NCBI GenBank assembly: GCA_945870155.1
Contig: CAMBSB010000009.1
Location: 1 to 64,000 of the forward strand
From: Paludibacter jiangxiensis
GTDB taxonomy: Bacteria > Bacteroidota > Bacteroidia > Bacteroidales > Paludibacteraceae
Length of the DNA stretch: 64,000 nucleotides
Direction: 5' to 3'
Made by a program: the position numbers and the translations under genes. Numbering within the stretch: position 1 is the stretch's first letter; each line of letters starts with the position of its first letter. Positions 1 to 64,000 of the stretch are shown piece after piece. The notes beneath the pieces are model-generated. The model worked only from the letters and a program-made list of their open reading frames with translations, had not been told where the DNA came from and searched no databases.

Positions 1-69
1 GAACGCAGGCTGAGCCATTAGTGTGTAAGTCGTTAATGCTAAACAGACTACAAATAACTTTCTTTTCAT
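1..69 (-). CDS. Secreted protein, N-terminal fragment only (cut by window edge)
   Basis: Reading leftward from an ATG at 69, the 23 codons encode MKRKLFVVCLALTTYTLMAQ followed by PAF. This is a typical signal peptide with a lysine/arginine start, a hydrophobic core and a likely cleavage site after AQ. The ATG overlaps the TGA stop of the upstream GH97 gene as ATGA, so the two are probably translationally coupled and belong to one operon with GH3. Family and function cannot be told from this piece; another enzyme of the locus is the natural guess. Confidence 0.7.
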   Translation of the reverse strand, partial: MKRKLFVVCLALTTYTLMAQPAF

Positions 70-2132
70 TTGATATTCAATATTTTGATTGCCAATCCGC
101 CACCTTCGGCCAATTGGTAGATTATTTTCGTACTATTATTCACTTTTATCACTTCTCGTTTATAATCCGTACCGTTGCGTCCCGCATTTATACCATCGGT
201 AAAAACTTCGGCTTCGTAATTTCCGGCAGGTAAAAACGAAAAGTCGATAGTGATTTTTTGTGCATTCCAGTTGGTAAGTGCACCCACAAACCACGTTTTC
301 CCACTCAGGCGAGCAATGGCAAGGTAACTGCCCACTTTACCATCTAAGGCAATGGTTTCGTCGAAAACCGTAGGAACTTTGGCAATAAAATCGGTACATT
401 CCTGCTCTTTCATATAAGCCGTTGGATTGTCGGCAAGCATTTGCAAAGGCGCTTCGTAAGCCACATACATGGCCATTTGGTGACAGCGTGTGCCCTGACT
501 CATTGGGTTTTCGTTTACAGGGCGAAAGCAACTTTTGGTTGCATTGCGCATGGCTCCCGGCGTATAATCAATAGGGCCGGCAAGCATACGGATAAATGGC
601 ATGGTAACATCGTAAAGTGGTGCATCGTAGTTGTGCCATTTGCTATTTTCAAGTCCGCGTACGCCTTCAAAATTCAGCACATTGGGGTAAGTTACGTTCA
701 TACCCGCCGATTTAAACATGCCGTGATAATCGAGAACCAATTTGTATTTAGCCGCTTTTTCAGCAATTTCGTAGCACGAACGCACCATTTTTTGGTCGTC
801 GCGGTCGATAAAATCAATTTTAAACCCTTTGATTCCCATAGCAGAATATTTAGCAAAAGCCTCGTCCACAACCGGATAAATCCCACGCCAGCTTGCCCAA
901 AGAATAATGTCCACGTTTTTTGAACGACCATAATCAATCAATTCCTGCAATTGTATCTCGGGCGAAATTTTCATGGGCTCTACAGCCGACACCGACCAGC
1001 CCTCGTCCATCACAATGTATTCAATCCCATTTTTAGCGGCAAAATCGATGTAATATTTATAGGTTTGTGTATTTACGCCCGCTTTAAAATCCACGCCGGT
1101 AATATTCCAGTTATTCCACCAATCCCAAGCCACTTTTCCTGCTTTTATCCACGAAGTATCCATAATTTTAGAAGGAGTAGCTAATTTGTACACCATATCG
1201 CTGTTGAGTAAATCCTTGTCCGATGCCGAAATGATAGCCACACGCCACGGAAATTGGTGCGTTCCGTTTACCTTTGCAATGTAGTTGGCACGTTTGGTGG
1301 GCATAAGATTCAATTTAGCAAAACCACCTATTTTTTCCTCAGTCGGGTAAGGGGCAAACTCACCAAAAAATCCTTTTTTGTTTGTTTTATTCACAGTGAG
1401 GAACATGCCCGGATAATCCTGTAAATCAGCCTCTAGCAAGGCTACTTTTTTGCCGTTTTTTGCATCCACAAGCAGTGGCGTAAGCGAAAGCGAATCGTTT
1501 TTAAGTTGCGAAATGCGTAGTTGGTCATACAAAGATTCAAAAGCTGTGCAGTAACGCTCATTATCGCGCAATTCACGAATGTAAGGTATGAAACAGTTAA
1601 AATCAGCATCGAAATTAAAGTTTGCTTTTTCCGATAAAATTGTTTGCTCGCCTTTGCGATTGAGCACAAACCGGTAAGCCACACCGTCGTTGTAAGCTCT
1701 GAAAACCAGTCCCCAATTGCCTTTAAAGCTTATGCTGAGTTGGTTATAACGGTTTTCTATTAACTTCTTTTTATAAAATTGTGCGTTTATTTTAGTGTCA
1801 ACCGATTGATTAGCCACCTTTAGCACCTGTGGATTTTCGCCCAATATCTCGCCATTATTCACAGTAAGCGCCAGTTCCGAAGGCGCCAACATGATATCCG
1901 ATTCGTGCAAAACCGACCACGAAATTTTATCTGAAATCTCCACCTTCAAACCGATTTTCTGATCGGGCGATTGAAGTGAATAAGTTTTAGTTTTAGCAGC
2001 AAAGGTGGTTAAGCTGATAGCTAAAGCCAAAAAGAGAATACTGCCCCTAACCCCTAAAGGGGAATTAGCCCCTAACCCCTGAAGGGGAACTAAGTTACTT
2101 TTGTCTCTGAAATTTTTTGTTTTCGAAATCAT
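66..2132 (-). CDS. GH97 family retaining alpha-glycosidase (alpha-galactosidase-like)
   Basis: A 688-residue exo-acting alpha-glycosidase, expected in the periplasm. It has the GH97 layout: N-terminal beta-sandwich (about 50-310), TIM barrel (about 325-590) and a short C-terminal beta domain. The segment GIKGFKIDFIDRDDQ (434-448) carries Asp440 where the retaining branch of GH97 has its nucleophile. Glu495 in EGVRGLE, 55 residues further on, suits the acid/base. That favours the retaining, alpha-galactosidase-like branch over the inverting SusB type; the exact sugar is inference. The N-terminus is odd: residues 13-30 are encoded by a dispersed palindromic repeat, and the normal hydrophobic signal core (SILFLALAISLTTFA) follows it. 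It lies 43 bp downstream of GH3 and overlaps the next gene by ATGA. Confidence 0.9.
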   Translation of the reverse strand: MISKTKNFRDKSNLVPLQGLGANSPLGVRGSILFLALAISLTTFAAKTKTYSLQSPDQKIGLKVEISDKISWSVLHESDIMLAPSELALTVNNGEILGENPQVLKVANQSVDTKINAQFYKKKLIENRYNQLSISFKGNWGLVFRAYNDGVAYRFVLNRKGEQTILSEKANFNFDADFNCFIPYIRELRDNERYCTAFESLYDQLRISQLKNDSLSLTPLLVDAKNGKKVALLEADLQDYPGMFLTVNKTNKKGFFGEFAPYPTEEKIGGFAKLNLMPTKRANYIAKVNGTHQFPWRVAIISASDKDLLNSDMVYKLATPSKIMDTSWIKAGKVAWDWWNNWNITGVDFKAGVNTQTYKYYIDFAAKNGIEYIVMDEGWSVSAVEPMKISPEIQLQELIDYGRSKNVDIILWASWRGIYPVVDEAFAKYSAMGIKGFKIDFIDRDDQKMVRSCYEIAEKAAKYKLVLDYHGMFKSAGMNVTYPNVLNFEGVRGLENSKWHNYDAPLYDVTMPFIRMLAGPIDYTPGAMRNATKSCFRPVNENPMSQGTRCHQMAMYVAYEAPLQMLADNPTAYMKEQECTDFIAKVPTVFDETIALDGKVGSYLAIARLSGKTWFVGALTNWNAQKITIDFSFLPAGNYEAEVFTDGINAGRNGTDYKREVIKVNNSTKIIYQLAEGGGLAIKILNIK

Positions 2133-2202
2133 ATTCTTGTATTTTTTTATTCAAATTATATAGACGAAACTAACTTTACATCCCCTTTAGGGGCTTGGGG
2201 CA
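2042..2202. repeat. Palindromic repeat doublet A, inside the GH97 start and GH3 tail
   Basis: Two inverted arms built on the core CCCCTAAAGGGG with a GGGGCA end, here 2042-2092 (tandemly doubled arm) and about 2179-2202. Just inside the arms lies a second inverted word, AGACAAAAGTAACTT and its complement (about 2090-2106 and 2162-2176). The arms enclose an AT-rich centre holding the GH97 start codon. The element therefore supplies the last residues and stop of GH3 and the first 30 codons of GH97. The same architecture recurs three more times in this window. Confidence 0.85.
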
Positions 2203-4365
2203 AATCAACCTCACATCCTCCGACGAACTTCCAACCTGAAATTCAATTTCTCCCTGTGGCATTTCGAATTTGTTAGTTGTCAAATTCCAGAGTTTCAATT
2301 CATCTGTTTTAATTTGTAACTCAATATTTTTTGTTTCGCCTTTGGCAATATTAATTCTTTTAAATGCTTTAAGGCGTTTTGTAGCTTTATCGCTGGGCAA
2401 TTTCACATACACCTGCACCACTTCTTCGCCATCAAAACTGCCTGTATTTTCAACATCAACTCGTACAATAATTTTCCCTTCAGTTTTGCTTTTATCTCTC
2501 TTTTCGCCTTCATTCTCTATTCTCAAATTGCTGTATGTAAATGTAGTATAACTCAATCCATACCCAAACGGATAAAGCGGTTTTTCTTTACAGTACATAT
2601 AAGTTCTACCATTTCGAATGTCGTAATCAAGCATAGGTGGGATTTGGTCGATACTGCTTACCCATGTTTGCGTGGTACGACCAGCAGGGTTGTAATTACC
2701 AAAAAGCACATCGGCCACTGCATTGCCCAATTCCTGACTCGATTGCGTAATATGCAGAATAGCAGGCAGATGCTCGTTGCTCCAGTTTATGGCATACGGA
2801 AAACTGCTTATTAAAGTGAGTACGGTATTCGGGTTGGTTTTGTACACCAATTTTATTAAATCTTCTTGCTCGAGCGAAATGGCAGCGCGGTCTACATCTT
2901 CGCGACCTTCGCCGGCAATCACGCTTTTTCCCCAAGGCGCTGTTCCCCAATCGGGGCTGCAAGTTGGTTCATTTCCAACACACACAATGGCAACATCGGC
3001 CCATGCAGCAGCTTTGGTGGCTTCGTCCATGCGGTCGGTGCGGGCATAGCGCACTTCAATACCAGTGCCTTCCACTGCATTTCGTATTCCCTGCAATGCC
3101 GACACTTTGTAAGCAGGCGTTCCGCTATACCAATCTTCAATCACCTCATCGGCACGATTGCCAATAACTGCTATACGTTTGATTTTTTGCTTGTTAAGTG
3201 GCAGCGTTTGTTTATCGTTTTTGAGTAAAACCACCGATTTATTAGCCACCAAACGTACCAAATCCTTTGTTTCGGGTTTTGTCCACGGTGCCACAGTATC
3301 GGTAATTCCTATATTCGAATACGGATTTTTATCCGAATTATCCAGCATTCCCAATTTTAGCATAACCCGCAAATTGCCTTTAATATTTGGTTCTAAGTCT
3401 TTTTCGGTAAGTAATCCGTTTTTGATAGCGCCCGTGAGAGCTGATTTATAATCGTCCAGAAAGCGGGTTGTGCCAGCTTGTATACAAGCCTTAGCAGCAT
3501 CTTCGAGCTTGTCGAACTTTTTATGCGTGTTTTTTAGCTGCTGAAAAGCACCACCATCGGTCAATATAATGCCATCGAATTTCCATTCTTTTTGTAAAAT
3601 ATTTTTCAAAATAGGATGGTAAGTGCAAGGAATGCTATTATAGGCATTGTAGGCAGTCATAAGCGCATTGGAACCAGCCTGAAAGCCACGCCAAAAAGGA
3701 TAGCTGTAATATTCGCGAAACAAAGCCTCGTCGAAATTGGAAGAAGTTTCAGCGCGACCAAACTCATTGCTATTGGCTAAAAAATGCTTCATTAGCGATG
3801 CTGTTCGCCAGTAGTTGGGGTTGTCGCCCTGTAAACCACACACCATTGCGGCTGTCAGTTCACCCGTCAGGAAAGCATCCTCGCCAAAGCATTCTTCCGT
3901 TCTTCCCCAACGAATATCGCGCCCGAGGTCAGCATTCGGAGCCCAGAGAATAAGTCCTGCTTTTTTATAAGTTGGATTTTGAAACAGAAAACGCGCTTCG
4001 TAACTCATGTGTTCGGCCACCTTTTTCATGATTTCGGCATCCCAGGTTTCGCCCAGCCCATAGCCTTGAGGGAAAACGGTGGTATGTTGTTTTGGTCCAC
4101 GATGTTTTTCGTCCCATGCCGGACCGCCCAGCACCACACCATGTATAGCTTCGACGCTACCCGCACCACGCACACCTAGGCGAGGCACGCCCGCACCACC
4201 AAACATGGCAATTTTCTCGTCGAATGTAAGCAACGATACTAAATTGTCAATGCGTTTTTCGGGAGAAAGTTTGGTGTTTTGAAACGGATATGTTTGTTGT
4301 TTCTGAGCTTGTAACAGCACAGTAGCCAGTATGAAAATGCAAAATGCTGCGATGTGTTTTATCAT
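2176..4365 (-). CDS. GH3 family beta-glycosidase (beta-glucosidase/beta-xylosidase type)
   Basis: A 729-residue secreted exo-beta-glycosidase. The ATG at 4365 gives the signal peptide MIKHIAAFCIFILATVLLQAQ; an in-frame TTG at 4407 lies inside the promoter and was rejected. The GH3 N-terminal barrel is clear, with the conserved GRDIRWGRTEECFGED, KHF and the nucleophile motif GIILTDGGAF (Asp270). It is followed by the alpha/beta sandwich domain and a C-terminal fibronectin III-like domain (about 620-715). The last residues, CPKPLKGM, lie beyond the normal family end and are encoded by repeat element A. It is first in a minus-strand operon with GH97 and is preceded by the shared 55 bp promoter cassette. 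In a xyloglucan or pectin context it would trim beta-linked glucose or xylose from oligosaccharides. Confidence 0.92.
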   Translation of the reverse strand: MIKHIAAFCIFILATVLLQAQKQQTYPFQNTKLSPEKRIDNLVSLLTFDEKIAMFGGAGVPRLGVRGAGSVEAIHGVVLGGPAWDEKHRGPKQHTTVFPQGYGLGETWDAEIMKKVAEHMSYEARFLFQNPTYKKAGLILWAPNADLGRDIRWGRTEECFGEDAFLTGELTAAMVCGLQGDNPNYWRTASLMKHFLANSNEFGRAETSSNFDEALFREYYSYPFWRGFQAGSNALMTAYNAYNSIPCTYHPILKNILQKEWKFDGIILTDGGAFQQLKNTHKKFDKLEDAAKACIQAGTTRFLDDYKSALTGAIKNGLLTEKDLEPNIKGNLRVMLKLGMLDNSDKNPYSNIGITDTVAPWTKPETKDLVRLVANKSVVLLKNDKQTLPLNKQKIKRIAVIGNRADEVIEDWYSGTPAYKVSALQGIRNAVEGTGIEVRYARTDRMDEATKAAAWADVAIVCVGNEPTCSPDWGTAPWGKSVIAGEGREDVDRAAISLEQEDLIKLVYKTNPNTVLTLISSFPYAINWSNEHLPAILHITQSSQELGNAVADVLFGNYNPAGRTTQTWVSSIDQIPPMLDYDIRNGRTYMYCKEKPLYPFGYGLSYTTFTYSNLRIENEGEKRDKSKTEGKIIVRVDVENTGSFDGEEVVQVYVKLPSDKATKRLKAFKRINIAKGETKNIELQIKTDELKLWNLTTNKFEMPQGEIEFQVGSSSEDVRLICPKPLKGM

Positions 4366-4404
4366 TATTTGTACTTGATTTAATTGATCTTTGAAATCAA
4401 CGTA

Positions 4405-4459
4405 CAAAATAAGTTATTTAAAACGGATATTGTGGGTATTAAAAAATACGTTTTAAGGT
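4405..4459 (-). promoter_or_regulatory. Promoter cassette of GH3 operon: two half-sites 22 bp apart and a -7 box
   Basis: On the minus strand the sequence reads ACCTTA (4459-4454), then ACCCAC (4437-4432) exactly 22 bp later, then a -7-like TTATTTTG (4412-4405) exactly 25 bp after that. The -7 differs from TAnnTTTG at one base. The geometry matches the cassettes before the beta-helix genes and GH2. The start codon follows 47 bp after the beginning of the -7 box. Confidence 0.7.
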
Positions 4460-4477
4460 ATGAAATGATAAATATAT

Positions 4478-4536
4478 CCCTCGCTGCGCTTCGGAATAAC
4501 AAGGCTATATCCTTCGCTGAGCTTCGGGATGACAAG
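4478..4536. repeat. Short tandem palindromic words of the CGCTGCGCTTCGG type
   Basis: Two successive units of the form ATATCC-TCGCTG-GCTTCGG-ATGACAAG. Related units sit at 5189-5283, and a fragment near 4797-4817 overlaps the end of the GIY-YIG gene. They are dispersed intergenic repeats, not genes. Confidence 0.65.
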
Positions 4537-4555
4537 TTTGTTGCCAACCTTTATT

Positions 4556-4732
4556 GGTAACAATACCCACAAAAGTGACGGTGTTAGACTTCCTGAGCAG
4601 TACTTTTCGAGCCCGTCGCACTACACATTTCACATTGCACCAACGCTTGGCGACGTGTATTGTCTTCCAGTATGCGCCTTGTCATCCCGACCAACGGGAG
4701 GGATATACAAGAATACAATACTGTGTCATTTA
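4556..4732 (+). repeat. Direct repeat, copy 1, flanking the GIY-YIG gene
   Basis: About 177 bp aligned with copy 2 at 5324-5502, by eye roughly four fifths identical. Shared blocks include GACTTCCTGAGCAGT, GTATTGTCTTCCAG and TCATCCCGACCAACGGGAGG. Similarity continues weakly to about 4775. The two copies point the same way and bracket the nuclease gene. Confidence 0.8.
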
Positions 4733-4796
4733 GAAGGCAAATTCAGTGTAAAGGAACTAATGGTAGGGATATAAGATTCATTTCCTCCATGCCTTT

Positions 4797-5120
4797 TCAT
4801 TCCGAGTGTAGCGTGGAATAAAATAATTTGTGAGGGTCAAGCTCTATCCAATCGGGATTTTTAGCATTAATCAGGTTGTCCTTTTTTATTCTGGAATAGG
4901 CTTTAATTTGTTTTTCACGAGCAATTGCCAAGTTGATATAATCATAAGTTTCAAAATACACTAATTTATTAATATTGTATTTGTGAGTAAAGCCATCATT
5001 TAAGCCTGACTTATGTTCTGCCAGTCTGCGAACAATATTATTGGTGACTCCAACATAAAGCATTTTATTATATTTTGTTGTGAGAATATAAACATAGTAG
5101 ATGTGAATTTTTATAAACAA
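4797..5120 (-). CDS. Small GIY-YIG endonuclease-like protein
   Basis: About 107 residues with the GIY-YIG nuclease signature: YYVYIL, then LYVGVTNN, the conserved arginine in VRRLAEHKSG, and a glutamate in the later helix (ARREKQIK-like AREKQIK segment). This is the short stand-alone type common in Bacteroidota genomes, with unknown cellular role. The start is uncertain: no ATG lies close upstream of the domain, and a TTG at 5120 (MFIKIHIYYVYIL) is the best fit; the frame stays open to 5480, but that part is translated repeat DNA. The C-terminus runs into repeat sequence. Direct repeats at 4556-4732 and 5324-5502 suggest it belongs to a mobile or repeat-associated unit. Confidence 0.7.
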   Translation of the reverse strand: MFIKIHIYYVYILTTKYNKMLYVGVTNNIVRRLAEHKSGLNDGFTHKYNINKLVYFETYDYINLAIAREKQIKAYSRIKKDNLINAKNPDWIELDPHKLFYSTLHSE

Positions 5121-5598
5121 AAAGTTGTTGTTTAATACAAAAATACAATATGTTTTGAAAATATTCGATTGTATAAATAAAATTATTATTTCCCACGCTG
5201 CGCTTCTTGTTGACAAGGCTATATCCCTCGCTGCGCTTCGAATAGAGAAGTTGCTATATCCCTCCCTCTGGTCGGGATGACAAGTCTGCCAGGAGTTGAG
5301 AAAACCGTCGCCCCACCCTTTTCGGTAGCAATACCCAAACAAAGGCGACGGTTCGAGACTTCCTGAGCAGTGTTTTTCGAGGCCGTCGCGCCACACACTC
5401 TGCATTGCACTAACGGTTGGCGACGGGTATTGTCTTCCAGAATGCGACTTGTCATCCCGACCAACGGGAGGGATATACAAGAATACAATCCTGTGTCATT
5501 TATAAAGCACATTATGTGTAAAGAATCAACGTGGGGGATATAATGTTGTTTGCCCTTATTTTCATTTTCAACACAGCGCTTCAGGATGTCTAGGCAGC
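5121..5598. other. Non-coding repeat-rich stretch
   Basis: AT-rich leader of the GIY-YIG gene (5121-5188), tandem palindromic words (5189-5283), the second direct repeat copy (5324-5502) and about 95 bp with nothing recognisable before the end of the SOUL gene. Confidence 0.65.
5324..5502 (+). repeat. Direct repeat, copy 2, flanking the GIY-YIG gene
   Basis: Partner of 4556-4732, same orientation, about 179 bp, with weaker similarity to about 5540. Both copies end in a palindrome around CATCCCGACC-AAC-GGGAGGGATA. Confidence 0.8.
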
Positions 5599-6198
5599 TT
5601 ATTTTTCAGTCCAATACACCGACACTATAATTTCATTTTTCCTTCCAAGAAACTGGAATGGTGGGTTATAACCAAGAAACCGGAAGTTTCCGTAAGCGGT
5701 GATTTCGTTTTGGAGCAAGAGCTTTTGGAGCTTCTCGGTATAAAACTTTAGGTCTTTGTCTGAAGTAAAACCACCAAATTTTAGTACCGCAACATATTCA
5801 TCCGGCGTGGTTTTAATTTCCACATTCGGATTGTTGGGTTTAGGTAAATTCTCTTTTGTATACCCCGCGGGCATTACAAAACTCATGGTGGAAGCTGTAT
5901 CATTAATGTCCATTTGCACAGGAGATGTCATCGAAATTTTTGTATTCGAGGCATTACCACCAAAGATATAACCTGCCAATTTCTGAAATCCGGGACCCGA
6001 AAGTTCCCTATAGGTTTTTGCTGACGAATAAATAGTGGCAAAAGTGGCAGAAGGATAAAATCTGATTTCAAATCCTTCGTACTTTTTTATAAAAGAGAAT
6101 TTCTGTTCTTCCGTTTTGTTTGTCGACATGATAAGAAATGATTGAAATACAAAAAAGATTATTATGACTATTACTACTATTATTATGAATGTTTTCAT
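5599..6198 (-). CDS. SOUL-family heme-binding-like protein
   Basis: A 199-residue protein read from the ATG at 6198; an earlier in-frame ATG at 6255 would add 19 residues before the membrane segment. It begins with a strongly hydrophobic helix (MKTFIIIVVIVIIIFFVFQ), likely a membrane anchor. The SOUL/HBP fold follows: KYEGFEIRFYPSATFATI, then a GFQKLAGYIFGGN segment, TKISMTSPVQM, and a Pro-rich C-terminal strand region. SOUL proteins bind heme or tetrapyrroles in some organisms; the bacterial role is not established. It is unrelated to the glycan genes and probably just a neighbour. Confidence 0.85.
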   Translation of the reverse strand: MKTFIIIVVIVIIIFFVFQSFLIMSTNKTEEQKFSFIKKYEGFEIRFYPSATFATIYSSAKTYRELSGPGFQKLAGYIFGGNASNTKISMTSPVQMDINDTASTMSFVMPAGYTKENLPKPNNPNVEIKTTPDEYVAVLKFGGFTSDKDLKFYTEKLQKLLLQNEITAYGNFRFLGYNPPFQFLGRKNEIIVSVYWTEK

Positions 6199-6549
6199 GT
6201 GGGTTACATAGGATTTTTTTTCTATTAAAACCCATAATAGAAGTCCTTTGTTCATTTAACCGTTTTATTTATCTTGTTGCTAACCCGCGAATTGCCCTAA
6301 AACCCAATTTAAATGCTGTACGGAGTGCAAAATATGGATTAGCTAGACGCCAAGCATGGTGTCTATAAGTCCTTTAAAAATGTATTGGTTATAATTTTGC
6401 ACCTATACTTGTTTTTTTTTGTACCTATCTACTTGTTTTGGATAATCTATTTTTGCACCGTTAACATCCATCTCAGATGTTTACCTTAAATTATTAATCC
6501 CGAATGCAGGCCAACTACATGCTGACATTCAATTTAAAAAAGTACTTTT
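6199..6549. other. Intergenic region upstream of the first beta-helix gene
   Basis: It contains the upstream part of the SOUL gene (divergent) and, at 6392-6455, the promoter cassette of the beta-helix gene with an unusually long 5' leader (about 95 bp from the end of the -7 box to the ATG). A second -7-like TAATTTTG lies at 6392-6399. No further gene was seen. Confidence 0.6.
6401..6455 (+). promoter_or_regulatory. Promoter cassette of beta-helix gene 1
   Basis: Half-sites ACCTATACTTG (from 6401) and ACCTATCTACTTG (from 6423) begin 22 bp apart. The -7 box TATTTTTG (6448-6455) starts 25 bp after the second half-site. No good -33 TTTG is present at the usual distance; the second half-site occupies that place, as expected for an activator-dependent promoter. 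Confidence 0.8.
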
Positions 6550-9500
6550 ATGAAAAAACAATTCTCTATTTTAAACACAGTCCTTATTACATGTACCCTA
6601 CTTTGGGGAATGGTAGGGATAATGAGTGCACAGGTAACTTTAATTTTACCAAATTCCTCTACAGCTAATTACTCAACCATTGAGGCTGCATATGCTGCTA
6701 TTAACTTTACAACGAATGCTGGAGCGCATTTTATTGAACTTGAATCGGCATATACTGGTGAGGCAAGTTATCCACTTACACTGGGTGCAATTACAGGTGC
6801 AAGTGCCACAAATAAAGTTACCATTCGACCTGCAGCAGGGCAAACTAAAGTGCTGGAAATGACCTCATCCTCAAGTGCGCCAATTACTACGATTACAACT
6901 TCAGCAGCAGCGAATACTACCACAAAGTTTATGACTAGCGCAACAGGGCTTTCGGCTGGCATGAAATTGGCTGGCTATGGAATTGTTGGTAGTCCAGCAA
7001 ACTTTACCACAATAAGTGATATTACGGATGGTGTAGTTACTATGGCTACAAATTTTTCATGGAATGCATCATTTAATGGAGCATACTCCACTATGATTGC
7101 TTGCCCAACCTCAGGTACAATACTTAAGGTTGCCAGCCCAACCTATATTAACTCAACTACATTAGATTACAGTAGTATCACTACTGGTATCGTTGCAAAT
7201 ATGATTGTAGGAGGAAATGCTATTCAGCCAGGTACTACTATAGTCTCTGCGACTCTCAATTCACCCTCTGCAGGTAAAACACGCGTAGTTTTATCTAAAG
7301 CTTTAGTTTCAGGAAATCAGACAACCCCAACACTATATTGTACAGATCCTTCAACAGGCGTTTATGTAATTCCTACAGGATTTCAAATGCCTGTAAGCAG
7401 TACCATAGGTGTGGCAATTGGTATGACTGTGGTTGGCACTGGAGTTGGTTCTGGATTTACTGGTGCTGTAAATGTTGTTAAAGTGGGTGCCACCGATGTA
7501 TACACAAACGCAAGTGGTACATACGCTGCAAGTGCGGCATTAACTTTCACTACACCAGGTGCATTAAATCCCGCTATCAAGTTTGATGGTGCGAAATATG
7601 TTACTATTGATGGACAATCGGGTGGAGTTGGTGGAACTAAAAACTTAACATTAAGCAATACATTGACTTTTAACAATGCTTCAACTCTTTATTTTGTTAA
7701 CGATGCATCATATAATACAATAAAATATTGTAATATTCTAGGTTCGAGTGTTTCAAGCACCTCTAACCCAACAACTGGCACCGTTTTTATAAGCACAACT
7801 ACTGGTACTACTGCTAGAGCTGGTTCTGACCCAAATTTTACAGGCTCGGGTAACTTAAACAATACTATCGATAATTGTGATATAGCGAATGCTTCAGGTG
7901 GTTTACCTACCGTTGGAGTGTATATGAATGGTACTGCAACATATACTAATGAAAGCAATACCATTAGCAATTGTAACATTTACAACTACTTCAATCCAGG
8001 AGCATTTGTGTCAGCTGGTATATATATTAATGATAATACAAAAACAACGACTATTAATGCTAATAAATTCTATCAAACTGCTGAAAGAACGTACACTCAT
8101 GTTTCAGGTGAAGGTATTAATTATGGGATTTTCAGTGCAACAGGATCTTCAGACAGTAAAGCATTTACAAACAATATAATTGGATATAGTTCGAATAGTC
8201 AAACTGGAACAATGACATTAAATGGCAATAAAAACTTCCGTTTTGTTGGAATTTATGTAGGAAGACCTCTAGCAACCGCTTATGGCAATTTAATTACCGA
8301 TATTGATATTTCAACAAGCTCGGTTGGCGCAACACATGCTGGTACGGTGACAGGTATTTATGCTGCAAATAATTTCCCTGCTGCAACTGCATTGTCTCCA
8401 AATATTATAAGAAATATTATTGTTAGACCAAGTGCTTCAACAGGGGGAACAGCCACTACACACACTTTATGTGGCTTAGGAGCACAAGGTGGATCTGCTC
8501 CATTATTTTATTACAACAATGTTTATAATCTTCAAGTTATTCCAACATCTGATGCTGTAGTTTCAAAATTAACAGGTATTTATATTGGTGCTGGTGCAAA
8601 TACTGCTGTAAAATTCAGCAATATTTATGATTTAACTTGTGGTGCAAGTGGTAACACTGGAGCACATACAGTAACAGGTATTTATTCAGTCGGGATAAGT
8701 CAATATGGTGGAACTAACATCAATACTGTTGAAAGAAACTTAGTATATAATTTAAAAGCAATCTCTTCTGGTTCTTCTGGATTTCCAACAATAATTGGAA
8801 TAACAGGTAACTGTGAATATGCCGGTAAAACTTCGGTGTTTAAAAATAATTTCATCGCTTTAGGAGAAAATGTTATGAATGATGCTATTATTTACGGTAT
8901 TCTTCAGCCAACAACTGACGCTACAAATTTATTAAAATACTATCACAATAGTGTCTATATTGGTGGTGCAGCTCCAGCATCACCCACTAAAAATACTTTT
9001 GCATTTTATTCAGCAGGAACAACTGTTGTTACTACAGGAACCAATGAATTAAAGAACAATATTTTCTATAATCAACGAACAATTACAGGTACAGGTAAGC
9101 ATTATGCCATTGGTTTTGCAACTGGAAGCGTATTAAAAACCTGTGACTACAACTTGTATTATGCAAGCCCTGTTGGCTTGGCAATTGCTGTTGAAAAAGT
9201 GGATTTAACAGCTTGGAAAGATGCAATTGTAGCTGGCAGCGATGCGTCAAGTATCACAGCCAACCCCCAATTCATTGCTCCAAATGCCACCACTCCAAAC
9301 CTACAGGTTCAAACCTATTCTTCAGCGGTAGCTGCCAAGGGTGCATCAGGTACTGGAGTTACAGATGATTACAACGGCACTACCCGTGCTGCCACACCTG
9401 CTATCGGTGCTTACGAATTTACTTACGCATCGGCAGCTTCGGATAATTACAAATCATTAGCAACAGGTAACTGGGGCGCAGCAGCTACCTGGCAATCATC

Positions 9501-11100
9501 AGTTGATAACTCCAACTGGGCAAATGCCACATTAGTTCCAGGTGCTACTTCTGCTACTGTAACTATTCAAAATGCGCATACAGTAAGTTTAGATGCAAAT
9601 GCTACTACATCAAGTTTAACTTTAAATTCAGGTTCTTTATTAAATGTAAATGCAGGCAAACAATTAACGGTTAGCACTACATTAAATAATAGTGGAACAT
9701 TAAACTTGCTTTCGACAAGCGAAGATGGTACTGCTACTATTTTAACTCCTGTAACTTTAGGTGGTACAGGTGGAACTTACAATGTTCAACAATGGCTTAC
9801 CGGAAAAACAGGAACCTCGACTCGTGCTATTTGGTATTTATCTAGTCCGGTATCTGGTGCAACTGCTGCTGTATTCGATGTTGCTGCCGGAACTAATAAA
9901 ATGACAAGATATGATGAAGCAGTTCCTGGATATGTATCTAATTTTACTTCCAATGCAATAGCTCTCACACCAGGTGTAGGTTATGTGGCGTACAATGGAG
10001 GCGCAGATGCTGTTTATTCCTTTACTGGCGGTAGTTTAAATACAGGTGCAATAACAATTCCTGTTACACGTACAGGTACTTCAGCAGGCAAACGTGGATT
10101 CAATTTGGTGGGTAATCCTTATCCTTCGTATTTGGACTGGAAAAATGTCTCGAATACCAAAACCAACTTACGTTCTACTATTTGGTACCGTACCTCTGTA
10201 GGAACAGGTGCAACAATGACAACCGATACTTATGATGGCACAACAGGTACAAACAACAATAATAAAGGGGCTGTAACACAATATATAGCTCCAATGCAGG
10301 CATTTTGGGTAAAAGTAGATAAAGATGGCGATGTGGCTACGCTTGCCTTTGCCAATGCAGCCCGCTTACACCGTGATCAAAGTTTGGCAGTCAACAGCTT
10401 GAGAGCTCCGGCACAAAAAGCTACCGAAACTCAAATAGTACGTTTGCGTGTATCGAATGGTACAAATAGCGACGAAGCCATTTTGGTGGCTGATGCTAAT
10501 GCCGCTGATGCGTTGGATGCTTACGATTCAGAAAAAATGAGCAACGACAATGTAGCCATTCCCGAAATCTATACATTGGCTGGTTCACAGGAGTTGGTAA
10601 TTAATCACTTAAGCGATTTTGCTGCCAACAAGCAAGTAGCTTTGGGCTTCCGTCCGGGTACAATCAATAATTTCAGTATTGTAGCCAACGAAATTAGCAA
10701 TATAGATGCACAAACCAAAGTTATATTGATAGACAAACAGCAGAATAATGCTGAATTCGATTTGACAGATGGTAATGCTTATACTTTTAGTGCTGATGCT
10801 ACTCCAACGACCAATCGCTTTGTAATAGCATTCAGAGCACCGGGTGTAGCTACAAACCTAAGCAATGCGAACAATCTCAATATGTTTGTTTACAGCAATG
10901 CGAACAATCAAATTACCATCAATCGCAATAGTGATAAAGCAGCCAAGGTAACAGTTTGCAATACTATGGGTCAGAAACTTGTGAGTACTCCAACAACCGG
11001 ATCTACTACCGTAATTCAGAAATCATTGGGTGCAGGGGTTTATTTTGTAAGCCTTATAGCAGAAGGAAATGAATCAACACAAAAAGTCATTATCAAATAA
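6550..11100 (+). CDS. Giant secreted right-handed beta-helix protein with T9SS sorting domain (1)
   Basis: 1516 residues. Signal peptide ends at MSAQ (residue 28). Residues about 30-955 are Asn/Thr/Gly-rich repeats of a parallel beta-helix, with recurring words such as YVTIDG, NTIDNCDI and NNI(F/Y)YN. It opens with a module shared by its three neighbours: YSTIEAAYAAI, then a GASATNKVTI segment. Near 960-1060 lies a TGNWGAAATWQSS module typical of Bacteroidota surface proteins, followed by beta-sandwich sequence. The end (about 1445-1516, closing QKVIIK) is a type A T9SS sorting domain, so export across the outer membrane is expected. Such helices occur in polysaccharide lyases and glycan-binding adhesins; no catalytic residues could be assigned. 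Confidence 0.85.
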   Translation: MKKQFSILNTVLITCTLLWGMVGIMSAQVTLILPNSSTANYSTIEAAYAAINFTTNAGAHFIELESAYTGEASYPLTLGAITGASATNKVTIRPAAGQTKVLEMTSSSSAPITTITTSAAANTTTKFMTSATGLSAGMKLAGYGIVGSPANFTTISDITDGVVTMATNFSWNASFNGAYSTMIACPTSGTILKVASPTYINSTTLDYSSITTGIVANMIVGGNAIQPGTTIVSATLNSPSAGKTRVVLSKALVSGNQTTPTLYCTDPSTGVYVIPTGFQMPVSSTIGVAIGMTVVGTGVGSGFTGAVNVVKVGATDVYTNASGTYAASAALTFTTPGALNPAIKFDGAKYVTIDGQSGGVGGTKNLTLSNTLTFNNASTLYFVNDASYNTIKYCNILGSSVSSTSNPTTGTVFISTTTGTTARAGSDPNFTGSGNLNNTIDNCDIANASGGLPTVGVYMNGTATYTNESNTISNCNIYNYFNPGAFVSAGIYINDNTKTTTINANKFYQTAERTYTHVSGEGINYGIFSATGSSDSKAFTNNIIGYSSNSQTGTMTLNGNKNFRFVGIYVGRPLATAYGNLITDIDISTSSVGATHAGTVTGIYAANNFPAATALSPNIIRNIIVRPSASTGGTATTHTLCGLGAQGGSAPLFYYNNVYNLQVIPTSDAVVSKLTGIYIGAGANTAVKFSNIYDLTCGASGNTGAHTVTGIYSVGISQYGGTNINTVERNLVYNLKAISSGSSGFPTIIGITGNCEYAGKTSVFKNNFIALGENVMNDAIIYGILQPTTDATNLLKYYHNSVYIGGAAPASPTKNTFAFYSAGTTVVTTGTNELKNNIFYNQRTITGTGKHYAIGFATGSVLKTCDYNLYYASPVGLAIAVEKVDLTAWKDAIVAGSDASSITANPQFIAPNATTPNLQVQTYSSAVAAKGASGTGVTDDYNGTTRAATPAIGAYEFTYASAASDNYKSLATGNWGAAATWQSSVDNSNWANATLVPGATSATVTIQNAHTVSLDANATTSSLTLNSGSLLNVNAGKQLTVSTTLNNSGTLNLLSTSEDGTATILTPVTLGGTGGTYNVQQWLTGKTGTSTRAIWYLSSPVSGATAAVFDVAAGTNKMTRYDEAVPGYVSNFTSNAIALTPGVGYVAYNGGADAVYSFTGGSLNTGAITIPVTRTGTSAGKRGFNLVGNPYPSYLDWKNVSNTKTNLRSTIWYRTSVGTGATMTTDTYDGTTGTNNNNKGAVTQYIAPMQAFWVKVDKDGDVATLAFANAARLHRDQSLAVNSLRAPAQKATETQIVRLRVSNGTNSDEAILVADANAADALDAYDSEKMSNDNVAIPEIYTLAGSQELVINHLSDFAANKQVALGFRPGTINNFSIVANEISNIDAQTKVILIDKQQNNAEFDLTDGNAYTFSADATPTTNRFVIAFRAPGVATNLSNANNLNMFVYSNANNQITINRNSDKAAKVTVCNTMGQKLVSTPTTGSTTVIQKSLGAGVYFVSLIAEGNESTQKVIIK

Positions 11101-11124
11101 TTAAGATTAAAAATTAAAGAAACC

Positions 11125-11301
11125 ATGAAAACAACAAATATAATGGCAAAAAAAAGAACATACAGCACACCGGATGTACTGTGTATAAAGCTTGATAATG
11201 AAATTTCGTTGGCTTTAGCGTCTGATCCAAGTCCTGAAGGAGACCCAGATTTCTTGTCGCAGCACTTCAACAACGATCCTTATAAAGATTTGAAAATTTG
11301 A
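11125..11301 (+). CDS. Small 58-residue protein of unknown function
   Basis: It starts 24 bp after the beta-helix gene stop, in a good context (AAACCATGAAAAC), and encodes 58 residues rich in charged and Asn residues, including KLDNEISLALAS and SPEGDPDF, ending NNDPYKDLKI. The composition is protein-like and the layout (basic start, a YSTPDV segment, a LDNEISLALAS core, acidic Pro/Gly tail) resembles short uncharacterised peptides I associate with Bacteroidales; that link is from memory. It has no signal peptide. Its last codons and stop merge into an ATTTGAAA tandem repeat, and a terminator follows at 11367, so it is probably co-transcribed with the beta-helix gene. No function is proposed. 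Confidence 0.65.
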   Translation: MKTTNIMAKKRTYSTPDVLCIKLDNEISLALASDPSPEGDPDFLSQHFNNDPYKDLKI

Positions 11302-11362
11302 AAATTTGAAAATTTGAAGATTTGAAGTTTTTAGAATTTGAAGATTTGAGGATTTTGAAGAA
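11287..11362 (+). repeat. ATTTGAAA-type tandem repeat
   Basis: About eight imperfect 8-9 bp units (ATTTGAAA, ATTTGAAG, ATTTGAGG), beginning inside the last codons of the small peptide gene and running to the terminator. Confidence 0.85.
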
Positions 11363-11366
11363 TTGA

Positions 11367-11403
11367 CCCCAACGGTATTTAAAATGCTGTTGGGGTTTTT
11401 TTT
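11367..11403 (+). terminator. Rho-independent terminator after beta-helix gene 1 and peptide gene
   Basis: Stem CCCCAAC (11367-11373) pairs with GTTGGGG (11389-11395), followed by eight T. Confidence 0.85.
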
Positions 11404-11566
11404 GTAGAAAAATAAGCTAGTGATGTGTTAATTCTGTTTTGAAGGTAATTACTTTAAATGGTTAGTGAAGCCTTCACTAACCATCATTCTTCACCTTTAG
11501 AAGTGACGGCTTCAATAATACAGTTGCGACATTTTCATCCTAACTCAGCACAAGTTATTCATTTGC

Positions 11567-11621
11567 ACCCACATTGATATTATTATATACCCATCTGGAG
11601 ATAATTATTGCTATATATTTG
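11567..11621 (+). promoter_or_regulatory. Promoter cassette of beta-helix gene 2
   Basis: Half-sites ACCCACATTG (from 11567) and ACCCATCTGG (from 11589) are 22 bp apart. The -7 box TATATTTG (11614-11621) starts 25 bp after the second. The ATG is 51 bp from the start of the -7 box. Confidence 0.8.
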
Positions 11622-11664
11622 CCATCAATAAACAACTGAATACTAACATTAAATTCAATTTATC

Positions 11665-14271
11665 ATGAAAAAACTTTCCTCAATCAAAAAAGCCATCGTG
11701 CTTTTTGCAGCTATACTTTTTGGTATGGCAAGTATTCAAGCCGCTACTATTACAGTAAGTTCGGCAGCCGAATCGGCAGGTGTAAACTACAATACCATTC
11801 AGGCGGCATATAACTATATTAAAGACTTGGGAGCTGTAACACCCATTTCGGAAGCATACATTATCGAAATTCAAAGCACATACGCAGGCGAAGTGTCTTA
11901 TCCAATTTCGCTTACTGCCATTGCAGGTGCCAGTGCAACAAACAGCATTACAATTAAACCTGCAAGTGGTGCGAAAATTACAATTGCGAACCCGGCTGCA
12001 ACCGTTGTAAAAACAGGATTGACATCGACAGTGGCACCTACAGTGGATGTTCTGGATGCAACAGGTATTACTTTGGGAATGACCATATTTGGAACTTCTA
12101 CTAATACATCTTCTTTATTTCCAACTGTAACTGATATCACAGGAAGTGTAATTACAGCAGGAACAACTAACTTCACCGCCAAAACAGGTGCATCATTGTA
12201 TTTTGGACCAAAAGGTACTAAAACCATTGTTTTTTCGGGTGCAACTTATGTAACCATTGATGGTATTTCGCGTACAGGCGAAACCGGTCTTACTATTCAA
12301 AATCCAAATAATATTGTTGCTCGAACACTATCATTTGAAGCAGCTACTTATAGTACAGTAAAAAACTGTTATATCAAAGGTGCGAATATTTCAGGTGATC
12401 TTAACAATGATGGAAAGTGTGGACAGATATTTTTCAGCGGAGTAAGTAATTATAATGTAATAGAAAACAATGATGTGTGTGATATTGATGGCAATATTAT
12501 GCCTGTAAATATGTTTATTTTTAACAATACAGGAAGTACTACTGATGCTTCAGTTATTAATACAGTTCAGAATAACAATATTTACAATTTTAATTCTACG
12601 CCAGCTACAGTAGTTGGGAATGCTGGATGTTTTAATTTTCCATCGAGTGCAACTCCTAATACATGGGTGTTGAATAACCGCATTTATTGGACCAAAGCTA
12701 TTCCAGCAACTTTTACAGCAGGTAATACTACGTTTTTTATTATTGGATTTGGAGGTTCATCATCTGGAAAACTTTCCAGAATAGAAGGTAATTTTATTGG
12801 AGGAACAGCGTCGGACGGAACAGGAACGGCTACTTTTACTCCTGCGGGTTCTCTTACAATTGTTGCAATAAATGGGCAATCCAATTTTACGGTTAAAGAC
12901 AATACTATATTTGGCATCTCAAGTAGTTTGCCAAATGGGTTTAACGGAATAGTACTTGGATCGAGTTATACGAATGCCGATGCAGGTGATATTTCTGGAA
13001 ATACCATTCGTGACATAACTGTTACAGGTGGTGCAAATAACGCTTCAATAAACGTAATTAACCGTACAGCAGCTGCAGCAACATTTTCCCGTAATGTAAC
13101 TAATAATACCATTTATAATATCTCTTGTACAGGAGCTTCCATTGCCAACAGAATGCTGATTCGTGGTATTTACATGCAGGGAACATGTACCAGTAATTCT
13201 AATTTCACAGGCAATAATATTTCTAATTTCACTTCTGGAAATGGATCTTCAACAGCTGCTAGTTTTGCTATTGCTATGGATTTACAACTTTACACAAGTG
13301 TTGTTGAAAAGAATTTAATCTACAATATTAATACTTTTGGAACAACTGCTGTAGCAAGTACTAAAACATCTTATGGTATTCGTATAACAGGAAGTAACAA
13401 TGTGAGCTATAATGGCGTAACTGGCACTGAAATTAAAAACAATATCATTTGTTTGGGAACTCAAATGACAGACAATCCGGCTATGATTTATGGTATTTAT
13501 CAGGCAGCAGCCAATGCTATCACCGACCCTTGTAAAATTTACAACAACACGGTATATATTGGAGGCTCTGCCTTTTCGACAGCCGCAATAGCACATTCAA
13601 GTTATGCATTTTTCCGCACAGGAGTAGTTCCTGTAAACGATATACGTAATAATATTTTCTCGAATCAACGTTTGGTAAACGGTGGCACAGCCAATCAGTA
13701 TGCATTTAGTGTGGCTGCTCCAGCCGATGTGGCCACCATGACAAAAAACCTTTATCAATACAATGGTAAATTAGGTGCTATTGGTACTGGTGCTGTAACA
13801 ACTTATGCTGATCTGACTGAATGGAATACTGCAAGAACAAGTCCGTTATCAACAGATGCTAGTTTGGATAATGCTGTTCCGGGATTTGCTGATGCTACCG
13901 GAACAACACCTGATATGCATATTTCTTCAGCTAACTCACCAGCTAATCAATCGGGTGTGGTTATTTCTAGTGTAACCGATGACTTTGCCGGAGCCACTCG
14001 TGCCGATTATACTCCAAGTGATTTGGGAGCTTATGTAATTGCCGGCTCTACCACAGTAGAAACTGCCGCTGTTCAAAAGTACAATGTTTTTGCTATCAAT
14101 AATGCTATTGTTTTCAATAACTTAAGTGGGCAAACTGCACGTGTTTATTTATTGAGTGGACAGTTGCTAAAAACAGTAACTTTAAACTCCGATTCTTACG
14201 CAATGCAAATAGCAAAAGGATTTTACATGGTAAGTGCAAATGGACAAAATGTAAAAGTAATTGTTAAATAA
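11665..14271 (+). CDS. Secreted right-handed beta-helix protein with T9SS sorting domain (2)
   Basis: 868 residues; signal peptide MKKLSSIKKAIVLFAAILFG...SIQA. It opens with the shared paralogue module (YNTIQAAYNYI, then GASATNSITIKPASG) and continues as beta-helix repeats to about 790, including YVTIDGISRTGETGLTIQN, which is nearly the same in paralogue 4. The end is a T9SS domain (YNVFAINNAIVFNNLSGQ ... VKVIVK). It is close to the fourth paralogue in length and order of blocks, pointing to tandem duplication. No enzyme residues recognised; glycan binding or lyase activity are both possible. It has its own operator-type promoter and terminator. Confidence 0.85.
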   Translation: MKKLSSIKKAIVLFAAILFGMASIQAATITVSSAAESAGVNYNTIQAAYNYIKDLGAVTPISEAYIIEIQSTYAGEVSYPISLTAIAGASATNSITIKPASGAKITIANPAATVVKTGLTSTVAPTVDVLDATGITLGMTIFGTSTNTSSLFPTVTDITGSVITAGTTNFTAKTGASLYFGPKGTKTIVFSGATYVTIDGISRTGETGLTIQNPNNIVARTLSFEAATYSTVKNCYIKGANISGDLNNDGKCGQIFFSGVSNYNVIENNDVCDIDGNIMPVNMFIFNNTGSTTDASVINTVQNNNIYNFNSTPATVVGNAGCFNFPSSATPNTWVLNNRIYWTKAIPATFTAGNTTFFIIGFGGSSSGKLSRIEGNFIGGTASDGTGTATFTPAGSLTIVAINGQSNFTVKDNTIFGISSSLPNGFNGIVLGSSYTNADAGDISGNTIRDITVTGGANNASINVINRTAAAATFSRNVTNNTIYNISCTGASIANRMLIRGIYMQGTCTSNSNFTGNNISNFTSGNGSSTAASFAIAMDLQLYTSVVEKNLIYNINTFGTTAVASTKTSYGIRITGSNNVSYNGVTGTEIKNNIICLGTQMTDNPAMIYGIYQAAANAITDPCKIYNNTVYIGGSAFSTAAIAHSSYAFFRTGVVPVNDIRNNIFSNQRLVNGGTANQYAFSVAAPADVATMTKNLYQYNGKLGAIGTGAVTTYADLTEWNTARTSPLSTDASLDNAVPGFADATGTTPDMHISSANSPANQSGVVISSVTDDFAGATRADYTPSDLGAYVIAGSTTVETAAVQKYNVFAINNAIVFNNLSGQTARVYLLSGQLLKTVTLNSDSYAMQIAKGFYMVSANGQNVKVIVK

Positions 14272-14298
14272 GGGCGTAAATTTGATTTAATTTTTAGT

Positions 14299-14340
14299 AA
14301 AAACCTGTTGTGAAGCTATTCCACGGCAGGTTTTTATTTT
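14299..14340 (+). terminator. Rho-independent terminator after beta-helix gene 2
   Basis: AAAAACCTG pairs with CAGGTTTTT around a 19-nt loop, followed by a T-rich stretch. Confidence 0.8.
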
Positions 14341-14353
14341 GTTATCCAATTGT

Positions 14354-14408
14354 ACATACAATTTTATCATTTTATACATAGTCTGCGAAATTATATCCTT
14401 TATATTTG
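14354..14408 (+). promoter_or_regulatory. Promoter cassette of beta-helix gene 3
   Basis: Half-sites ACATACAATTTTA (from 14354) and ACATAGTCTG (from 14376) are 22 bp apart. The -7 box TATATTTG (14401-14408) starts 25 bp after the second half-site and 45 bp before the ATG. Confidence 0.78.
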
Positions 14409-14445
14409 TCGGAGATAAAAATAAAAACAATAAATTTAATTCATT

Positions 14446-17400
14446 ATGAAAAAACTTTTCGCAACTGTTAAGACTCTTTTGAGTCTTATAATTGTGCTTG
14501 CATCTACTGCATTTTTTGCAACAAATGCCGAAGCACAATACCTTGATAACCTTACAGACGCATGGAGCAAAGCTCCTACTGCAGCTTATTCCACCCGCAA
14601 AGTAATTTCAACTTATAGCGGCCCTGCAATGAAACTTAGACGCAGTAGCGACAATGTGGAAATAGATGTGTTTTTTGATGCCAATGGTTGGGTTTCCTTA
14701 TCATCGAATGTTGGCACAGCCGCATCGGGTAATATGTTGGTCGATTGGGTGGGCTTAAGTTCTGCTTTTGTTACTAAATGGTACGACCAAAGTGGAAATT
14801 TAAATCATGCCACATCGGTTGAATGTAGCGGTACTATCAATGCTGTAACTGCCGGAACTGCCATTGCTGGTACTGGTACTGCATTTAATGTAGAACTTGC
14901 TGCCGGAACAAATATTTATAGCGTATCAACCGGTGCATTATTAGCCACAGTTGGAGCTGCTGCACCAGCAAGCGCTACTGCATTTACAGCTGCCTCTGCT
15001 GTTACTATAGCTGCCGGCACCAAATTTTTTACCCGCGAAAGTCAGCCTCGTTTTATTAGTGGAGGAGTTATCGACGCCATGCCTAATGGTCGACCAGCTT
15101 TGTATTTGAATGAGGTACAAAATGGTGTTAGCACCAGTGGATTAACTACACCAATGATTTTAAGTGCCGATGCCAATGTAAATGTTTTTGCCGTTGCAAA
15201 AAGAACACAGCATAATTCGGGAAACAATGTGGCTCTTGTTTTAGGAAACTGGACGAATTTTAATACTGCCTCGGCAGGAAATTTTTCGGTAGGATTTTGG
15301 AATAATGTAGGTTTGGCTACTCGGTCTACAATAACAACAAGTTTAGCTACAGTATTAAATCAACCCTATGCAACACAGTTTTATATAAACGCAAAAAAAG
15401 CAGTTACTACAGCCGAAAATACCGGAATTGTTCAGTTAGATGCAGCAGGTGTTACTACAAGTAGTCCGGTTGTGGCAGGTGCTACTGCTTTCACTAATAG
15501 CACTAAATTGAATTTATTTCGCCCAATAAGTTTTGCTCCACGCGCACTCATGGGGTATTGCCCCGAAGTAATTTATTATGCAAGTACTACTGATGATGCG
15601 GTGTATAATACTACTGATGCCACTGCGTTACAAGCTGCTCAAAAAGCAAGTTACATGGATGCTGTAGCTGCATCTCCGGCTGTTACTGTTCAGGTTGGTG
15701 CATCCCAAACTTACCCTACAATACAAGCTGCTTATAATGCTTTGCCGTCTTTAATTACATCGCCTTATATTATCGAACTTCAAAGCGATTATGTTTCGTC
15801 ATCTGAAACATTCCCAATTACGATGGTTTATAAAAGTGGTTCAAGTATGGCAAATACAATCACTATTCGTCCTGCCGTGGGTGTGTCTGCTACATTTAGT
15901 GGAACCACCGTTACACCAATATTTAAACTAAATGGTTCAAAATATGTGATTATCGACGGTCGTTCGGGTGGTGAAGGCTCAACCAAAAGTATTACTATAG
16001 AAAATAAAAGTGCCGATGCAAGTGCTTCAACAATTTTGATGTCAAACTCTGCCACCGGAAATAAAATTCAATACTGTACGGTTTTGGGTTCGGCTGTTTC
16101 TACCACTTCAATACCAACATCGGGTACAATTGTGATTGGTTCTACTACAGAAACTGTAGCGGGTTGTGCCGCCAATGTTGTTGATAATTGTGATGTTGCA
16201 AATGCTTCAACAGGTTTGCCTACTGTAGGTGTTTATTTGGTTGGATCAACTGGTTTTACTACCGAAGGAAGTGTAGTTACCAACAACAATATCTCTAATT
16301 ATTTCAATCCAGGCGCATTTGTAAGTAGTGGAGTTTATGTAGGTGTTTTGGCGCAAGCTTCAACCATTACAGGCAATAAACTTTTCCAAACTGCAACGCG
16401 TACTTATACCGATGCCGGTTTGCATTATCCAATTAATATTAGTGCTACAACATCAGTAATTACTGATAATACAATAGGTTACAGCAGTTCAGCCGGTACC
16501 GGTACAATGACAATTGATGGAACTTTTGCACATAGATGTGTCGGTATTAATATCAACAAACCGGTTACAACTTTACAAGGAAACACAATTTCGGATATCG
16601 ACTATACTTCGAGTTCGGTTGGAGGTACATATGATGGCGTTTTAGCGGGAATTTATTACACCGATGGAAACTTGCCTACTGTTATTCAATCGAAACCAAC
16701 TACGATAAGAAACTTGAAACTACGTTTCACATCCAATACTCCTATGGGCATTGTTGGACTTTCTTATTATGCTTTTAATGGGTCGGCAAATATTGCTTAT
16801 ACCAGTGTAAGTAACCTACAAGCTATTCCAACCGGCGATAATGCCAATACAATTGCAGGAAACGTAATTGGAATCTATTCATTTGGTCCTTATGGCGGTT
16901 CTAATAAATTCAATACGGTTTCAAACTTAAGTTGTGGCGTCGAAGGTAGTAATGCAGCACATCAAGTAACCGGAATTTCTGCAAATACTGGAAGTAATCA
17001 GGCTTTAACATCCGAACGTAACATGGTTTACAATTTAAATGCAATTTCTACAGGAGCATCTGTTATTACAGGTATAAATTGTTCGGCCGGTACAGCTACT
17101 GCTACTTTTAAAAACAATATTGTAAACTTAGGGAATGAAGTAACAAGCCCTGCCGAAATCAGAGGTATTTACAAATTGTCAGTTGGAAAAGATGTGATGT
17201 ATCACAATACAATTTATATTGGTGGAACAACTTCAGGTACAACAGCTAACACTTATGCTTACTACCGCAATACTGCTACTCCAACTGTAATCGGTGAGGC
17301 AGTTCAAAATAATATATTTGTAAATAAACGTACAGGTGGCGCTACAGGTATGCATTATGCCCTAAAAATGTTGAATGCCGCTGATTATTCGGGTGGTTTC

Positions 17401-17934
17401 ATAGCTTGTACTTATAACTTGTTACAAGTAGCTGACGATGCTTCGGCCAAATTGGCTTATATAGGAGTTGATATTGCTGATTTTGCTGCATTCAATAGTT
17501 CATTTTCAAACTTTGCAACCGGCAGTAAAAATGCCGATCCAATGTTTGTGGCGCCAACTTCAGCTACGCCTGATATGCATATATCGTCGCCTGGCTCGCA
17601 AGCTAACCAAACAGGTATGGTTATAGCAAGTGTTACCGATGATTATTATGGTTTGTTGCGCGCTGACTATACGCCTGTAGATATGGGTGCTGTAGTAATT
17701 AGCGGATCGACTACAATTGTGAAAAACACAAATCAAATAAAATTAAATGTTTATGCAGTAGTAAATTCTATTATTTTCAATAATTTAAGTGGAAGTACTG
17801 CTACAATTTATTCATTAAATGGTCAGTTGCTAAAATCCGTTTCATTAACTTCTGATAAAGTGTCCGTGCCAAGCGCAAAAGGATGTTATATTGTTAAAGT
17901 TGGAACTGAAAATGCAAAAGTGTTGGTTAAATAA
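14446..17934 (+). CDS. Secreted beta-helix protein with N-terminal ArfB/LamG-like domain and T9SS sorting domain (3)
   Basis: 1162 residues; signal peptide ends at AEAQ. Residues about 33-400 form an extra N-terminal domain absent from the paralogues. AAYSTRKVISTYSGPAMKLR, RRSSDNVEIDVFF and FVTKWYDQSGNLNHAT match the concanavalin-like catalytic fold of fungal-type alpha-L-arabinofuranosidase B (GH54), a motif set also found in many non-catalytic LamG-like Bacteroidota proteins. Whether it is an enzyme or a lectin cannot be settled by reading. From about 408 the shared module (YPTIQAAYNALPS) and beta-helix repeats follow, ending in a T9SS domain (VYAVVNSIIFNNLSG ... AKVLVK). Many helix blocks are near-identical in order to paralogue 1 (FNPGAFVS, YSSSAGTGTMT). 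Confidence 0.83.
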   Translation: MKKLFATVKTLLSLIIVLASTAFFATNAEAQYLDNLTDAWSKAPTAAYSTRKVISTYSGPAMKLRRSSDNVEIDVFFDANGWVSLSSNVGTAASGNMLVDWVGLSSAFVTKWYDQSGNLNHATSVECSGTINAVTAGTAIAGTGTAFNVELAAGTNIYSVSTGALLATVGAAAPASATAFTAASAVTIAAGTKFFTRESQPRFISGGVIDAMPNGRPALYLNEVQNGVSTSGLTTPMILSADANVNVFAVAKRTQHNSGNNVALVLGNWTNFNTASAGNFSVGFWNNVGLATRSTITTSLATVLNQPYATQFYINAKKAVTTAENTGIVQLDAAGVTTSSPVVAGATAFTNSTKLNLFRPISFAPRALMGYCPEVIYYASTTDDAVYNTTDATALQAAQKASYMDAVAASPAVTVQVGASQTYPTIQAAYNALPSLITSPYIIELQSDYVSSSETFPITMVYKSGSSMANTITIRPAVGVSATFSGTTVTPIFKLNGSKYVIIDGRSGGEGSTKSITIENKSADASASTILMSNSATGNKIQYCTVLGSAVSTTSIPTSGTIVIGSTTETVAGCAANVVDNCDVANASTGLPTVGVYLVGSTGFTTEGSVVTNNNISNYFNPGAFVSSGVYVGVLAQASTITGNKLFQTATRTYTDAGLHYPINISATTSVITDNTIGYSSSAGTGTMTIDGTFAHRCVGININKPVTTLQGNTISDIDYTSSSVGGTYDGVLAGIYYTDGNLPTVIQSKPTTIRNLKLRFTSNTPMGIVGLSYYAFNGSANIAYTSVSNLQAIPTGDNANTIAGNVIGIYSFGPYGGSNKFNTVSNLSCGVEGSNAAHQVTGISANTGSNQALTSERNMVYNLNAISTGASVITGINCSAGTATATFKNNIVNLGNEVTSPAEIRGIYKLSVGKDVMYHNTIYIGGTTSGTTANTYAYYRNTATPTVIGEAVQNNIFVNKRTGGATGMHYALKMLNAADYSGGFIACTYNLLQVADDASAKLAYIGVDIADFAAFNSSFSNFATGSKNADPMFVAPTSATPDMHISSPGSQANQTGMVIASVTDDYYGLLRADYTPVDMGAVVISGSTTIVKNTNQIKLNVYAVVNSIIFNNLSGSTATIYSLNGQLLKSVSLTSDKVSVPSAKGCYIVKVGTENAKVLVK

Positions 17935-17964
17935 GTGAACATATAATTTTTGATTATGTAATTG

Positions 17965-18006
17965 AATAACCTGTTGGGAAAATGTGCCTGACAGGTTATT
18001 TTGTTT
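17965..18006 (+). terminator. Rho-independent terminator after beta-helix gene 3
   Basis: AATAACCTGT (17965-17974) pairs with ACAGGTTATT (17991-18000), followed by TTGTTT. Confidence 0.8.
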
Positions 18007-18054
18007 AATATAGCTTGCTTTTATAGATAAAAGCAAAGTTTGTTATTATTTTAT

Positions 18055-18109
18055 ACCCTAACATATTTTATTTTATACCTATCACATAATCACAGACGAT
18101 ATATCTTTG
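18055..18109 (+). promoter_or_regulatory. Promoter cassette of beta-helix gene 4
   Basis: Half-sites ACCCTAACAT (from 18055) and ACCTATCACAT (from 18077) are 22 bp apart. The -7 box TATCTTTG (18102-18109) starts 25 bp after the second. The position shows that the in-frame ATG at 18040 lies upstream of the promoter and is not the start; the ATG at 18142 is. Confidence 0.8.
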
Positions 18110-18141
18110 CCATTATTAATTGTTTAAATAAATATTATATC

Positions 18142-20685
18142 ATGAAAAAATTAATTACTTCAAAAATTCTTGTGGCAATTATGGCCATTGGTTGTTGTGC
18201 TACACTTAGTGCACAAACAGTTATTAAAGTAGGTGCCGGTCAAGGCGAAAAACAAAAAACCATCCAGATGGCTTACGATTCGATTGTACCAGCTACCGTT
18301 GCCGAAGCTTACGTGCTCGAAATTCAAAACGATTACGATCCTACTACAGAAGTGTATCCGATTACACTGAAAGCAAAAACGGGTGCGTCGGCTACCAATA
18401 ACATTACCATTAAACCGGCTACAGGCGTTAAAAAATCATTGTCTAACCCGAGTGTTTCAAAAATGTTTTCGGCAGTTGCATTCGAAAGCGGAGTTACCAC
18501 AATCACATTACCAAGTGTTACAGGTATTTCTATTGGTCAATCGGTATGGGGCTTAGGTTTGCTTACTAACGTTACAACCGGTTCTTATGTAACAGTTACT
18601 GCTGTGGATGCAGGAACAAATACAATTACAATTTCAAATGCTACCACATCGCTTCAGACAAGCACAACGATTTTTGTAGGAACTATCCAAACGCAAACAG
18701 TATTGTTTAGTGGTGCAAAATATGTGACAATTGATGGCGTTTCGCGAACAGGTAATACCGGACTAACTCTCGAAAATCCAAATTTAATTAACTGTCAGAC
18801 AGTAATGTTTACAGCCGGAGCTCAATACAATACCATTAAAAATTGCTATGTAAAAGGTGCAAACCAAAGTGGACAGTTTAATAATGGTACAAGCGGTCAA
18901 ATTTATTTTAATGCAGGTGAAAATGACTTCAATACGATTGATAATTGTGATATTTGTGATATTGATGGTTTACCAATGCCAATATGTATGGTAACTTTCT
19001 GTGCGGCAGGTGCGTCAAACAACAACGACAATACAGTTTCTAATTGTAAATTATACAATATCGCTACAGAGTTCTCTGTAAACGGTAATGCCGGATTTTT
19101 TCAATTCCCAAGTGGAAACGGTACCAACACCTACAATAGTAATATTTTGAATAACCGTATGTATTGGACTAAACCGGCAGTTATCAACCTTAGCATTACT
19201 TGTATTGGTTATGGTGGAAGTCATAATGGATTAGGTAATCGTATTGAAGGTAACGTAATTGGCTATGGTGCTGCCGATGGAACCGGTGTTGCTACCATAA
19301 CAGCTCGTCAAACCGCAACAGCTTTAACATTCTACGGTATTATTAATGCCAAAAATGCAACCGTGCTTAATAATACAGTAGGAGGACTTAATCTGACTGT
19401 AAAAACATTTGGAGGGATAACAACTCAATCATATTCAGCTACATCTGTTGATCCAAATACTTATTTCTCAGGAAATACGGTAAAAGATGTTACAGTTACA
19501 GCTACTGCTAATGGTGCTACTGCTCAAGGTATGATGATAAGTACGCAATCGGCTTTTGCTGCAAATGTAAAAAATAATACTGTTGACAATATTGCACTGA
19601 CTGCAGGTCCTGCATTTTCATGTGTGGCAACAGGTATTGATGTTGCGGGTACTCCCGTAGCTGCTTCAGCATTTAACTACTCTGGCAATAAAGTTTCGAA
19701 CATTTTAGCTGGAGATGAATTTTCTACTTCGGCTAATATCGCTTATGGTATTAAAATCAATCAGGGTGTAACAGTATGTACCAAGAATCTTATTTATAAT
19801 ATTAGAGCTATTAATAATGGTACTACTGCTATAGTTCGTGGTTTGCAAACAGCGGGTAGTGCTGCCGGACAATTAATTTCAAACAATATAGTTCGTATTG
19901 GTAATTCTGTATTAGGCGATGCTTCCAACACTGCATTGTATCAGGGTGCTGCAACAAACGTTGATCATGCTGTTAAAATTTACAATAACACACTATACAT
20001 TGGTGGCGCAGCTCCTATAACTGCAACAAAACCATCTTTTGGATTTTTTCATACCGGCTTAGCTCCTAAAAACGACATGAAAAACAATATAATTGCTAAC
20101 AAACGTGCCGTTGGTAATGCCGAAGCGCATTATGCCATGCAAACAACTACTTTATTAGAAATTGCAAGTTCAGATTATAACATGTTTCAGTTTGGTAAAT
20201 ATTTTGGTAATGTTGAAGCTGCCAATGCCGAAACACTTGAATTATGGGCAAGTGCGTTTTCTTCACCTAACAATGTTTTTGATGCACATAGCTCTGTTGC
20301 CGATCCTAAATTTGTTGCTCCAAATGCCGATGTTCCAAATATGAATTTACAAGAAACTTCTCCTGCTAAAGGAACCGGAATAGCATTGGCTGATGTAACA
20401 ACAGACTTCAACGGATTTGCTCGTACTACTATGGATATTGGTGCGTTAGCTTATGGTTCGATAAGTGGTGTAAAACAAACTATCGAAAATGAATTGTCGG
20501 TTTACACCACAAAAAATAATATCGTTGTAAACAACCAAATGGGTCAAACTGCACGTGTTTATTCTCTTTCTGGTCAGTTGGTTAAAACAGCTGTTTTACA
20601 ATCGGATAAAGAAAATATTTCTGTAAATAATGGATTTTATATTATTAGAATAAATAGTTTAGTTTCAAAGGTTCTGGTTAAATAA
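18142..20685 (+). CDS. Secreted right-handed beta-helix protein with T9SS sorting domain (4)
   Basis: 847 residues from the ATG at 18142, which gives a clean signal peptide (MKKLITSKILVAIMAIGCC...LSAQ) and sits 40 bp after the start of the -7 box. The shared opening module (IQMAYDSI, GASATNNITIKPATG) is followed by beta-helix repeats and a T9SS end (ELSVYTTKNNIVVNNQMGQ ... SKVLVK). YVTIDGVSRTGNTGLTLEN is close to paralogue 2. It is the last of four tandem paralogues, each separately promoted and terminated. Substrate and activity unknown. Confidence 0.85.
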   Translation: MKKLITSKILVAIMAIGCCATLSAQTVIKVGAGQGEKQKTIQMAYDSIVPATVAEAYVLEIQNDYDPTTEVYPITLKAKTGASATNNITIKPATGVKKSLSNPSVSKMFSAVAFESGVTTITLPSVTGISIGQSVWGLGLLTNVTTGSYVTVTAVDAGTNTITISNATTSLQTSTTIFVGTIQTQTVLFSGAKYVTIDGVSRTGNTGLTLENPNLINCQTVMFTAGAQYNTIKNCYVKGANQSGQFNNGTSGQIYFNAGENDFNTIDNCDICDIDGLPMPICMVTFCAAGASNNNDNTVSNCKLYNIATEFSVNGNAGFFQFPSGNGTNTYNSNILNNRMYWTKPAVINLSITCIGYGGSHNGLGNRIEGNVIGYGAADGTGVATITARQTATALTFYGIINAKNATVLNNTVGGLNLTVKTFGGITTQSYSATSVDPNTYFSGNTVKDVTVTATANGATAQGMMISTQSAFAANVKNNTVDNIALTAGPAFSCVATGIDVAGTPVAASAFNYSGNKVSNILAGDEFSTSANIAYGIKINQGVTVCTKNLIYNIRAINNGTTAIVRGLQTAGSAAGQLISNNIVRIGNSVLGDASNTALYQGAATNVDHAVKIYNNTLYIGGAAPITATKPSFGFFHTGLAPKNDMKNNIIANKRAVGNAEAHYAMQTTTLLEIASSDYNMFQFGKYFGNVEAANAETLELWASAFSSPNNVFDAHSSVADPKFVAPNADVPNMNLQETSPAKGTGIALADVTTDFNGFARTTMDIGALAYGSISGVKQTIENELSVYTTKNNIVVNNQMGQTARVYSLSGQLVKTAVLQSDKENISVNNGFYIIRINSLVSKVLVK

Positions 20686-20717
20686 GTGAATGGTTTTTAG
20701 TTAACAAAAATTACCGG

Positions 20718-20758
20718 AAATCCCCGGCAGATAGTATTTCTGTTGGGGATTTTTTTTT
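20718..20758 (+). terminator. Rho-independent terminator after beta-helix gene 4
   Basis: AAATCCCC pairs with GGGGATTT, with an inner CAGA/TCTG pairing, followed by a run of T. It separates the beta-helix gene from the enzymes downstream. Confidence 0.85.
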
Positions 20759-20765
20759 AAAAAGA

Positions 20766-20915
20766 GCCCCATAATCCCCTAAATGGGAAATAAAGAGATA
20801 TTACTATTGAAATATTTGAACAATATGAAAATCTATATGAGAAAAATACAAAACAAAAGTAACTTCTATTCCCCATTCAGGGGGTTAGGGGGCTTCTTCA
20901 GGGGGTTAGGGGGTC
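20766..20915. repeat. Palindromic repeat doublet B, inside the GH67-like gene start
   Basis: Left arm GCCCC-ATAATCCCCTAAATGGG (20766-20789). The right arm (20864-20915) is doubled in tandem (TTCAGGGGGTTAGGGGGC twice) and preceded by the same AAAGTAACTT word as in element A. The start codon and the first part of the signal peptide of the downstream gene lie within it, as for GH97. Confidence 0.8.
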
Positions 20916-23224
20916 TCTTTTTTATATTATGCTCTGAACTTCATGCTCAGCTTCCATATAATATGGATATGGTGCATCATAATCCGGGTGAAGTTCGGTT
21001 TTTGACCAATTACGACAAGTGCGAAGTGATTAAAGAAGCTGGTGCCAAAGGCAAAGTTTTTTATTTGTTCGATTCGGGCGTTTTGGGTCTAAATTGGTCT
21101 ACTTTCGATTCCACTGCTTTGCCCGTTGGTTCGGCCGACCGAACATGGATTGATGCTAAGGCTGCTGAAACAACACAACGTTACAACGCCGCCAAAGCTT
21201 CCGGACTCGAAGTGTATTGCATGTCCGACTTGCTGCTTTTCCCCAAAAAATTGCTCGAAAAGTATGGCATGACTACCCGTTTCAAAGACATAAATGATAC
21301 GCTCACACAGCGACTTTTACGCGAGGAATTGCGCATGATGTTTCGCGATTTTCCACAGCTCGATGGCATAGTAGTGCGCATTGGCGAAACCTATATACAG
21401 GATGCGCCTTACCATTTAGGTGGTATAAACAATAAAACATCATCAACTGTAATTATTCCCTTAATGCAGATTTTGCGCGAAGAAGTTTGTGTAAAGTTGA
21501 ATAAAAGGGTGTTTTTTCGTACTTGGTGGAGTTTCGACTCCAACCAAACTACTTACAACGAAGTAAGTAATGCTGTAGAGCCACATGCCAATCTTATTTT
21601 TAGCGTAAAACATTGCGAAGGAGATTTCCATCGCGGAAATCCGTTTAGTAAAGTGCTTGGAACCGGGCGCCACAAACAACTGGTAGAAGTGCAGTGTGCC
21701 CGCGAGTACGAAGGCAAAGGTGCATTCCCCAATTATATTGCTAATGGCGTGATAGAAGGTTTTGAAGAATATAAAAACACCATGCCAACGGCGCCTTACA
21801 CCAGCCTACGCCAGTTATACAACAATTCTCCACTTTTTTCGGGCGTTTGGACATGGTCGAAAGGTGGAGGCTGGGATGGACCTTATATTCAGAACGATAT
21901 GTGGAATGAACTGAATACTTGGGTAATGCTCAATTGGGCTCAACATCCTGCAAAAAGCGAGGCCGAACTTTTCAATAGCTATGCAACTTCAATTTTAGGT
22001 TTGAGTGGTACTTCGCTATCGCAATTCCGTACGCTGGCCTTGTTATCGGCCGATGCGGTAATTCGCGGTCACCGTTCCACTTTTGCCGACATTGATGTAT
22101 GGTGGACCCGCGACCAGTATATCAGCGCACCACCTTCGATACCTACCGATGCCACTAAAAAAGTGCGGGTGTTGAGTCAAAAAGTGGAAGCAGTGCGACT
22201 CTTCGAACGCATTGTGCGCTTAGCTGATAGCATTCAAATGCCCGACCCTGTAAATAAAAAATATATGCAGGTATCGGCTCGTTATGGTTTGTATGTGCAT
22301 CGGATTTACGAAACGGCTTTTCAACTCAAATACTGCTCGCTCGACCCGCAAAGTTCGCGTGTAAAAATTGATAGTTTATTGGCAGCTTACGATAATATTT
22401 GGGCTGAATACCGAAAGTTTGGTGCCGACAATCCCGAATGCCCAACACTTTATACCGAAAAAGCATTCCGTAACACGAATACAGGAAGTATTGGTGAATT
22501 TGTGGCCACCATGCGTCAATCCATTCAGGGCATGAATGGTACGTATTTTACAAATCTGCAACCCGGCATTTTATCCAATATTATTACGCTTGAATTAAAT
22601 CCCGAAGTGGGGAAAAAACTGTACAGCGACCGTACGTATCTCTATACAGAAGTACCGATGGTTCTAAAAAATGCCGAATATGTGCTGTGGAAAAACGATT
22701 ACAAAAATTACACAACTAATCCAATGTTAAGTTTCAGTGTCAATACCAACGGAACTGTTTACATTGCTCATGACGACCGATTGAATCGTCCTGCTTGGCT
22801 AACCGCCAATTATAGTATTACTAATTTCAGCTTTGCAGTGCCCGACACACGCATGACACTGTTTTCGAAAATTGCCAAAAATGGTGAAGTTATTAGTCTG
22901 GGAGAAAATCACAATCAGGGAGGTTTAAACAACTCAACACTTTACATCCCATTTTTTGTGCCTGATGCACCTTCGGAAATTGATAATTTTAAAGCAGCAT
23001 CTAAAATCAAGTTTTTCAATACAAACAATCTATTGAATATAGAAATTCCAACTGTGCTTTTGGATGCTAATTGTGTCGTTTCGGATATATCGGGACGAGT
23101 TGTAAAAACAATACAAATATGCCATGAGTTTACACAAATTCAATTACCAAAGGGTTTTTATATAATCCAAATCATTAGAAATCAACAAGCTATATTTATA
23201 AGTAAAAAAAATCATGTAATTTAA
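20825..23224 (+). CDS. Putative secreted glycosidase, distantly GH67-like, with T9SS-type C-terminus
   Basis: 799 residues from the ATG at 20825 (20837 and 20783 are alternatives). The signal peptide contains repeat-encoded FRGLGGFFRGLGG before the core LFFILCSELHAQ. The next ~450 residues look like a TIM barrel. RIGETYIQD (Glu188), SVKHCEGDFHRGNPFSKVLG (Asp267) and VEVQCAREYEG (Glu288) are reminiscent in order and spacing of the catalytic loops of GH67 alpha-glucuronidases, and a helical region (MWNELNTWVMLNWAQHP) follows as in that family. The similarity is weak and the assignment is inference. The end (about 725-799) looks like a T9SS sorting domain (VVSDISGRVVKTI, LPKGFYIIQI). One base separates it from the GH141-like gene. 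Confidence 0.7.
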   Translation: MKIYMRKIQNKSNFYSPFRGLGGFFRGLGGLFFILCSELHAQLPYNMDMVHHNPGEVRFLTNYDKCEVIKEAGAKGKVFYLFDSGVLGLNWSTFDSTALPVGSADRTWIDAKAAETTQRYNAAKASGLEVYCMSDLLLFPKKLLEKYGMTTRFKDINDTLTQRLLREELRMMFRDFPQLDGIVVRIGETYIQDAPYHLGGINNKTSSTVIIPLMQILREEVCVKLNKRVFFRTWWSFDSNQTTYNEVSNAVEPHANLIFSVKHCEGDFHRGNPFSKVLGTGRHKQLVEVQCAREYEGKGAFPNYIANGVIEGFEEYKNTMPTAPYTSLRQLYNNSPLFSGVWTWSKGGGWDGPYIQNDMWNELNTWVMLNWAQHPAKSEAELFNSYATSILGLSGTSLSQFRTLALLSADAVIRGHRSTFADIDVWWTRDQYISAPPSIPTDATKKVRVLSQKVEAVRLFERIVRLADSIQMPDPVNKKYMQVSARYGLYVHRIYETAFQLKYCSLDPQSSRVKIDSLLAAYDNIWAEYRKFGADNPECPTLYTEKAFRNTNTGSIGEFVATMRQSIQGMNGTYFTNLQPGILSNIITLELNPEVGKKLYSDRTYLYTEVPMVLKNAEYVLWKNDYKNYTTNPMLSFSVNTNGTVYIAHDDRLNRPAWLTANYSITNFSFAVPDTRMTLFSKIAKNGEVISLGENHNQGGLNNSTLYIPFFVPDAPSEIDNFKAASKIKFFNTNNLLNIEIPTVLLDANCVVSDISGRVVKTIQICHEFTQIQLPKGFYIIQIIRNQQAIFISKKNHVI

Positions 23225-23225
23225 G

Positions 23226-25508
23226 ATGTCAAAAATATATTTATTTACAATCGCCTTTTTGTGTTTTGCAACAACAATTTTTGCTCAAACTGCTACCACC
23301 ACATTCTACATCGACCCTGTAAAAGGCAATGATGCTGCCACAGGCACATCTAAATCGCAAGCTTTCCGAACAATTACTCAAGCTCAGAAAGCAGTTCGTA
23401 AAGCTGTTCCCACAATGACATCGGATATTTACATCTGGCTATGCGGTGGCGATAATCAACTTACCGAACCAATCGTTTTTGGTAACAACGATGGTGGGCA
23501 AAATGCTTATAAAGTCATTTACAAAGCCTGTAAAAATGAACAGGTGAACATTCACGGTGGCATGCCTGTAAATGGTTGGAAACTATTTGATAAAACTAAA
23601 AATATTTGGTGCGCTACCATACCTGCTGGGTTGGATAGCCGTCAGCTTTTTGTGAATGGCGTACGCGCGCAACGTGCCCGCAGCATTGGCAAGGAGAAAC
23701 GCTGGATAATTTCGGATAGTATCGGGCATCTCACTTCCGATTTATCTTTTTTGAAATGGAAAAATCCATCAAATGTAGAATGTGTGTACCGCGAAATATG
23801 GACTGCGCCCCGCTGTGGAGTGATGCAATTTAAACAAGTGAACGATACCACTTTGCGCATAGAAATGAAGCAACCGGGATGGCGTTATTGTCGCAATAAA
23901 GGAATAACCTCGACACGCACGCCTTGGTATTTCGAAAATGCATACGAATTAGTAGATGAAGTAGGGGAGTGGTACTTGGATAAAATGGGAGCCATTTCAG
24001 GAAAAATAAATACTGTTTTCTATAAATTAGCCGAAAATCAGAAAATTGAAAGATTGACTTTCACATTGCCTCTTGCCGAAAAACTTTTTGTGGTAAAAGG
24101 TGAATCGGCTGAAAAACCTGTTCGGAATTTAGTGTTCGAAGGACTGAATTTCAGTTACACCACTTGGCTTCGCCCTAATGGCAACAACGGCCACTCCGAT
24201 GCACAAAACAATGTACTACGCGAAACAAAATCGGCACATGGTGAAATGATGGCTGATGGAGCTGCACTTTCGATGCATTTTGCACACAATATCAGGGTGG
24301 AAAATTGTAGTTTTACAAAACTCGGGTGTGCCGGTATCAACATGTTTGCAGGTTGTAAAAATAACGAAGTGAACCGTTCGTATTTTTACGATATTGCAGC
24401 CACAGGCATACAAATGGGCGACTACAAACGCTGGAAAGAGTTTGAAAGTGACGATAGTCATTTTCCTTCTAATAAAAATATGATACTGAGTGGCAACAAA
24501 ATAACCAACAACCACATCGAAAACTGTGGTGTGGAATACCGTTCGGCTACGGGTATTGCTGCTGCTTTTCCGGTGGATATGCTGATACAAGGAAATACGG
24601 TCATGAATATGCCTTACTCGGGCATGCACATTGGTTGGGGTTGGACAACTTTTGCGCAAACGGTAATGAAAAACAACCGCATCAGCCATAATTTCGTGCA
24701 AAACGTAATGCTCGAATTGGCCGATGGAGGTTCTATTTATACACTCGGAGGGAACGAAAAAGACCAATGGAGCTACATTCACGATAATTACATGAACCGT
24801 GTGATGTGGGGGCAGTGCGTGTATATGGACAATGGCAGTTCGTTTTACAAAATTGATAATAATGTGTACAAAGATGGCGACGATTACAATGTGAAAATCA
24901 ATTCGGGAAGTCATGATATACATGTCACAGGCGTGTATTCCAACAAAAAACAGGATTTGGTAGGCAAAACAGGATGCTTCAATTACAGTATCGACAGCAC
25001 CCAACTTTTTAGCAAAGAAAACAAAGTAATTGTGGAAAATATCCGCAAAAATGCAGGAGCATTTGAGTATTTCCAACAAGCATGGAGTGTTTATCCCGAC
25101 CTGATGACTTACGAAGCCGAACATGCCGAAGTGGGAGGAAAAGTGTATGCCACAGCCGGAATTGGCACACAGGTTTTTGGTTATTCGGGCATGGGCTTTT
25201 TGGCTGGTTTCGATCGAAAAGCACTGGGCGAAGTGGTGTTTAAATTTAATGTTTCAAAAGCAGGTAATTATAGGCTTGTGCTGAAATACTCTGCCGGTAA
25301 AGGCTGGGAAGATAAAATGCAATGTGCTGTAAATAAGGCTAAAAGTAGTGATTTGATTTTGAAGCCAACTGCTACCAAAAGTGTTTGGGCAAACAGCATT
25401 ACAACTGTAAAACTCAAAAGAGGAGTGAATAGTGTTCGTATTTTTAATACAGAAATCAATAAAAACCATTTATTTATCGATAAATTGAGTTTCGAGCTTG
25501 TAAAATAA
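23226..25508 (+). CDS. GH141-like beta-helix glycosidase with C-terminal carbohydrate-binding module
   Basis: 760 residues; signal peptide MSKIYLFTIAFLCFATTIFAQ. The opening TTTFYIDPVKGNDAATGTS, the GGQNAYKVIYKAC and INIHGG-type strands, and RQLFVNGVRAQRARS are characteristic of GH141-type parallel beta-helix enzymes, known from rhamnogalacturonan-II fucosidase and xylanase activities. The central helix shows many N-rich turns (about 300-570). Residues about 620-760 (MTYEAEHAEVGG ... HLFIDKLSFELVK) resemble a CBM6/35-type beta-sandwich. No T9SS domain is present, so it is probably periplasmic or differently anchored. It is translated right after the GH67-like gene. Activity is inferred from family only. 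Confidence 0.8.
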   Translation: MSKIYLFTIAFLCFATTIFAQTATTTFYIDPVKGNDAATGTSKSQAFRTITQAQKAVRKAVPTMTSDIYIWLCGGDNQLTEPIVFGNNDGGQNAYKVIYKACKNEQVNIHGGMPVNGWKLFDKTKNIWCATIPAGLDSRQLFVNGVRAQRARSIGKEKRWIISDSIGHLTSDLSFLKWKNPSNVECVYREIWTAPRCGVMQFKQVNDTTLRIEMKQPGWRYCRNKGITSTRTPWYFENAYELVDEVGEWYLDKMGAISGKINTVFYKLAENQKIERLTFTLPLAEKLFVVKGESAEKPVRNLVFEGLNFSYTTWLRPNGNNGHSDAQNNVLRETKSAHGEMMADGAALSMHFAHNIRVENCSFTKLGCAGINMFAGCKNNEVNRSYFYDIAATGIQMGDYKRWKEFESDDSHFPSNKNMILSGNKITNNHIENCGVEYRSATGIAAAFPVDMLIQGNTVMNMPYSGMHIGWGWTTFAQTVMKNNRISHNFVQNVMLELADGGSIYTLGGNEKDQWSYIHDNYMNRVMWGQCVYMDNGSSFYKIDNNVYKDGDDYNVKINSGSHDIHVTGVYSNKKQDLVGKTGCFNYSIDSTQLFSKENKVIVENIRKNAGAFEYFQQAWSVYPDLMTYEAEHAEVGGKVYATAGIGTQVFGYSGMGFLAGFDRKALGEVVFKFNVSKAGNYRLVLKYSAGKGWEDKMQCAVNKAKSSDLILKPTATKSVWANSITTVKLKRGVNSVRIFNTEINKNHLFIDKLSFELVK

Positions 25509-25520
25509 ATACAAATATAC

Positions 25521-25637
25521 TGCCCCAAACCCCTAAAGGGGCTTAAAGAGTGGTATACGAAGTTATTTACAATTTATTGAAATATTTATAATTTAAGAGA
25601 CGAAAGTAACTTCACATCCTTTAGGGGCTTGGGGCAG
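25521..25637. repeat. Palindromic repeat doublet C, upstream of the hybrid regulator
   Basis: Left arm TGCCCCAAACCCCTAAAGGG (25521 on) and right arm CATCCTTTAGGGGCTTGGGG (25614-25636) are inverted copies. The inner word AGACGAAAGTAACTT (from about 25598) precedes the right arm, as in element A. No terminator was seen after the GH141-like gene, so this structure could serve as one. Confidence 0.85.
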
Positions 25638-25714
25638 ATTAAAAACGTCTGAAACTTATTTCTTTTTCCTTTTTTTTACCTTTTGTGTCCTTTTGTGGTT
25701 AAAAAACTAATCTA

Positions 25715-28700
25715 ATGGAGAAAAAATATCTATTTTACAGCTTAATCTTTTGGTTTTTTGCAACAGCAAATACTGCCGAAAATTACCGTTTTGGCAGTAT
25801 AAAAACCAAAGATGGTTTGTCCGACAATCAGGTGAATTGCATACTCAAGGACAGCAAAGGTTTTATATGGCTCGGCAACCGAAATGGTCTAAACCGCTTT
25901 GATGGCACGAAAGTAAAAGTGTATCAGCACAGCAAGGACGATTCGTGCTCCATATCCAACAATTATATCTTGTCCATCGAGGAGGCTCACGATAATCGCC
26001 TTTGGATTCGAACATTTAGTGGAGTGGTTATTTTTAATCCTGCTACCGAAAAATTCGACCGCAATATTCAAGCTGAATTCAATCGTTGGGGGAATAAAGA
26101 TGGCGAATTAACATTTCATTGTATTGATAGTCATAAAAATGTATGGCTCACCGGACGCGATTTTTTATATTGCTACAATGTGAAAAAATTGCTTTTTGCA
26201 AAGTTCCCGAAAAACAAAAACTACATTCTGCAATATGGTAATATTCAAAATATTGTGTCTCAAAAAAATCGGTATTGGATAGTTTACAACAAAGGTTTTA
26301 TTGAAGAGCGAGATTATAAAACCCACCGATTGATAAAGGAATATAATATTTTAGCCAATTTCGATTCGAACACAATAGAGTCGTTCAACCAGCTTTTTGT
26401 GGACAGCGATTCTAATTTGTGGTTTTACAGCATGGGTGATGGCATAGCCTACTACAACCGAAAAGAGAATAGTTGGACAAAATTTAAAAAAAACTCGAAC
26501 TATCCATCTATTACAAGCAATATTATCAATCAATTAACCGAAGATAAAAACGGTTTAATTTGGATTGCTACCGACCAAGGCGGTTTAAATATTTACAACA
26601 AAAAAACAGGACAATTTCAGCAAATTGCTTATAACGAAAACAATGTGCATGGTATTTCGCACAATTCACTTCAGTGCGTGTATTGCGATAATATGGGCAT
26701 AATGTGGATAGGTACATTTAAGCAAGGATTGAATTTTTATCATCCCAATATCCTTAAATTCGAAACCGAAAGGGCTGTGCCGAATAATCCTTATAGTCTG
26801 CCATTCAACGATGTAAATGTATTTTTGGAAGATAAAGCGGGCAATTTGTGGCTTGGCTCAAATGGTTATGGTTTGGCTCGCAAAGATAAGATAACCGGAA
26901 AATTTACCGTTTACAAACATCAACCATCAAATCCCAATTCGTTGCCCGGAAATGTGATTGTGTCTTTGAAAAGCGATGCGCAAGGTCGTATTTGGATTGG
27001 TACTTACCTTGGCGGATTAAGTTGCTATGATGGACACAGGTTTACAAATTATTTCCGTAATGGTCAGAGCAAGAACAGTTTATCTTCGAACAGTATTTGG
27101 GATATTGTGTTCGAACCAAACGGGAATATGTGGTTAGCTACCCTAGGTGGTGGTGTGGATGGTTTCGACTCGAAAATGAATAGAATTGCCCATTTAGATA
27201 TGGGCCGTGGCGCTTTGAAATCACAATTTGTAATTTCCCTTACTATGGATTATCCGTTTCTGATAATCGGCTCAGCTGGTGGTGTGGATACTTACAACCT
27301 TGTTGAGAACAAGTTCGATAATTTGTTCGACTACCAAAAAGGTGAAAATGAAATAGTGAGCAGTCATGTGAATTTGGTATTTAAAGATAGCAGAGGTCTT
27401 TATTGGATTGGAACATTAGAGGGTATGAACTGTTATAATCCACAAAAAAAAGAGCTTTTGTTGTATACCGAAAAGGATGGTTTGCCTGATAATGTGATTC
27501 AAACTATTGTAGAAGATGAAAATTCTGACTTGTGGATTTCGACAGTGAAGGGTGTGTGTCAACTCCGATTTATGGGTAAACCAAATGAGATTAAACCACT
27601 TTTTGTTAGCTATAACGAAAAAGATGGCCTCGAAAACTCGACACTTAATTTCAAAGCCGCCATACGAACTTCGAACAATCGAATTTATTTTGGAGGTGTG
27701 AGTGGTGTGAATTATTTTGATTTGAATAAGCTGAAAAACAAGGTGAACGAAGGGAATATCGTATTTACCAATTTTCAGATTTACAATCAGAATATCGTGG
27801 CTGGAAAAAAATACGACAGACAATTGGTTCTGGAAAAAAGCATTACCGAAGCCCCCAAAATCACTCTCCGACATAGTCAGAATTTTTTTTCTATTGAGTT
27901 TGCAGCACTTAATTACTATATGCCGCAGGTTACGCATTACCTCTATAAACTCGATGGATTTAATTCGCAATGGATTAAAACCAACGAAAATAGTTCGCTG
28001 GCTACATTCACAAACCTAGGTCCCGGAAAATATACGCTTACCGTAAAGGCTGTTTACAAAGGCGGTGCTGTGAGCAATAACGAAGCTCAAATACAAATAG
28101 TGGTACTTCCTCCCTGGTGGCTTTCGGGTTGGGCAAAGTTTGGCTATTTTTTACTTGTTTTGCTGGCACTTTATGTTGCTTACAGGCAGTTGCAGCTACG
28201 TATCAAGCGCAATCACGAACGCATGGAAGCCGAAAAAGAACATAAGTTGGATGAAATGAAATTGCAGTTTTTTACGAATATCAGTCACGAGTTTCGCACG
28301 CCACTAACATTAATACTTACACCGCTCGAAAATTTAATAAACCAAACTTTCGACACACACATTCGTGGTCAGCTCGAGATGATGCGCCGCAATGCCAACC
28401 AATTACTAACCTTGGTAAATCAAGTGCTCGATTTTCGAAAACTCGAAATTACAGGTCAGGAATTGGTTCTTGCTAAAGGTGATATTGTTGATTTTGCCAA
28501 AGAATTGTTCCTTTCGTTCAACGAAGGTTTCGAAAAAAAGCAAATATCTGCTCGTTTTTCGAGTCCGGTAAAGTCGCTTTGGGTAAATTTTGATAGTGAT
28601 AAATTTCGAAAAATACTCACGAACTTACTTTCAAATGCGTTAAAATTCACACCGGAAAGAGGTGAAGTAAAACTCGATATGTTGGTAGATTTACAACGCG

Positions 28701-29794
28701 AATCGAAAAAAGTGGTGGTGCGTTTTGATGTTATAGATACCGGAATTGGCATTGCCGAGGAGTATCAGCAGCGTGTGTTCGATAGTTTCTATCAAGTTCC
28801 GCAAACCACTCAAACGCTTCAAGGCAGTGGTATAGGTCTGAATCTGGTGAAAAAATACATCGAATTGATGCATGGAACCATTGAGCTTAAAAGCGATTTT
28901 GATAAAGGAAGCACTTTTAGTGTAATTGTGCCGCTCGAACTTATCGAGTCATCGCATGATACTGCTATTTACATCAGTAAAACTAATAATCCGTATGTTC
29001 ATAAAAATGAGATAATTAATCCCAATTTGCCGGTATTGTTGCTCGTGGAAGATAACGAGGATGTGCGAACAATTTTACGAGATATTTTGATAGAAATTTA
29101 TCAGATAGTTGAAGCGGAAAACGGTCAGTTAGGACTTGAAAAGGCGCAGGATATAGTGCCCGACTTAATTATTTCGGACTTGATGATGCCTGTGATGGAT
29201 GGCATGGAAATGTGTAAAGCGCTGAAAGGGGATATTCGTACCTCGCACATTCCGATATTGATGCTGACGGCTAAAATGTCCGATGAGGCAAAAATGCAAA
29301 GCCTCCAAATTGGTATAGAGGATTATATTACCAAACCATTCAATATGGAATCGTTGCTACTCAAAGTGCAAAACATCAAAAACCGGCAACGCGCTTCGCA
29401 ACAAAGTTTTCAGGCAAAAATGGAAATCACAACCAAAGAAATCCAAATCACTTCGCTGGACGAAAAACTTATTCAGAAAGCTATACTGCTGGTCGAAGAT
29501 AATATTTCGAATGCCGAATTCTCGGTAGAGGAATTAAGTCAACTTCTGAATATGAGCAGAGTGAATTTATATAAAAAGTTGCTTGCCATTACAGGAAAAT
29601 CGCCCATAGAGTTTATTCGCGTCATACGCCTGAAACGTTCGGTGCAGTTATTGGAAAAAAGTCAGCTCTCGGTAGCTGAAATAGCTTACGAAGTGGGGTT
29701 CAACACACCGCGCTATTTTAGTAAATATTTTAAAGAAGAATATAAACTAACACCAAGTGAATATCGTGAAAAACTAACTAAACAATTGAATTAA
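25715..29794 (+). CDS. Hybrid two-component sensor/response regulator with AraC DNA-binding domain (HTCS)
   Basis: 1359 residues, spanning the inner membrane. Order: signal peptide (about 1-20), two-propeller Reg_prop sensor with repeated GLIWIAT/GNLWLGS-type words (about 25-690), Y_Y_Y domain (about 715-795), one membrane helix (about 802-822), histidine kinase with FFTNISHEFRTPL (His858), ATPase with N, G1 and G2 boxes (DTGIGIAEEYQQRVF, GSGIGLNLVKK), receiver domain (Asp1155 in IISDLMMPVMDG) and a C-terminal AraC helix-turn-helix (VAEIAYEVGFNTPRYFSKYF). All key residues are present. Such regulators bind breakdown oligosaccharides in the periplasm and activate the local utilization genes. 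It sits in the centre of the locus, and the 22 bp spaced operators around it suit an AraC-type dimer. Confidence 0.95.
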   Translation: MEKKYLFYSLIFWFFATANTAENYRFGSIKTKDGLSDNQVNCILKDSKGFIWLGNRNGLNRFDGTKVKVYQHSKDDSCSISNNYILSIEEAHDNRLWIRTFSGVVIFNPATEKFDRNIQAEFNRWGNKDGELTFHCIDSHKNVWLTGRDFLYCYNVKKLLFAKFPKNKNYILQYGNIQNIVSQKNRYWIVYNKGFIEERDYKTHRLIKEYNILANFDSNTIESFNQLFVDSDSNLWFYSMGDGIAYYNRKENSWTKFKKNSNYPSITSNIINQLTEDKNGLIWIATDQGGLNIYNKKTGQFQQIAYNENNVHGISHNSLQCVYCDNMGIMWIGTFKQGLNFYHPNILKFETERAVPNNPYSLPFNDVNVFLEDKAGNLWLGSNGYGLARKDKITGKFTVYKHQPSNPNSLPGNVIVSLKSDAQGRIWIGTYLGGLSCYDGHRFTNYFRNGQSKNSLSSNSIWDIVFEPNGNMWLATLGGGVDGFDSKMNRIAHLDMGRGALKSQFVISLTMDYPFLIIGSAGGVDTYNLVENKFDNLFDYQKGENEIVSSHVNLVFKDSRGLYWIGTLEGMNCYNPQKKELLLYTEKDGLPDNVIQTIVEDENSDLWISTVKGVCQLRFMGKPNEIKPLFVSYNEKDGLENSTLNFKAAIRTSNNRIYFGGVSGVNYFDLNKLKNKVNEGNIVFTNFQIYNQNIVAGKKYDRQLVLEKSITEAPKITLRHSQNFFSIEFAALNYYMPQVTHYLYKLDGFNSQWIKTNENSSLATFTNLGPGKYTLTVKAVYKGGAVSNNEAQIQIVVLPPWWLSGWAKFGYFLLVLLALYVAYRQLQLRIKRNHERMEAEKEHKLDEMKLQFFTNISHEFRTPLTLILTPLENLINQTFDTHIRGQLEMMRRNANQLLTLVNQVLDFRKLEITGQELVLAKGDIVDFAKELFLSFNEGFEKKQISARFSSPVKSLWVNFDSDKFRKILTNLLSNALKFTPERGEVKLDMLVDLQRESKKVVVRFDVIDTGIGIAEEYQQRVFDSFYQVPQTTQTLQGSGIGLNLVKKYIELMHGTIELKSDFDKGSTFSVIVPLELIESSHDTAIYISKTNNPYVHKNEIINPNLPVLLLVEDNEDVRTILRDILIEIYQIVEAENGQLGLEKAQDIVPDLIISDLMMPVMDGMEMCKALKGDIRTSHIPILMLTAKMSDEAKMQSLQIGIEDYITKPFNMESLLLKVQNIKNRQRASQQSFQAKMEITTKEIQITSLDEKLIQKAILLVEDNISNAEFSVEELSQLLNMSRVNLYKKLLAITGKSPIEFIRVIRLKRSVQLLEKSQLSVAEIAYEVGFNTPRYFSKYFKEEYKLTPSEYREKLTKQLN

Positions 29795-29825
29795 AAGTAC
29801 TTTGACTCTGCACTTATCAATTTGC

Positions 29826-29880
29826 ACATATATTTGTATCATTTTAGATAGTACCTCCAATTTTTGTTATGCTACTTTTG
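29826..29880 (+). promoter_or_regulatory. Probable promoter cassette of SusC1, degenerate second half-site
   Basis: The -7 box TACTTTTG (29873-29880) lies 32 bp before the ATG. ACATATATTTGTATCATTTT from 29826, at the same 47 bp offset as in the other cassettes, is very like the first half-site of beta-helix gene 3. The expected second half-site (29848, ATAGTACCTCC) matches poorly. Confidence 0.5.
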
Positions 29881-29904
29881 TCTGACTTAATTCAGAAAAA
29901 GTAC

Positions 29905-32900
29905 ATGAAAAAAACATTCCTATTGCTAGCAGCGGCCTTTTGCACAATCGCGATGTGGTCGCAAAGTAAAATTACCGGAAAAGTTACTGACGAATCGGGG
30001 CTACCATTAATTGGTGTTTCGGTAATGGAAAAAGAAACTGCCGGACCTGCCACGAATGGTACAGTTACCGACTTAGATGGCAATTTTGCTCTTTCCACCA
30101 AAAAAAATCAAGGGGAAATAGTGTTTTCATACATAGGTATGAATTCAGCGGTTAAAGCTTTCAAAGCAAGTGCTGTAATCAACGTGAAACTTAATGCGTC
30201 GTCTATTAATATGGACGAAGTGGTGGTTGTGGGCTATGGTTCGCAACGAAAAGTGAGTGTGGTGGGTGCAATTTCTACGGTTACTACCAAAGACCTTGTG
30301 CAAAGTCCGGCTGCCAACCTCAGTAATGCTTTGGCTGGTCGGCTGACGGGATTAACTACCGTACAAAATACCGGACAGCCTGGAAAAGATGATGCCAGCC
30401 TTTATATTCGTGGTCGAAGTACCTGGGTGAATTCAAGTCCGCTATTTATTGTGGATGGTGTGGAACGCGATAATTTTACGCAGGTAGATGCCAACGAGGT
30501 AGAGTCAATTTCAATCCTGAAAGATGCCTCGGCTACAGCGGTGTACGGTGTTCGCGGTGCAAATGGTGTATTAATTATTACCACTAAACGCGGTCAGGAA
30601 CAAAAACCGGAAGTAAGCCTTTCGGCACAATATGGGTTGCAGTCGCCCACCCGTTTGCCAAATTACCTCCGTTCGTACCAAACTGCTTTATTACGAAACG
30701 AGTCTTATTTAAACGATGGCTATTCAGCCGAACAATTGCCTTTTCAACCAGATGCTCTTGAAGCTTTCCGCACAGGTTCCGACCCCTATCATTATCCCGA
30801 TGTAGATTGGTACGACCAGGTTTTACGCAAATCGACTCCCCAAAGTCAGTACAATGTAAACGTTCGTGGAGGAACTAAAACAGTGCGTTACTTTGTTTCG
30901 TCGGGTTATTTTTTTCAAAATGGCTTATTCAAAACCCAAGACCATGCCGATTACAATACCAACTTTAAATACAACCGTTTTAATTTCCGTTCCAATTTAG
31001 ATATTGATGTTTCGAAGGAGCTTACTTTGTCGGTAAGTATTTCGGCACGTATGGAAGATACTAACGAACCCGGAAACTCGTATTATGCTGGTGCCGAAAA
31101 ACAAAATGCTTTCGAATCGCTCACACGCACTCCACCTTACGAAGCTCCATTGTATCAGGCTAATGGCAAGCCCGGAATCGGTTCAATGGGAACAAATCCT
31201 TGGTTGCGCATCAATGGTTTTGGATATACAAAAAACAAAAAAGATGTTGTGGAATCGAACGTTAACCTGCGATACAATCTCGATAAATTTGTGAAAGGTT
31301 TAACTGCCAAAGCATTGGTTTCGTACGATAGTTATTACTCACAACAATGGCGTTACACCAAAAATACGGCAGCTTACCGTCTCGATTCAGCTCCCGGCGA
31401 GCCCGATTTATACACCATTGTGGGCGAAGATACCGAACTAAAATCGGCAGGTGGTGGTGCCAGCAGTTACCAAAAAATATACCTCGAAGGTTCTTTAAAC
31501 TACAATCGTAAATTTGGAAAAAATAATGTTACTGGCTTGATTCTGGGCAACCTGGAGGACAAACAGTTTGGCGGTACATATATTCCTTATCGATATATGG
31601 GTTTGGTGGCGCGTGCTACTTACGATTACGACCAACGCTATTTAGCCGAAGTTAACATGGGCTACAACGGTTCCGAAAACTTTGCACGCGGCAAACGATT
31701 TGGTTTTTTTCCCTCATTATCTGCCGGCTGGGTGGTTTCTAACGAAAAGTTTTTTAAAGAATCTACTTCATTTATTGATTTTCTGAAAATTCGTGCCTCG
31801 TATGGTATGGTTGGTAACGACCGCATTGGAGGAAGCCGTTTTATGTATTCCGAAGAATATTCTACACGCGATTCGTGGGTGGCGCCTTCCGTGCCTTATT
31901 TTGGATACAGCGGATCAACAGTTAATATTGTAACGCTTTCGCGTATTGCAAATCCCGATTTGACATGGGAAAAATCGAACAAATATAATTTCGGTGTGGA
32001 AACAAATTTTTGGGACGACAAAATTTCAGTCAATCTGGATGGATTTTTGGAATATCGTCGCGATATTTTGATGGATAGAAAATCACTCCCTACATATTTG
32101 GGCGTTACGCCACCTGCCGGAAACTTAGGTCGCACCACAAACAACGGTTTGGAGTTCGAAACAAAATTCAATGATAAAATTGGCAACGATTTTAAGTATT
32201 GGTTAAAAGCAAACTACAGTTTTGCAAAAAATAAAATAACTTACAAAGATGAGCCTGTAAATAAAATAGCATGGCAAAAAGAAGAAGGTCGTTCTATTGG
32301 ACAGTTTTTTGGTTATCAGGTGCTTGGAATGTTCGATATTGCCGATTTTGAAGCCGATGGTTCTTTGAAGAGTCAATACGCCCGCCAGTTGGTTGGCGAA
32401 GCTCCTAAACCCGGCGATTTCAGGTATGCCGATATTAATACAGATGGTGTGGTCGACGACCGCGATAAGGTAGCTATTGGTAACTCCGACATTCCTGAAT
32501 CTACTTATGGTTTTTCGTATGGTTTTTCGTATAAAAACTTCGATTTCAGTATGATGTGGCAAGGCGCTTTTGGTGTAAGTCTGAATGTAACTAACGAAAG
32601 TATGTACGAGTTTTGCGAACGTGGCAAAGTGTTAGATATTCATCAGGGTCGATGGGCTTATTATACTGACCCATTTACGGGCGAATTGGTAGACACACGC
32701 GCTACAGCTACTTATCCAAGACTTCACTCGCAAAGCTCCAGCCCTAACTGGACCACTAACAGCTTTTTTCTTTACGACTCAAAATATTTAAAGCTCCGAA
32801 ACATTGAAATTGGCTACACACTGCCAAACAGAGCTCTTAAAGTGTTGGGAATAAAACAAATGCGCATGTATGCCACTGGTCAAAATTTACTCACGCTCAC

Positions 32901-33012
32901 AAACGTTAAGCAGGTTGACCCCGAAGGTCCCGGTTATGGTGGAAATAAAGAGCGCGGTTGGAATTACCCTCAATTGGCAATTATTAATTTTGGTTTGAAT
33001 GTTACTTTTTAA
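29905..33012 (+). CDS. susC: SusC-family TonB-dependent outer-membrane transporter (1)
   Basis: 1035 residues from the ATG at 29905 (an ATG at 29869 would place the start within the promoter). Signal peptide ends at MWSQ. A carboxypeptidase-D-like domain (about 21-100, ITGKVTDESGLPLIGVSV) leads into the VVVVGYG signature, the plug (SPLFIVDGVERDNF, GVRGANGVLIITTKRG) and a 22-strand barrel ending NFGLNVTF. There is no STN domain, consistent with control by the hybrid regulator rather than sigma/anti-sigma. It pairs with the SusD 12 bp downstream to bind and import oligosaccharides. Confidence 0.95.
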   Translation: MKKTFLLLAAAFCTIAMWSQSKITGKVTDESGLPLIGVSVMEKETAGPATNGTVTDLDGNFALSTKKNQGEIVFSYIGMNSAVKAFKASAVINVKLNASSINMDEVVVVGYGSQRKVSVVGAISTVTTKDLVQSPAANLSNALAGRLTGLTTVQNTGQPGKDDASLYIRGRSTWVNSSPLFIVDGVERDNFTQVDANEVESISILKDASATAVYGVRGANGVLIITTKRGQEQKPEVSLSAQYGLQSPTRLPNYLRSYQTALLRNESYLNDGYSAEQLPFQPDALEAFRTGSDPYHYPDVDWYDQVLRKSTPQSQYNVNVRGGTKTVRYFVSSGYFFQNGLFKTQDHADYNTNFKYNRFNFRSNLDIDVSKELTLSVSISARMEDTNEPGNSYYAGAEKQNAFESLTRTPPYEAPLYQANGKPGIGSMGTNPWLRINGFGYTKNKKDVVESNVNLRYNLDKFVKGLTAKALVSYDSYYSQQWRYTKNTAAYRLDSAPGEPDLYTIVGEDTELKSAGGGASSYQKIYLEGSLNYNRKFGKNNVTGLILGNLEDKQFGGTYIPYRYMGLVARATYDYDQRYLAEVNMGYNGSENFARGKRFGFFPSLSAGWVVSNEKFFKESTSFIDFLKIRASYGMVGNDRIGGSRFMYSEEYSTRDSWVAPSVPYFGYSGSTVNIVTLSRIANPDLTWEKSNKYNFGVETNFWDDKISVNLDGFLEYRRDILMDRKSLPTYLGVTPPAGNLGRTTNNGLEFETKFNDKIGNDFKYWLKANYSFAKNKITYKDEPVNKIAWQKEEGRSIGQFFGYQVLGMFDIADFEADGSLKSQYARQLVGEAPKPGDFRYADINTDGVVDDRDKVAIGNSDIPESTYGFSYGFSYKNFDFSMMWQGAFGVSLNVTNESMYEFCERGKVLDIHQGRWAYYTDPFTGELVDTRATATYPRLHSQSSSPNWTTNSFFLYDSKYLKLRNIEIGYTLPNRALKVLGIKQMRMYATGQNLLTLTNVKQVDPEGPGYGGNKERGWNYPQLAIINFGLNVTF

Positions 33013-33024
33013 TTTTTTGTAAAA

Positions 33025-34911
33025 ATGAGAAAATACAGCCTATATTTCATAGTAATTCTTCTGATTACACTCACAAGTTGCGAAGATTTTTTAGATAAAA
33101 AATCGAGCGCATTGTTAACTTCCGAACAGGTTTTTGGCGATCCGGTTCAGTTTCAGAAATTTCACGACGATATTTATACTTACCTGCATTATTGGCCGGG
33201 CGATTGGGCTTGTCAGTCATTTGGTGGTTTGGGGCGCATTGGTTATTCGTCGTTCGAAGGTGCTACCGACCTTGCCGAAGCGTCGCGCGATGTGGCTGGC
33301 ACCAACGCCGGTTTTAATCTTGGCAACTGGTCGAAAAATGCTTACGGAATGCAGGTGGAGCTTATCTGGCCTTGGAATGGTTCGTATGCAGGCATTCGCC
33401 GATGTAACGTAGTGCTCGAAAAAGTGGATTCCGTACCGAACTTGTCGCCCGAAAAAGTAAAAGCCTACAAAGGTGAAGCACTATTTTTGCGTGCGTTTTT
33501 TTATAGCGAATTGATAAAACGCTATGGTGGTGTACCTTACATTACTAAATCGTTGGCAATAGACGAGAATATGGATTTGCCTCGCGAAGCTTACGATACC
33601 TGTGTAGCCAAGATTATAAAAGACCTGGATGCTTCATTCAATTATTTGACGCTCGAAAAACCGTTTGGGCCACAAGGTGGACAGGCTGCCACCGATTTAG
33701 GTCGCCCAACAAAAGGAGCTGCACTAGCGCTCAAAGCCAAAGTATTGCTTTATGCAGCCAGTCCAATTAATACCGAACCCTACACCGTAAGTATAGGCGG
33801 TCGCAATCCCGATTTATATTTTACCGAAGTGCCCAATACCGATGCCGAAAAACGCCAAATGTGGATAAATGCTGCTACGGCTGCTTACGAAGTGATAAAA
33901 ATGGGTGAACAGCAGTCGCAATATGGATTGCTCGACTCAGCTAATTACCGTAATATTTTTTACGGCGATGCTACTAATAAAGAAGTGATTTTTACGCGTG
34001 TTGATGGCAACTGGTCGTTTGGTGGCGGAAAGGCGCTTACTGGTTGGATTAGTTTTGCCGATTATGGTGCTTCGAAAGGTTATGGTGGAAGTGCCGGTAC
34101 TTATCCTACTCAAAATTTCGTGGATATGTTTGAAATGGAAAATGGATCAATTCCGATTATGGGCTATGAAAATGGTGATGGTACCAAACCAATTATAAAT
34201 CCGGCTTCGGGCTATAGCGAGCAAAATATGTGGAAAAATCGAGACCCTCGTCTAAAACTTATAGTACTTTGCAATCAGGATAAATGGCAGGATAGACCTG
34301 TAGAAATGTGGTTCGACAAAGAAAACCCTTCGGTATCGGGTTCAGAAATGAAAGATGCACGCGACTATTGCACTACAGGTTATTTGTGTAAAAAAATGTG
34401 GCCGGAAGATTTACGTTCGGGTGGTACTGCATCCGTTGCCATGAACTGGATTTGGATTCGCTATGCCGATGTTATTCTTTGGTATGCTGAAGCAATGAAC
34501 TGGGCATACGGCCCTGATGTGGACGGACTAGCCAACGGCTTTACTGCCCGCACAGCACTCAATAAAATTCGTAACCGAATGAATCCGCGTAGAGCAGGAA
34601 TGCGTGATTTGTCAATGTCTATTACTTCGAAAGAGGCGTTTCATGAACGATTAATGAACGAACGCGCCATCGAATTTGTGTACGAAGAACAACGCTGGTG
34701 GGATGTGTTGCGCTACAAAAAAGGTGTTGAAACTTTTGGCAAACCTATTTATGGTGTACGTAACCTTCGAACTTCCACATCGCCGCTCAAGTTCGAGATT
34801 ACCCGACGCAAACTCGAGAACCGTGCATTTAGCGATTATATGCATATTTACCCAATTCCTTATACCGAGTTGGAAAAAAGTCCGAAGTTGAAACAAAATT
34901 TAGGTTGGTAG
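33025..34911 (+). CDS. susD: SusD/RagB-family glycan-binding lipoprotein (1)
   Basis: 628 residues; lipoprotein signal MRKYSLYFIVILLITLTSCE with the lipid-bearing Cys at 19. TPR-rich SusD fold: EALFLRAFFYSELIKRYGGVPYI, the RYADVILWYAEAMNWAYG helix and the C-terminal IEFVYEEQRWWDVLRYKKG, then the closing IYPIPYTELEKSPKLKQNLGW. It forms the lid of SusC1 on the cell surface. Repeat doublet D follows the stop codon. Confidence 0.95.
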   Translation: MRKYSLYFIVILLITLTSCEDFLDKKSSALLTSEQVFGDPVQFQKFHDDIYTYLHYWPGDWACQSFGGLGRIGYSSFEGATDLAEASRDVAGTNAGFNLGNWSKNAYGMQVELIWPWNGSYAGIRRCNVVLEKVDSVPNLSPEKVKAYKGEALFLRAFFYSELIKRYGGVPYITKSLAIDENMDLPREAYDTCVAKIIKDLDASFNYLTLEKPFGPQGGQAATDLGRPTKGAALALKAKVLLYAASPINTEPYTVSIGGRNPDLYFTEVPNTDAEKRQMWINAATAAYEVIKMGEQQSQYGLLDSANYRNIFYGDATNKEVIFTRVDGNWSFGGGKALTGWISFADYGASKGYGGSAGTYPTQNFVDMFEMENGSIPIMGYENGDGTKPIINPASGYSEQNMWKNRDPRLKLIVLCNQDKWQDRPVEMWFDKENPSVSGSEMKDARDYCTTGYLCKKMWPEDLRSGGTASVAMNWIWIRYADVILWYAEAMNWAYGPDVDGLANGFTARTALNKIRNRMNPRRAGMRDLSMSITSKEAFHERLMNERAIEFVYEEQRWWDVLRYKKGVETFGKPIYGVRNLRTSTSPLKFEITRRKLENRAFSDYMHIYPIPYTELEKSPKLKQNLGW

Positions 34912-34925
34912 GATATGAAAAATAC

Positions 34926-35034
34926 TGCCCCAAGCCCCTAAAGGGGATGTGAGTTAGTATTGATAACAACAAGTTTAATATATAAGTTTTCAAAGACAAT
35001 GGTAATCTACATCCCCTTTAGGGGCTTGGGGCAG
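34926..35034. repeat. Palindromic repeat doublet D, between SusD1 and SusC2
   Basis: A perfect 25 bp inverted repeat: arms 34926-34950 and 35010-35034, each TGCCCCAAGCCCC followed by TAAAGGGGATGT in one sense, separated by 59 bp of AT-rich DNA. It is the cleanest copy of this element here and lies wholly between genes. Confidence 0.9.
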
Positions 35035-35069
35035 ATTATCAAAAGATTCCAAACTTTCAAATAAATATT

Positions 35070-38000
35070 ATGACAAAGAATAAAAATCATATTTTGAAAA
35101 ATAAAAAAACAATCATGCTTGTGCTCGCTGTGGTGAGTTCGTTTATTGCTTATGGGCAACAAAAAACTATGCTCGAAGGCAATATTAAAAGCATAAAAGG
35201 CAATACGTTGATGGGCGTTGTTGTATCTATTCAAGAGTCAACCACTACAGCACTTACCGACGATTTGGGAAATTATTCGATAGCCGTAAATACGGGCGAT
35301 AAACTTACTTTTTCACTCGTGGGCTACGAAAGTCAAACCAAAGCTGTTGGCGAAAAACAGTTGCGAATGGATGTTCAATTAAGTGAACAGCGATTTGGTG
35401 AAACCGAAAATGATTTGATTTCTATTGCCTACACTACCCGCTCTAAACGCGATTTAACGGCTGCCGTTTCCACTACTTCTATTGAGCAAATTGGCAAACA
35501 GCAGGATATGAACACGATGAATAACCTGAGCGGATTAATCAGCGGCTTAATTGTTATGTCGGCACCATGGACAGATACCGGCTCCGACCCATCGTTTTAC
35601 ATTCGTGGACTTAAAACAACAAACTCGAACAATGCTCCGCTCATTTTGGTGGACGATGTAGAACGTAATTTCGGACAGTTTAATGTGAACGAAATTGAAT
35701 CGGTTTCAGTGCTTAAAGATGCTGCAGCCCTCGCTATTTACGGCAACCGGGGTGCTAATGGGGTAATTATTGTGCGAACCAAACGTGGTAACAAAAACAA
35801 ACGCGATGTAATTGTAAATGCGAATGTGGGTATGGCTGAGTCGTCGCGTCTTCCGCAATTTTTGAACAGTTATGACTATGCCCGCCTTTATAACAAAGCA
35901 CAGGAATTAGATGGTGTAAATGCTGCTAATTTGAAATACTCCGAAACTCAATTGCAGGGCTACAAAGATGTTGTGGATGGCGCTGCAAGAGCAAATCCGT
36001 ACAAATACCCGAACGTAAATTTTTATGCCGATTATCTAAAACCAGTTGTAAAACAACAACAATACGACCTCACCATGCGTGGTGGAAATAATATTGCTCA
36101 GTATTTTGTATTGCTTGGTTATATGAATCAGGAAGGTTTATATAAATACGGAAATAATGATTTTCAGCGTTTTAACTTCCGCTCGAATTTAGATATCAAA
36201 GTTTTTCCAAAATTAGATATGCGCATAGATATGGCTGGACGCATCGAAAATCTAACTGTGCCGGGCGGAAATTATGCTTACTCTATTTTCAATGTTTTCG
36301 CCACTACTCCTTCCAATGCCTATCCTATTTTTAATGAAAACGGAACACTTGGGGGTACAAGTGTATACAAAACCAATCCTTATGGCATGATGAATAATAT
36401 GGGACAACGCGACCAAACTGCTCGTTATTTTGATGCCACACTCAAATTCAAATTAGATTTATCGGATGTTACAAAAGGCTTATCGTGGAATGGACGTGGT
36501 GGTATCGACTTTGTGGATAGCCATGTATCGCAACTCACGGCATCGAGTTTTGCTGTGTACGAGTTGTTAGCCGATGGGACTTATACTAATAATGCGACGA
36601 CCAATGCTGCCAAAACTCAAAATTTTTGGTACGAAGCCAAAAACCGTCAGTTTACATTGCAAAGTTCATTTAACTACGACCGCGTTTTCAATAATCACCG
36701 TGTCAATGCCATGACGCTCTTTTATTTACGCGAACTCAATACTTATTCGGCATCAGTGCCTTATAAAACAGTTGGTTTTGCTGGTTCTGCAAGTTACGGG
36801 TATTTAAATCGCTATTTGCTCGATTTTTCGGCAAGTTACACCGGCTCCGAGAATTTTGCTTCAGGTCATCGTTTTGGATTCTTTCCGGCTGTTTCGGCAG
36901 GTTGGATTGTAAGCGATGAAGATTTTTTGAAAAACAATGGGGCACTTTCATTCCTGAAACTTCGTGCTTCGTATGGTACTGCAGGTCTCGACCGCCCAAT
37001 TTCCGATCGCTTTCTATACCGCGAAAACTGGGGAAGTTCCAATGGTTACGGTTTTGGTACCAATGCCAACTATCAGGGAGGAACCGATCAGCTCCGGTTG
37101 GGCAACAATAATCTGAAATGGGAAACTTCGTATAAATCAAATTTAGGTTTGGATTTCGGATTCTTGCAAAACAGCTTACTCTGGACTATCGATGGATTTA
37201 TTGACAACCGAAAAGATATTTTGGTACAAAAATATTCAACAACGCCTGCAATGGCTGGGCTAGCATTACCATACGAAAATGCCGGTGAAACAAAAAGCTG
37301 GGGATTTGATACGGAGCTTACTTTCGACAAGCAGTTGAGCAAACATTTCCGATTGACCATAAAGGCAAATGCCATGCTGACCCGTAGTAAAATTATAAAC
37401 ATTAACGAAACTTTCAAAGTTGATGCTTACCAATATGCAGCAGGAAATCCTATCAGTCAGCCTTTTGGTTATATAAACGAAGGATTATTTACACAGGATG
37501 AAATTACCCGACGCGCCGAAGGAAATCTCACCGATACCGAAAAGGCTTTGGACTACGATGTAATTCAGAATGGTGGAAACTTGCGTGCCGGCGACATAAA
37601 ATACAAAGACCTGAACGGCGATAGAAAAATTGATGGTCGCGATACGCGTCCTATTGGTGGAAGCGGTGTGCCAAACCTGATTGGTGGACTCGATTTAGGT
37701 TTTAAATACCGTCAGTTCGACTTTACCGCACAGTTTATTGGTATGGGTCAGCGTTGGTTGTATATGCCGGGTTCGTTTCGTTCCAACTTCAATGGTGGTG
37801 GAAATGCTACATTAAATGCATTACAAGCTTGGACACCCGAAACGGCTGAAACGGCAATTTATCCTCGACTTTCGGTATCTAACAACAGCAACAACCAGCA
37901 GTATTCCGATTATTGGATGCGCGATGCTTCGTTTATTAGGCTGAAAACAATCGAAATTGGATATAATTTACCTTCATCAGTACTTAAATATGTTGGGATT

Positions 38001-38144
38001 AATAAAACAAGGCTATATGCCAATGGCTATAATCTGTTGACTTTGGACAAACTAAAAGATTTTGACCCTGAAAATACCGAAGCAGCTTTTTCGCGATACC
38101 CCTACAAACGTATTATCACCCTAGGTGTAAGTGTAACTTTTTAA
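35070..38144 (+). CDS. susC: SusC-family TonB-dependent transporter (2), divergent plug
   Basis: 1024 residues; the signal sequence follows a basic stretch (MTKNKNHILKNKKTIMLVLAVVSSFIAYGQ). The carboxypeptidase-D-like domain is present (GNTLMGVVVSIQES), but the usual VVVGYG word is replaced by LISIAYTTRSKRDLTAAVST. The plug is otherwise intact (NNAPLILVDDVERNFGQF, YGNRGANGVIIVRTKRG), and the barrel ends TLGVSVTF. There is no STN domain. It is paired with the SusD that begins immediately after its stop. A second import pair in the same operon suggests a second oligosaccharide size or type. Confidence 0.93.
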   Translation: MTKNKNHILKNKKTIMLVLAVVSSFIAYGQQKTMLEGNIKSIKGNTLMGVVVSIQESTTTALTDDLGNYSIAVNTGDKLTFSLVGYESQTKAVGEKQLRMDVQLSEQRFGETENDLISIAYTTRSKRDLTAAVSTTSIEQIGKQQDMNTMNNLSGLISGLIVMSAPWTDTGSDPSFYIRGLKTTNSNNAPLILVDDVERNFGQFNVNEIESVSVLKDAAALAIYGNRGANGVIIVRTKRGNKNKRDVIVNANVGMAESSRLPQFLNSYDYARLYNKAQELDGVNAANLKYSETQLQGYKDVVDGAARANPYKYPNVNFYADYLKPVVKQQQYDLTMRGGNNIAQYFVLLGYMNQEGLYKYGNNDFQRFNFRSNLDIKVFPKLDMRIDMAGRIENLTVPGGNYAYSIFNVFATTPSNAYPIFNENGTLGGTSVYKTNPYGMMNNMGQRDQTARYFDATLKFKLDLSDVTKGLSWNGRGGIDFVDSHVSQLTASSFAVYELLADGTYTNNATTNAAKTQNFWYEAKNRQFTLQSSFNYDRVFNNHRVNAMTLFYLRELNTYSASVPYKTVGFAGSASYGYLNRYLLDFSASYTGSENFASGHRFGFFPAVSAGWIVSDEDFLKNNGALSFLKLRASYGTAGLDRPISDRFLYRENWGSSNGYGFGTNANYQGGTDQLRLGNNNLKWETSYKSNLGLDFGFLQNSLLWTIDGFIDNRKDILVQKYSTTPAMAGLALPYENAGETKSWGFDTELTFDKQLSKHFRLTIKANAMLTRSKIININETFKVDAYQYAAGNPISQPFGYINEGLFTQDEITRRAEGNLTDTEKALDYDVIQNGGNLRAGDIKYKDLNGDRKIDGRDTRPIGGSGVPNLIGGLDLGFKYRQFDFTAQFIGMGQRWLYMPGSFRSNFNGGGNATLNALQAWTPETAETAIYPRLSVSNNSNNQQYSDYWMRDASFIRLKTIEIGYNLPSSVLKYVGINKTRLYANGYNLLTLDKLKDFDPENTEAAFSRYPYKRIITLGVSVTF

Positions 38145-39860
38145 ATGTTGAAAAAAATGAAGAAATCAATTCTATATAGTTTTTTTATTGCTGCCACAAG
38201 CTTTTTTGTTAGTTCGTGCGACACCTATCTCAATCCCGGATACGATGAGTATTTAGATAAGGCTGAGGTATTTACATCCTATACCTATTCGAATAATTAT
38301 GTGCGCACTGTGTATAGTTATTTACCCGGCGATGCCTACAACGAAACGCTTATGACCGACGAAGCCAAACACAACGACGATGCTTCTTCGTACCTGATTA
38401 TGAATAATGGCGTTTGGGATTCGCGTACTTACGTGGAAGCCTGGCGTTGGAATCACAATTATTCGGGCATTCGCCGCGTGCATGTTTTGCTCGAAAACTT
38501 AGACAAAGCTGTATTTCTGGATCCAAACACCTTTAAAGTTACACCTTGGGTGAACGATGCCATGCGTGTTCAGTTTCGTGCCGAAGCGCGTTTTTTGCGT
38601 GCATTTTACTACTTCGAATTGCTAAAACGCTTTGGTAGCCCCGAGGAAAATTTGGGCGTACCTATTGTACCAGAACGTTCTCTTTCAATCACCGACACCT
38701 TAGATTACGCACGCAGCACTTATCAGCAATGCTTGGATTACATTGTGAACGATTGCGACGAAGCGGCAAAAATTTTACCCAACCGGCAACCGGCAACGAA
38801 TTATGCTGCTGCTTCCAAAGCTGCTGCATTGGCACTAAAATGCCGCGTACTACTTTATGCTGCAAGTCCGCTAGCTAACCCAACCGGCGATGTTGAAAAG
38901 TGGAAATTAGTCATTAAAGCAACAAAAGCAGTTTTGGCATTGCCTTCGTATAAATTGATTGCTAAAGCAGATGCTCAAAGCGATAATATGCTGGGTATTT
39001 TTACAAAACCTAACAACGATGAAGTGCTTTTTTCAAGTGCTGTAACTCAATCCAATAGTTTCGAAGCAGCTAACTTGCCTCCAAGTTATGGAGGTGGCGG
39101 ACAAATAAATCCTTCGCAAGAAATGGTAGATGCGTTCGAAACCATATTTGGTTATCCAATTTCGGATTTAACCAATAGCAAGTACAATCCACTCGATCCT
39201 TTTTATCGTCGCGACAAGCGTTTGGAATACTTCGTATTACTCAACGGAACAAAATTCACACCTACGGCTACTGCAAGTGTAGATAGTTACGTAGGTGGAA
39301 AAGATGGTTTGAATAGCAGTAAAAATGCCACTAAAACCGGCTATTATATGCGTAAATTTATGGATCTAAATGCCGACATTATTAATAATCGCACCAAAGC
39401 AACTCACTTTTGGGTTCATTTCCGCATGGCTGAAATTTGGTTGAACTATGCCGAAGCGGTAAATGCAGTGTATGGACCAAATGTTGTGCCACCCGACACA
39501 ACGTTTACTGCTTTCGATGCACTTAAAAAGATTCGCGACAGAACGAATATTGTTACGCCAACTGCCCTCAAAAATTTGACCAAAGAAGCATTTCTGGAGC
39601 GCATAAAAGGTGAGCGCAGAGTAGAATTGTGTTTCGAAGGGCATCGCTTTTGGGATGTGCGGAGATGGAAAGATGGTGAAAAGTATTTCAACACTACTTT
39701 GAATGGTATGAAAATTACAAAAACAGGTAACACTACATTTAGCTACGAAGTTTTTCCTGTTGAAACCCGAGTATTCGATGCCAAAATGTATACCATGCCA
39801 ATTCCTTATTCCGAAATGCAAAAATCAAAATTATTAATACAAAATAAAAACTGGAATTAA
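38145..39860 (+). CDS. susD: SusD/RagB-family glycan-binding lipoprotein (2)
   Basis: 571 residues; the ATG directly abuts the SusC2 stop, and a second in-frame ATG at 38157 is equally plausible. Lipoprotein signal ends FFVSSC. SusD landmarks: AEARFLRAFYYFELLKRFGSP, a HFRMAEIWLNYAEAVNAVYG helix, VELCFEGHRFWDVRRWKDG and the end YTMPIPYSEMQKSKLLIQNKNW. It is the surface partner of SusC2. Confidence 0.95.
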   Translation: MLKKMKKSILYSFFIAATSFFVSSCDTYLNPGYDEYLDKAEVFTSYTYSNNYVRTVYSYLPGDAYNETLMTDEAKHNDDASSYLIMNNGVWDSRTYVEAWRWNHNYSGIRRVHVLLENLDKAVFLDPNTFKVTPWVNDAMRVQFRAEARFLRAFYYFELLKRFGSPEENLGVPIVPERSLSITDTLDYARSTYQQCLDYIVNDCDEAAKILPNRQPATNYAAASKAAALALKCRVLLYAASPLANPTGDVEKWKLVIKATKAVLALPSYKLIAKADAQSDNMLGIFTKPNNDEVLFSSAVTQSNSFEAANLPPSYGGGGQINPSQEMVDAFETIFGYPISDLTNSKYNPLDPFYRRDKRLEYFVLLNGTKFTPTATASVDSYVGGKDGLNSSKNATKTGYYMRKFMDLNADIINNRTKATHFWVHFRMAEIWLNYAEAVNAVYGPNVVPPDTTFTAFDALKKIRDRTNIVTPTALKNLTKEAFLERIKGERRVELCFEGHRFWDVRRWKDGEKYFNTTLNGMKITKTGNTTFSYEVFPVETRVFDAKMYTMPIPYSEMQKSKLLIQNKNWN

Positions 39861-39936
39861 TTATTCGTTTCGCGTTTCATGTTTCGCGTTTTATTTTCAA
39901 TTTTTCAATTTTTCAAACTCTAATAAAAAAATCATT

Positions 39937-41421
39937 ATGAAAAGAACAATTTCTACACTTTGCTTTTTGTGTGCTATGACTTACGTTTTTGCACAGTCGG
40001 CATCCACTTTTGGTGCCAAGGACATTTTATTGTCCGATTTCGAAGCACTTACAGCCATTATGACTGATAGTTTATGGACAGATACGCTTAAAACTACAGC
40101 TGTGACAACGCCAAGTCCGTACCTCACCATTGAGGATAATCCGCTTCCGTTGGAAAACGAGAGTAATAAAGCAGCTCGATATGTTCGCCCTAAAGGAGTA
40201 TATAAAGGCTTAACTATGCGATTTAATAAAAATATAAACTTTTCGCAAACTCCTTATCTTCAGGTAATGGTTTATCCTATTAAAGGTAAAGCACCTGCTA
40301 AAACGTCCGTTTCTGTATCGCTTTTAAATGACAAAGGCGAAGTTATCAGCGTTTGGGGCTCAAAAGGAAATATTCCACAAGATGAGTGGACAACCGTGAA
40401 TTTATTTGCCGGTAAACAAAAATCGTCTGAAAAGTACAATTCTATTCAGATTATGATTAATCCCGAAGATTCCTTATCTAAACTTGGTGGAACTGAATAT
40501 TATATCGACCAAATTGGGTTTAAAGCCATGGGCGATAGTATTTTACCTGCAACTATATTTTACGAAAACTTTGGATCATATCATCAAGGATGGCAGGATG
40601 GGAAAGTTCCCGGCATGCTGAAAGCCGAACGTGGCAAGTCAACCATCTTTACTTCTATCAAAGGATTTACTTCGGGCATACCTTTCAAATTTATGAATGC
40701 TGATACCATAGCCGTGATGGAAGCGCGTACATGGGGTATGAGTTCAAAATACGAAGGTTATTCAAATAACGGACGAATTGGACTTAGCAATGGTTTGAAA
40801 GGTGCGTTTTATACAGGTGCTATCGATGTAAAAGGCTACAGCAAACTCAATTTAGGCTTCGGTCTGGGTACACAAACTTGGTGGCCATGGGATGCTAGTC
40901 TTGCTAATGCACGTCCACGTGTCGAAGTGTCGGTTAATGGTGCTCCATTCTACGAAATATTCTCGCCAAGTACATTTTTAGGAAAAACCGGTGTTCGCAA
41001 AGATTTAGGCTGGGGAATGCTTGATCAATATGAAGACGAGAAATTTACATGGGTTGATTATCCGGTTACTGCCGAAGATGGCTCACCTATTGTTTCGGCT
41101 AACACTATCGAACTGAAGATTGGTTATAAAGCAGGTGCTGCATTTTGGCTCGACGATATGTGGTTTTCGGGAAAATACGATGCTCCAAGTGCCGTTCAAA
41201 CAGTTAAACAAAACACTTTCGTGGTGTTCCCAAATCCTGCATCCGATTTTATTTTAACTCGTGGTTATGCCAAAGTTAGCGTAATCGACCTCAATGGACG
41301 CGAAATTTTGACAGTGACTGATGCTGAATCAATGGATGTTTCGAAACTATCCAAAGGCGTTTATGTGATTAAAGCAACCAAAAACGAAAGTATCTCAATA
41401 GGGAAACTTGTAAAAAATTAA
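39937..41421 (+). CDS. Secreted surface protein, carbohydrate-binding-like, with T9SS sorting domain
   Basis: 494 residues; signal peptide MKRTISTLCFLCAMTYVFAQ. Two beta-sandwich-like parts: residues about 25-195, with an LLSDFEALTAIMTDSLW start and a YYIDQIGFKA end as in many CBM-type jelly rolls, and about 205-410 with AFWLDDMWFSGKY. The C-terminus (FVVFPNPASDFILTRG ... SIGKLVKN) is a clear T9SS sorting domain. Its place right after the SusD gene is where gut Bacteroides carry SusE/SGBP lipoproteins, so a glycan-binding role at the cell surface is inferred. No enzyme motif was recognised. Low-complexity words (TTTCGCGTTT twice, CAATTTTT twice) fill the 76 bp gap before it. Confidence 0.7.
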   Translation: MKRTISTLCFLCAMTYVFAQSASTFGAKDILLSDFEALTAIMTDSLWTDTLKTTAVTTPSPYLTIEDNPLPLENESNKAARYVRPKGVYKGLTMRFNKNINFSQTPYLQVMVYPIKGKAPAKTSVSVSLLNDKGEVISVWGSKGNIPQDEWTTVNLFAGKQKSSEKYNSIQIMINPEDSLSKLGGTEYYIDQIGFKAMGDSILPATIFYENFGSYHQGWQDGKVPGMLKAERGKSTIFTSIKGFTSGIPFKFMNADTIAVMEARTWGMSSKYEGYSNNGRIGLSNGLKGAFYTGAIDVKGYSKLNLGFGLGTQTWWPWDASLANARPRVEVSVNGAPFYEIFSPSTFLGKTGVRKDLGWGMLDQYEDEKFTWVDYPVTAEDGSPIVSANTIELKIGYKAGAAFWLDDMWFSGKYDAPSAVQTVKQNTFVVFPNPASDFILTRGYAKVSVIDLNGREILTVTDAESMDVSKLSKGVYVIKATKNESISIGKLVKN

Positions 41422-41424
41422 AGA

Positions 41425-43794
41425 ATGACAAACCGCATTTTTGCAATTGTTTTTTTGCAACTCGCATTATTTTCAATTAATATAATTGCTCAAACCGACA
41501 CATATAAATTCAACTCCATCCGTATGGGTGGAGGTGGATTTGTATCTTCCATCATAACATGTCCTACTCAAAAAAATCTGATTTTTGCCCGTACCGATGT
41601 AGGTGGAGCTTATCGTTGGAACGAAGCTGATAAAAGCTGGATTCCACTGCACGATTGGGTGAGCGATAGCCAGTGGACATTTTTGGGTGTAGAAGCTTTG
41701 GCCATTGATCCTCAGCAACCTAACCGCGTTTATATGTCGTGCGGGTTATACAATAATAGTCCCAGCAATATAATGCGTTCCACCGATTATGGTGCTACAT
41801 TCAAATTGTCGAACGATGGATTTCCGCAAATAAACGGGAATGGCATGGGTCGGCAAAATGGTGAACGCCTGATTGTTGACCCCAATAAAAGTGCAGTGCT
41901 TTTTTGTGGTTTCCGCAATGGCACTCTCTACCGCAGTCCGAATTACGGGGCAAACTGGAGTTTAGTTGATGCATTTGGTACCAAAACCACTGCTAATGGC
42001 AATGGTGTATGTGCTGTAGCCATCGATAAAGCTTCGGGAACTCCCGGTAATGCTTCGCAGCGCATTTTTGTGGCAGTTTCGCGTACCGGAAGCGACAATC
42101 TTTTTTTAAGCGAAAATGGAGGAACAAGCTGGATTACAGTGCCCGGAGCAATAAATAATTATATGCCACAGCGCATTTTTGTTTCAAATGGAATTCTTTA
42201 TGTAGCTTACGCCGACAAAGAAGGACCACATAATCCGGGCAAAGGTGCTATAATGAAATACAATATTGCCACTTCAACCTGGACCGATATTTCGCCGGCA
42301 GCTTTGCCTATTGGTGGAATAACGCAGGATGCTTCCAATCCCGATGTATTAATGGCAACAACTATTAATGTATATCAACCACAAAACTGGACTACCAACC
42401 AGCAGTGGGGCGACCGCATGTATCGTTCCACAAACGGTGGAGCAACATGGACAGAGCTTTTTTCATCGAATAAAATGCAACTAAGTCCGTTGGATACATG
42501 GACTACAAATCTTTCGTTGCACTGGACAGGCTCTATCGAAATCGACCCCTTTAATCCCGACCGCGTTTTTGTAACCTCGGGTAATGGACTGTTTATGACT
42601 GATAAACTTTCCGATATCAATGCAGGTAAATCTACCTGGTATTTTCAGGTAAAAGGTATCGAGGAAACGGTGCCTTTTGGCGTTGCATCATTGCCAAACA
42701 ACCGTTACGTAACTGTTATTGGCGATTATGCGGGTTTTGTACACGATGGGTTAACATCTGTTCCAAAAGGCTTTAGCAATGGTGGCGGATCAAATACTTC
42801 TTTGGCCGTAGCAAGTGCTCAGCCAAATATTCTGGTGCGTTCGGGTGGTAGTAATTACTATTCCAACAACTCCGGCGACAGCTGGACGGTGATGAACAAT
42901 CCTTCGGAAACAGCGAAACATGGTAATCTGGCACTCTCGCGCATTGGCAATATTATACTATACAGTCCGCGCGATACGGTTTACAAATCCATTAACAAGG
43001 GTGTAAACTGGACCAAACTTACCGGTTTTTTCAGCGGAGCATATATAGTTCCCGACCAGGTAGTGAACGAAAAATTTTATACTTTTAATACTGCCACAGG
43101 CCGGTTTTATACCAGTACCACAGGAGGAACGTCGTTTACGGTTTCGGATGTTGTTTTTCCTAAGGGAGGAAACCGGATTGTAAGGGTTGCGCCGGGTCTC
43201 GAAGGCGATGTATGGGTAGCTGCCGCCGATGGTTTGTATCGCACCAAAGATAGCGGGGTATCATTTGGTAAAATTGCCAATGTTACGCATTGTCAGGCTG
43301 TAGGGTTTGGAAAAGCGGCGCCCGACAAATCTTTTCCCACAATTTTTATTTGGGGTACAGTTGTAGGTGGGGTGACATACAATGCACTTTATCGCTCCAC
43401 CGACGAAGGTGCAACCTGGCTCCGCATCAACGACGATTTGCATCAGTACGGCGGACTTGGAAATGCAAATTTTGTAGAAGGCGATGTGAATGTGTATGGA
43501 AGGGTGTTTATGAGTTCGTGGGGACGTGGTATTATTTATGGCGATATTGAACCCAAAACAGGGTTTAGTAAGCCTGCAACAAAAAAATCCACAGCACTTT
43601 ATCCCAACCCAACCAACGATAAACTTTTTGCTGGTGATGATGTGTCGCAGATTGATATTCTATCGTTGAGTGGTCAAAAATTATTGGAGTCGAAACAATC
43701 CAGCATTACGGTAAGTTCAATCCGCAAAGGTTGGTATATGGCTCGCGTATACCAAGCGGATAGTATTGTAAATCAATTGTTTTTGAAAAATTAG
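41425..43794 (+). CDS. GH74-type xyloglucanase-like enzyme with T9SS sorting domain
   Basis: 789 residues; signal peptide ends at IIAQ. The opening NSIRMGGGGFVSSI ... LIFARTDVGGAYRWN is the hallmark of GH74 two-propeller endo-xyloglucanases, and Asp58 in RTDVGG fits one catalytic acid. VIGDYAGFVHDG carries Asp434 in the place of the second. Repeated Asp-box/BNR words (STDYGATF, SPNYGANW, STNGGATW, STDEGATW) mark the propeller blades. The C-terminus (STALYPNPTNDKLFAG ... NQLFLKN) is a T9SS domain, so the enzyme is expected on the surface, where it would cut the backbone before SusCD import. It is the last gene of the operon; a terminator follows at 43817. Confidence 0.87.
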   Translation: MTNRIFAIVFLQLALFSINIIAQTDTYKFNSIRMGGGGFVSSIITCPTQKNLIFARTDVGGAYRWNEADKSWIPLHDWVSDSQWTFLGVEALAIDPQQPNRVYMSCGLYNNSPSNIMRSTDYGATFKLSNDGFPQINGNGMGRQNGERLIVDPNKSAVLFCGFRNGTLYRSPNYGANWSLVDAFGTKTTANGNGVCAVAIDKASGTPGNASQRIFVAVSRTGSDNLFLSENGGTSWITVPGAINNYMPQRIFVSNGILYVAYADKEGPHNPGKGAIMKYNIATSTWTDISPAALPIGGITQDASNPDVLMATTINVYQPQNWTTNQQWGDRMYRSTNGGATWTELFSSNKMQLSPLDTWTTNLSLHWTGSIEIDPFNPDRVFVTSGNGLFMTDKLSDINAGKSTWYFQVKGIEETVPFGVASLPNNRYVTVIGDYAGFVHDGLTSVPKGFSNGGGSNTSLAVASAQPNILVRSGGSNYYSNNSGDSWTVMNNPSETAKHGNLALSRIGNIILYSPRDTVYKSINKGVNWTKLTGFFSGAYIVPDQVVNEKFYTFNTATGRFYTSTTGGTSFTVSDVVFPKGGNRIVRVAPGLEGDVWVAAADGLYRTKDSGVSFGKIANVTHCQAVGFGKAAPDKSFPTIFIWGTVVGGVTYNALYRSTDEGATWLRINDDLHQYGGLGNANFVEGDVNVYGRVFMSSWGRGIIYGDIEPKTGFSKPATKKSTALYPNPTNDKLFAGDDVSQIDILSLSGQKLLESKQSSITVSSIRKGWYMARVYQADSIVNQLFLKN

Positions 43795-43816
43795 TTAGCA
43801 GGTTTTGTTTACATAT

Positions 43817-43850
43817 AAAAGGATGTTTGAATTTTCAAATGTCCTTTTTT
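43817..43850 (+). terminator. Rho-independent terminator after the GH74 gene
   Basis: AAAAGGA and TTTGAA pair with TTCAAA and TCCTTTT, with a small internal mismatch, ending in a T run. Confidence 0.75.
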
Positions 43851-43893
43851 ACATTTTAAAATCACTAAATCGCCCTTTTTATTACTATTTTAT

Positions 43894-43948
43894 ACGTCTA
43901 TTGTTATTATTTATCACCCTAAACTATTATTTAAACAAGCTATATTTG
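43894..43948 (+). promoter_or_regulatory. Promoter cassette of GH2
   Basis: Half-sites ACGTCTATTG (from 43894) and ACCCTAAACT (from 43916) are 22 bp apart. The -7 box TATATTTG (43941-43948) starts 25 bp after the second half-site and 33 bp before the ATG at 43974. Confidence 0.75.
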
Positions 43949-43973
43949 TAAATTCAAATATATGCCTCTATTT

Positions 43974-46475
43974 ATGAAACAAAAAATCACCTTTCTCTTC
44001 TTTGCTTTGAATGCTGCTCTGTTGCTTAATGCTAAATCGGTGCAACGTAAACAGGATTTTACTGCCAACTGGAAATTTAGTTTAACAACTGCCAATTTGG
44101 AAGCAGAACAACCTGCTTTTGACGATGCAGCGTGGCGTTCGCTCAATCTACCACACGACTGGAGTATAGAATCTGATTTTTCAAATAAAAACCCGGCAAG
44201 TCCGGGTGGTGGTGCTTTACCTGGTGGTTTGGGCTGGTATCGTAAAAGTTTTACTTTGGATAAATCCTACGAAGGCAAACGCATTTATATCGACTTTGAT
44301 GGTGTTTATTGTCGCAGTGAGGTGTGGATAAATGGCGTATCGGTGGGTAAACGTCCCTTTGGTTATATCTCGTTTCGGTACGATTTAACGCCTTATATTC
44401 GCTTTGGCAAACAGAATGTGATTGCCGTGAAGGTAGATAACTCCAAACAACCCAATTCGCGCTGGTATTCGGGCTCGGGCATTTATCGCAATGTGTGGCT
44501 AACGGTAACGAATCCAGTGCATGTCGATTTGTGGGGAACGCACGTTACAACTCCCAATGTATCTGCCCAACAAGCCACTGTAACGGTAGAAACTACGATT
44601 AAAAATGCTACAAAAAGCACAAGTTCCGTACAGTTAAAACAAATACTACTTAACGCAAAAGGTAAAAAAGTGGCTGAAAAAGTGACTGAAATAAACGTTC
44701 AGGCACTAAATTCGGACAAAGTTAAGCTTGACTTGAGCGTTAGCAAACCGCAACTTTGGAGCATCGAAACCCCGTATTTATACAAATTGATAAGCTGTGT
44801 ATTGGTTGATGGCAAAGAAGTGGACCGCTATGCAACCAATGTAGGCATTCGTACATTTAAATTTGATGTACACAAAGGATTTTTTCTGAACGGAAAAAGT
44901 GTAAAAATAAATGGCGTTTGTAATCATCACGATTTGGGTGCGTTGGGAGCGGCAATAAATACACGGGCACTCGAGCGGCAGTTACAAATTTTGAAAGAAA
45001 TGGGCTGCAAAGGCATTCGCACCTCGCACAATCCTCCTGCACCGGAGCTGCTCGACTTATGCGACCGCATGGGATTTATTGTACAGGCAGAGGCTTTTGA
45101 TATGTGGAAAAAACGCAAAACTACCTACGATTATTCGCTTGAATTTGCCGAATGGCACGAGCGCGATTTGACCGATTTTATTTTGCGCGACCGGAATCAT
45201 CCTTCCATTTTCAGTTGGAGTATTGGCAACGAAGTGGGCGAACAATGGGAAAACAACGAAACGGAAAACATGGATTTGCAACAAGCAAACATCCTGCTTA
45301 ATGCGCCAAATGAAGTCAGCAAAGAAGATTTAAAGTCGGGTAAAGTGAACCTAAATGCTTTGCTAACCAAACATTTGGTGGATATTGTGAAAAAGTCAGA
45401 CACATCACGCCCTGTATCTGCGGCTGCAAATGGTACCGATGACAATAACCCACTTTTTGTGTCGGGTGCATTGGATATGATTGGTTTTAACTACCACGAA
45501 AACGAATTTGCCGACATTACCAAACGCCATCCTACCAAACCTTTTCTGGTGTCGGAGTCGGTATCGTCGGTACAAACGCGCGGTTTTTACCTGATGCCTT
45601 CTGATAGCGCTTACATTTGGCCTAAACACTGGAGTTTTCCGTTTTCCAACCCACTTCAAAAATGTTCGGCTTATGACAATAACCATGCTCCATGGGGCTC
45701 TACGCACGAAACAACATGGAAAATTGTGAAAAAACACAATCACATTACAGGTCAATATATCTGGACAGGTTTCGATTATTTGGGCGAACCAACACCTTAT
45801 TGGTGGCCATCGCGTAGTTCGTATTTTGGTATTATTGACTTGGCCGGTTTCCCCAAAGATGTGTATTACATGTACCAAAGTGAGTGGACTACCAAAGATA
45901 TGCTCTACATTTTCCCGCATTGGAACTGGGAAGCAGGCAAAACGATTGATATTTGGGCGTATTACAACAATGCCGACGAAGTGGAGCTTTTTCTGAATGG
46001 AAAATCGTTGGGCAAAAAAGCGAAAAAAGGCGACGACCTACATGTAGCGTGGCGGATAAAATACGAAGCCGGAACGCTGAAAGCCGTTTCGCGTAGAGGC
46101 GGTAAAGATTTGCTTACACGTACCATACAAACTGCGGGCGAGCCAGTGGCCATTCGCCTTACACCCGACCGCGCAAAAATTGCTGCCGATGCACGTGATT
46201 TATCTTTTATAACCGTGGAATTGGTTGACAAAAACGGCATTGCTCACCCACTTGCCGATAAATTGGTAAAATTCAGCATCGAAGGAAATGGTTTTATTGC
46301 CGGCACCGACAATGGCAGTCAGTACGACCCAAACTCACTCAAAAAGCCCGAGCGTCATTTGTTTTTTGGAAAATGCCTGGCCATTGTACAAAGCAATGCA
46401 AAAAAAGGAAAAATAACGCTGACGGCTAAAGTAGAGGGCTTGCCAGAGCAGAAAATGGTTATAATTACTAATTAA
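43974..46475 (+). CDS. GH2 family glycosidase (beta-galactosidase-like)
   Basis: 833 residues from the ATG at 43974, preferred over 43962 because it gives a compact signal peptide (MKQKITFLFFALNAALLLNA). Domains in order: sugar-binding jelly roll (about 25-185), immunoglobulin-like domain (about 190-290), TIM barrel (about 295-610) with acid/base Glu420 in SWSIGNEVGE and nucleophile Glu528 in FLVSESVSS, then one or two C-terminal Ig-like domains. The family covers beta-galactosidase, beta-glucuronidase and others; the exact specificity is not visible. It has an operator-type promoter, which places it in the hybrid regulator's set although the sigma/FecR genes follow only 19 bp later. Confidence 0.93.
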   Translation: MKQKITFLFFALNAALLLNAKSVQRKQDFTANWKFSLTTANLEAEQPAFDDAAWRSLNLPHDWSIESDFSNKNPASPGGGALPGGLGWYRKSFTLDKSYEGKRIYIDFDGVYCRSEVWINGVSVGKRPFGYISFRYDLTPYIRFGKQNVIAVKVDNSKQPNSRWYSGSGIYRNVWLTVTNPVHVDLWGTHVTTPNVSAQQATVTVETTIKNATKSTSSVQLKQILLNAKGKKVAEKVTEINVQALNSDKVKLDLSVSKPQLWSIETPYLYKLISCVLVDGKEVDRYATNVGIRTFKFDVHKGFFLNGKSVKINGVCNHHDLGALGAAINTRALERQLQILKEMGCKGIRTSHNPPAPELLDLCDRMGFIVQAEAFDMWKKRKTTYDYSLEFAEWHERDLTDFILRDRNHPSIFSWSIGNEVGEQWENNETENMDLQQANILLNAPNEVSKEDLKSGKVNLNALLTKHLVDIVKKSDTSRPVSAAANGTDDNNPLFVSGALDMIGFNYHENEFADITKRHPTKPFLVSESVSSVQTRGFYLMPSDSAYIWPKHWSFPFSNPLQKCSAYDNNHAPWGSTHETTWKIVKKHNHITGQYIWTGFDYLGEPTPYWWPSRSSYFGIIDLAGFPKDVYYMYQSEWTTKDMLYIFPHWNWEAGKTIDIWAYYNNADEVELFLNGKSLGKKAKKGDDLHVAWRIKYEAGTLKAVSRRGGKDLLTRTIQTAGEPVAIRLTPDRAKIAADARDLSFITVELVDKNGIAHPLADKLVKFSIEGNGFIAGTDNGSQYDPNSLKKPERHLFFGKCLAIVQSNAKKGKITLTAKVEGLPEQKMVIITN

Positions 46476-46494
46476 TATCAAAAGTATTTCTCGA

Positions 46495-47049
46495 ATGAAA
46501 ATCAACAACAAAAACTTCAGAGAAATCTACGATGCTCATTTTGAGCCGGTTTGTAGGTTTTTGAACTACTACACACGCGACCTTAGCGTGATTGAAGAGG
46601 TGGTTCAGGATGTTTTTGTGAAATTATGGGAAGAGAGGGAAACACTTGAAATACAATATATTAAAACTTATATCTACAATGCTGCACGCAATAAAATTTT
46701 GAACGAATTGCGCGATGTTAAAAACCGGAATGTATTGCTCGAAAACTGGGCAAAACGCGAATTCGAAAATCAACAAGCCGAAGATTGTGTAGATATGAAT
46801 GAGTTTGTGCAACTGTTGCAAGCTTCGGTTGAAACCTTGCCTGTCACTTGTCAGGAGATTTACAGAATGAGCCGCGAGCAAAACATGAGTTATAAGGACA
46901 TTGCTTTGGAACGCAATATTTCGGTTAAAACGGTGGAGGCGCAAATGGGTATTGCTTTGAAACGCATTCGTGAAAAAATGGCAACACATTATGCCAACGA
47001 AATGAAAAATCGCGACTTTTTGTGGTTTTTGCTTTTGTGGTTTCTGTAA
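46495..47049 (+). CDS. ECF sigma factor, FecI-like
   Basis: 184 residues. Region 2 (about 8-75, VIEEVVQDVFVKLWEER, YIYNAARNKILNELRDV) and region 4 (about 118-172, CQEIYRMSREQNMSYKDIA, SVKTVEAQMGIALKRIREKM) are both complete. The C-terminus ends in a hydrophobic tail, DFLWFLLLWFL, as in many Bacteroidota sigma factors next to SusC genes. It is followed by FecR and a SusC with an STN domain, the standard relay in which substrate binding at the outer membrane frees the sigma factor. It probably drives SusC3/SusD3 and the enzymes after them. Confidence 0.92.
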   Translation: MKINNKNFREIYDAHFEPVCRFLNYYTRDLSVIEEVVQDVFVKLWEERETLEIQYIKTYIYNAARNKILNELRDVKNRNVLLENWAKREFENQQAEDCVDMNEFVQLLQASVETLPVTCQEIYRMSREQNMSYKDIALERNISVKTVEAQMGIALKRIREKMATHYANEMKNRDFLWFLLLWFL

Positions 47050-47119
47050 ATTCATTTCTCCCTTTTTAAGGGTTTTAGCAACAATAGGTGTCTATAATGT
47101 ACAAGATACAAAAAAGAGT

Positions 47120-48115
47120 ATGATACAAATGCCCCCTTATCCATTAATTGCTAAGTATTTAGCAACTCAAAGTACGCCACAAGAAGATGTCGAACTTCTT
47201 GCATGGCGCAATGCTTTGCCCGAAAATGAAAAATTATTTGCCGAATTAAGTGCCGAATGGGAATTAGCTAATAAAAATTTCAGAGCAGAAAATATTATTC
47301 CTGATAAAGAAAAAATCTGGAATAAAATTCAGAAACAGATACATCCTCTTGTTATTAGCTACCCGAAATCGTTTGTGATACGAGTAGCTTCAATTGCTGC
47401 TACCGTTGCTCTACTTATTGGTTTGTCCATTTCGTTTTTAGTAAACGACAAAATTACCGAAATACCAATACTTACTTCCACTTTTATAGCTCCACAAGGA
47501 CAAAAATCGCAATTGGTATTAGCCGATGGAACCAAAGTGTGGTTAAATTCGGGAACTTCACTCACATATACTAACAAATTTGGCGACAAAGACCGCAAGC
47601 TAGAATTGAAGGGAGAAGCTTTTTTTGATGTAATAAAAAATAAAGATTTAAAATTTGTAGTAAGTACCGGAAAAGTCAATGTGGTGGTGCATGGAACTGC
47701 TTTTAACGTGAAATCTTATCCTGCCGATGAGAATATTGCTGTATCGTTGCTTCGTGGAAAAGTAGATGTAGTGTCGTCGGAAAATAGTAAATCCATTGCC
47801 CTGTTGGCTCCCGGACAACGCGTGGTGGTGGGTAAAATGAATTTGACATCGAAAATTGAAAAATGCGATGCCGAAATTGATGGTATATGGCGATTGGAAA
47901 AACTGAAATTTGAAGGTGCAACCATTGCCGAAGTAGCCGAGAAATTAGGTAAATGGTACGGTTTAAATATTGAAGTTAAAGATGCCGATAAGTTCCAAAA
48001 GTATTGGTTTACCGTTAAATCCGAATCTGTACAGGATATTTTAAAATCGATGAACGGATTGCACCCAATAAAATACAGCATTAAAGGTAATACTGTGGAA
48101 ATAAGCAGTCGGTAA
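47120..48115 (+). CDS. FecR-family anti-sigma factor
   Basis: 331 residues. Cytoplasmic anti-sigma part (about 1-80), one membrane helix (about 84-106, FVIRVASIAATVALLIGLSISF), then the FecR domain (about 120-220, TFIAPQGQKSQLVLADGTKVWLNSGT ends with VSLLRGKVDVV) and a DUF4974-like C-terminal domain (about 258-328, LKFEGATIAEVAEKLGKWYG). It should hold the ECF sigma factor at the membrane until the STN domain of SusC3 signals. Its two near-N-terminal Met codons make the exact start uncertain by three residues. Confidence 0.93.
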   Translation: MIQMPPYPLIAKYLATQSTPQEDVELLAWRNALPENEKLFAELSAEWELANKNFRAENIIPDKEKIWNKIQKQIHPLVISYPKSFVIRVASIAATVALLIGLSISFLVNDKITEIPILTSTFIAPQGQKSQLVLADGTKVWLNSGTSLTYTNKFGDKDRKLELKGEAFFDVIKNKDLKFVVSTGKVNVVVHGTAFNVKSYPADENIAVSLLRGKVDVVSSENSKSIALLAPGQRVVVGKMNLTSKIEKCDAEIDGIWRLEKLKFEGATIAEVAEKLGKWYGLNIEVKDADKFQKYWFTVKSESVQDILKSMNGLHPIKYSIKGNTVEISSR

Positions 48116-48161
48116 TAGGCCTGCTAAAATCTAACGCTTTTTTTTTTGAAAAAATCAATTT

Positions 48162-51100
48162 ATGTTTAAACCGGGAATAATACTTTTTTTACTCCTTATA
48201 CCGATATTTAATACTGCCAACGCTCAAAAAATACTGAAAGAACTTTCGTTGAAAGATGCTTCATTTGCTGAGTTTGTTTCGGTTGTTGAAAGTCAGACGG
48301 TTTATACCTTTATGTACGACAATACGCTGAACGAAAATTTAAGGTTTAGCATTTCTGAAAAAGAAATAAACATCGAAGATGTATTGAAAATTGCGTTTCA
48401 AGATAAAGAGGTAGAATACTCTATTTTGGGAAACCAGATTATTCTTAAAAAAAAAGCTGCCGCAACCAATGACTCCTCGCCTAAAACGCTGAAAATTGCG
48501 GGCATACTAGTTGATGAAAAGGGACAGGCAATTGTTGGGGTCGAGATTAGTGATAAAGAAACGTTCAAAGGAACATTATCAAATCTGAACGGTCGCTTTT
48601 GGCTCGAAGTAAATAGCGATGCTATGATTACCTTTTCGCATATTGCCTACAAAAAAAAACAAATACCTGCCCAAAATATTTCTAATTCAACAATTGTATT
48701 ATTTGAAGAGGATATTAAAATTGACGAAATTGTCGTGCTTGGTTATGGCACTTCACTTAAAAAGGACTTGACGGGTGCTGTGTCCAGCATTTCAGGCGAA
48801 AGTATTAAGAATCAATCGCTTGTAAGAGACTTTATACAGGCATTGCAAGGGCAAATAGCCGGTGCCGACATTACGTCCAACAATGCTCCCGGCGATGGCT
48901 CTTCTATTCATATTCGGGGTTACAACTCGCTCAATGCCAGCAATGCGCCGCTTATAGTGGTGGACGATGCACCCTATAGCGGCAATTTTACCGACCTCAA
49001 CCCCAACGAAATTGAAAAAATTGACATTTTGAAAGATGCATCTTCTACCGCTATTTACGGTTCAAGAGGGGCTAATGGCGTAGTTATTATTACTACCAAG
49101 CGCGGCAACGACCGCACAAAACTTTCGGTGGAATACAACGGCTATTACGGTGTGGGGAAATCGGCCGGAAATTTTGATATGATGGATGGCGAAACGTATT
49201 TTCGCTATAAAACCTTGTCGGGTTCGCCTTTTGATGCCGTACAACAACGGGTAATTGCAAAAAAAAATTATACCGATTGGCAGCAAGTAATGTTTAGTGG
49301 CACTTCACAAAAAACCGATCATACGCTTGCCCTGAATATGAGTAGTAGCAAGTCCCGTTCGTCGGTTCAGCTTGGATACAACAAAGAGCAGGGAATTATC
49401 GAAAATATGACTTTCAAGCGTATTTCGGGCAGGTTTACGGGTGATTTGGATGTGACAAAAACGCTAAAAACGGGTTATAGTGCCTCCATAATGGAATCGT
49501 TGCGCGAAACAGGTGATGCCAGTGTGTGGCGAAACGGAACTCTACTGGATCCGCTTACCGAGGTATACGACGAAAATGGGGACATGCGTTTTTACAATAG
49601 CGGTTGGAATTTCAACCTATTGCATTCCAATCCGATTTTTGACACCAAACGCGAAAATGTGGATAGTCAGTCGAAACGTAACAGAATGTTGGGAAATGCC
49701 TATATCAGTTGGTCGTTTTTCAAAAATCTGACATTCAGAAGCAGTTTAACGTATGACTATACAGGAATTGAAGATGGCGGTTATTTTTCGGCAACAAGTC
49801 AGAACCGCAGTGGTGCTTCGAGTGGTGCATTTTACCGAAAACCCACCGAAAACTCAACCACATTTACCAACAACCTGAACTATAGCAATAAATTTGGAAA
49901 ACACGACCTGAAAATTGCATTGGTGCACGACATGCAAAAGTACAACTACGATATGGTGGGAGCTAATGGTTACGATTTGCCTTATTCGGGGCTTTGGTAC
50001 AACGTAAACGAATCGCAACTGAATCTGATGACAACTGCCGGCAAGTGGGAATGGTCCATTTTGTCGTTTATGAGCCGCCTGAATTACTCATTCAACAACA
50101 AATACCTTTTTACATTTACGGGTAGAGCCGATGGTTCGTCAAAATTGGCTAAAGGACATAAATGGGGATTTTTTCCTTCCGCTGCCTTTGCATGGCGCAT
50201 AAGCGAAGAGCAGTTTTTACAAACGAACGATATTTTGTCTAATTTAAAATTGAGATTAGGCTGGGGAGTTTCGGGCAATACTGCTATTAATGCGTATGCT
50301 ACTTATGCTAAATTAGGGCGGTTTCCGTATAACTTTGGTGTCACTTCCGACAACTCGGCCATAGGGTATGTGCCAACCGAAATCGCTAATCCCGAACTCG
50401 GATGGGAACGTACGGCCGAATTGAATTTTGGTGTTGATTTTGGTTTTTTCAAAAACAGATTGAATGGTTCGGTGGATGTGTATCAGAAAAATACATTCGA
50501 CTTATTGATGAAACGCAACTTGCCGGTTACATCGGGTTATACTGAAGTGTGGCAAAATGTGGGTCAAACTCAAAATACTGGTGTAGAACTTAGTTTGCAA
50601 GCTGTTTTGATTTCGAAAAAAGACATTAGTTGGACAACCAACCTGACTTTTAATTACAATAAAAACGAAATTGTACAGCTTTTTAACGGAACGCAGGATA
50701 GTCCGAGTAATAAGTGGTTTATTGGTCAACCTATTGATGTAGAATGGATAACAAAATACGTGGGTGTTTGGCAAACAAGCGAAGCTGCCGAAGCAGCACT
50801 TTATAGTCGCATACCCGGTCAGTCGAAACTGCTCGATGCCAATAACGATAAAGTTATTGATCAGGATGATAATTTTATTTTTAATCGTATTCCAAAAATT
50901 ACTGGTGGTTTTTCGTCGACTTTAAAATACAGGGATTTTGACCTAAGCATTTATTTTTATACGCGATTGAATTACGGACGAATGCTCGGCATTATTACTG
51001 TTCCCGATTTTGGAACAGCCAACTGGAATCAGCTAAATTATAATTTCTGGACACCCACAAATTCTACAAACGAAGGGCCACAGCCGGCACTTACGCGAGA

Positions 51101-51359
51101 TGCTTATGCACAGGGAAGTAGTTATGCTTACCGCGATTTATCGTTTATGCGACTAAAAAATATTAATATGAGCTATACATTGCCCGAGTCTGTTGCTAAA
51201 AAGATAAAGAGCAATTCGTTTCGGATTTTTGTGGTTGTCGATAATCCATATATCTGGACAAGAAGCGATTATGTAGGTGTTGATCCCGAAAATTGTAACT
51301 CGCCTTTGGATGCGCGTCCAATACGGTCGGTGGCGATAGGAGTAAATGCAAAATTTTAG
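48162..51359 (+). CDS. susC: SusC-family transporter with STN signalling domain (3)
   Basis: 1065 residues; signal peptide ends TANAQ. An STN (secretin/TonB short N-terminal) domain at about 23-100 (LKELSLKDASFAEFVSVVES, FSISEKEINIEDVLKIAF) precedes the carboxypeptidase-D-like domain, the VVLGYGTS word, the plug (NAPLIVVDDAPYSGNF, YGSRGANGVVIITTKRG) and the barrel (end VAIGVNAKF). The STN domain is what couples transport to the FecR/sigma pair directly upstream, and it is absent from the other two SusC proteins here. The stop codon is the first base triplet of a duplicated 14 bp word. Confidence 0.95.
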   Translation: MFKPGIILFLLLIPIFNTANAQKILKELSLKDASFAEFVSVVESQTVYTFMYDNTLNENLRFSISEKEINIEDVLKIAFQDKEVEYSILGNQIILKKKAAATNDSSPKTLKIAGILVDEKGQAIVGVEISDKETFKGTLSNLNGRFWLEVNSDAMITFSHIAYKKKQIPAQNISNSTIVLFEEDIKIDEIVVLGYGTSLKKDLTGAVSSISGESIKNQSLVRDFIQALQGQIAGADITSNNAPGDGSSIHIRGYNSLNASNAPLIVVDDAPYSGNFTDLNPNEIEKIDILKDASSTAIYGSRGANGVVIITTKRGNDRTKLSVEYNGYYGVGKSAGNFDMMDGETYFRYKTLSGSPFDAVQQRVIAKKNYTDWQQVMFSGTSQKTDHTLALNMSSSKSRSSVQLGYNKEQGIIENMTFKRISGRFTGDLDVTKTLKTGYSASIMESLRETGDASVWRNGTLLDPLTEVYDENGDMRFYNSGWNFNLLHSNPIFDTKRENVDSQSKRNRMLGNAYISWSFFKNLTFRSSLTYDYTGIEDGGYFSATSQNRSGASSGAFYRKPTENSTTFTNNLNYSNKFGKHDLKIALVHDMQKYNYDMVGANGYDLPYSGLWYNVNESQLNLMTTAGKWEWSILSFMSRLNYSFNNKYLFTFTGRADGSSKLAKGHKWGFFPSAAFAWRISEEQFLQTNDILSNLKLRLGWGVSGNTAINAYATYAKLGRFPYNFGVTSDNSAIGYVPTEIANPELGWERTAELNFGVDFGFFKNRLNGSVDVYQKNTFDLLMKRNLPVTSGYTEVWQNVGQTQNTGVELSLQAVLISKKDISWTTNLTFNYNKNEIVQLFNGTQDSPSNKWFIGQPIDVEWITKYVGVWQTSEAAEAALYSRIPGQSKLLDANNDKVIDQDDNFIFNRIPKITGGFSSTLKYRDFDLSIYFYTRLNYGRMLGIITVPDFGTANWNQLNYNFWTPTNSTNEGPQPALTRDAYAQGSSYAYRDLSFMRLKNINMSYTLPESVAKKIKSNSFRIFVVVDNPYIWTRSDYVGVDPENCNSPLDARPIRSVAIGVNAKF

Positions 51360-51387
51360 TTTATAGTAAATAGTTTATAGTAAATAG
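51357..51387 (+). repeat. Perfect 14 bp tandem duplication between SusC3 and SusD3
   Basis: TAGTTTATAGTAAA occurs twice in tandem (51357-51384) followed by TAG. The first TAG is the SusC3 stop codon. It forms most of the 32 bp gap before the SusD3 start. Confidence 0.9.
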
Positions 51388-51391
51388 AAGA

Positions 51392-53173
51392 GTGAAAAGG
51401 AGTAGATTTTACATACCGTATTTGATTGCACTGCTTATGGCGGTGTTGGTGGGGTGTGAGGATAGTTTTTTGAATGAAACGAACTATAATAAAATTACAT
51501 CCGACGATTATTATTCAACGGCAAGTGGTATAAAAAGCGGAGTTAATGGCCTCTACGGTCGGTTACGGTATTTATACACCACCGAAGCTGCCGTAAATAT
51601 GTGCGATAACAATACGGATATGTTTGTGCCGCCCATGTCCACCGGCTATATGAAAATTGACCCGAATACGGGTTTTGTACGCGACTTTTGGAATGCGTGC
51701 TATATCACCATAAATCAATGTAATGCGGTAATTCAGGCATTAAACAATTCCAATATTGTAGGTTTGTCCGATTCCCTTCGTATTCGATATTTGGGCGAAG
51801 CACGGTTTATCAGGGCACATCATTACGATCATTTGGTGAAACAATTTGGCGATGTGCCTATGCCCTTGACTCCTTCGGTAGGTATTGTTACCACATCGCG
51901 CCGTGTGAGTTCGGATAGTGTTTGGAGTCAGATAATTACCGATTTGCAATTTGCAATTAAACATTTGCCGTCGAAATATTTACCGGCAGAATACGGCCAC
52001 ATCACCCGCCACGCAGCAATGCAAAATATGGCAAAAGTGCTTCTTACAGCTCGTAGGACCAATCTCGTGAGCGTACAACTTGCCCTAAACTATGTGGACA
52101 CAATACTTAATTCGCGCAAATATTTATTGTCCAATGTAAATGACCTTTGGGATATTACCAAGCAGCGCACACCGGATGTGATACAAGAAGTGATTTTGCC
52201 GGTTCTTTATTCAAAAGATGTAATTTTAAATGGCGAAGGCAATAAAGCGCATTTGTTTTTTGTTTGCGCCTATTCGGAGCAACATTCGGGTGTAATCCGT
52301 AGCATTGAATACGGACGTGGTTGGGACCGTTTGAAACCTACAAAATATGCCTATCGTATGTTTCTGAATCCGGATATGGATAATGAATCGCAAGGTGAAT
52401 TGGTGGATGCAAGAGGTGTTTCGTGGTTTCGTACCAACTGGAATATTAACCGTGAAGCTGGTTATGTGTATAGCCCCATAATGTACGACCCAGTATTAAA
52501 GGTAGATAGAGTGGTGTATCAGCAAACCGGTTCGAAAGCAATGATGGCGGCATACTGGGAATTTACACCTGACGATTGCAAAGCGGTATGGCCTGTTTGG
52601 GTATATTTGCCCGATTCCATGAAAGCTGTCGTTGGAAATAATATACAATCCTTGTCGAAACCTAATGCTAAATGGCCATCGAATGTCAAATTTTTTAATC
52701 ATTTAATGTTTCCATATTTAACTAAATACCTCGATCCTACACGGCCAGATGTTAACTATGAAGCCGGTTCGAAAGACGTTTTTGTATATCGCCTGGCCGA
52801 AACGTATTTGTTGGCTGCCGAAGCTGCTTTTTTGCTTGGAAAAACTGAGAATGCAGCCAATTATTTAAATATGGTACGCAAAAGAGCCGAAAATGATAAT
52901 CCCGATATGTATGATAAGATGTTGATTACCAAAGAAGATGTTACTGCCGATTTTATTTTGGATGAACGGGGACGCGAATTAATCGGAGAGCTAAACCGCT
53001 GGTACGACCTCAAGCGTTTTGGGAAATTGGAGGAACGCATGAAATGGCCTGATATTTATTACGACAATCCGGTAACATGGTATAATTACTGGCTCCGGCC
53101 TATTCCAAGGGAACAATTGCTGAGAATAACAAATCCGCAGGATTTTCCACAGAATCCGGGTTATAGTAATTGA
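51392..53173 (+). CDS. susD: SusD/RagB-family glycan-binding lipoprotein (3)
   Basis: 593 residues from a GTG start at 51392, chosen because it yields an intact lipoprotein signal (MKRSRFYIPYLIALLMAVLV, then GC at the lipobox). SusD landmarks: EARFIRAHHYDHLVKQFGDVP, YRLAETYLLAAEAAFLLG, ILDERGRELIGELNRWYDLKR and the end DFPQNPGYSN. It is the surface partner of SusC3. The TGA stop opens a long GATGATGTG tandem repeat. Confidence 0.93.
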   Translation: MKRSRFYIPYLIALLMAVLVGCEDSFLNETNYNKITSDDYYSTASGIKSGVNGLYGRLRYLYTTEAAVNMCDNNTDMFVPPMSTGYMKIDPNTGFVRDFWNACYITINQCNAVIQALNNSNIVGLSDSLRIRYLGEARFIRAHHYDHLVKQFGDVPMPLTPSVGIVTTSRRVSSDSVWSQIITDLQFAIKHLPSKYLPAEYGHITRHAAMQNMAKVLLTARRTNLVSVQLALNYVDTILNSRKYLLSNVNDLWDITKQRTPDVIQEVILPVLYSKDVILNGEGNKAHLFFVCAYSEQHSGVIRSIEYGRGWDRLKPTKYAYRMFLNPDMDNESQGELVDARGVSWFRTNWNINREAGYVYSPIMYDPVLKVDRVVYQQTGSKAMMAAYWEFTPDDCKAVWPVWVYLPDSMKAVVGNNIQSLSKPNAKWPSNVKFFNHLMFPYLTKYLDPTRPDVNYEAGSKDVFVYRLAETYLLAAEAAFLLGKTENAANYLNMVRKRAENDNPDMYDKMLITKEDVTADFILDERGRELIGELNRWYDLKRFGKLEERMKWPDIYYDNPVTWYNYWLRPIPREQLLRITNPQDFPQNPGYSN

Positions 53174-53340
53174 TGTGATGATGTGGTGATGTGATGATGT
53201 GATAATGTGTTGATGTGTTGATGTGATGATGTGTTGATGTGATGATGTGGTGATGTGATGATGTGGTGATATGATGATGTGGTGATGTGATGATGTGATG
53301 ATGTGGTGATATGATGATGCGATGATGTGATGATATGTGG
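53171..53340 (+). repeat. GATGATGTG/GGTGATGTG minisatellite between SusD3 and GH78
   Basis: About 170 bp of 9 bp-based units (TGATGATGTG, TGGTGATGTG, TGTTGATGTG, with TGATAT variants) that start at the SusD3 stop codon. There are no spacers, so it is not a CRISPR. It translates on the minus strand as a His/Ile/Thr-rich shadow frame that is not a gene. Confidence 0.95.
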
Positions 53341-53390
53341 TTAGTAATCTTTTAAATGGTAAATAATTAAATCGTAAATAAAATAATCTC

Positions 53391-56102
53391 ATGAGAAAAA
53401 CAATTTTTGCTTTTGTTTTGCCCTTTTTACTGCTTTTAGTGAATGCACAGGTGCAAATTTCGGAGCTCACTGTTGAGCATTTAAAAAACCCAATTGGACT
53501 GGACGAAACGCAACCTAAATTCGGTTGGATTCTTACCGCCAAACAACGAAATGTAATGCAAACTGCTTACGAAATACAAGTTTCCGAAAATCAAAATATG
53601 GCGGGAAAATTGGCTTGGAAATCAGGAAAAGTGCTTTCGGATGCTTCAATCAACATTGCTTACGAAGGTGAAAAATTGAAATCGGGTAAACGGTATTTTT
53701 GGCGTGCTCGTGTGTGGGATAACAAAGGAAAAAGTTCAGGCTGGAGCGTAGTAAATCAGTGGCAAATGGCTTTGTTGAATACTGCCGATTGGAAAGCACA
53801 GTGGATAGAGTCGGACATGGTAGAAACCAAACGCTTGTGTCCTCAGTTTCGCAAATCGTTTAATACAGCAAAAACCATTCAATCGGCTACGGCCTATATT
53901 ACTGCTCACGGTATGTACGAGGCCAATATTAATGGTAAAAAAGTGGGTGATGCATTTTTTACTCCCGGCTTTACGAGTTATAATAAACGTCTTCAATATC
54001 AGACTTATGACGTAACTACTATGCTTCAAAAAGGCGAAAATGTAATTGCTGTAATTGTAGGTAATGGTTGGTATCGTGGCTACATAGGCTGGGTAACGCA
54101 AGTAAATACTTGGGGCGATAAATTGGGATTGTTGCTTCAGTTGGAAATAAAATACAACGATGGAACAAAAGAGTTGGTAATAACCGATAAATCGTGGAAA
54201 TCGGCAACAGGTAAAATTGTAAGTTCGGAAGTGTATTATGGCGAAACCATTGATGCCAACAAAGAAACTACGGGTTGGAAAATGGCGGGTTACAATGACT
54301 CCAAATGGAATGGCGTAAAAATAGCTGATTATAAGTTCGATAACTTATTGGCAACCTACAACGAACCCATTCGTAAACACGAAGTTTTTAAAGCTTCGAA
54401 GGTAATTACAACACCTAAAGGCGAAAAAGTGTTGGATTTTGGACAAAATTTAGTCGGTTTCGAAACCATCAAAATCAAAGGTCAAAAAGGCGACACCATT
54501 CGTATTTATCATGCCGAAGTATTGGACAAAGCCGGTAATTTTTATACTGAGAACCTGCGTACAGCTACTTCATTGAGCACCTATATCCTTTCGGGCAATG
54601 GCGAAGAAACATTCGAACCACATTTTACATTTTATGGTTTCCGTTATATTAAAATTGAAGGTGTACGTGGCGAAATTATTCCCGAAAATTTCCCTGCTGT
54701 GGCGCTATATTCTGATATGCCAAAAACAGGCAGTTTTACCACGAGCAATGCGTTAATCAACCAATTGCAAAGCAATATTGAGTGGGGACAAAAAGGCAAT
54801 TTCCTTGATATACCAACTGATTGTCCGCAACGCGATGAGCGACTTGGCTGGACAGGGGATGCACACGTATTTGTTCGTACAGCAGCTTATAACCGCGGTG
54901 TGTATAACTTTTTTAATAAATGGATGAAAGATATGGCTGCCGACCAATGGGCTGATGGACGAGTGCCTTGGGTAATTCCAAATATTTTTACAAAATCGGA
55001 AACCGAATCAGGGTCTACTGGTTGGTCGGATGCATCTGCCATTATTCCGTGGAATATTTACAATGCTTATGGCGATAAAAAAATATTGGAAAATCAATAT
55101 CCAAGCATGAAAAAATGGGTAGATTACATGAAAAATAAAAGTGTAAACAGCCTTTGGAATACCGAAAAATTCCACTTTGGCGACTGGCTTTTCTTCCGCC
55201 CCGACGATGATAAAGACGGCATTGCAGCCATTACCGATAAGAATATGATTGCGCAATGTTTCTTTGCACATTCAACACAAATGCTTATAAATACAGCCGA
55301 AGTGTTGGGTAAAACCGATGATGTAAAATCCTACACAGAGCTATTGGCCAATGTAAAAAAAGCTTATATGGACGAATACGTAACGGCCAATGGCGGTTTG
55401 GTATCGAATACACAAACGGCTTACGTGTTGGCACTTCATTTCGATATGTTGCCCCAACATCTTCGTCAGCAAGCTGCCAATCGCTTAGCTAAGAATATTG
55501 AGAAATACAGAAATCACCTGACCACCGGATTTATTGGCACGCCTTATATTTGTCACGTGCTTTCGCGCTATGGTCATTTATCGGTGGCTTACCGACTGCT
55601 TTTGCAAAAAACTTATCCTTCGTGGTTATACCCTGTAACCGTGGGTGCTACCACAATTTGGGAGCGTTGGGATGCACAAAAACCCGATGGTAGTTTTCAA
55701 ACATCGGAAATGAACTCCTTCAATCATTATGCTTATGGCGCTATTGGTGATTGGATGTACCGCGTGGCAGCCGGTTTGCGCGAAACAGCTCCTGCTTACA
55801 AACAGTTTATTGTGCAACCACACTTGGGCGGTGATTTTACCTTCATGAAAGCCGATTTGAAAACAAGTTATGGCAACGCTGCTTCGCATTGGAAAATAGA
55901 AGGAAATCAGTTGATTATGGAAGTGGAAGTTCCGGTGAATACTACTGCAAAAATCTATATTCCTGCTAAAACGATTCAGGATATTACAGAAAGTGGAAAC
56001 GTATTATCGTCAAGTAAAGATATCACGGTAGTAGGTATCGAAGGCAAATTTGTGGTTGTAAAAGCTGGTTCGGGTAAATATACATTTGTAGCTAAAAGAT
56101 AA
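53391..56102 (+). CDS. GH78 alpha-L-rhamnosidase
   Basis: 903 residues; signal peptide ends at LLVNAQ. Fibronectin-like N-terminal domain (about 22-130), Bac_rhamnosid N domain (about 165-330) and a further beta-sandwich lead to the (alpha/alpha)6 barrel (about 440-790). DCPQRDERLGWTGD holds the general acid Glu483, and TTIWERWDA holds the general base Glu758; both are conserved GH78 motifs. A C-terminal beta-sandwich closes the protein. The reaction is release of terminal alpha-L-rhamnose from rhamnogalacturonan-type oligosaccharides. It lies downstream of SusD3 across the minisatellite and is followed 29 bp later by GH105. Confidence 0.95.
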   Translation: MRKTIFAFVLPFLLLLVNAQVQISELTVEHLKNPIGLDETQPKFGWILTAKQRNVMQTAYEIQVSENQNMAGKLAWKSGKVLSDASINIAYEGEKLKSGKRYFWRARVWDNKGKSSGWSVVNQWQMALLNTADWKAQWIESDMVETKRLCPQFRKSFNTAKTIQSATAYITAHGMYEANINGKKVGDAFFTPGFTSYNKRLQYQTYDVTTMLQKGENVIAVIVGNGWYRGYIGWVTQVNTWGDKLGLLLQLEIKYNDGTKELVITDKSWKSATGKIVSSEVYYGETIDANKETTGWKMAGYNDSKWNGVKIADYKFDNLLATYNEPIRKHEVFKASKVITTPKGEKVLDFGQNLVGFETIKIKGQKGDTIRIYHAEVLDKAGNFYTENLRTATSLSTYILSGNGEETFEPHFTFYGFRYIKIEGVRGEIIPENFPAVALYSDMPKTGSFTTSNALINQLQSNIEWGQKGNFLDIPTDCPQRDERLGWTGDAHVFVRTAAYNRGVYNFFNKWMKDMAADQWADGRVPWVIPNIFTKSETESGSTGWSDASAIIPWNIYNAYGDKKILENQYPSMKKWVDYMKNKSVNSLWNTEKFHFGDWLFFRPDDDKDGIAAITDKNMIAQCFFAHSTQMLINTAEVLGKTDDVKSYTELLANVKKAYMDEYVTANGGLVSNTQTAYVLALHFDMLPQHLRQQAANRLAKNIEKYRNHLTTGFIGTPYICHVLSRYGHLSVAYRLLLQKTYPSWLYPVTVGATTIWERWDAQKPDGSFQTSEMNSFNHYAYGAIGDWMYRVAAGLRETAPAYKQFIVQPHLGGDFTFMKADLKTSYGNAASHWKIEGNQLIMEVEVPVNTTAKIYIPAKTIQDITESGNVLSSSKDITVVGIEGKFVVVKAGSGKYTFVAKR

Positions 56103-56130
56103 AAGACAAAAGAACAAAGATTAAAGACAA
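56099..56130 (+). repeat. AAAGACAAAAGAACAAAG-type dispersed word
   Basis: The gap between GH78 and GH105 is almost wholly TAAAAGAC, AAAAGAACAAAG and ATTAAAGACAA. A close copy with one extra segment (AAGAACC) lies at 59099-59137. Confidence 0.7.
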
Positions 56131-56131
56131 A

Positions 56132-57310
56132 ATGAAAAGAATAAATATAATATTGCTTGCAGTTCTTGCATCAACATTTGTTTTTGGTCAAAAACCAAAA
56201 ACAATCAAAGAATTTCAGAATTTTCCCGAAAATTCCAACCCTATAAAAGTGGGTTTGAAAGTAACCGAACGTTTTTTATCACGTCCGCACTCGAGTACTG
56301 GTTGGTGGTGTACGCCCGAACAGGAAAAGGCGGGAACATTCTTTAATTGCCCTGTTGGCTATATTGTTTACCCCGATGTGTGTGTGTGGTACGGTGGATT
56401 TTCTTTTGCTAAATTAACGAACAATACCGCGCTTACCCAAAAATTAGTAGATCGTACCATGCCAATTCTTGACAAAGAAAAGCATTTGATACCTGTGGCG
56501 AATCACGTGGATAATAATGTGTATGGTATTATTCCACTCGAAGCTTATTTTGTAAACAAAGATAAACGCCTGTACGATTTGGGAATGTTTATGGCCGATG
56601 AGCAGTTTAAAGTATTGAGCGCTGAGGAATATGCCAAACTTACGCCCGACGAAAAAGAGTGGTACAGCATGGGCTACACCTCGCAATCGCGCTTTTGGAT
56701 GGACGATATGTATATGATAACCATGATACAGACACAGGCTTATCGAGCAACAGGCGATATTAAATATATTAACCGTGCTGCGCATAATATGGTGGCTTAT
56801 CTCGATAAACTGCAACAACCCAATGGTTTGTTTCACCATGCACCCGATGTGCCTATTTTCTGGGGTAGGGGCGATGGTTGGTTGGCAGCGGGGATGGCCG
56901 AACTGCTCCGCGATATGCCTAAAGACAATTTGTATCGCCCACGCATTATGGATGGTTACAAAAAAATGATGGCGGCTTTGTTGAAATATCAGGACGCCGA
57001 AGGTATGTGGCACCAAATAATCGACGACCCAAAAGCATGGAAAGAAACTTCGTGTACCGGCATGTTTGCGTTTAGCTTTATTACCGGCGTAAAAAATGGA
57101 TGGTTGGATGCCAAAACATACGCTCCGGCTGCCCGTAAAGCCTGGATTTCGCTTTGTGGATATATCAACGAAGCGGGCGATGTGTCGGATATTTGCGAAG
57201 GAACCAACAAAAAGAATGATTATCAATATTATTTAGACCGTCCAAAACGAACCGGCGATTTGCATGGACAAGCGCCTTTGTTGTGGTGTGTGTCAGCCTT
57301 GTTGCGTTAA
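56132..57310 (+). CDS. GH105 unsaturated rhamnogalacturonyl/glucuronyl hydrolase
   Basis: 392 residues; signal peptide MKRINIILLAVLASTFVFGQ. A single (alpha/alpha)6 barrel of normal family size. Conserved GH105 landmarks are RFWMDDMYM (catalytic Asp191), FWGRGDGWLAAGMAELL, KETSCTGMFAFSF and the C-terminal DLHGQAPLLWC. The family removes the 4,5-unsaturated uronic acid left by polysaccharide lyases, so a lyase acting on the same glycan is expected; none with a recognisable active site is in the window, though the beta-helix proteins could include one. It is tightly packed between GH78 and GH29. Confidence 0.93.
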   Translation: MKRINIILLAVLASTFVFGQKPKTIKEFQNFPENSNPIKVGLKVTERFLSRPHSSTGWWCTPEQEKAGTFFNCPVGYIVYPDVCVWYGGFSFAKLTNNTALTQKLVDRTMPILDKEKHLIPVANHVDNNVYGIIPLEAYFVNKDKRLYDLGMFMADEQFKVLSAEEYAKLTPDEKEWYSMGYTSQSRFWMDDMYMITMIQTQAYRATGDIKYINRAAHNMVAYLDKLQQPNGLFHHAPDVPIFWGRGDGWLAAGMAELLRDMPKDNLYRPRIMDGYKKMMAALLKYQDAEGMWHQIIDDPKAWKETSCTGMFAFSFITGVKNGWLDAKTYAPAARKAWISLCGYINEAGDVSDICEGTNKKNDYQYYLDRPKRTGDLHGQAPLLWCVSALLR

Positions 57311-57331
57311 AAATTATAATTCTTATCCATA

Positions 57332-59098
57332 ATGAAACAATTGCTTTTTATATCAATATTTTTATTCTCCATATCAATTTCGTTTGCCCAAAATAAAGAA
57401 ATGAACGAGCAATGGGGCTTGCAGGAAAAAACGGCTAAAGCCACAAATGCCAATCCCGAGCGCGGAAAACTATTTATAGATGGCAATTATGCCATGTTTG
57501 TGCATTGGGGTATGTATTCGCAGTTGGGCTGTAAATGGGGCGATAAATCGTATTATGGTATCAGCGAATGGATTCTGACGAAACTCAAAATTAAACCGCA
57601 GGACATGATGGATTATGCCAAACAGTTTAATCCGGTGAATTTTAGTGCGGCCAAATTGGTTTCTCTAGCCAAAAATGCAGGCATGAAATACATTGTAATT
57701 ACTGCCAAACACCACGATGGTTTTGCCATGTATCATTCCAAAGTGAGTGATTTCAATATTGTGGATGCTTCGCCTTATGGGCGCGACCCCATGAAAGAAT
57801 TAGCTGCCGAATGTGCCAAGCAAGGTGTTGGGCTTGGGTTTTATTATTCGCATAATCTGGATTGGACTACACCCGGAGGCTCTATGGGACCTAAAACCAA
57901 TGCAGCTGGTGATTCCATTTCGTTCGATGAGTATTTTTATTCCAAAAGTCTTCCGCAGGTAAAAGAAATAACCACTGAATATGGTCCATTGGCGCTGCTT
58001 TGGTTTGATACGCCCGGACTTATTTCGGCAAAACATACGCAAGAAATTGTTGATGTGGTGCGCAAAAATCAGCCCAACGCTTTTATCAACGGACGAATTG
58101 GCAATAATATGGGAGACTACAAAGGTGGTGGCGACATGGAAGTTCCGCAAAAACGAATCGACGGATTGTCAGAATCGTGCGACGTAACCAACGACTCGTG
58201 GGGATGGGCCTATTACGACGAAAACTGGAAAAGTCCGAAACTGATTCTTACGAATTTACTTTCGATAGTGGCGCGCGGTGGAAATTATTTAATGAATGTT
58301 CCTCCCGGACCTGACGGAACAGTTCCCGAACGGGCTGAAAAAATTCTGTTATCGGCGGGCAAATGGATTCAAAAATACCCACAAGTGGTGTATGGTGTGG
58401 AAGCATCGCCATGGCCGCATAAGTTTTCGTGGGGCGATGTGGTTCTGAAAGGCAATAAACTGTATGTGCTTGTTTACGAGTGGAGTGCAAATGGTGAATT
58501 GTGGTTGCCGGGCTTAAAAAGCGACATAAAATCGCTTAAACTCCTGAATGCCAAAAACAGCAAATTAAAATATGAACTTCGGGATAATGCGGTGGTGATA
58601 AAACTTCCGGCTGCAGCGCCCGAAAAATTTATTTCGGTGATAGAAATGGAACTCAAAAACGAAGTGAGTGTGGATGAAAGCCCAACTATCGACCCTTATT
58701 TGCCAACCTATTATTCGGCCTATTTTGCCGAAGTGGAAAATTGCATTTTGAAGAAAAAGCAATGGATGGAAAAATTTGGCGAATGGAAAAGCATTATGCA
58801 GGCCGAAAAATGGACCAAAGATTCGAAAGCAAGTTGGACTGTTGATGTATTAAAACCCGGGGACTATTTGATAGAACTACAATATGCCGGCGACGGTCGT
58901 CTGGCATGGAAAATAGATACCAGCGATGGCGAAAGCATTCAGAATCAGCAAAATTCGTCAAGCATATACCACACTTTACCTTTTGGTTGGGTAACATTTA
59001 AAACTGCGGGTAAAAAGAAACTCACCGTTTCGTTGCTCGAAGGCAAATTTGAAAAAGAAAGTTTGCAGGGAATAAAATTAACGCCAATAGAACTCTAA
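57332..59098 (+). CDS. GH29 alpha-L-fucosidase with C-terminal extra domain
   Basis: 588 residues; signal peptide ends SFAQ. TIM barrel (about 40-360) with FVHWGMYSQLG, TAKHHDGFAMY, nucleophile Asp226 in LALLWFDTPG, and ESCDVTNDSWGW, where Glu281 may be the acid/base. A beta-sandwich (about 365-450) follows. Residues about 475-588 are an added domain ending LTPIEL, similar in feel to the jelly-roll binding modules attached to other GH29 enzymes. It hydrolyses alpha-linked L-fucose (or related sugars) from oligosaccharides; the linkage is not visible. It is part of the GH78-GH105-GH29-DUF4450 run. Confidence 0.93.
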   Translation: MKQLLFISIFLFSISISFAQNKEMNEQWGLQEKTAKATNANPERGKLFIDGNYAMFVHWGMYSQLGCKWGDKSYYGISEWILTKLKIKPQDMMDYAKQFNPVNFSAAKLVSLAKNAGMKYIVITAKHHDGFAMYHSKVSDFNIVDASPYGRDPMKELAAECAKQGVGLGFYYSHNLDWTTPGGSMGPKTNAAGDSISFDEYFYSKSLPQVKEITTEYGPLALLWFDTPGLISAKHTQEIVDVVRKNQPNAFINGRIGNNMGDYKGGGDMEVPQKRIDGLSESCDVTNDSWGWAYYDENWKSPKLILTNLLSIVARGGNYLMNVPPGPDGTVPERAEKILLSAGKWIQKYPQVVYGVEASPWPHKFSWGDVVLKGNKLYVLVYEWSANGELWLPGLKSDIKSLKLLNAKNSKLKYELRDNAVVIKLPAAAPEKFISVIEMELKNEVSVDESPTIDPYLPTYYSAYFAEVENCILKKKQWMEKFGEWKSIMQAEKWTKDSKASWTVDVLKPGDYLIELQYAGDGRLAWKIDTSDGESIQNQQNSSSIYHTLPFGWVTFKTAGKKKLTVSLLEGKFEKESLQGIKLTPIEL

Positions 59099-59137
59099 TG
59101 AAAGACATAAGAGCAAAGAACCAAGATTAAAGACAAG
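59099..59137 (+). repeat. Second copy of the AAAGACATAAGAGCAAAG-type word
   Basis: AAAGACATAAGAGCAAAG followed by AACCAAGATTAAAGACAAG, starting at the GH29 stop codon; related to 56099-56130. The rest of the gap to 59219 is AT-rich with nothing recognised. Confidence 0.7.
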
Positions 59138-59219
59138 ACGTAGTTTACCAGGACTTTACCAAACTCAAAGTGCAGCTTGATATAAATATTTATTATAAAA
59201 TAAATTATAAATTTTCAAA

Positions 59220-62200
59220 ATGAATTCCCTATCCATCAAAATACAGTTATTCTCGATTTTAATTTTCCTGCTTTTACTTTTGGGAATTCCGATGTTACAT
59301 GCGCTAGATTGGGAAACCGATCGCACGCTCCGTTATCAGCCTGATAATGGAGATTATGTGATTCAGAATAGTAAAAACAAATTCAATCGGTCGCTGTATG
59401 GTGTCAATACCGAGTTTCGCATCGAAGCGGGTGATGTGCCTGAGTTTGCGTTGTACTTGCCGGGCATGGGTGGAAACCTGAAATTCGCTTTGGTGAAAGG
59501 CGAAAACGCAATTTGGTTGGCCGACGCTGCGCAAATAGAAACACGCTATCGTCCGGGGTCGATGATTTACAATATTACCGACCCTATGCTGGGCAAAGGC
59601 AAGCTTCAACTTACTGTGCTGGCTATGGCTAACAAAGAAGGTGTGATTTTGAAAATTGATGGACAAAAAACCAATGATATTCGTATTATTGCTGTTTACG
59701 GAGGAGCTTCGAACGAGGTTTTCCGACGTGCCGGCGAGCGCAATGTGGATGCTGCCGATTGTTTTTTTCTGAAAGAAAAGAATTGTAACGGCAATGAATA
59801 TCAGTTGAATAAAAACAGTTTCGCGCTTAAATTCGGTCAGAAAACGGTAATTGCCGGCAGTTCGCATTTGGTGGATAAAGTTCCGACAAAAGGACGAACC
59901 ATTTTTGGAACATTTCCGGCTACTGCCACCCTTAAAATCAAAGATATAAAAGCTGCTGCTTCGGCAAAAACTTTAGCAGAAAATACAGATGCACCCAAAG
60001 CTCCCGTTTTGTATGCCGAAGTGAATTTGCAACACAACAAACCGCTTTATTTTTCAGTTTACAACAGTTCTGATAATCAATTCGTAGCAACAGATTTATT
60101 GCCAAAGATATTTGTTGAAGCCGAAAATGCGCGTGCTGCATTGGTGTCGCGCTTGATGATAAACACCCCCGATAAATTTCTGAATGCAATGGGTGGTGCA
60201 CTGACAGCAGCAGGCGATGGAATATGGCAAGACCCATCGTATTTGCATGGCGCTATATCGTGGCGCATTCGCATTCCAGGTTGGCGTGCGGCTTATATGG
60301 GTACGGCTTTGGGATGGGACGACCGTGCCAAAACGCATTTTACAGCTTACGCCAACTCGCAACTTACTGAACCTGCTTCGGGACCCGTAGAAATGGATAC
60401 GGCGATGAGTTTTGGTCGCGTAAAAATGCGGATTGGAAATTCCATGTTCAGCAGCGGCTATATTTGTCCGAATCCGAACAGTCAAAAATTAGGAAGTCTG
60501 AGCTTCTACGATATGAATTTGGCGTATATGGATGGACTTTTGCGCCACATTTACACTTCCGGCGATTTGACTTTTGCCCAACAGCTCTGGCCAACCATTG
60601 AGCGACACCTGGCATGGGAAAAACGAACGTTCGATACCGATGATGACGGACTTTACGATGCTTTTGCCTGTATTTGGGCAAGTGATGCGCTACAATACAG
60701 CGGTGGAGGCGTTACGCACTCTTCGGCTTACAATTATTTTCATAACAAACGTGCTGCCGAACTGGCCACACTTATTGGGAAGGATGCCACGCCTTACCGG
60801 GATGAGGCGAATAAAATACTGAAAACCATCAACGCCAAACTATGGCTCAAAGACAAAGGTCATTATGCCGAATTTGTGGATGTGTTGGGTTTAAAACACA
60901 CACACGAATCGGCTGGTTTATGGACTGTTTATCACGCTATCGATTCCGAAATTGCTGATCAGTTTCAGCAATATCAAACATTGCGTTATGTAGATACCCA
61001 AATTCCGCATATTCCATTTAAGGTAAAAGGTATTGAAAATGAAACCTTTCACGCTGTAACCACTACCAATTGGATGCCTTATTATTGGTCGATAAACAAT
61101 GTGGCGCCTGCCGAGCAGTTGCATACTGCACTTGCTTACTGGCAGGGCGGGCGAAACGAAGAGGCATATAAATTGTTGAAATCGGTGGTGATAGACAATC
61201 AATTTTGTGGTTCGAGTCCGGGCAATTTTCCCATGTTATCCATTTACAATGCAGCCAGTCGCAACGAAAGTTACCGCGATTTTGCCGATGTAGTTGGGAT
61301 AGCTGCGCGCGCTGTGGTAGAAGGACTTATCGGACTTCACCCCGATGCCATTCATGGCAAAATGACGATAAAACCCGGACTACCTGCTAAATGGGATTTT
61401 GCGTCGTTTAGTTTACCTTATCTCGATTTTGATTTTAAATATTCAGCTCAAAAAAGCAATTATACCATTACCCAAAAACGAGAAAACCTATTGATTGTAA
61501 ACCTTCAAATTCCTGCCAAAACGGATAAGGTTGCTGCGGTGAAAGTGAATGGAAAACCCGCTAAATACAAAGTGCTGACCGAAAATGTGGGCGTGCCGAT
61601 GTTGAAAATTGAACTTCCTGCCAATGTAACCAACAAGGTAATTGTTGTCTGGGCTGGAAATGCGATTAATATTACCCCAAAAGAAATAAATGTAGCTTTT
61701 TCTGAAACAAAAACAATTGATTTCAAAGCTAATATTGTGACTTTGAACGACCCACAATCCATTGTTGCTGAACATAAAATCAATGGTTCGCAATTGCAAC
61801 TTAAACTTAATGGAGAAGGTGGCAACCGCACTTTTTTTGCCCAACTCAAACAAGGCGACATGACTTGGTGGCAACCCGTTCACGTAAGTTTGAATTCAGC
61901 TATCGAAATAGTTTCAGGAGATACAGAAGATGCGAAGAATCTCAATTTGTATCTGAAGAATAATTCGGATAAGGCAATTTCAGGAAAGTTGACAGTGGGC
62001 AAAAACAGCGGAAATCCGTTTGTGAAAAATGTAACTGTTCAGCCACATGCCAGTTCTGATTTAGTGCAGGTTTCTACCGAATTTGCAGTGGTCGGAACAA
62101 ATAATGTGGAGTTTATAGCTGATAATGACTTGACCTACAACGAACAACTCGTTAACTGGACATTGCCTTTAAAAATAGATGCGACATTTGAAAATGTAAA

Positions 62201-62918
62201 TATCAGTGCAGCATTTAACGACAAAGTGAATAATATTTTTGCCCCTAAGAAATACTTGTCGCCACGCTCGCCCTACACTACACTGCAACTGCCGCTGCAA
62301 GGCATGGGCGACTGGTGCGTACCACTTCGCATAGTGCAGGTGAACGATAGTGGCTTCAGAGCATCGGCCAAAAACGATTTATATGAAACGCCATTCGGAC
62401 TGAAATTCTCTACACCAAATGCCGCGGATAAAGCCAACATTGCTTTTACATCGCTATGGGACAATTATCCTGATTCCATATCTGTTTCGCTCACAGGCAG
62501 GGCAGGTCATGCTTATTTGCTTATGGCCGGCTCTACTAATCATATCCAAAGTCGCATGGAAAACGGACGCGTAACTGTTAGATATACAGACGGTTCAGAA
62601 AGTGTTTTGAGACTGATAAACCCCGAATCATGGACACCCATCGAACGTGATTATTTCACCGATGAATTTTCGTACAAAATGAATCGTCCGCGCCCTTATC
62701 GTGTGGTGCTTAAAACAGGCTTAGTAGCTCGTGATTTGGAAAAAGAGATAAAAGGTGAAGCACTCGATGCCCGACTGATTGATGGTGGTGGAGCAATTAT
62801 TCTCGATTTACCACTCGATATGAATAAAGAATTAAAATCACTTACCATAATATCCAAAGCCAACGAAGTAGTGATTGGGCTAATGGGAATAACGTTGGAA
62901 CGGAGTAAAACTCACTAA
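59220..62918 (+). CDS. Large secreted DUF4450-like protein, probable (alpha/alpha)6 glycosidase
   Basis: 1232 residues; hydrophobic signal ends MLHALDWETD. Residues about 30-310 are beta-rich. Residues about 320-740 look like an (alpha/alpha)6 toroid (SRLMINTPDKFLNAMGGALTA, WPTIERHLAWEKRTFDTDDDG, TTTNWMPYYWS, LLKSVVIDNQFCGSSPGNFP), the pattern of DUF4450-type proteins and of inverting barrel glycosidases. A C-terminal beta-sandwich region of nearly 500 residues follows. FDTDDDGLYDAFACIW gives an acidic cluster near 475-490 that could be catalytic; this is a guess. Such proteins recur in rhamnose/pectin loci, but I know of no firm activity. No T9SS domain was seen. It follows GH29 with a 121 bp gap. 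Confidence 0.75.
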   Translation: MNSLSIKIQLFSILIFLLLLLGIPMLHALDWETDRTLRYQPDNGDYVIQNSKNKFNRSLYGVNTEFRIEAGDVPEFALYLPGMGGNLKFALVKGENAIWLADAAQIETRYRPGSMIYNITDPMLGKGKLQLTVLAMANKEGVILKIDGQKTNDIRIIAVYGGASNEVFRRAGERNVDAADCFFLKEKNCNGNEYQLNKNSFALKFGQKTVIAGSSHLVDKVPTKGRTIFGTFPATATLKIKDIKAAASAKTLAENTDAPKAPVLYAEVNLQHNKPLYFSVYNSSDNQFVATDLLPKIFVEAENARAALVSRLMINTPDKFLNAMGGALTAAGDGIWQDPSYLHGAISWRIRIPGWRAAYMGTALGWDDRAKTHFTAYANSQLTEPASGPVEMDTAMSFGRVKMRIGNSMFSSGYICPNPNSQKLGSLSFYDMNLAYMDGLLRHIYTSGDLTFAQQLWPTIERHLAWEKRTFDTDDDGLYDAFACIWASDALQYSGGGVTHSSAYNYFHNKRAAELATLIGKDATPYRDEANKILKTINAKLWLKDKGHYAEFVDVLGLKHTHESAGLWTVYHAIDSEIADQFQQYQTLRYVDTQIPHIPFKVKGIENETFHAVTTTNWMPYYWSINNVAPAEQLHTALAYWQGGRNEEAYKLLKSVVIDNQFCGSSPGNFPMLSIYNAASRNESYRDFADVVGIAARAVVEGLIGLHPDAIHGKMTIKPGLPAKWDFASFSLPYLDFDFKYSAQKSNYTITQKRENLLIVNLQIPAKTDKVAAVKVNGKPAKYKVLTENVGVPMLKIELPANVTNKVIVVWAGNAINITPKEINVAFSETKTIDFKANIVTLNDPQSIVAEHKINGSQLQLKLNGEGGNRTFFAQLKQGDMTWWQPVHVSLNSAIEIVSGDTEDAKNLNLYLKNNSDKAISGKLTVGKNSGNPFVKNVTVQPHASSDLVQVSTEFAVVGTNNVEFIADNDLTYNEQLVNWTLPLKIDATFENVNISAAFNDKVNNIFAPKKYLSPRSPYTTLQLPLQGMGDWCVPLRIVQVNDSGFRASAKNDLYETPFGLKFSTPNAADKANIAFTSLWDNYPDSISVSLTGRAGHAYLLMAGSTNHIQSRMENGRVTVRYTDGSESVLRLINPESWTPIERDYFTDEFSYKMNRPRPYRVVLKTGLVARDLEKEIKGEALDARLIDGGGAIILDLPLDMNKELKSLTIISKANEVVIGLMGITLERSKTH

Positions 62919-62953
62919 TTGTCTATAAATAAATTAATTGTAAATATTTTTCC

Positions 62954-62961
62954 TAATTTTG
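62954..62961 (+). promoter_or_regulatory. Possible -7 box before the second GH97
   Basis: TAATTTTG matches TAnnTTTG and lies 20 bp before the ATG at 62981. A good -33 partner at the usual distance was not found, and the 22 bp half-site pair is absent, so this may be a weak or ordinary promoter. Confidence 0.35.
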
Positions 62962-62980
62962 TAACAAAATATTATTCAAC

Positions 62981-64000
62981 ATGGAATTTAAAAATCAGCT
63001 TTCAAACTTATTATTGCACAACCATTCTAAATGGCTAATAGTTATTGCTCTACTGAGCTGTGAATTTATTTTTGCCAATGTTGCCCAAAATTCAATTCTT
63101 TTAAGCAGTCCCGACAAAACCATTCAATTGTCGGTTCGTGTTATCAACAAGCAGCTGACTTACACTGTTTCGAAAAACAATATTGAAATTATTGCACCAT
63201 CAACCTTGGGTATAATGGTGGATAGTACTTTGTTGGGTAGCGATGTAAGTATAATTGGGAAAGCCGTTTTTTCGAAAATAAATGAAAAATACAGCACGGT
63301 AGGCAATCACCCTAAGGTAATAAACAAAGCTAACGAAGTGGCTATTGCATTGCAAAATGCAGGTAAAAACTTCAAGTTGTTTGTGCGGGTGTACAACGAT
63401 GGTTATGGCATTCGTTATGGATTGCCCGAAGGTGCAAAGCGCATTGATACAGAGCTTACTGCATGGAACTTTGCTGATACAAATGGGAAAGTGGCCTGGT
63501 CGGATAATAGCGTAACCTACGAAAGTCTGAGCCAAGTAACTGCATGGAACAAAGTGCCCGAAAATAAAATCATTATGCCACCTTTAACTATTGAAACAGG
63601 AGGTTGTTGGGTATCGGTTTCGGAAGCCGATTGCGAAACATTTTCGGATATGAATCTACAACGAAAAGGGAACGAGCTAAAAGTGGTTTTTTCGTACAAT
63701 AAAAAAGGGTGGGACATAAAACCGCTTGAAGGCAATGGCCCAAAAGTGCTGAATGGAACCTATCGTGGCATGAATGTATCGCCTTGGCGTACAGCCATTA
63801 TTGCAACCAATATGACTGATTTGGTTAATTCCGATTTATTGATGAACTTATCGCCGGCACCAGCCAAAGGCTCCGATTTCTCATGGGTAAAACCCGGCCG
63901 TTGTTTGTGGCAATGGTGGAGTGTGGGTGCGCCTAAATACGAAGACCAGAAACAATGGTTCGATGCAGCAGCCAAACTCAAATGGGAATATTACCTGATT
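62981..64000 (+). CDS. GH97 family alpha-glycosidase, N-terminal part (runs off the window)
   Basis: An open frame of 340 codons from the ATG at 62981 to the window edge. After a signal-like segment (about 17-33, KWLIVIALLSCEFIFAN), the GH97 N-terminal beta-sandwich is clear: ILLSSPDKTIQLSVRV, LFVRVYNDGYGIRYGLPE, SPWRTAIIATNMTDLVNSDL, and the start of the barrel FSWVKPGRCLWQWWSVG. The catalytic residues lie beyond the edge, so inverting or retaining type cannot be judged. It is distinct in sequence from the GH97 at 66-2132, giving two divergent paralogues at the two ends of the locus. It follows the DUF4450-like gene by 62 bp. Confidence 0.92.
   Translation, partial: MEFKNQLSNLLLHNHSKWLIVIALLSCEFIFANVAQNSILLSSPDKTIQLSVRVINKQLTYTVSKNNIEIIAPSTLGIMVDSTLLGSDVSIIGKAVFSKINEKYSTVGNHPKVINKANEVAIALQNAGKNFKLFVRVYNDGYGIRYGLPEGAKRIDTELTAWNFADTNGKVAWSDNSVTYESLSQVTAWNKVPENKIIMPPLTIETGGCWVSVSEADCETFSDMNLQRKGNELKVVFSYNKKGWDIKPLEGNGPKVLNGTYRGMNVSPWRTAIIATNMTDLVNSDLLMNLSPAPAKGSDFSWVKPGRCLWQWWSVGAPKYEDQKQWFDAAAKLKWEYYLI

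Follow-up and report, generated by a model that had tools for sequence, protein, structure and literature searches.

A 22-bp direct-repeat cassette with a -7 box as the predicted operator-promoter of one HTCS-linked polysaccharide-utilization regulon in Paludibacter jiangxiensis

A promoter cassette of constant geometry occurs seven times in a 64,000-nucleotide stretch of the Paludibacter jiangxiensis genome (the window; contig CAMBSB010000009.1, positions 1 to 64,000). Judged from the sequence, it is very probably the operator-promoter of one polysaccharide-utilization regulon, with the hybrid two-component regulator (HTCS) encoded at 25715-29794(+) as the predicted class II activator. Switches of this type are known already, the cassette being a new example. 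HTCSs are described as a major regulator class for polysaccharide use in Bacteroides (PMC11253607). The 28 sites collected here from four genomes provide a candidate operator ready for gel shift and indicate which genes beyond the locus may belong to the regulon; their strict 22-bp spacing can be set against the published average of 21 bp.

An earlier note had listed six cassettes, ahead of a GH3 gene, four beta-helix genes (here b1-b4, for secreted proteins) and a GH2 gene. All six were found where it had placed them, with the offsets as claimed: 22 bp separate the two half-site starts, and TTTG in the -7 box lies 51 bp past the first of them. A seventh cassette had been overlooked at 29826-29880(+), before the first susC gene and 24 bp ahead of its probable start codon at 29905. 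In a full scan of the window this site scored 31.4, versus 2.0 for the next unlisted position. The proposed half-site word, ACCyAy/ACATA, is present but is merely the 3' end of a half-site unit of ~18 bp, GTTATCATTTTATACCCA, which recurs with a period of 22 bp. With the complete units, the GH3 cassette covers 4405-4472 on the minus strand (unit 1 4472-4455, unit 2 4450-4433, box 4412-4405). The others lie on the plus strand and are given in the same order: b1 at 6388-6455 (6388-6405, 6410-6427, 6448-6455), b2 at 11554-11621 (11554-11571, 11576-11593, 11614-11621), b3 at 14341-14408 (14341-14358, 14363-14380, 14401-14408), b4 at 18042-18109 (18042-18059, 18064-18081, 18102-18109), susC at 29813-29880 (29813-29830, a weak unit 2 at 29835-29852, 29873-29880) and GH2 at 43881-43948 (43881-43898, 43903-43920, 43941-43948). 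Unit 2 ends 20 bp upstream of the -7 box. The TAnnTTTG box claimed for +47 is replaced by TTATTTTG in the GH3 site, but the position of TTTG is unchanged. The half-site word is poorly matched in unit 2 of the susC site and in the first half-site of the GH2 site (ACGTCT).

The GH3 glycoside hydrolase gene (2176-4365, minus strand) was taken to start at ATG 4365, 39 bp past the box; its mechanical ORF start, TTG 4407, falls inside the cassette. A GH97 glycoside hydrolase gene (66-2132, minus strand) is probably co-transcribed with it. On the plus strand, b1 (6550-11100) encodes a secreted protein with a T9SS sorting tail that is a distant relative of the secreted proteins of b2 (11665-14271), b3 (14446-17934) and b4 (18142-20685), each of which has a DUF6383 tail. 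The predicted structure of the b4 protein is mostly beta (mean pLDDT 66). Glycan-degrading enzymes and phage depolymerases, which we take to be of the beta-helix type, top its list of PDB matches, with TM-scores that are low. Also on the plus strand are the genes for a SusC-type TonB-dependent receptor (29905-33012; ATG 29905 was chosen as the start, and the mechanical one at 29869 falls inside the cassette), a SusD-type glycan-binding protein (33025-34911) and a GH2 glycoside hydrolase (43962-46475). From 46495 onward, an ECF sigma factor gene (46495-47049) and an anti-sigma gene head a susC/susD locus of their own.

The claim was borne out that the repeats are direct, lie two helical turns apart and keep a constant register to the -7 box. 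When 23 cassettes were compared with themselves at a lag of 22, the repeat identity was 0.554 versus 0.334 after shuffling (z 12.6). The 14 half-sites of the window also yielded a half-site matrix, which was applied with free spacing (lags 14-45) to 14 loci of the four carrier genomes. At a threshold of 6, it detected 20 pairs at lag 22, no other lag giving more than 2, and the reversed control had 0 at lag 22; at a threshold of 4, there were 23 at lag 22 and no more than 4 elsewhere. No competing spacing thus emerged between lags 14 and 45 in these loci, which had mostly been fetched via the lag-22 profile. The 20 lag-22 pairs had been picked regardless of the box, and TTTG was found at +51 in 18 and at +50 in 2 of them, where chance would give ~1% per position. 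Among all 28 cassettes, 27 have TTTG at +51 and one at +50. A third repeat unit is absent from the consensus. One G023 site contains three units (L083:7029/7007).

Conservation is confined to the same elements. In the seven window sites the identity is 0.67 and 0.65 in the units and 0.81 in the box, whereas the flanks are at the shuffled level (0.27 vs 0.27; 0.34 vs 0.34) and the 19-bp spacer is at or near it. These window sites are therefore not copied stretches of DNA. Likewise, both units and the -7 box are conserved in the 28 cassettes of four genomes, with flanks at or near the shuffled level.

It had also been argued that the second half-site replaces a -33 element. TTTG indeed begins at +22 to +24 in 0/28 cassettes. 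However, ordinary intergenic -7 boxes of the same genome (n=65) show TTTG in only 0 to 3% at each of these three offsets. Since ordinary promoters here rarely have a -33 TTTG, its absence from the cassettes says little about a replacement.

In leave-one-out matrix scans over 127,892 window positions on both strands, four of the six cassettes ranked 1st, GH2 2nd and GH3 3rd; with 14 bp more of upstream sequence, three ranked 1st and three 2nd (of 127,864). The exact pattern gave 5 matches versus 1 with the reversed control. A profile, R1, was built from six window sites with the GH3 site held out and was run against the complete genome (5.8 Mb), in which 7906 first-look candidates arose and 150 of them were scored. 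Its ten best matches are the seven window sites and three sites on contigs C305 and C89, which speaks for specificity at the scale of the genome. The held-out GH3 site is the tenth match (E 0.027) and is not separated by R1 from the following ones in this genome (0.028 and 0.043).

R1 matches at E<=1e-3 were obtained in exactly 4 of 48 genomes of the genus. These carriers are exactly the genomes with an orthologue (at least 65% identity) of the HTCS: cassettes were found in 4/4 genomes with the orthologue and 0/44 without it, under stricter filters with 106 candidates scored per genome, by which weak sites in the 44 could be lost. With the own genome left out, the chance of so complete an agreement (3 in 47) is 1/16,215. 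The cassette between the HTCS and susC genes is kept in G023 and G067, the susC gene of G067 being 92% identical to that of the window. G023 has a single HTCS orthologue and 9 cassettes, spread over 5 contigs; the retrieved portions of the other four contigs showed no domain resembling the HTCS DNA-binding domain (tblastn E<=1e-8). The 28 cassettes comprise 10 of the own genome, 3 of G003, 9 of G023 and 6 of G067. From 45 matrix hits, 23 with scores of at least 31.1 were kept and 22 at <=29.0 were dropped, including the shifted duplicate L083:7029, L089:861 (28.0, ahead of a GH30 gene) and L003:17462 (23.6); five G067 sites were added later. The weakest site kept, L084:4217, lies 262 bp ahead of an RHS-repeat gene. 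As R1 was made from sites spaced by 22 bp and most loci of the set were fetched through it, other spacings elsewhere would have been missed.

The proposal that this HTCS is the likely regulator was strengthened by these results, in that the cassette tracks its orthologues across the 48 genomes and the HTCS-susC site is kept in two of them. Within a single open frame, the protein contains, in order, Reg_prop, Y_Y_Y, HisKA, HATPase_c, Response_reg and AraC-type HTH_18 domains, each over the Pfam cut-off, and the S/CHIP motif was found in its receiver as SHIP. The DNA-binding domains of the orthologues are 98.5, 96 and 72.5% identical to that of the window HTCS, and two stretches where we presume the DNA-reading helices to lie are nearly unchanged. 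No cassette was found before the start of the HTCS gene itself in the window scan. We envisage that the periplasmic sensor would meet a glycan fragment (the earlier note names pectin as a candidate substrate), upon which the receiver domain would be phosphorylated. Two AraC-type DNA-binding domains may then bind head-to-tail on one face of the DNA, the two HTH motifs of each reading the TTAT and ACC words, which are about one helical turn apart in a half-site. The promoter-proximal subunit would touch RNA polymerase at the -7 promoter in the class II manner. GH3, the secreted beta-rich proteins, SusC/SusD, GH2 and a few unlinked genes would be switched on jointly, and the HTCS gene itself would remain outside cassette control.

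Because the HTCS gene is within the same locus, co-occurrence alone cannot separate the HTCS from other locus-confined genes. Pfam was run on 26 of the 34 window ORFs listed, and among these the ECF sigma factor, together with the anti-sigma gene, is the sole other regulator. It is nevertheless most improbable that this sigma factor recognizes the cassettes, which bear a housekeeping -7 box; moreover, its closest homologue has 78% identity in G023, compared with 45% in G067 and 33% in G003, and the latter two genomes have cassettes. The sigma and anti-sigma genes also have their own susC/susD locus to head. Alternatively, a different regulator encoded in this genome might bind the cassettes, for instance the HTCS paralogue on contig C29 or a free AraC-type protein, with the linked HTCS controlling something else. 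Paralogues of about 33-37% identity, such as the C29 protein of the own genome, are present in all four carriers, and weak cassette-like sites, partly mis-spaced, lie near paralogues at L003:17462 (a version spaced by 23 bp ahead of a susC gene), L144:3802 and L145:11285; L144 and L145 have one lag-22 pair each, that at L144:3802 being outside the 28-site set. However, G066 and G061, which both lack the cassette at E<=1e-3, also have paralogues of similar identity, though not necessarily orthologues of the C29 protein. In its DNA-binding domain, the C29 protein shares only ~51% identity with the window HTCS, the strongest sites surround the latter, and its orthologue directly precedes a cassette in two other genomes. 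We therefore regard control by such a regulator as unlikely.

Common descent without any regulator, through duplication of genes along with their upstream DNA, would also produce similar cassettes. The b1-b4 genes are indeed paralogues (29-41% identity, five of the six pairs over >600 residues and b3-b4 over 88), and cassettes of orthologous genes in different genomes share descent. Yet the GH3, GH2 and susC genes belong to other families, and the flanks and spacer of the window sites are at or near shuffled identity while the units and box are conserved; duplication as the whole explanation thus seems hardly credible. A different possibility is that the HTCS binds these sites for repression or dual action rather than class II activation. 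BT2391 is an HTCS that represses its locus (PMC11253607), and the lack of a -33 element is uninformative here. On the other hand, unit 2, ending 20 bp before the -7 box, occupies a place suited to an activator touching the polymerase. The receiver also carries the SHIP part of a motif, completed by D-K residues, that PMC11253607 links in most HTCSs to an inhibition relieved by phosphorylation. Activation by the HTCS remains our preferred reading, and repression or dual action appears improbable.

At araI1-I2, AraC binds direct-repeat half-sites of ~17 bp two turns apart, the proximal one adjoining the core promoter, and activates as a class II activator. The cassette resembles it in having direct half-sites two turns apart with the proximal one adjoining the core promoter. 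It differs in that the promoter there is of the -10/-35 type and here is a -7 TAnnTTTG promoter, in that AraC is a soluble sugar-binding dimer whereas the present HTCS is a membrane phosphorelay, and in that no DNA loop is known for the cassette. For Bacteroides, HTCS operators were predicted in 2013 by comparative genomics as direct repeats averaging 21 bp, a layout given for 16 B. thetaiotaomicron HTCSs, which are thought to bind as dimers on one DNA face (Ravcheev et al., PMC3878776). The two-site direct repeat of about two turns before operons of the HTCS-holding polysaccharide locus is the same as here, but the period in the present cassettes is 22 bp throughout, 1 bp above that average; examples in that source have a spacer of 9 bp between 12-bp sites and of 6 bp between 14-bp sites. 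PMC11253607 describes the S/CHIP motif of HTCS receivers and reports gel shifts of the response-regulator fragments of BT4124 and BT4663 with promoter DNA of their own susCD operons. These proteins likewise have an AraC-type DNA-binding domain fused to the receiver but act on other loci and targets, and for the present HTCS the binding is a prediction. None of the open-licence papers retrieved describes this operator in its title or the beginning of its abstract, and the register of HTCS sites to the -7 box is absent from the available parts of PMC3878776, PMC11253607, PMC12125979, PMC7366714, PMC4942465, PMC11501099 and PMC10766802.

Other spacings were sought in HTCS loci. For 103 -7 boxes ahead of ORFs, drawn from 18 further loci of the own genome that are linked to an HTCS, z at lag 21 was 5.5, or 6.3 with a slightly different range, versus 0.9 for control boxes; the values were 1.1 and 2.1 at lag 22 and 2.7 and 2.9 at lag 26. 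At lag 21, z was 3.5 in G032 versus 2.6 for control boxes, and 1.3 in G066 versus 4.7. Several control sets also had elevated values at lags 18, 21, 24 and 27, such as triplet periodicity of coding DNA would produce. A family-wide 21-bp rule, supported in one of three genomes and unconvincing against the controls in G032 and G066, was set aside. So was a 23-bp operator for the C29 paralogue, for which L003:17462 is the single case: seven loci, five of them holding C29-type paralogues, gave two lag-22 and zero lag-23 pairs. It is conceivable, though we put it forward only tentatively, that the spacing is part of the address in this genome, one HTCS using strictly 22 bp and other HTCS loci favouring 21 in the same -7 register. 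If so, a period differing by one base would act jointly with the words of the half-sites to keep many related regulators from activating each other's loci. One susC site has a spacing of 23. In a more distant HTCS group (35-40% identity), three half-site-like stretches were observed at 22+21 bp, the units being aligned by eye.

All six cassettes listed in the earlier note, each consisting of two direct-repeat half-sites (units 1 and 2) and a -7 box, were found at the coordinates assigned to them when the window sequence was checked directly. When each was held out of the scoring, its rank was 1-3 out of 127,892 positions in the window; extending the sites upstream by 14 bases gave 1-2 out of 127,864. 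A full window scan detected a seventh cassette at 29826-29880(+) upstream of susC. Its first unit is good and its second weak, its -7 box reads TACTTTTG, and 24 bp separate the cassette from the ATG at 29905. The mechanical ORF starts of GH3 (4407), the secreted-protein gene b4 (18040) and susC (29869) fall inside or beside their own cassettes. The true starts are likely ATG 4365, 18142 and 29905, each opening with a signal-like peptide. Two genes at 4797-6255, one GIY-YIG nuclease-like and one for a SOUL haem-binding protein, separate the divergent cassettes of GH3 and b1; the corresponding cassettes of the relative G003 are just ~460 bp apart.

Comparison of the two halves of 23 cassettes gave an identity peak at lag 22 (0.554 vs 0.334 shuffled, z 12.6), the second-highest lag being 20 (z 3.5). 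A half-site matrix derived from window sites only, with neither the spacing nor the -7 box built in, was scanned at threshold 6 over 14 loci of the genomes carrying the hybrid two-component regulator (HTCS, 25715-29794(+)): 20 pairs had lag 22, and no other lag had more than 2. Behind these pairs TTTG, which occupies ~1% of positions in the same loci, starts at +51 in 18 and +50 in 2, counted from the first half-site word. Over 28 cassettes it starts at +51 in 27 and +50 in one; TAnnTTTG is exact at +47 in 22/28; of the others, the five GH3-type sites carry TTATTTTG, and in one the box comes one base earlier. Across 56 half-sites the consensus reads GTTATCATTTTATACCCA; its TTAT and ACC words start 12 bp (about one helical turn) apart, an interval that would fit an AraC-type domain with its two HTH motifs. 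A cassette with three 22-bp units was seen in the relative G023 (L083:7007-7029, contig C40); the nearest following gene found is 399 bp off and has no Pfam family match.

Conservation was measured region by region as mean pairwise identity against shuffled sequences. Among the seven window sites it was 0.67 in unit 1, 0.65 in unit 2, 0.81 in the box and 0.44 in the inter-unit linker (shuffled 0.34), whereas the upstream flank (0.27 vs 0.27), spacer (0.31 vs 0.29) and downstream flank (0.34 vs 0.34) were at or near shuffled. Over all 28 cassettes, orthologous promoters included, the spacer (0.36 vs 0.31) and downstream flank (0.37 vs 0.33) slightly exceeded the shuffled level. Thus the cassettes are conserved sites in largely unrelated DNA rather than copied promoters.

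R1, a sequence-only profile trained on six window sites without the GH3 site, was used to search the whole genome (5,785,126 bases, 339 contigs; best 150 of 7906 first-look candidates scored). Its top 10 matches were the seven window sites together with C305:3621-3688, C89:80-147 and C89:1597-1662. The excluded GH3 site came tenth (E 0.027). Since C71:5961 (E 0.028) and C297:859 (E 0.043) follow closely, R1 alone does not set the GH3 site apart; these two lie upstream of GH127 and GH30 genes, respectively, and may be regulon members. On C89 the divergent GH3/b1 layout is seen again, with a GH3 89% identical to that of the window, so that the genome bin possibly includes a related strain.

The earlier note had proposed the HTCS as the binder, and the distribution of the cassettes agrees with this. 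Full-length HTCS homologues among 48 genus genomes were found in G067 (91%), G003 (89%) and G023 (65%), the remaining listed matches being ≤40%. R1 matches at E≤1e-3 occurred only in these carriers (own genome 8, G067 5, G023 5, G003 1) and in none of the other 44 of 48 genomes, stricter filters being used here and the best 106 candidates of each genome being scored. In a wider set of 60 relatives the top match beyond the carriers had E 0.00104, and 15 non-carrier genomes gave weak matches (E 0.00104-0.05). The HTCS domain set is complete (Pfam) and its receiver contains SHIP. Its DNA-binding domain is 98.5% identical in G003, 96% in G067 and 72.5% in G023, where two stretches presumably holding the recognition helices are nearly unaltered. 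The window ECF sigma factor does not track the cassettes: its closest homologues are 33% identical in G003 and 45% in G067. HTCS paralogues of 35-37% occur in every carrier; G066 and G061 have similar paralogues and lack cassettes (R1, E≤1e-3).

Cassette-like sites were also seen near other HTCS genes. A further HTCS locus in the own genome has divergent sites, L003:17462(+) and L003:17404(-), before a susC and a secreted-protein gene, the susC-side site having 23-bp spacing. L144:3802 (G067 contig C328), outside the set of 28, has a lag-22 pair with TATCTTTG at about +47, adjoins an HTCS paralogue and precedes a gene start resembling GH3. Beside another HTCS group (35-40% identical; L025, L030, L032, L033, L040 of genus relatives), three half-site-like stretches with the similar word GTTATCAAT...CCCC are spaced by about 22 and then 21 bp. 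Inspection by eye showed no -7 box directly after them, and so a promoter layout of another kind.

The earlier note had argued for a class II activator layout partly on the view that unit 2 replaces the -33 element. The published consensus combines TAnnTTTG at -7 with a TTTG near -33, an element that searches in Flavobacterium johnsoniae failed to reveal (PMC7366714). At the distance where unit 2 ends, TTTG was rare in 65 intergenic boxes of the own genome (0-3% at each offset); the one small excess lay at -28 (7.7% vs 0.6% of coding boxes). Since ordinary boxes rarely show TTTG at that distance, its absence from the cassettes is uninformative, but the fixed register to the -7 box stands as the real evidence for a putative class II position.

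Direct-repeat operators, with sites averaging 21 bp apart, have been predicted for 16 HTCSs (PMC3878776), and by its sequence pattern the cassette appears to belong with them as a further case. It shares the direct repeat, and has a strict 22-bp period, a defined -7 register and a different bacterial group. At other HTCS loci of the own genome lag 21 stood out with the -7 register unchanged (z 5.5 in one version and 6.3 in another, against 0.9 in the control); two further genomes gave no confirmation over their control boxes. Therefore, that repeat spacing helps to keep related HTCSs apart remains just an idea.

The Pfam scan covered the gene behind 19 of the 28 cassettes. Secreted proteins carrying T9SS, DUF6383 or Big_12 domains account for 11 of these; GH3, GH2 and SusC-type receptors were seen twice each and an RHS-repeat protein once, and one gene had no family. 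The window members of the secreted group, b1-b4 (6550-11100, 11665-14271, 14446-17934, 18142-20685), are paralogues. Neither Pfam nor NCBIfam called a beta-helix family for them, but the b4 model is mostly beta (mean pLDDT 66) and its best PDB matches, at low TM-scores, are glycan-degrading enzymes and phage depolymerases, which we take to be mostly of beta-helix type; the earlier beta-helix label is thus plausible. Pfam called a beta-helix family for the gene at 23226. Pectin had been suggested as substrate, and the family scans found no pectin-specific family among the cassette units. A second locus (46495-62918), in which the window scan gave no high-scoring cassette, has an ECF sigma and FecR-type anti-sigma pair at its head, susC/susD, a GH78-type rhamnosidase, GH88, an alpha-fucosidase and a DUF4450 protein. 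In G067 (L110:398-3000, contig C118) the gene after one cassette resembles b4 and has an early break in its reading frame, which could reflect misassembly or a broken gene.
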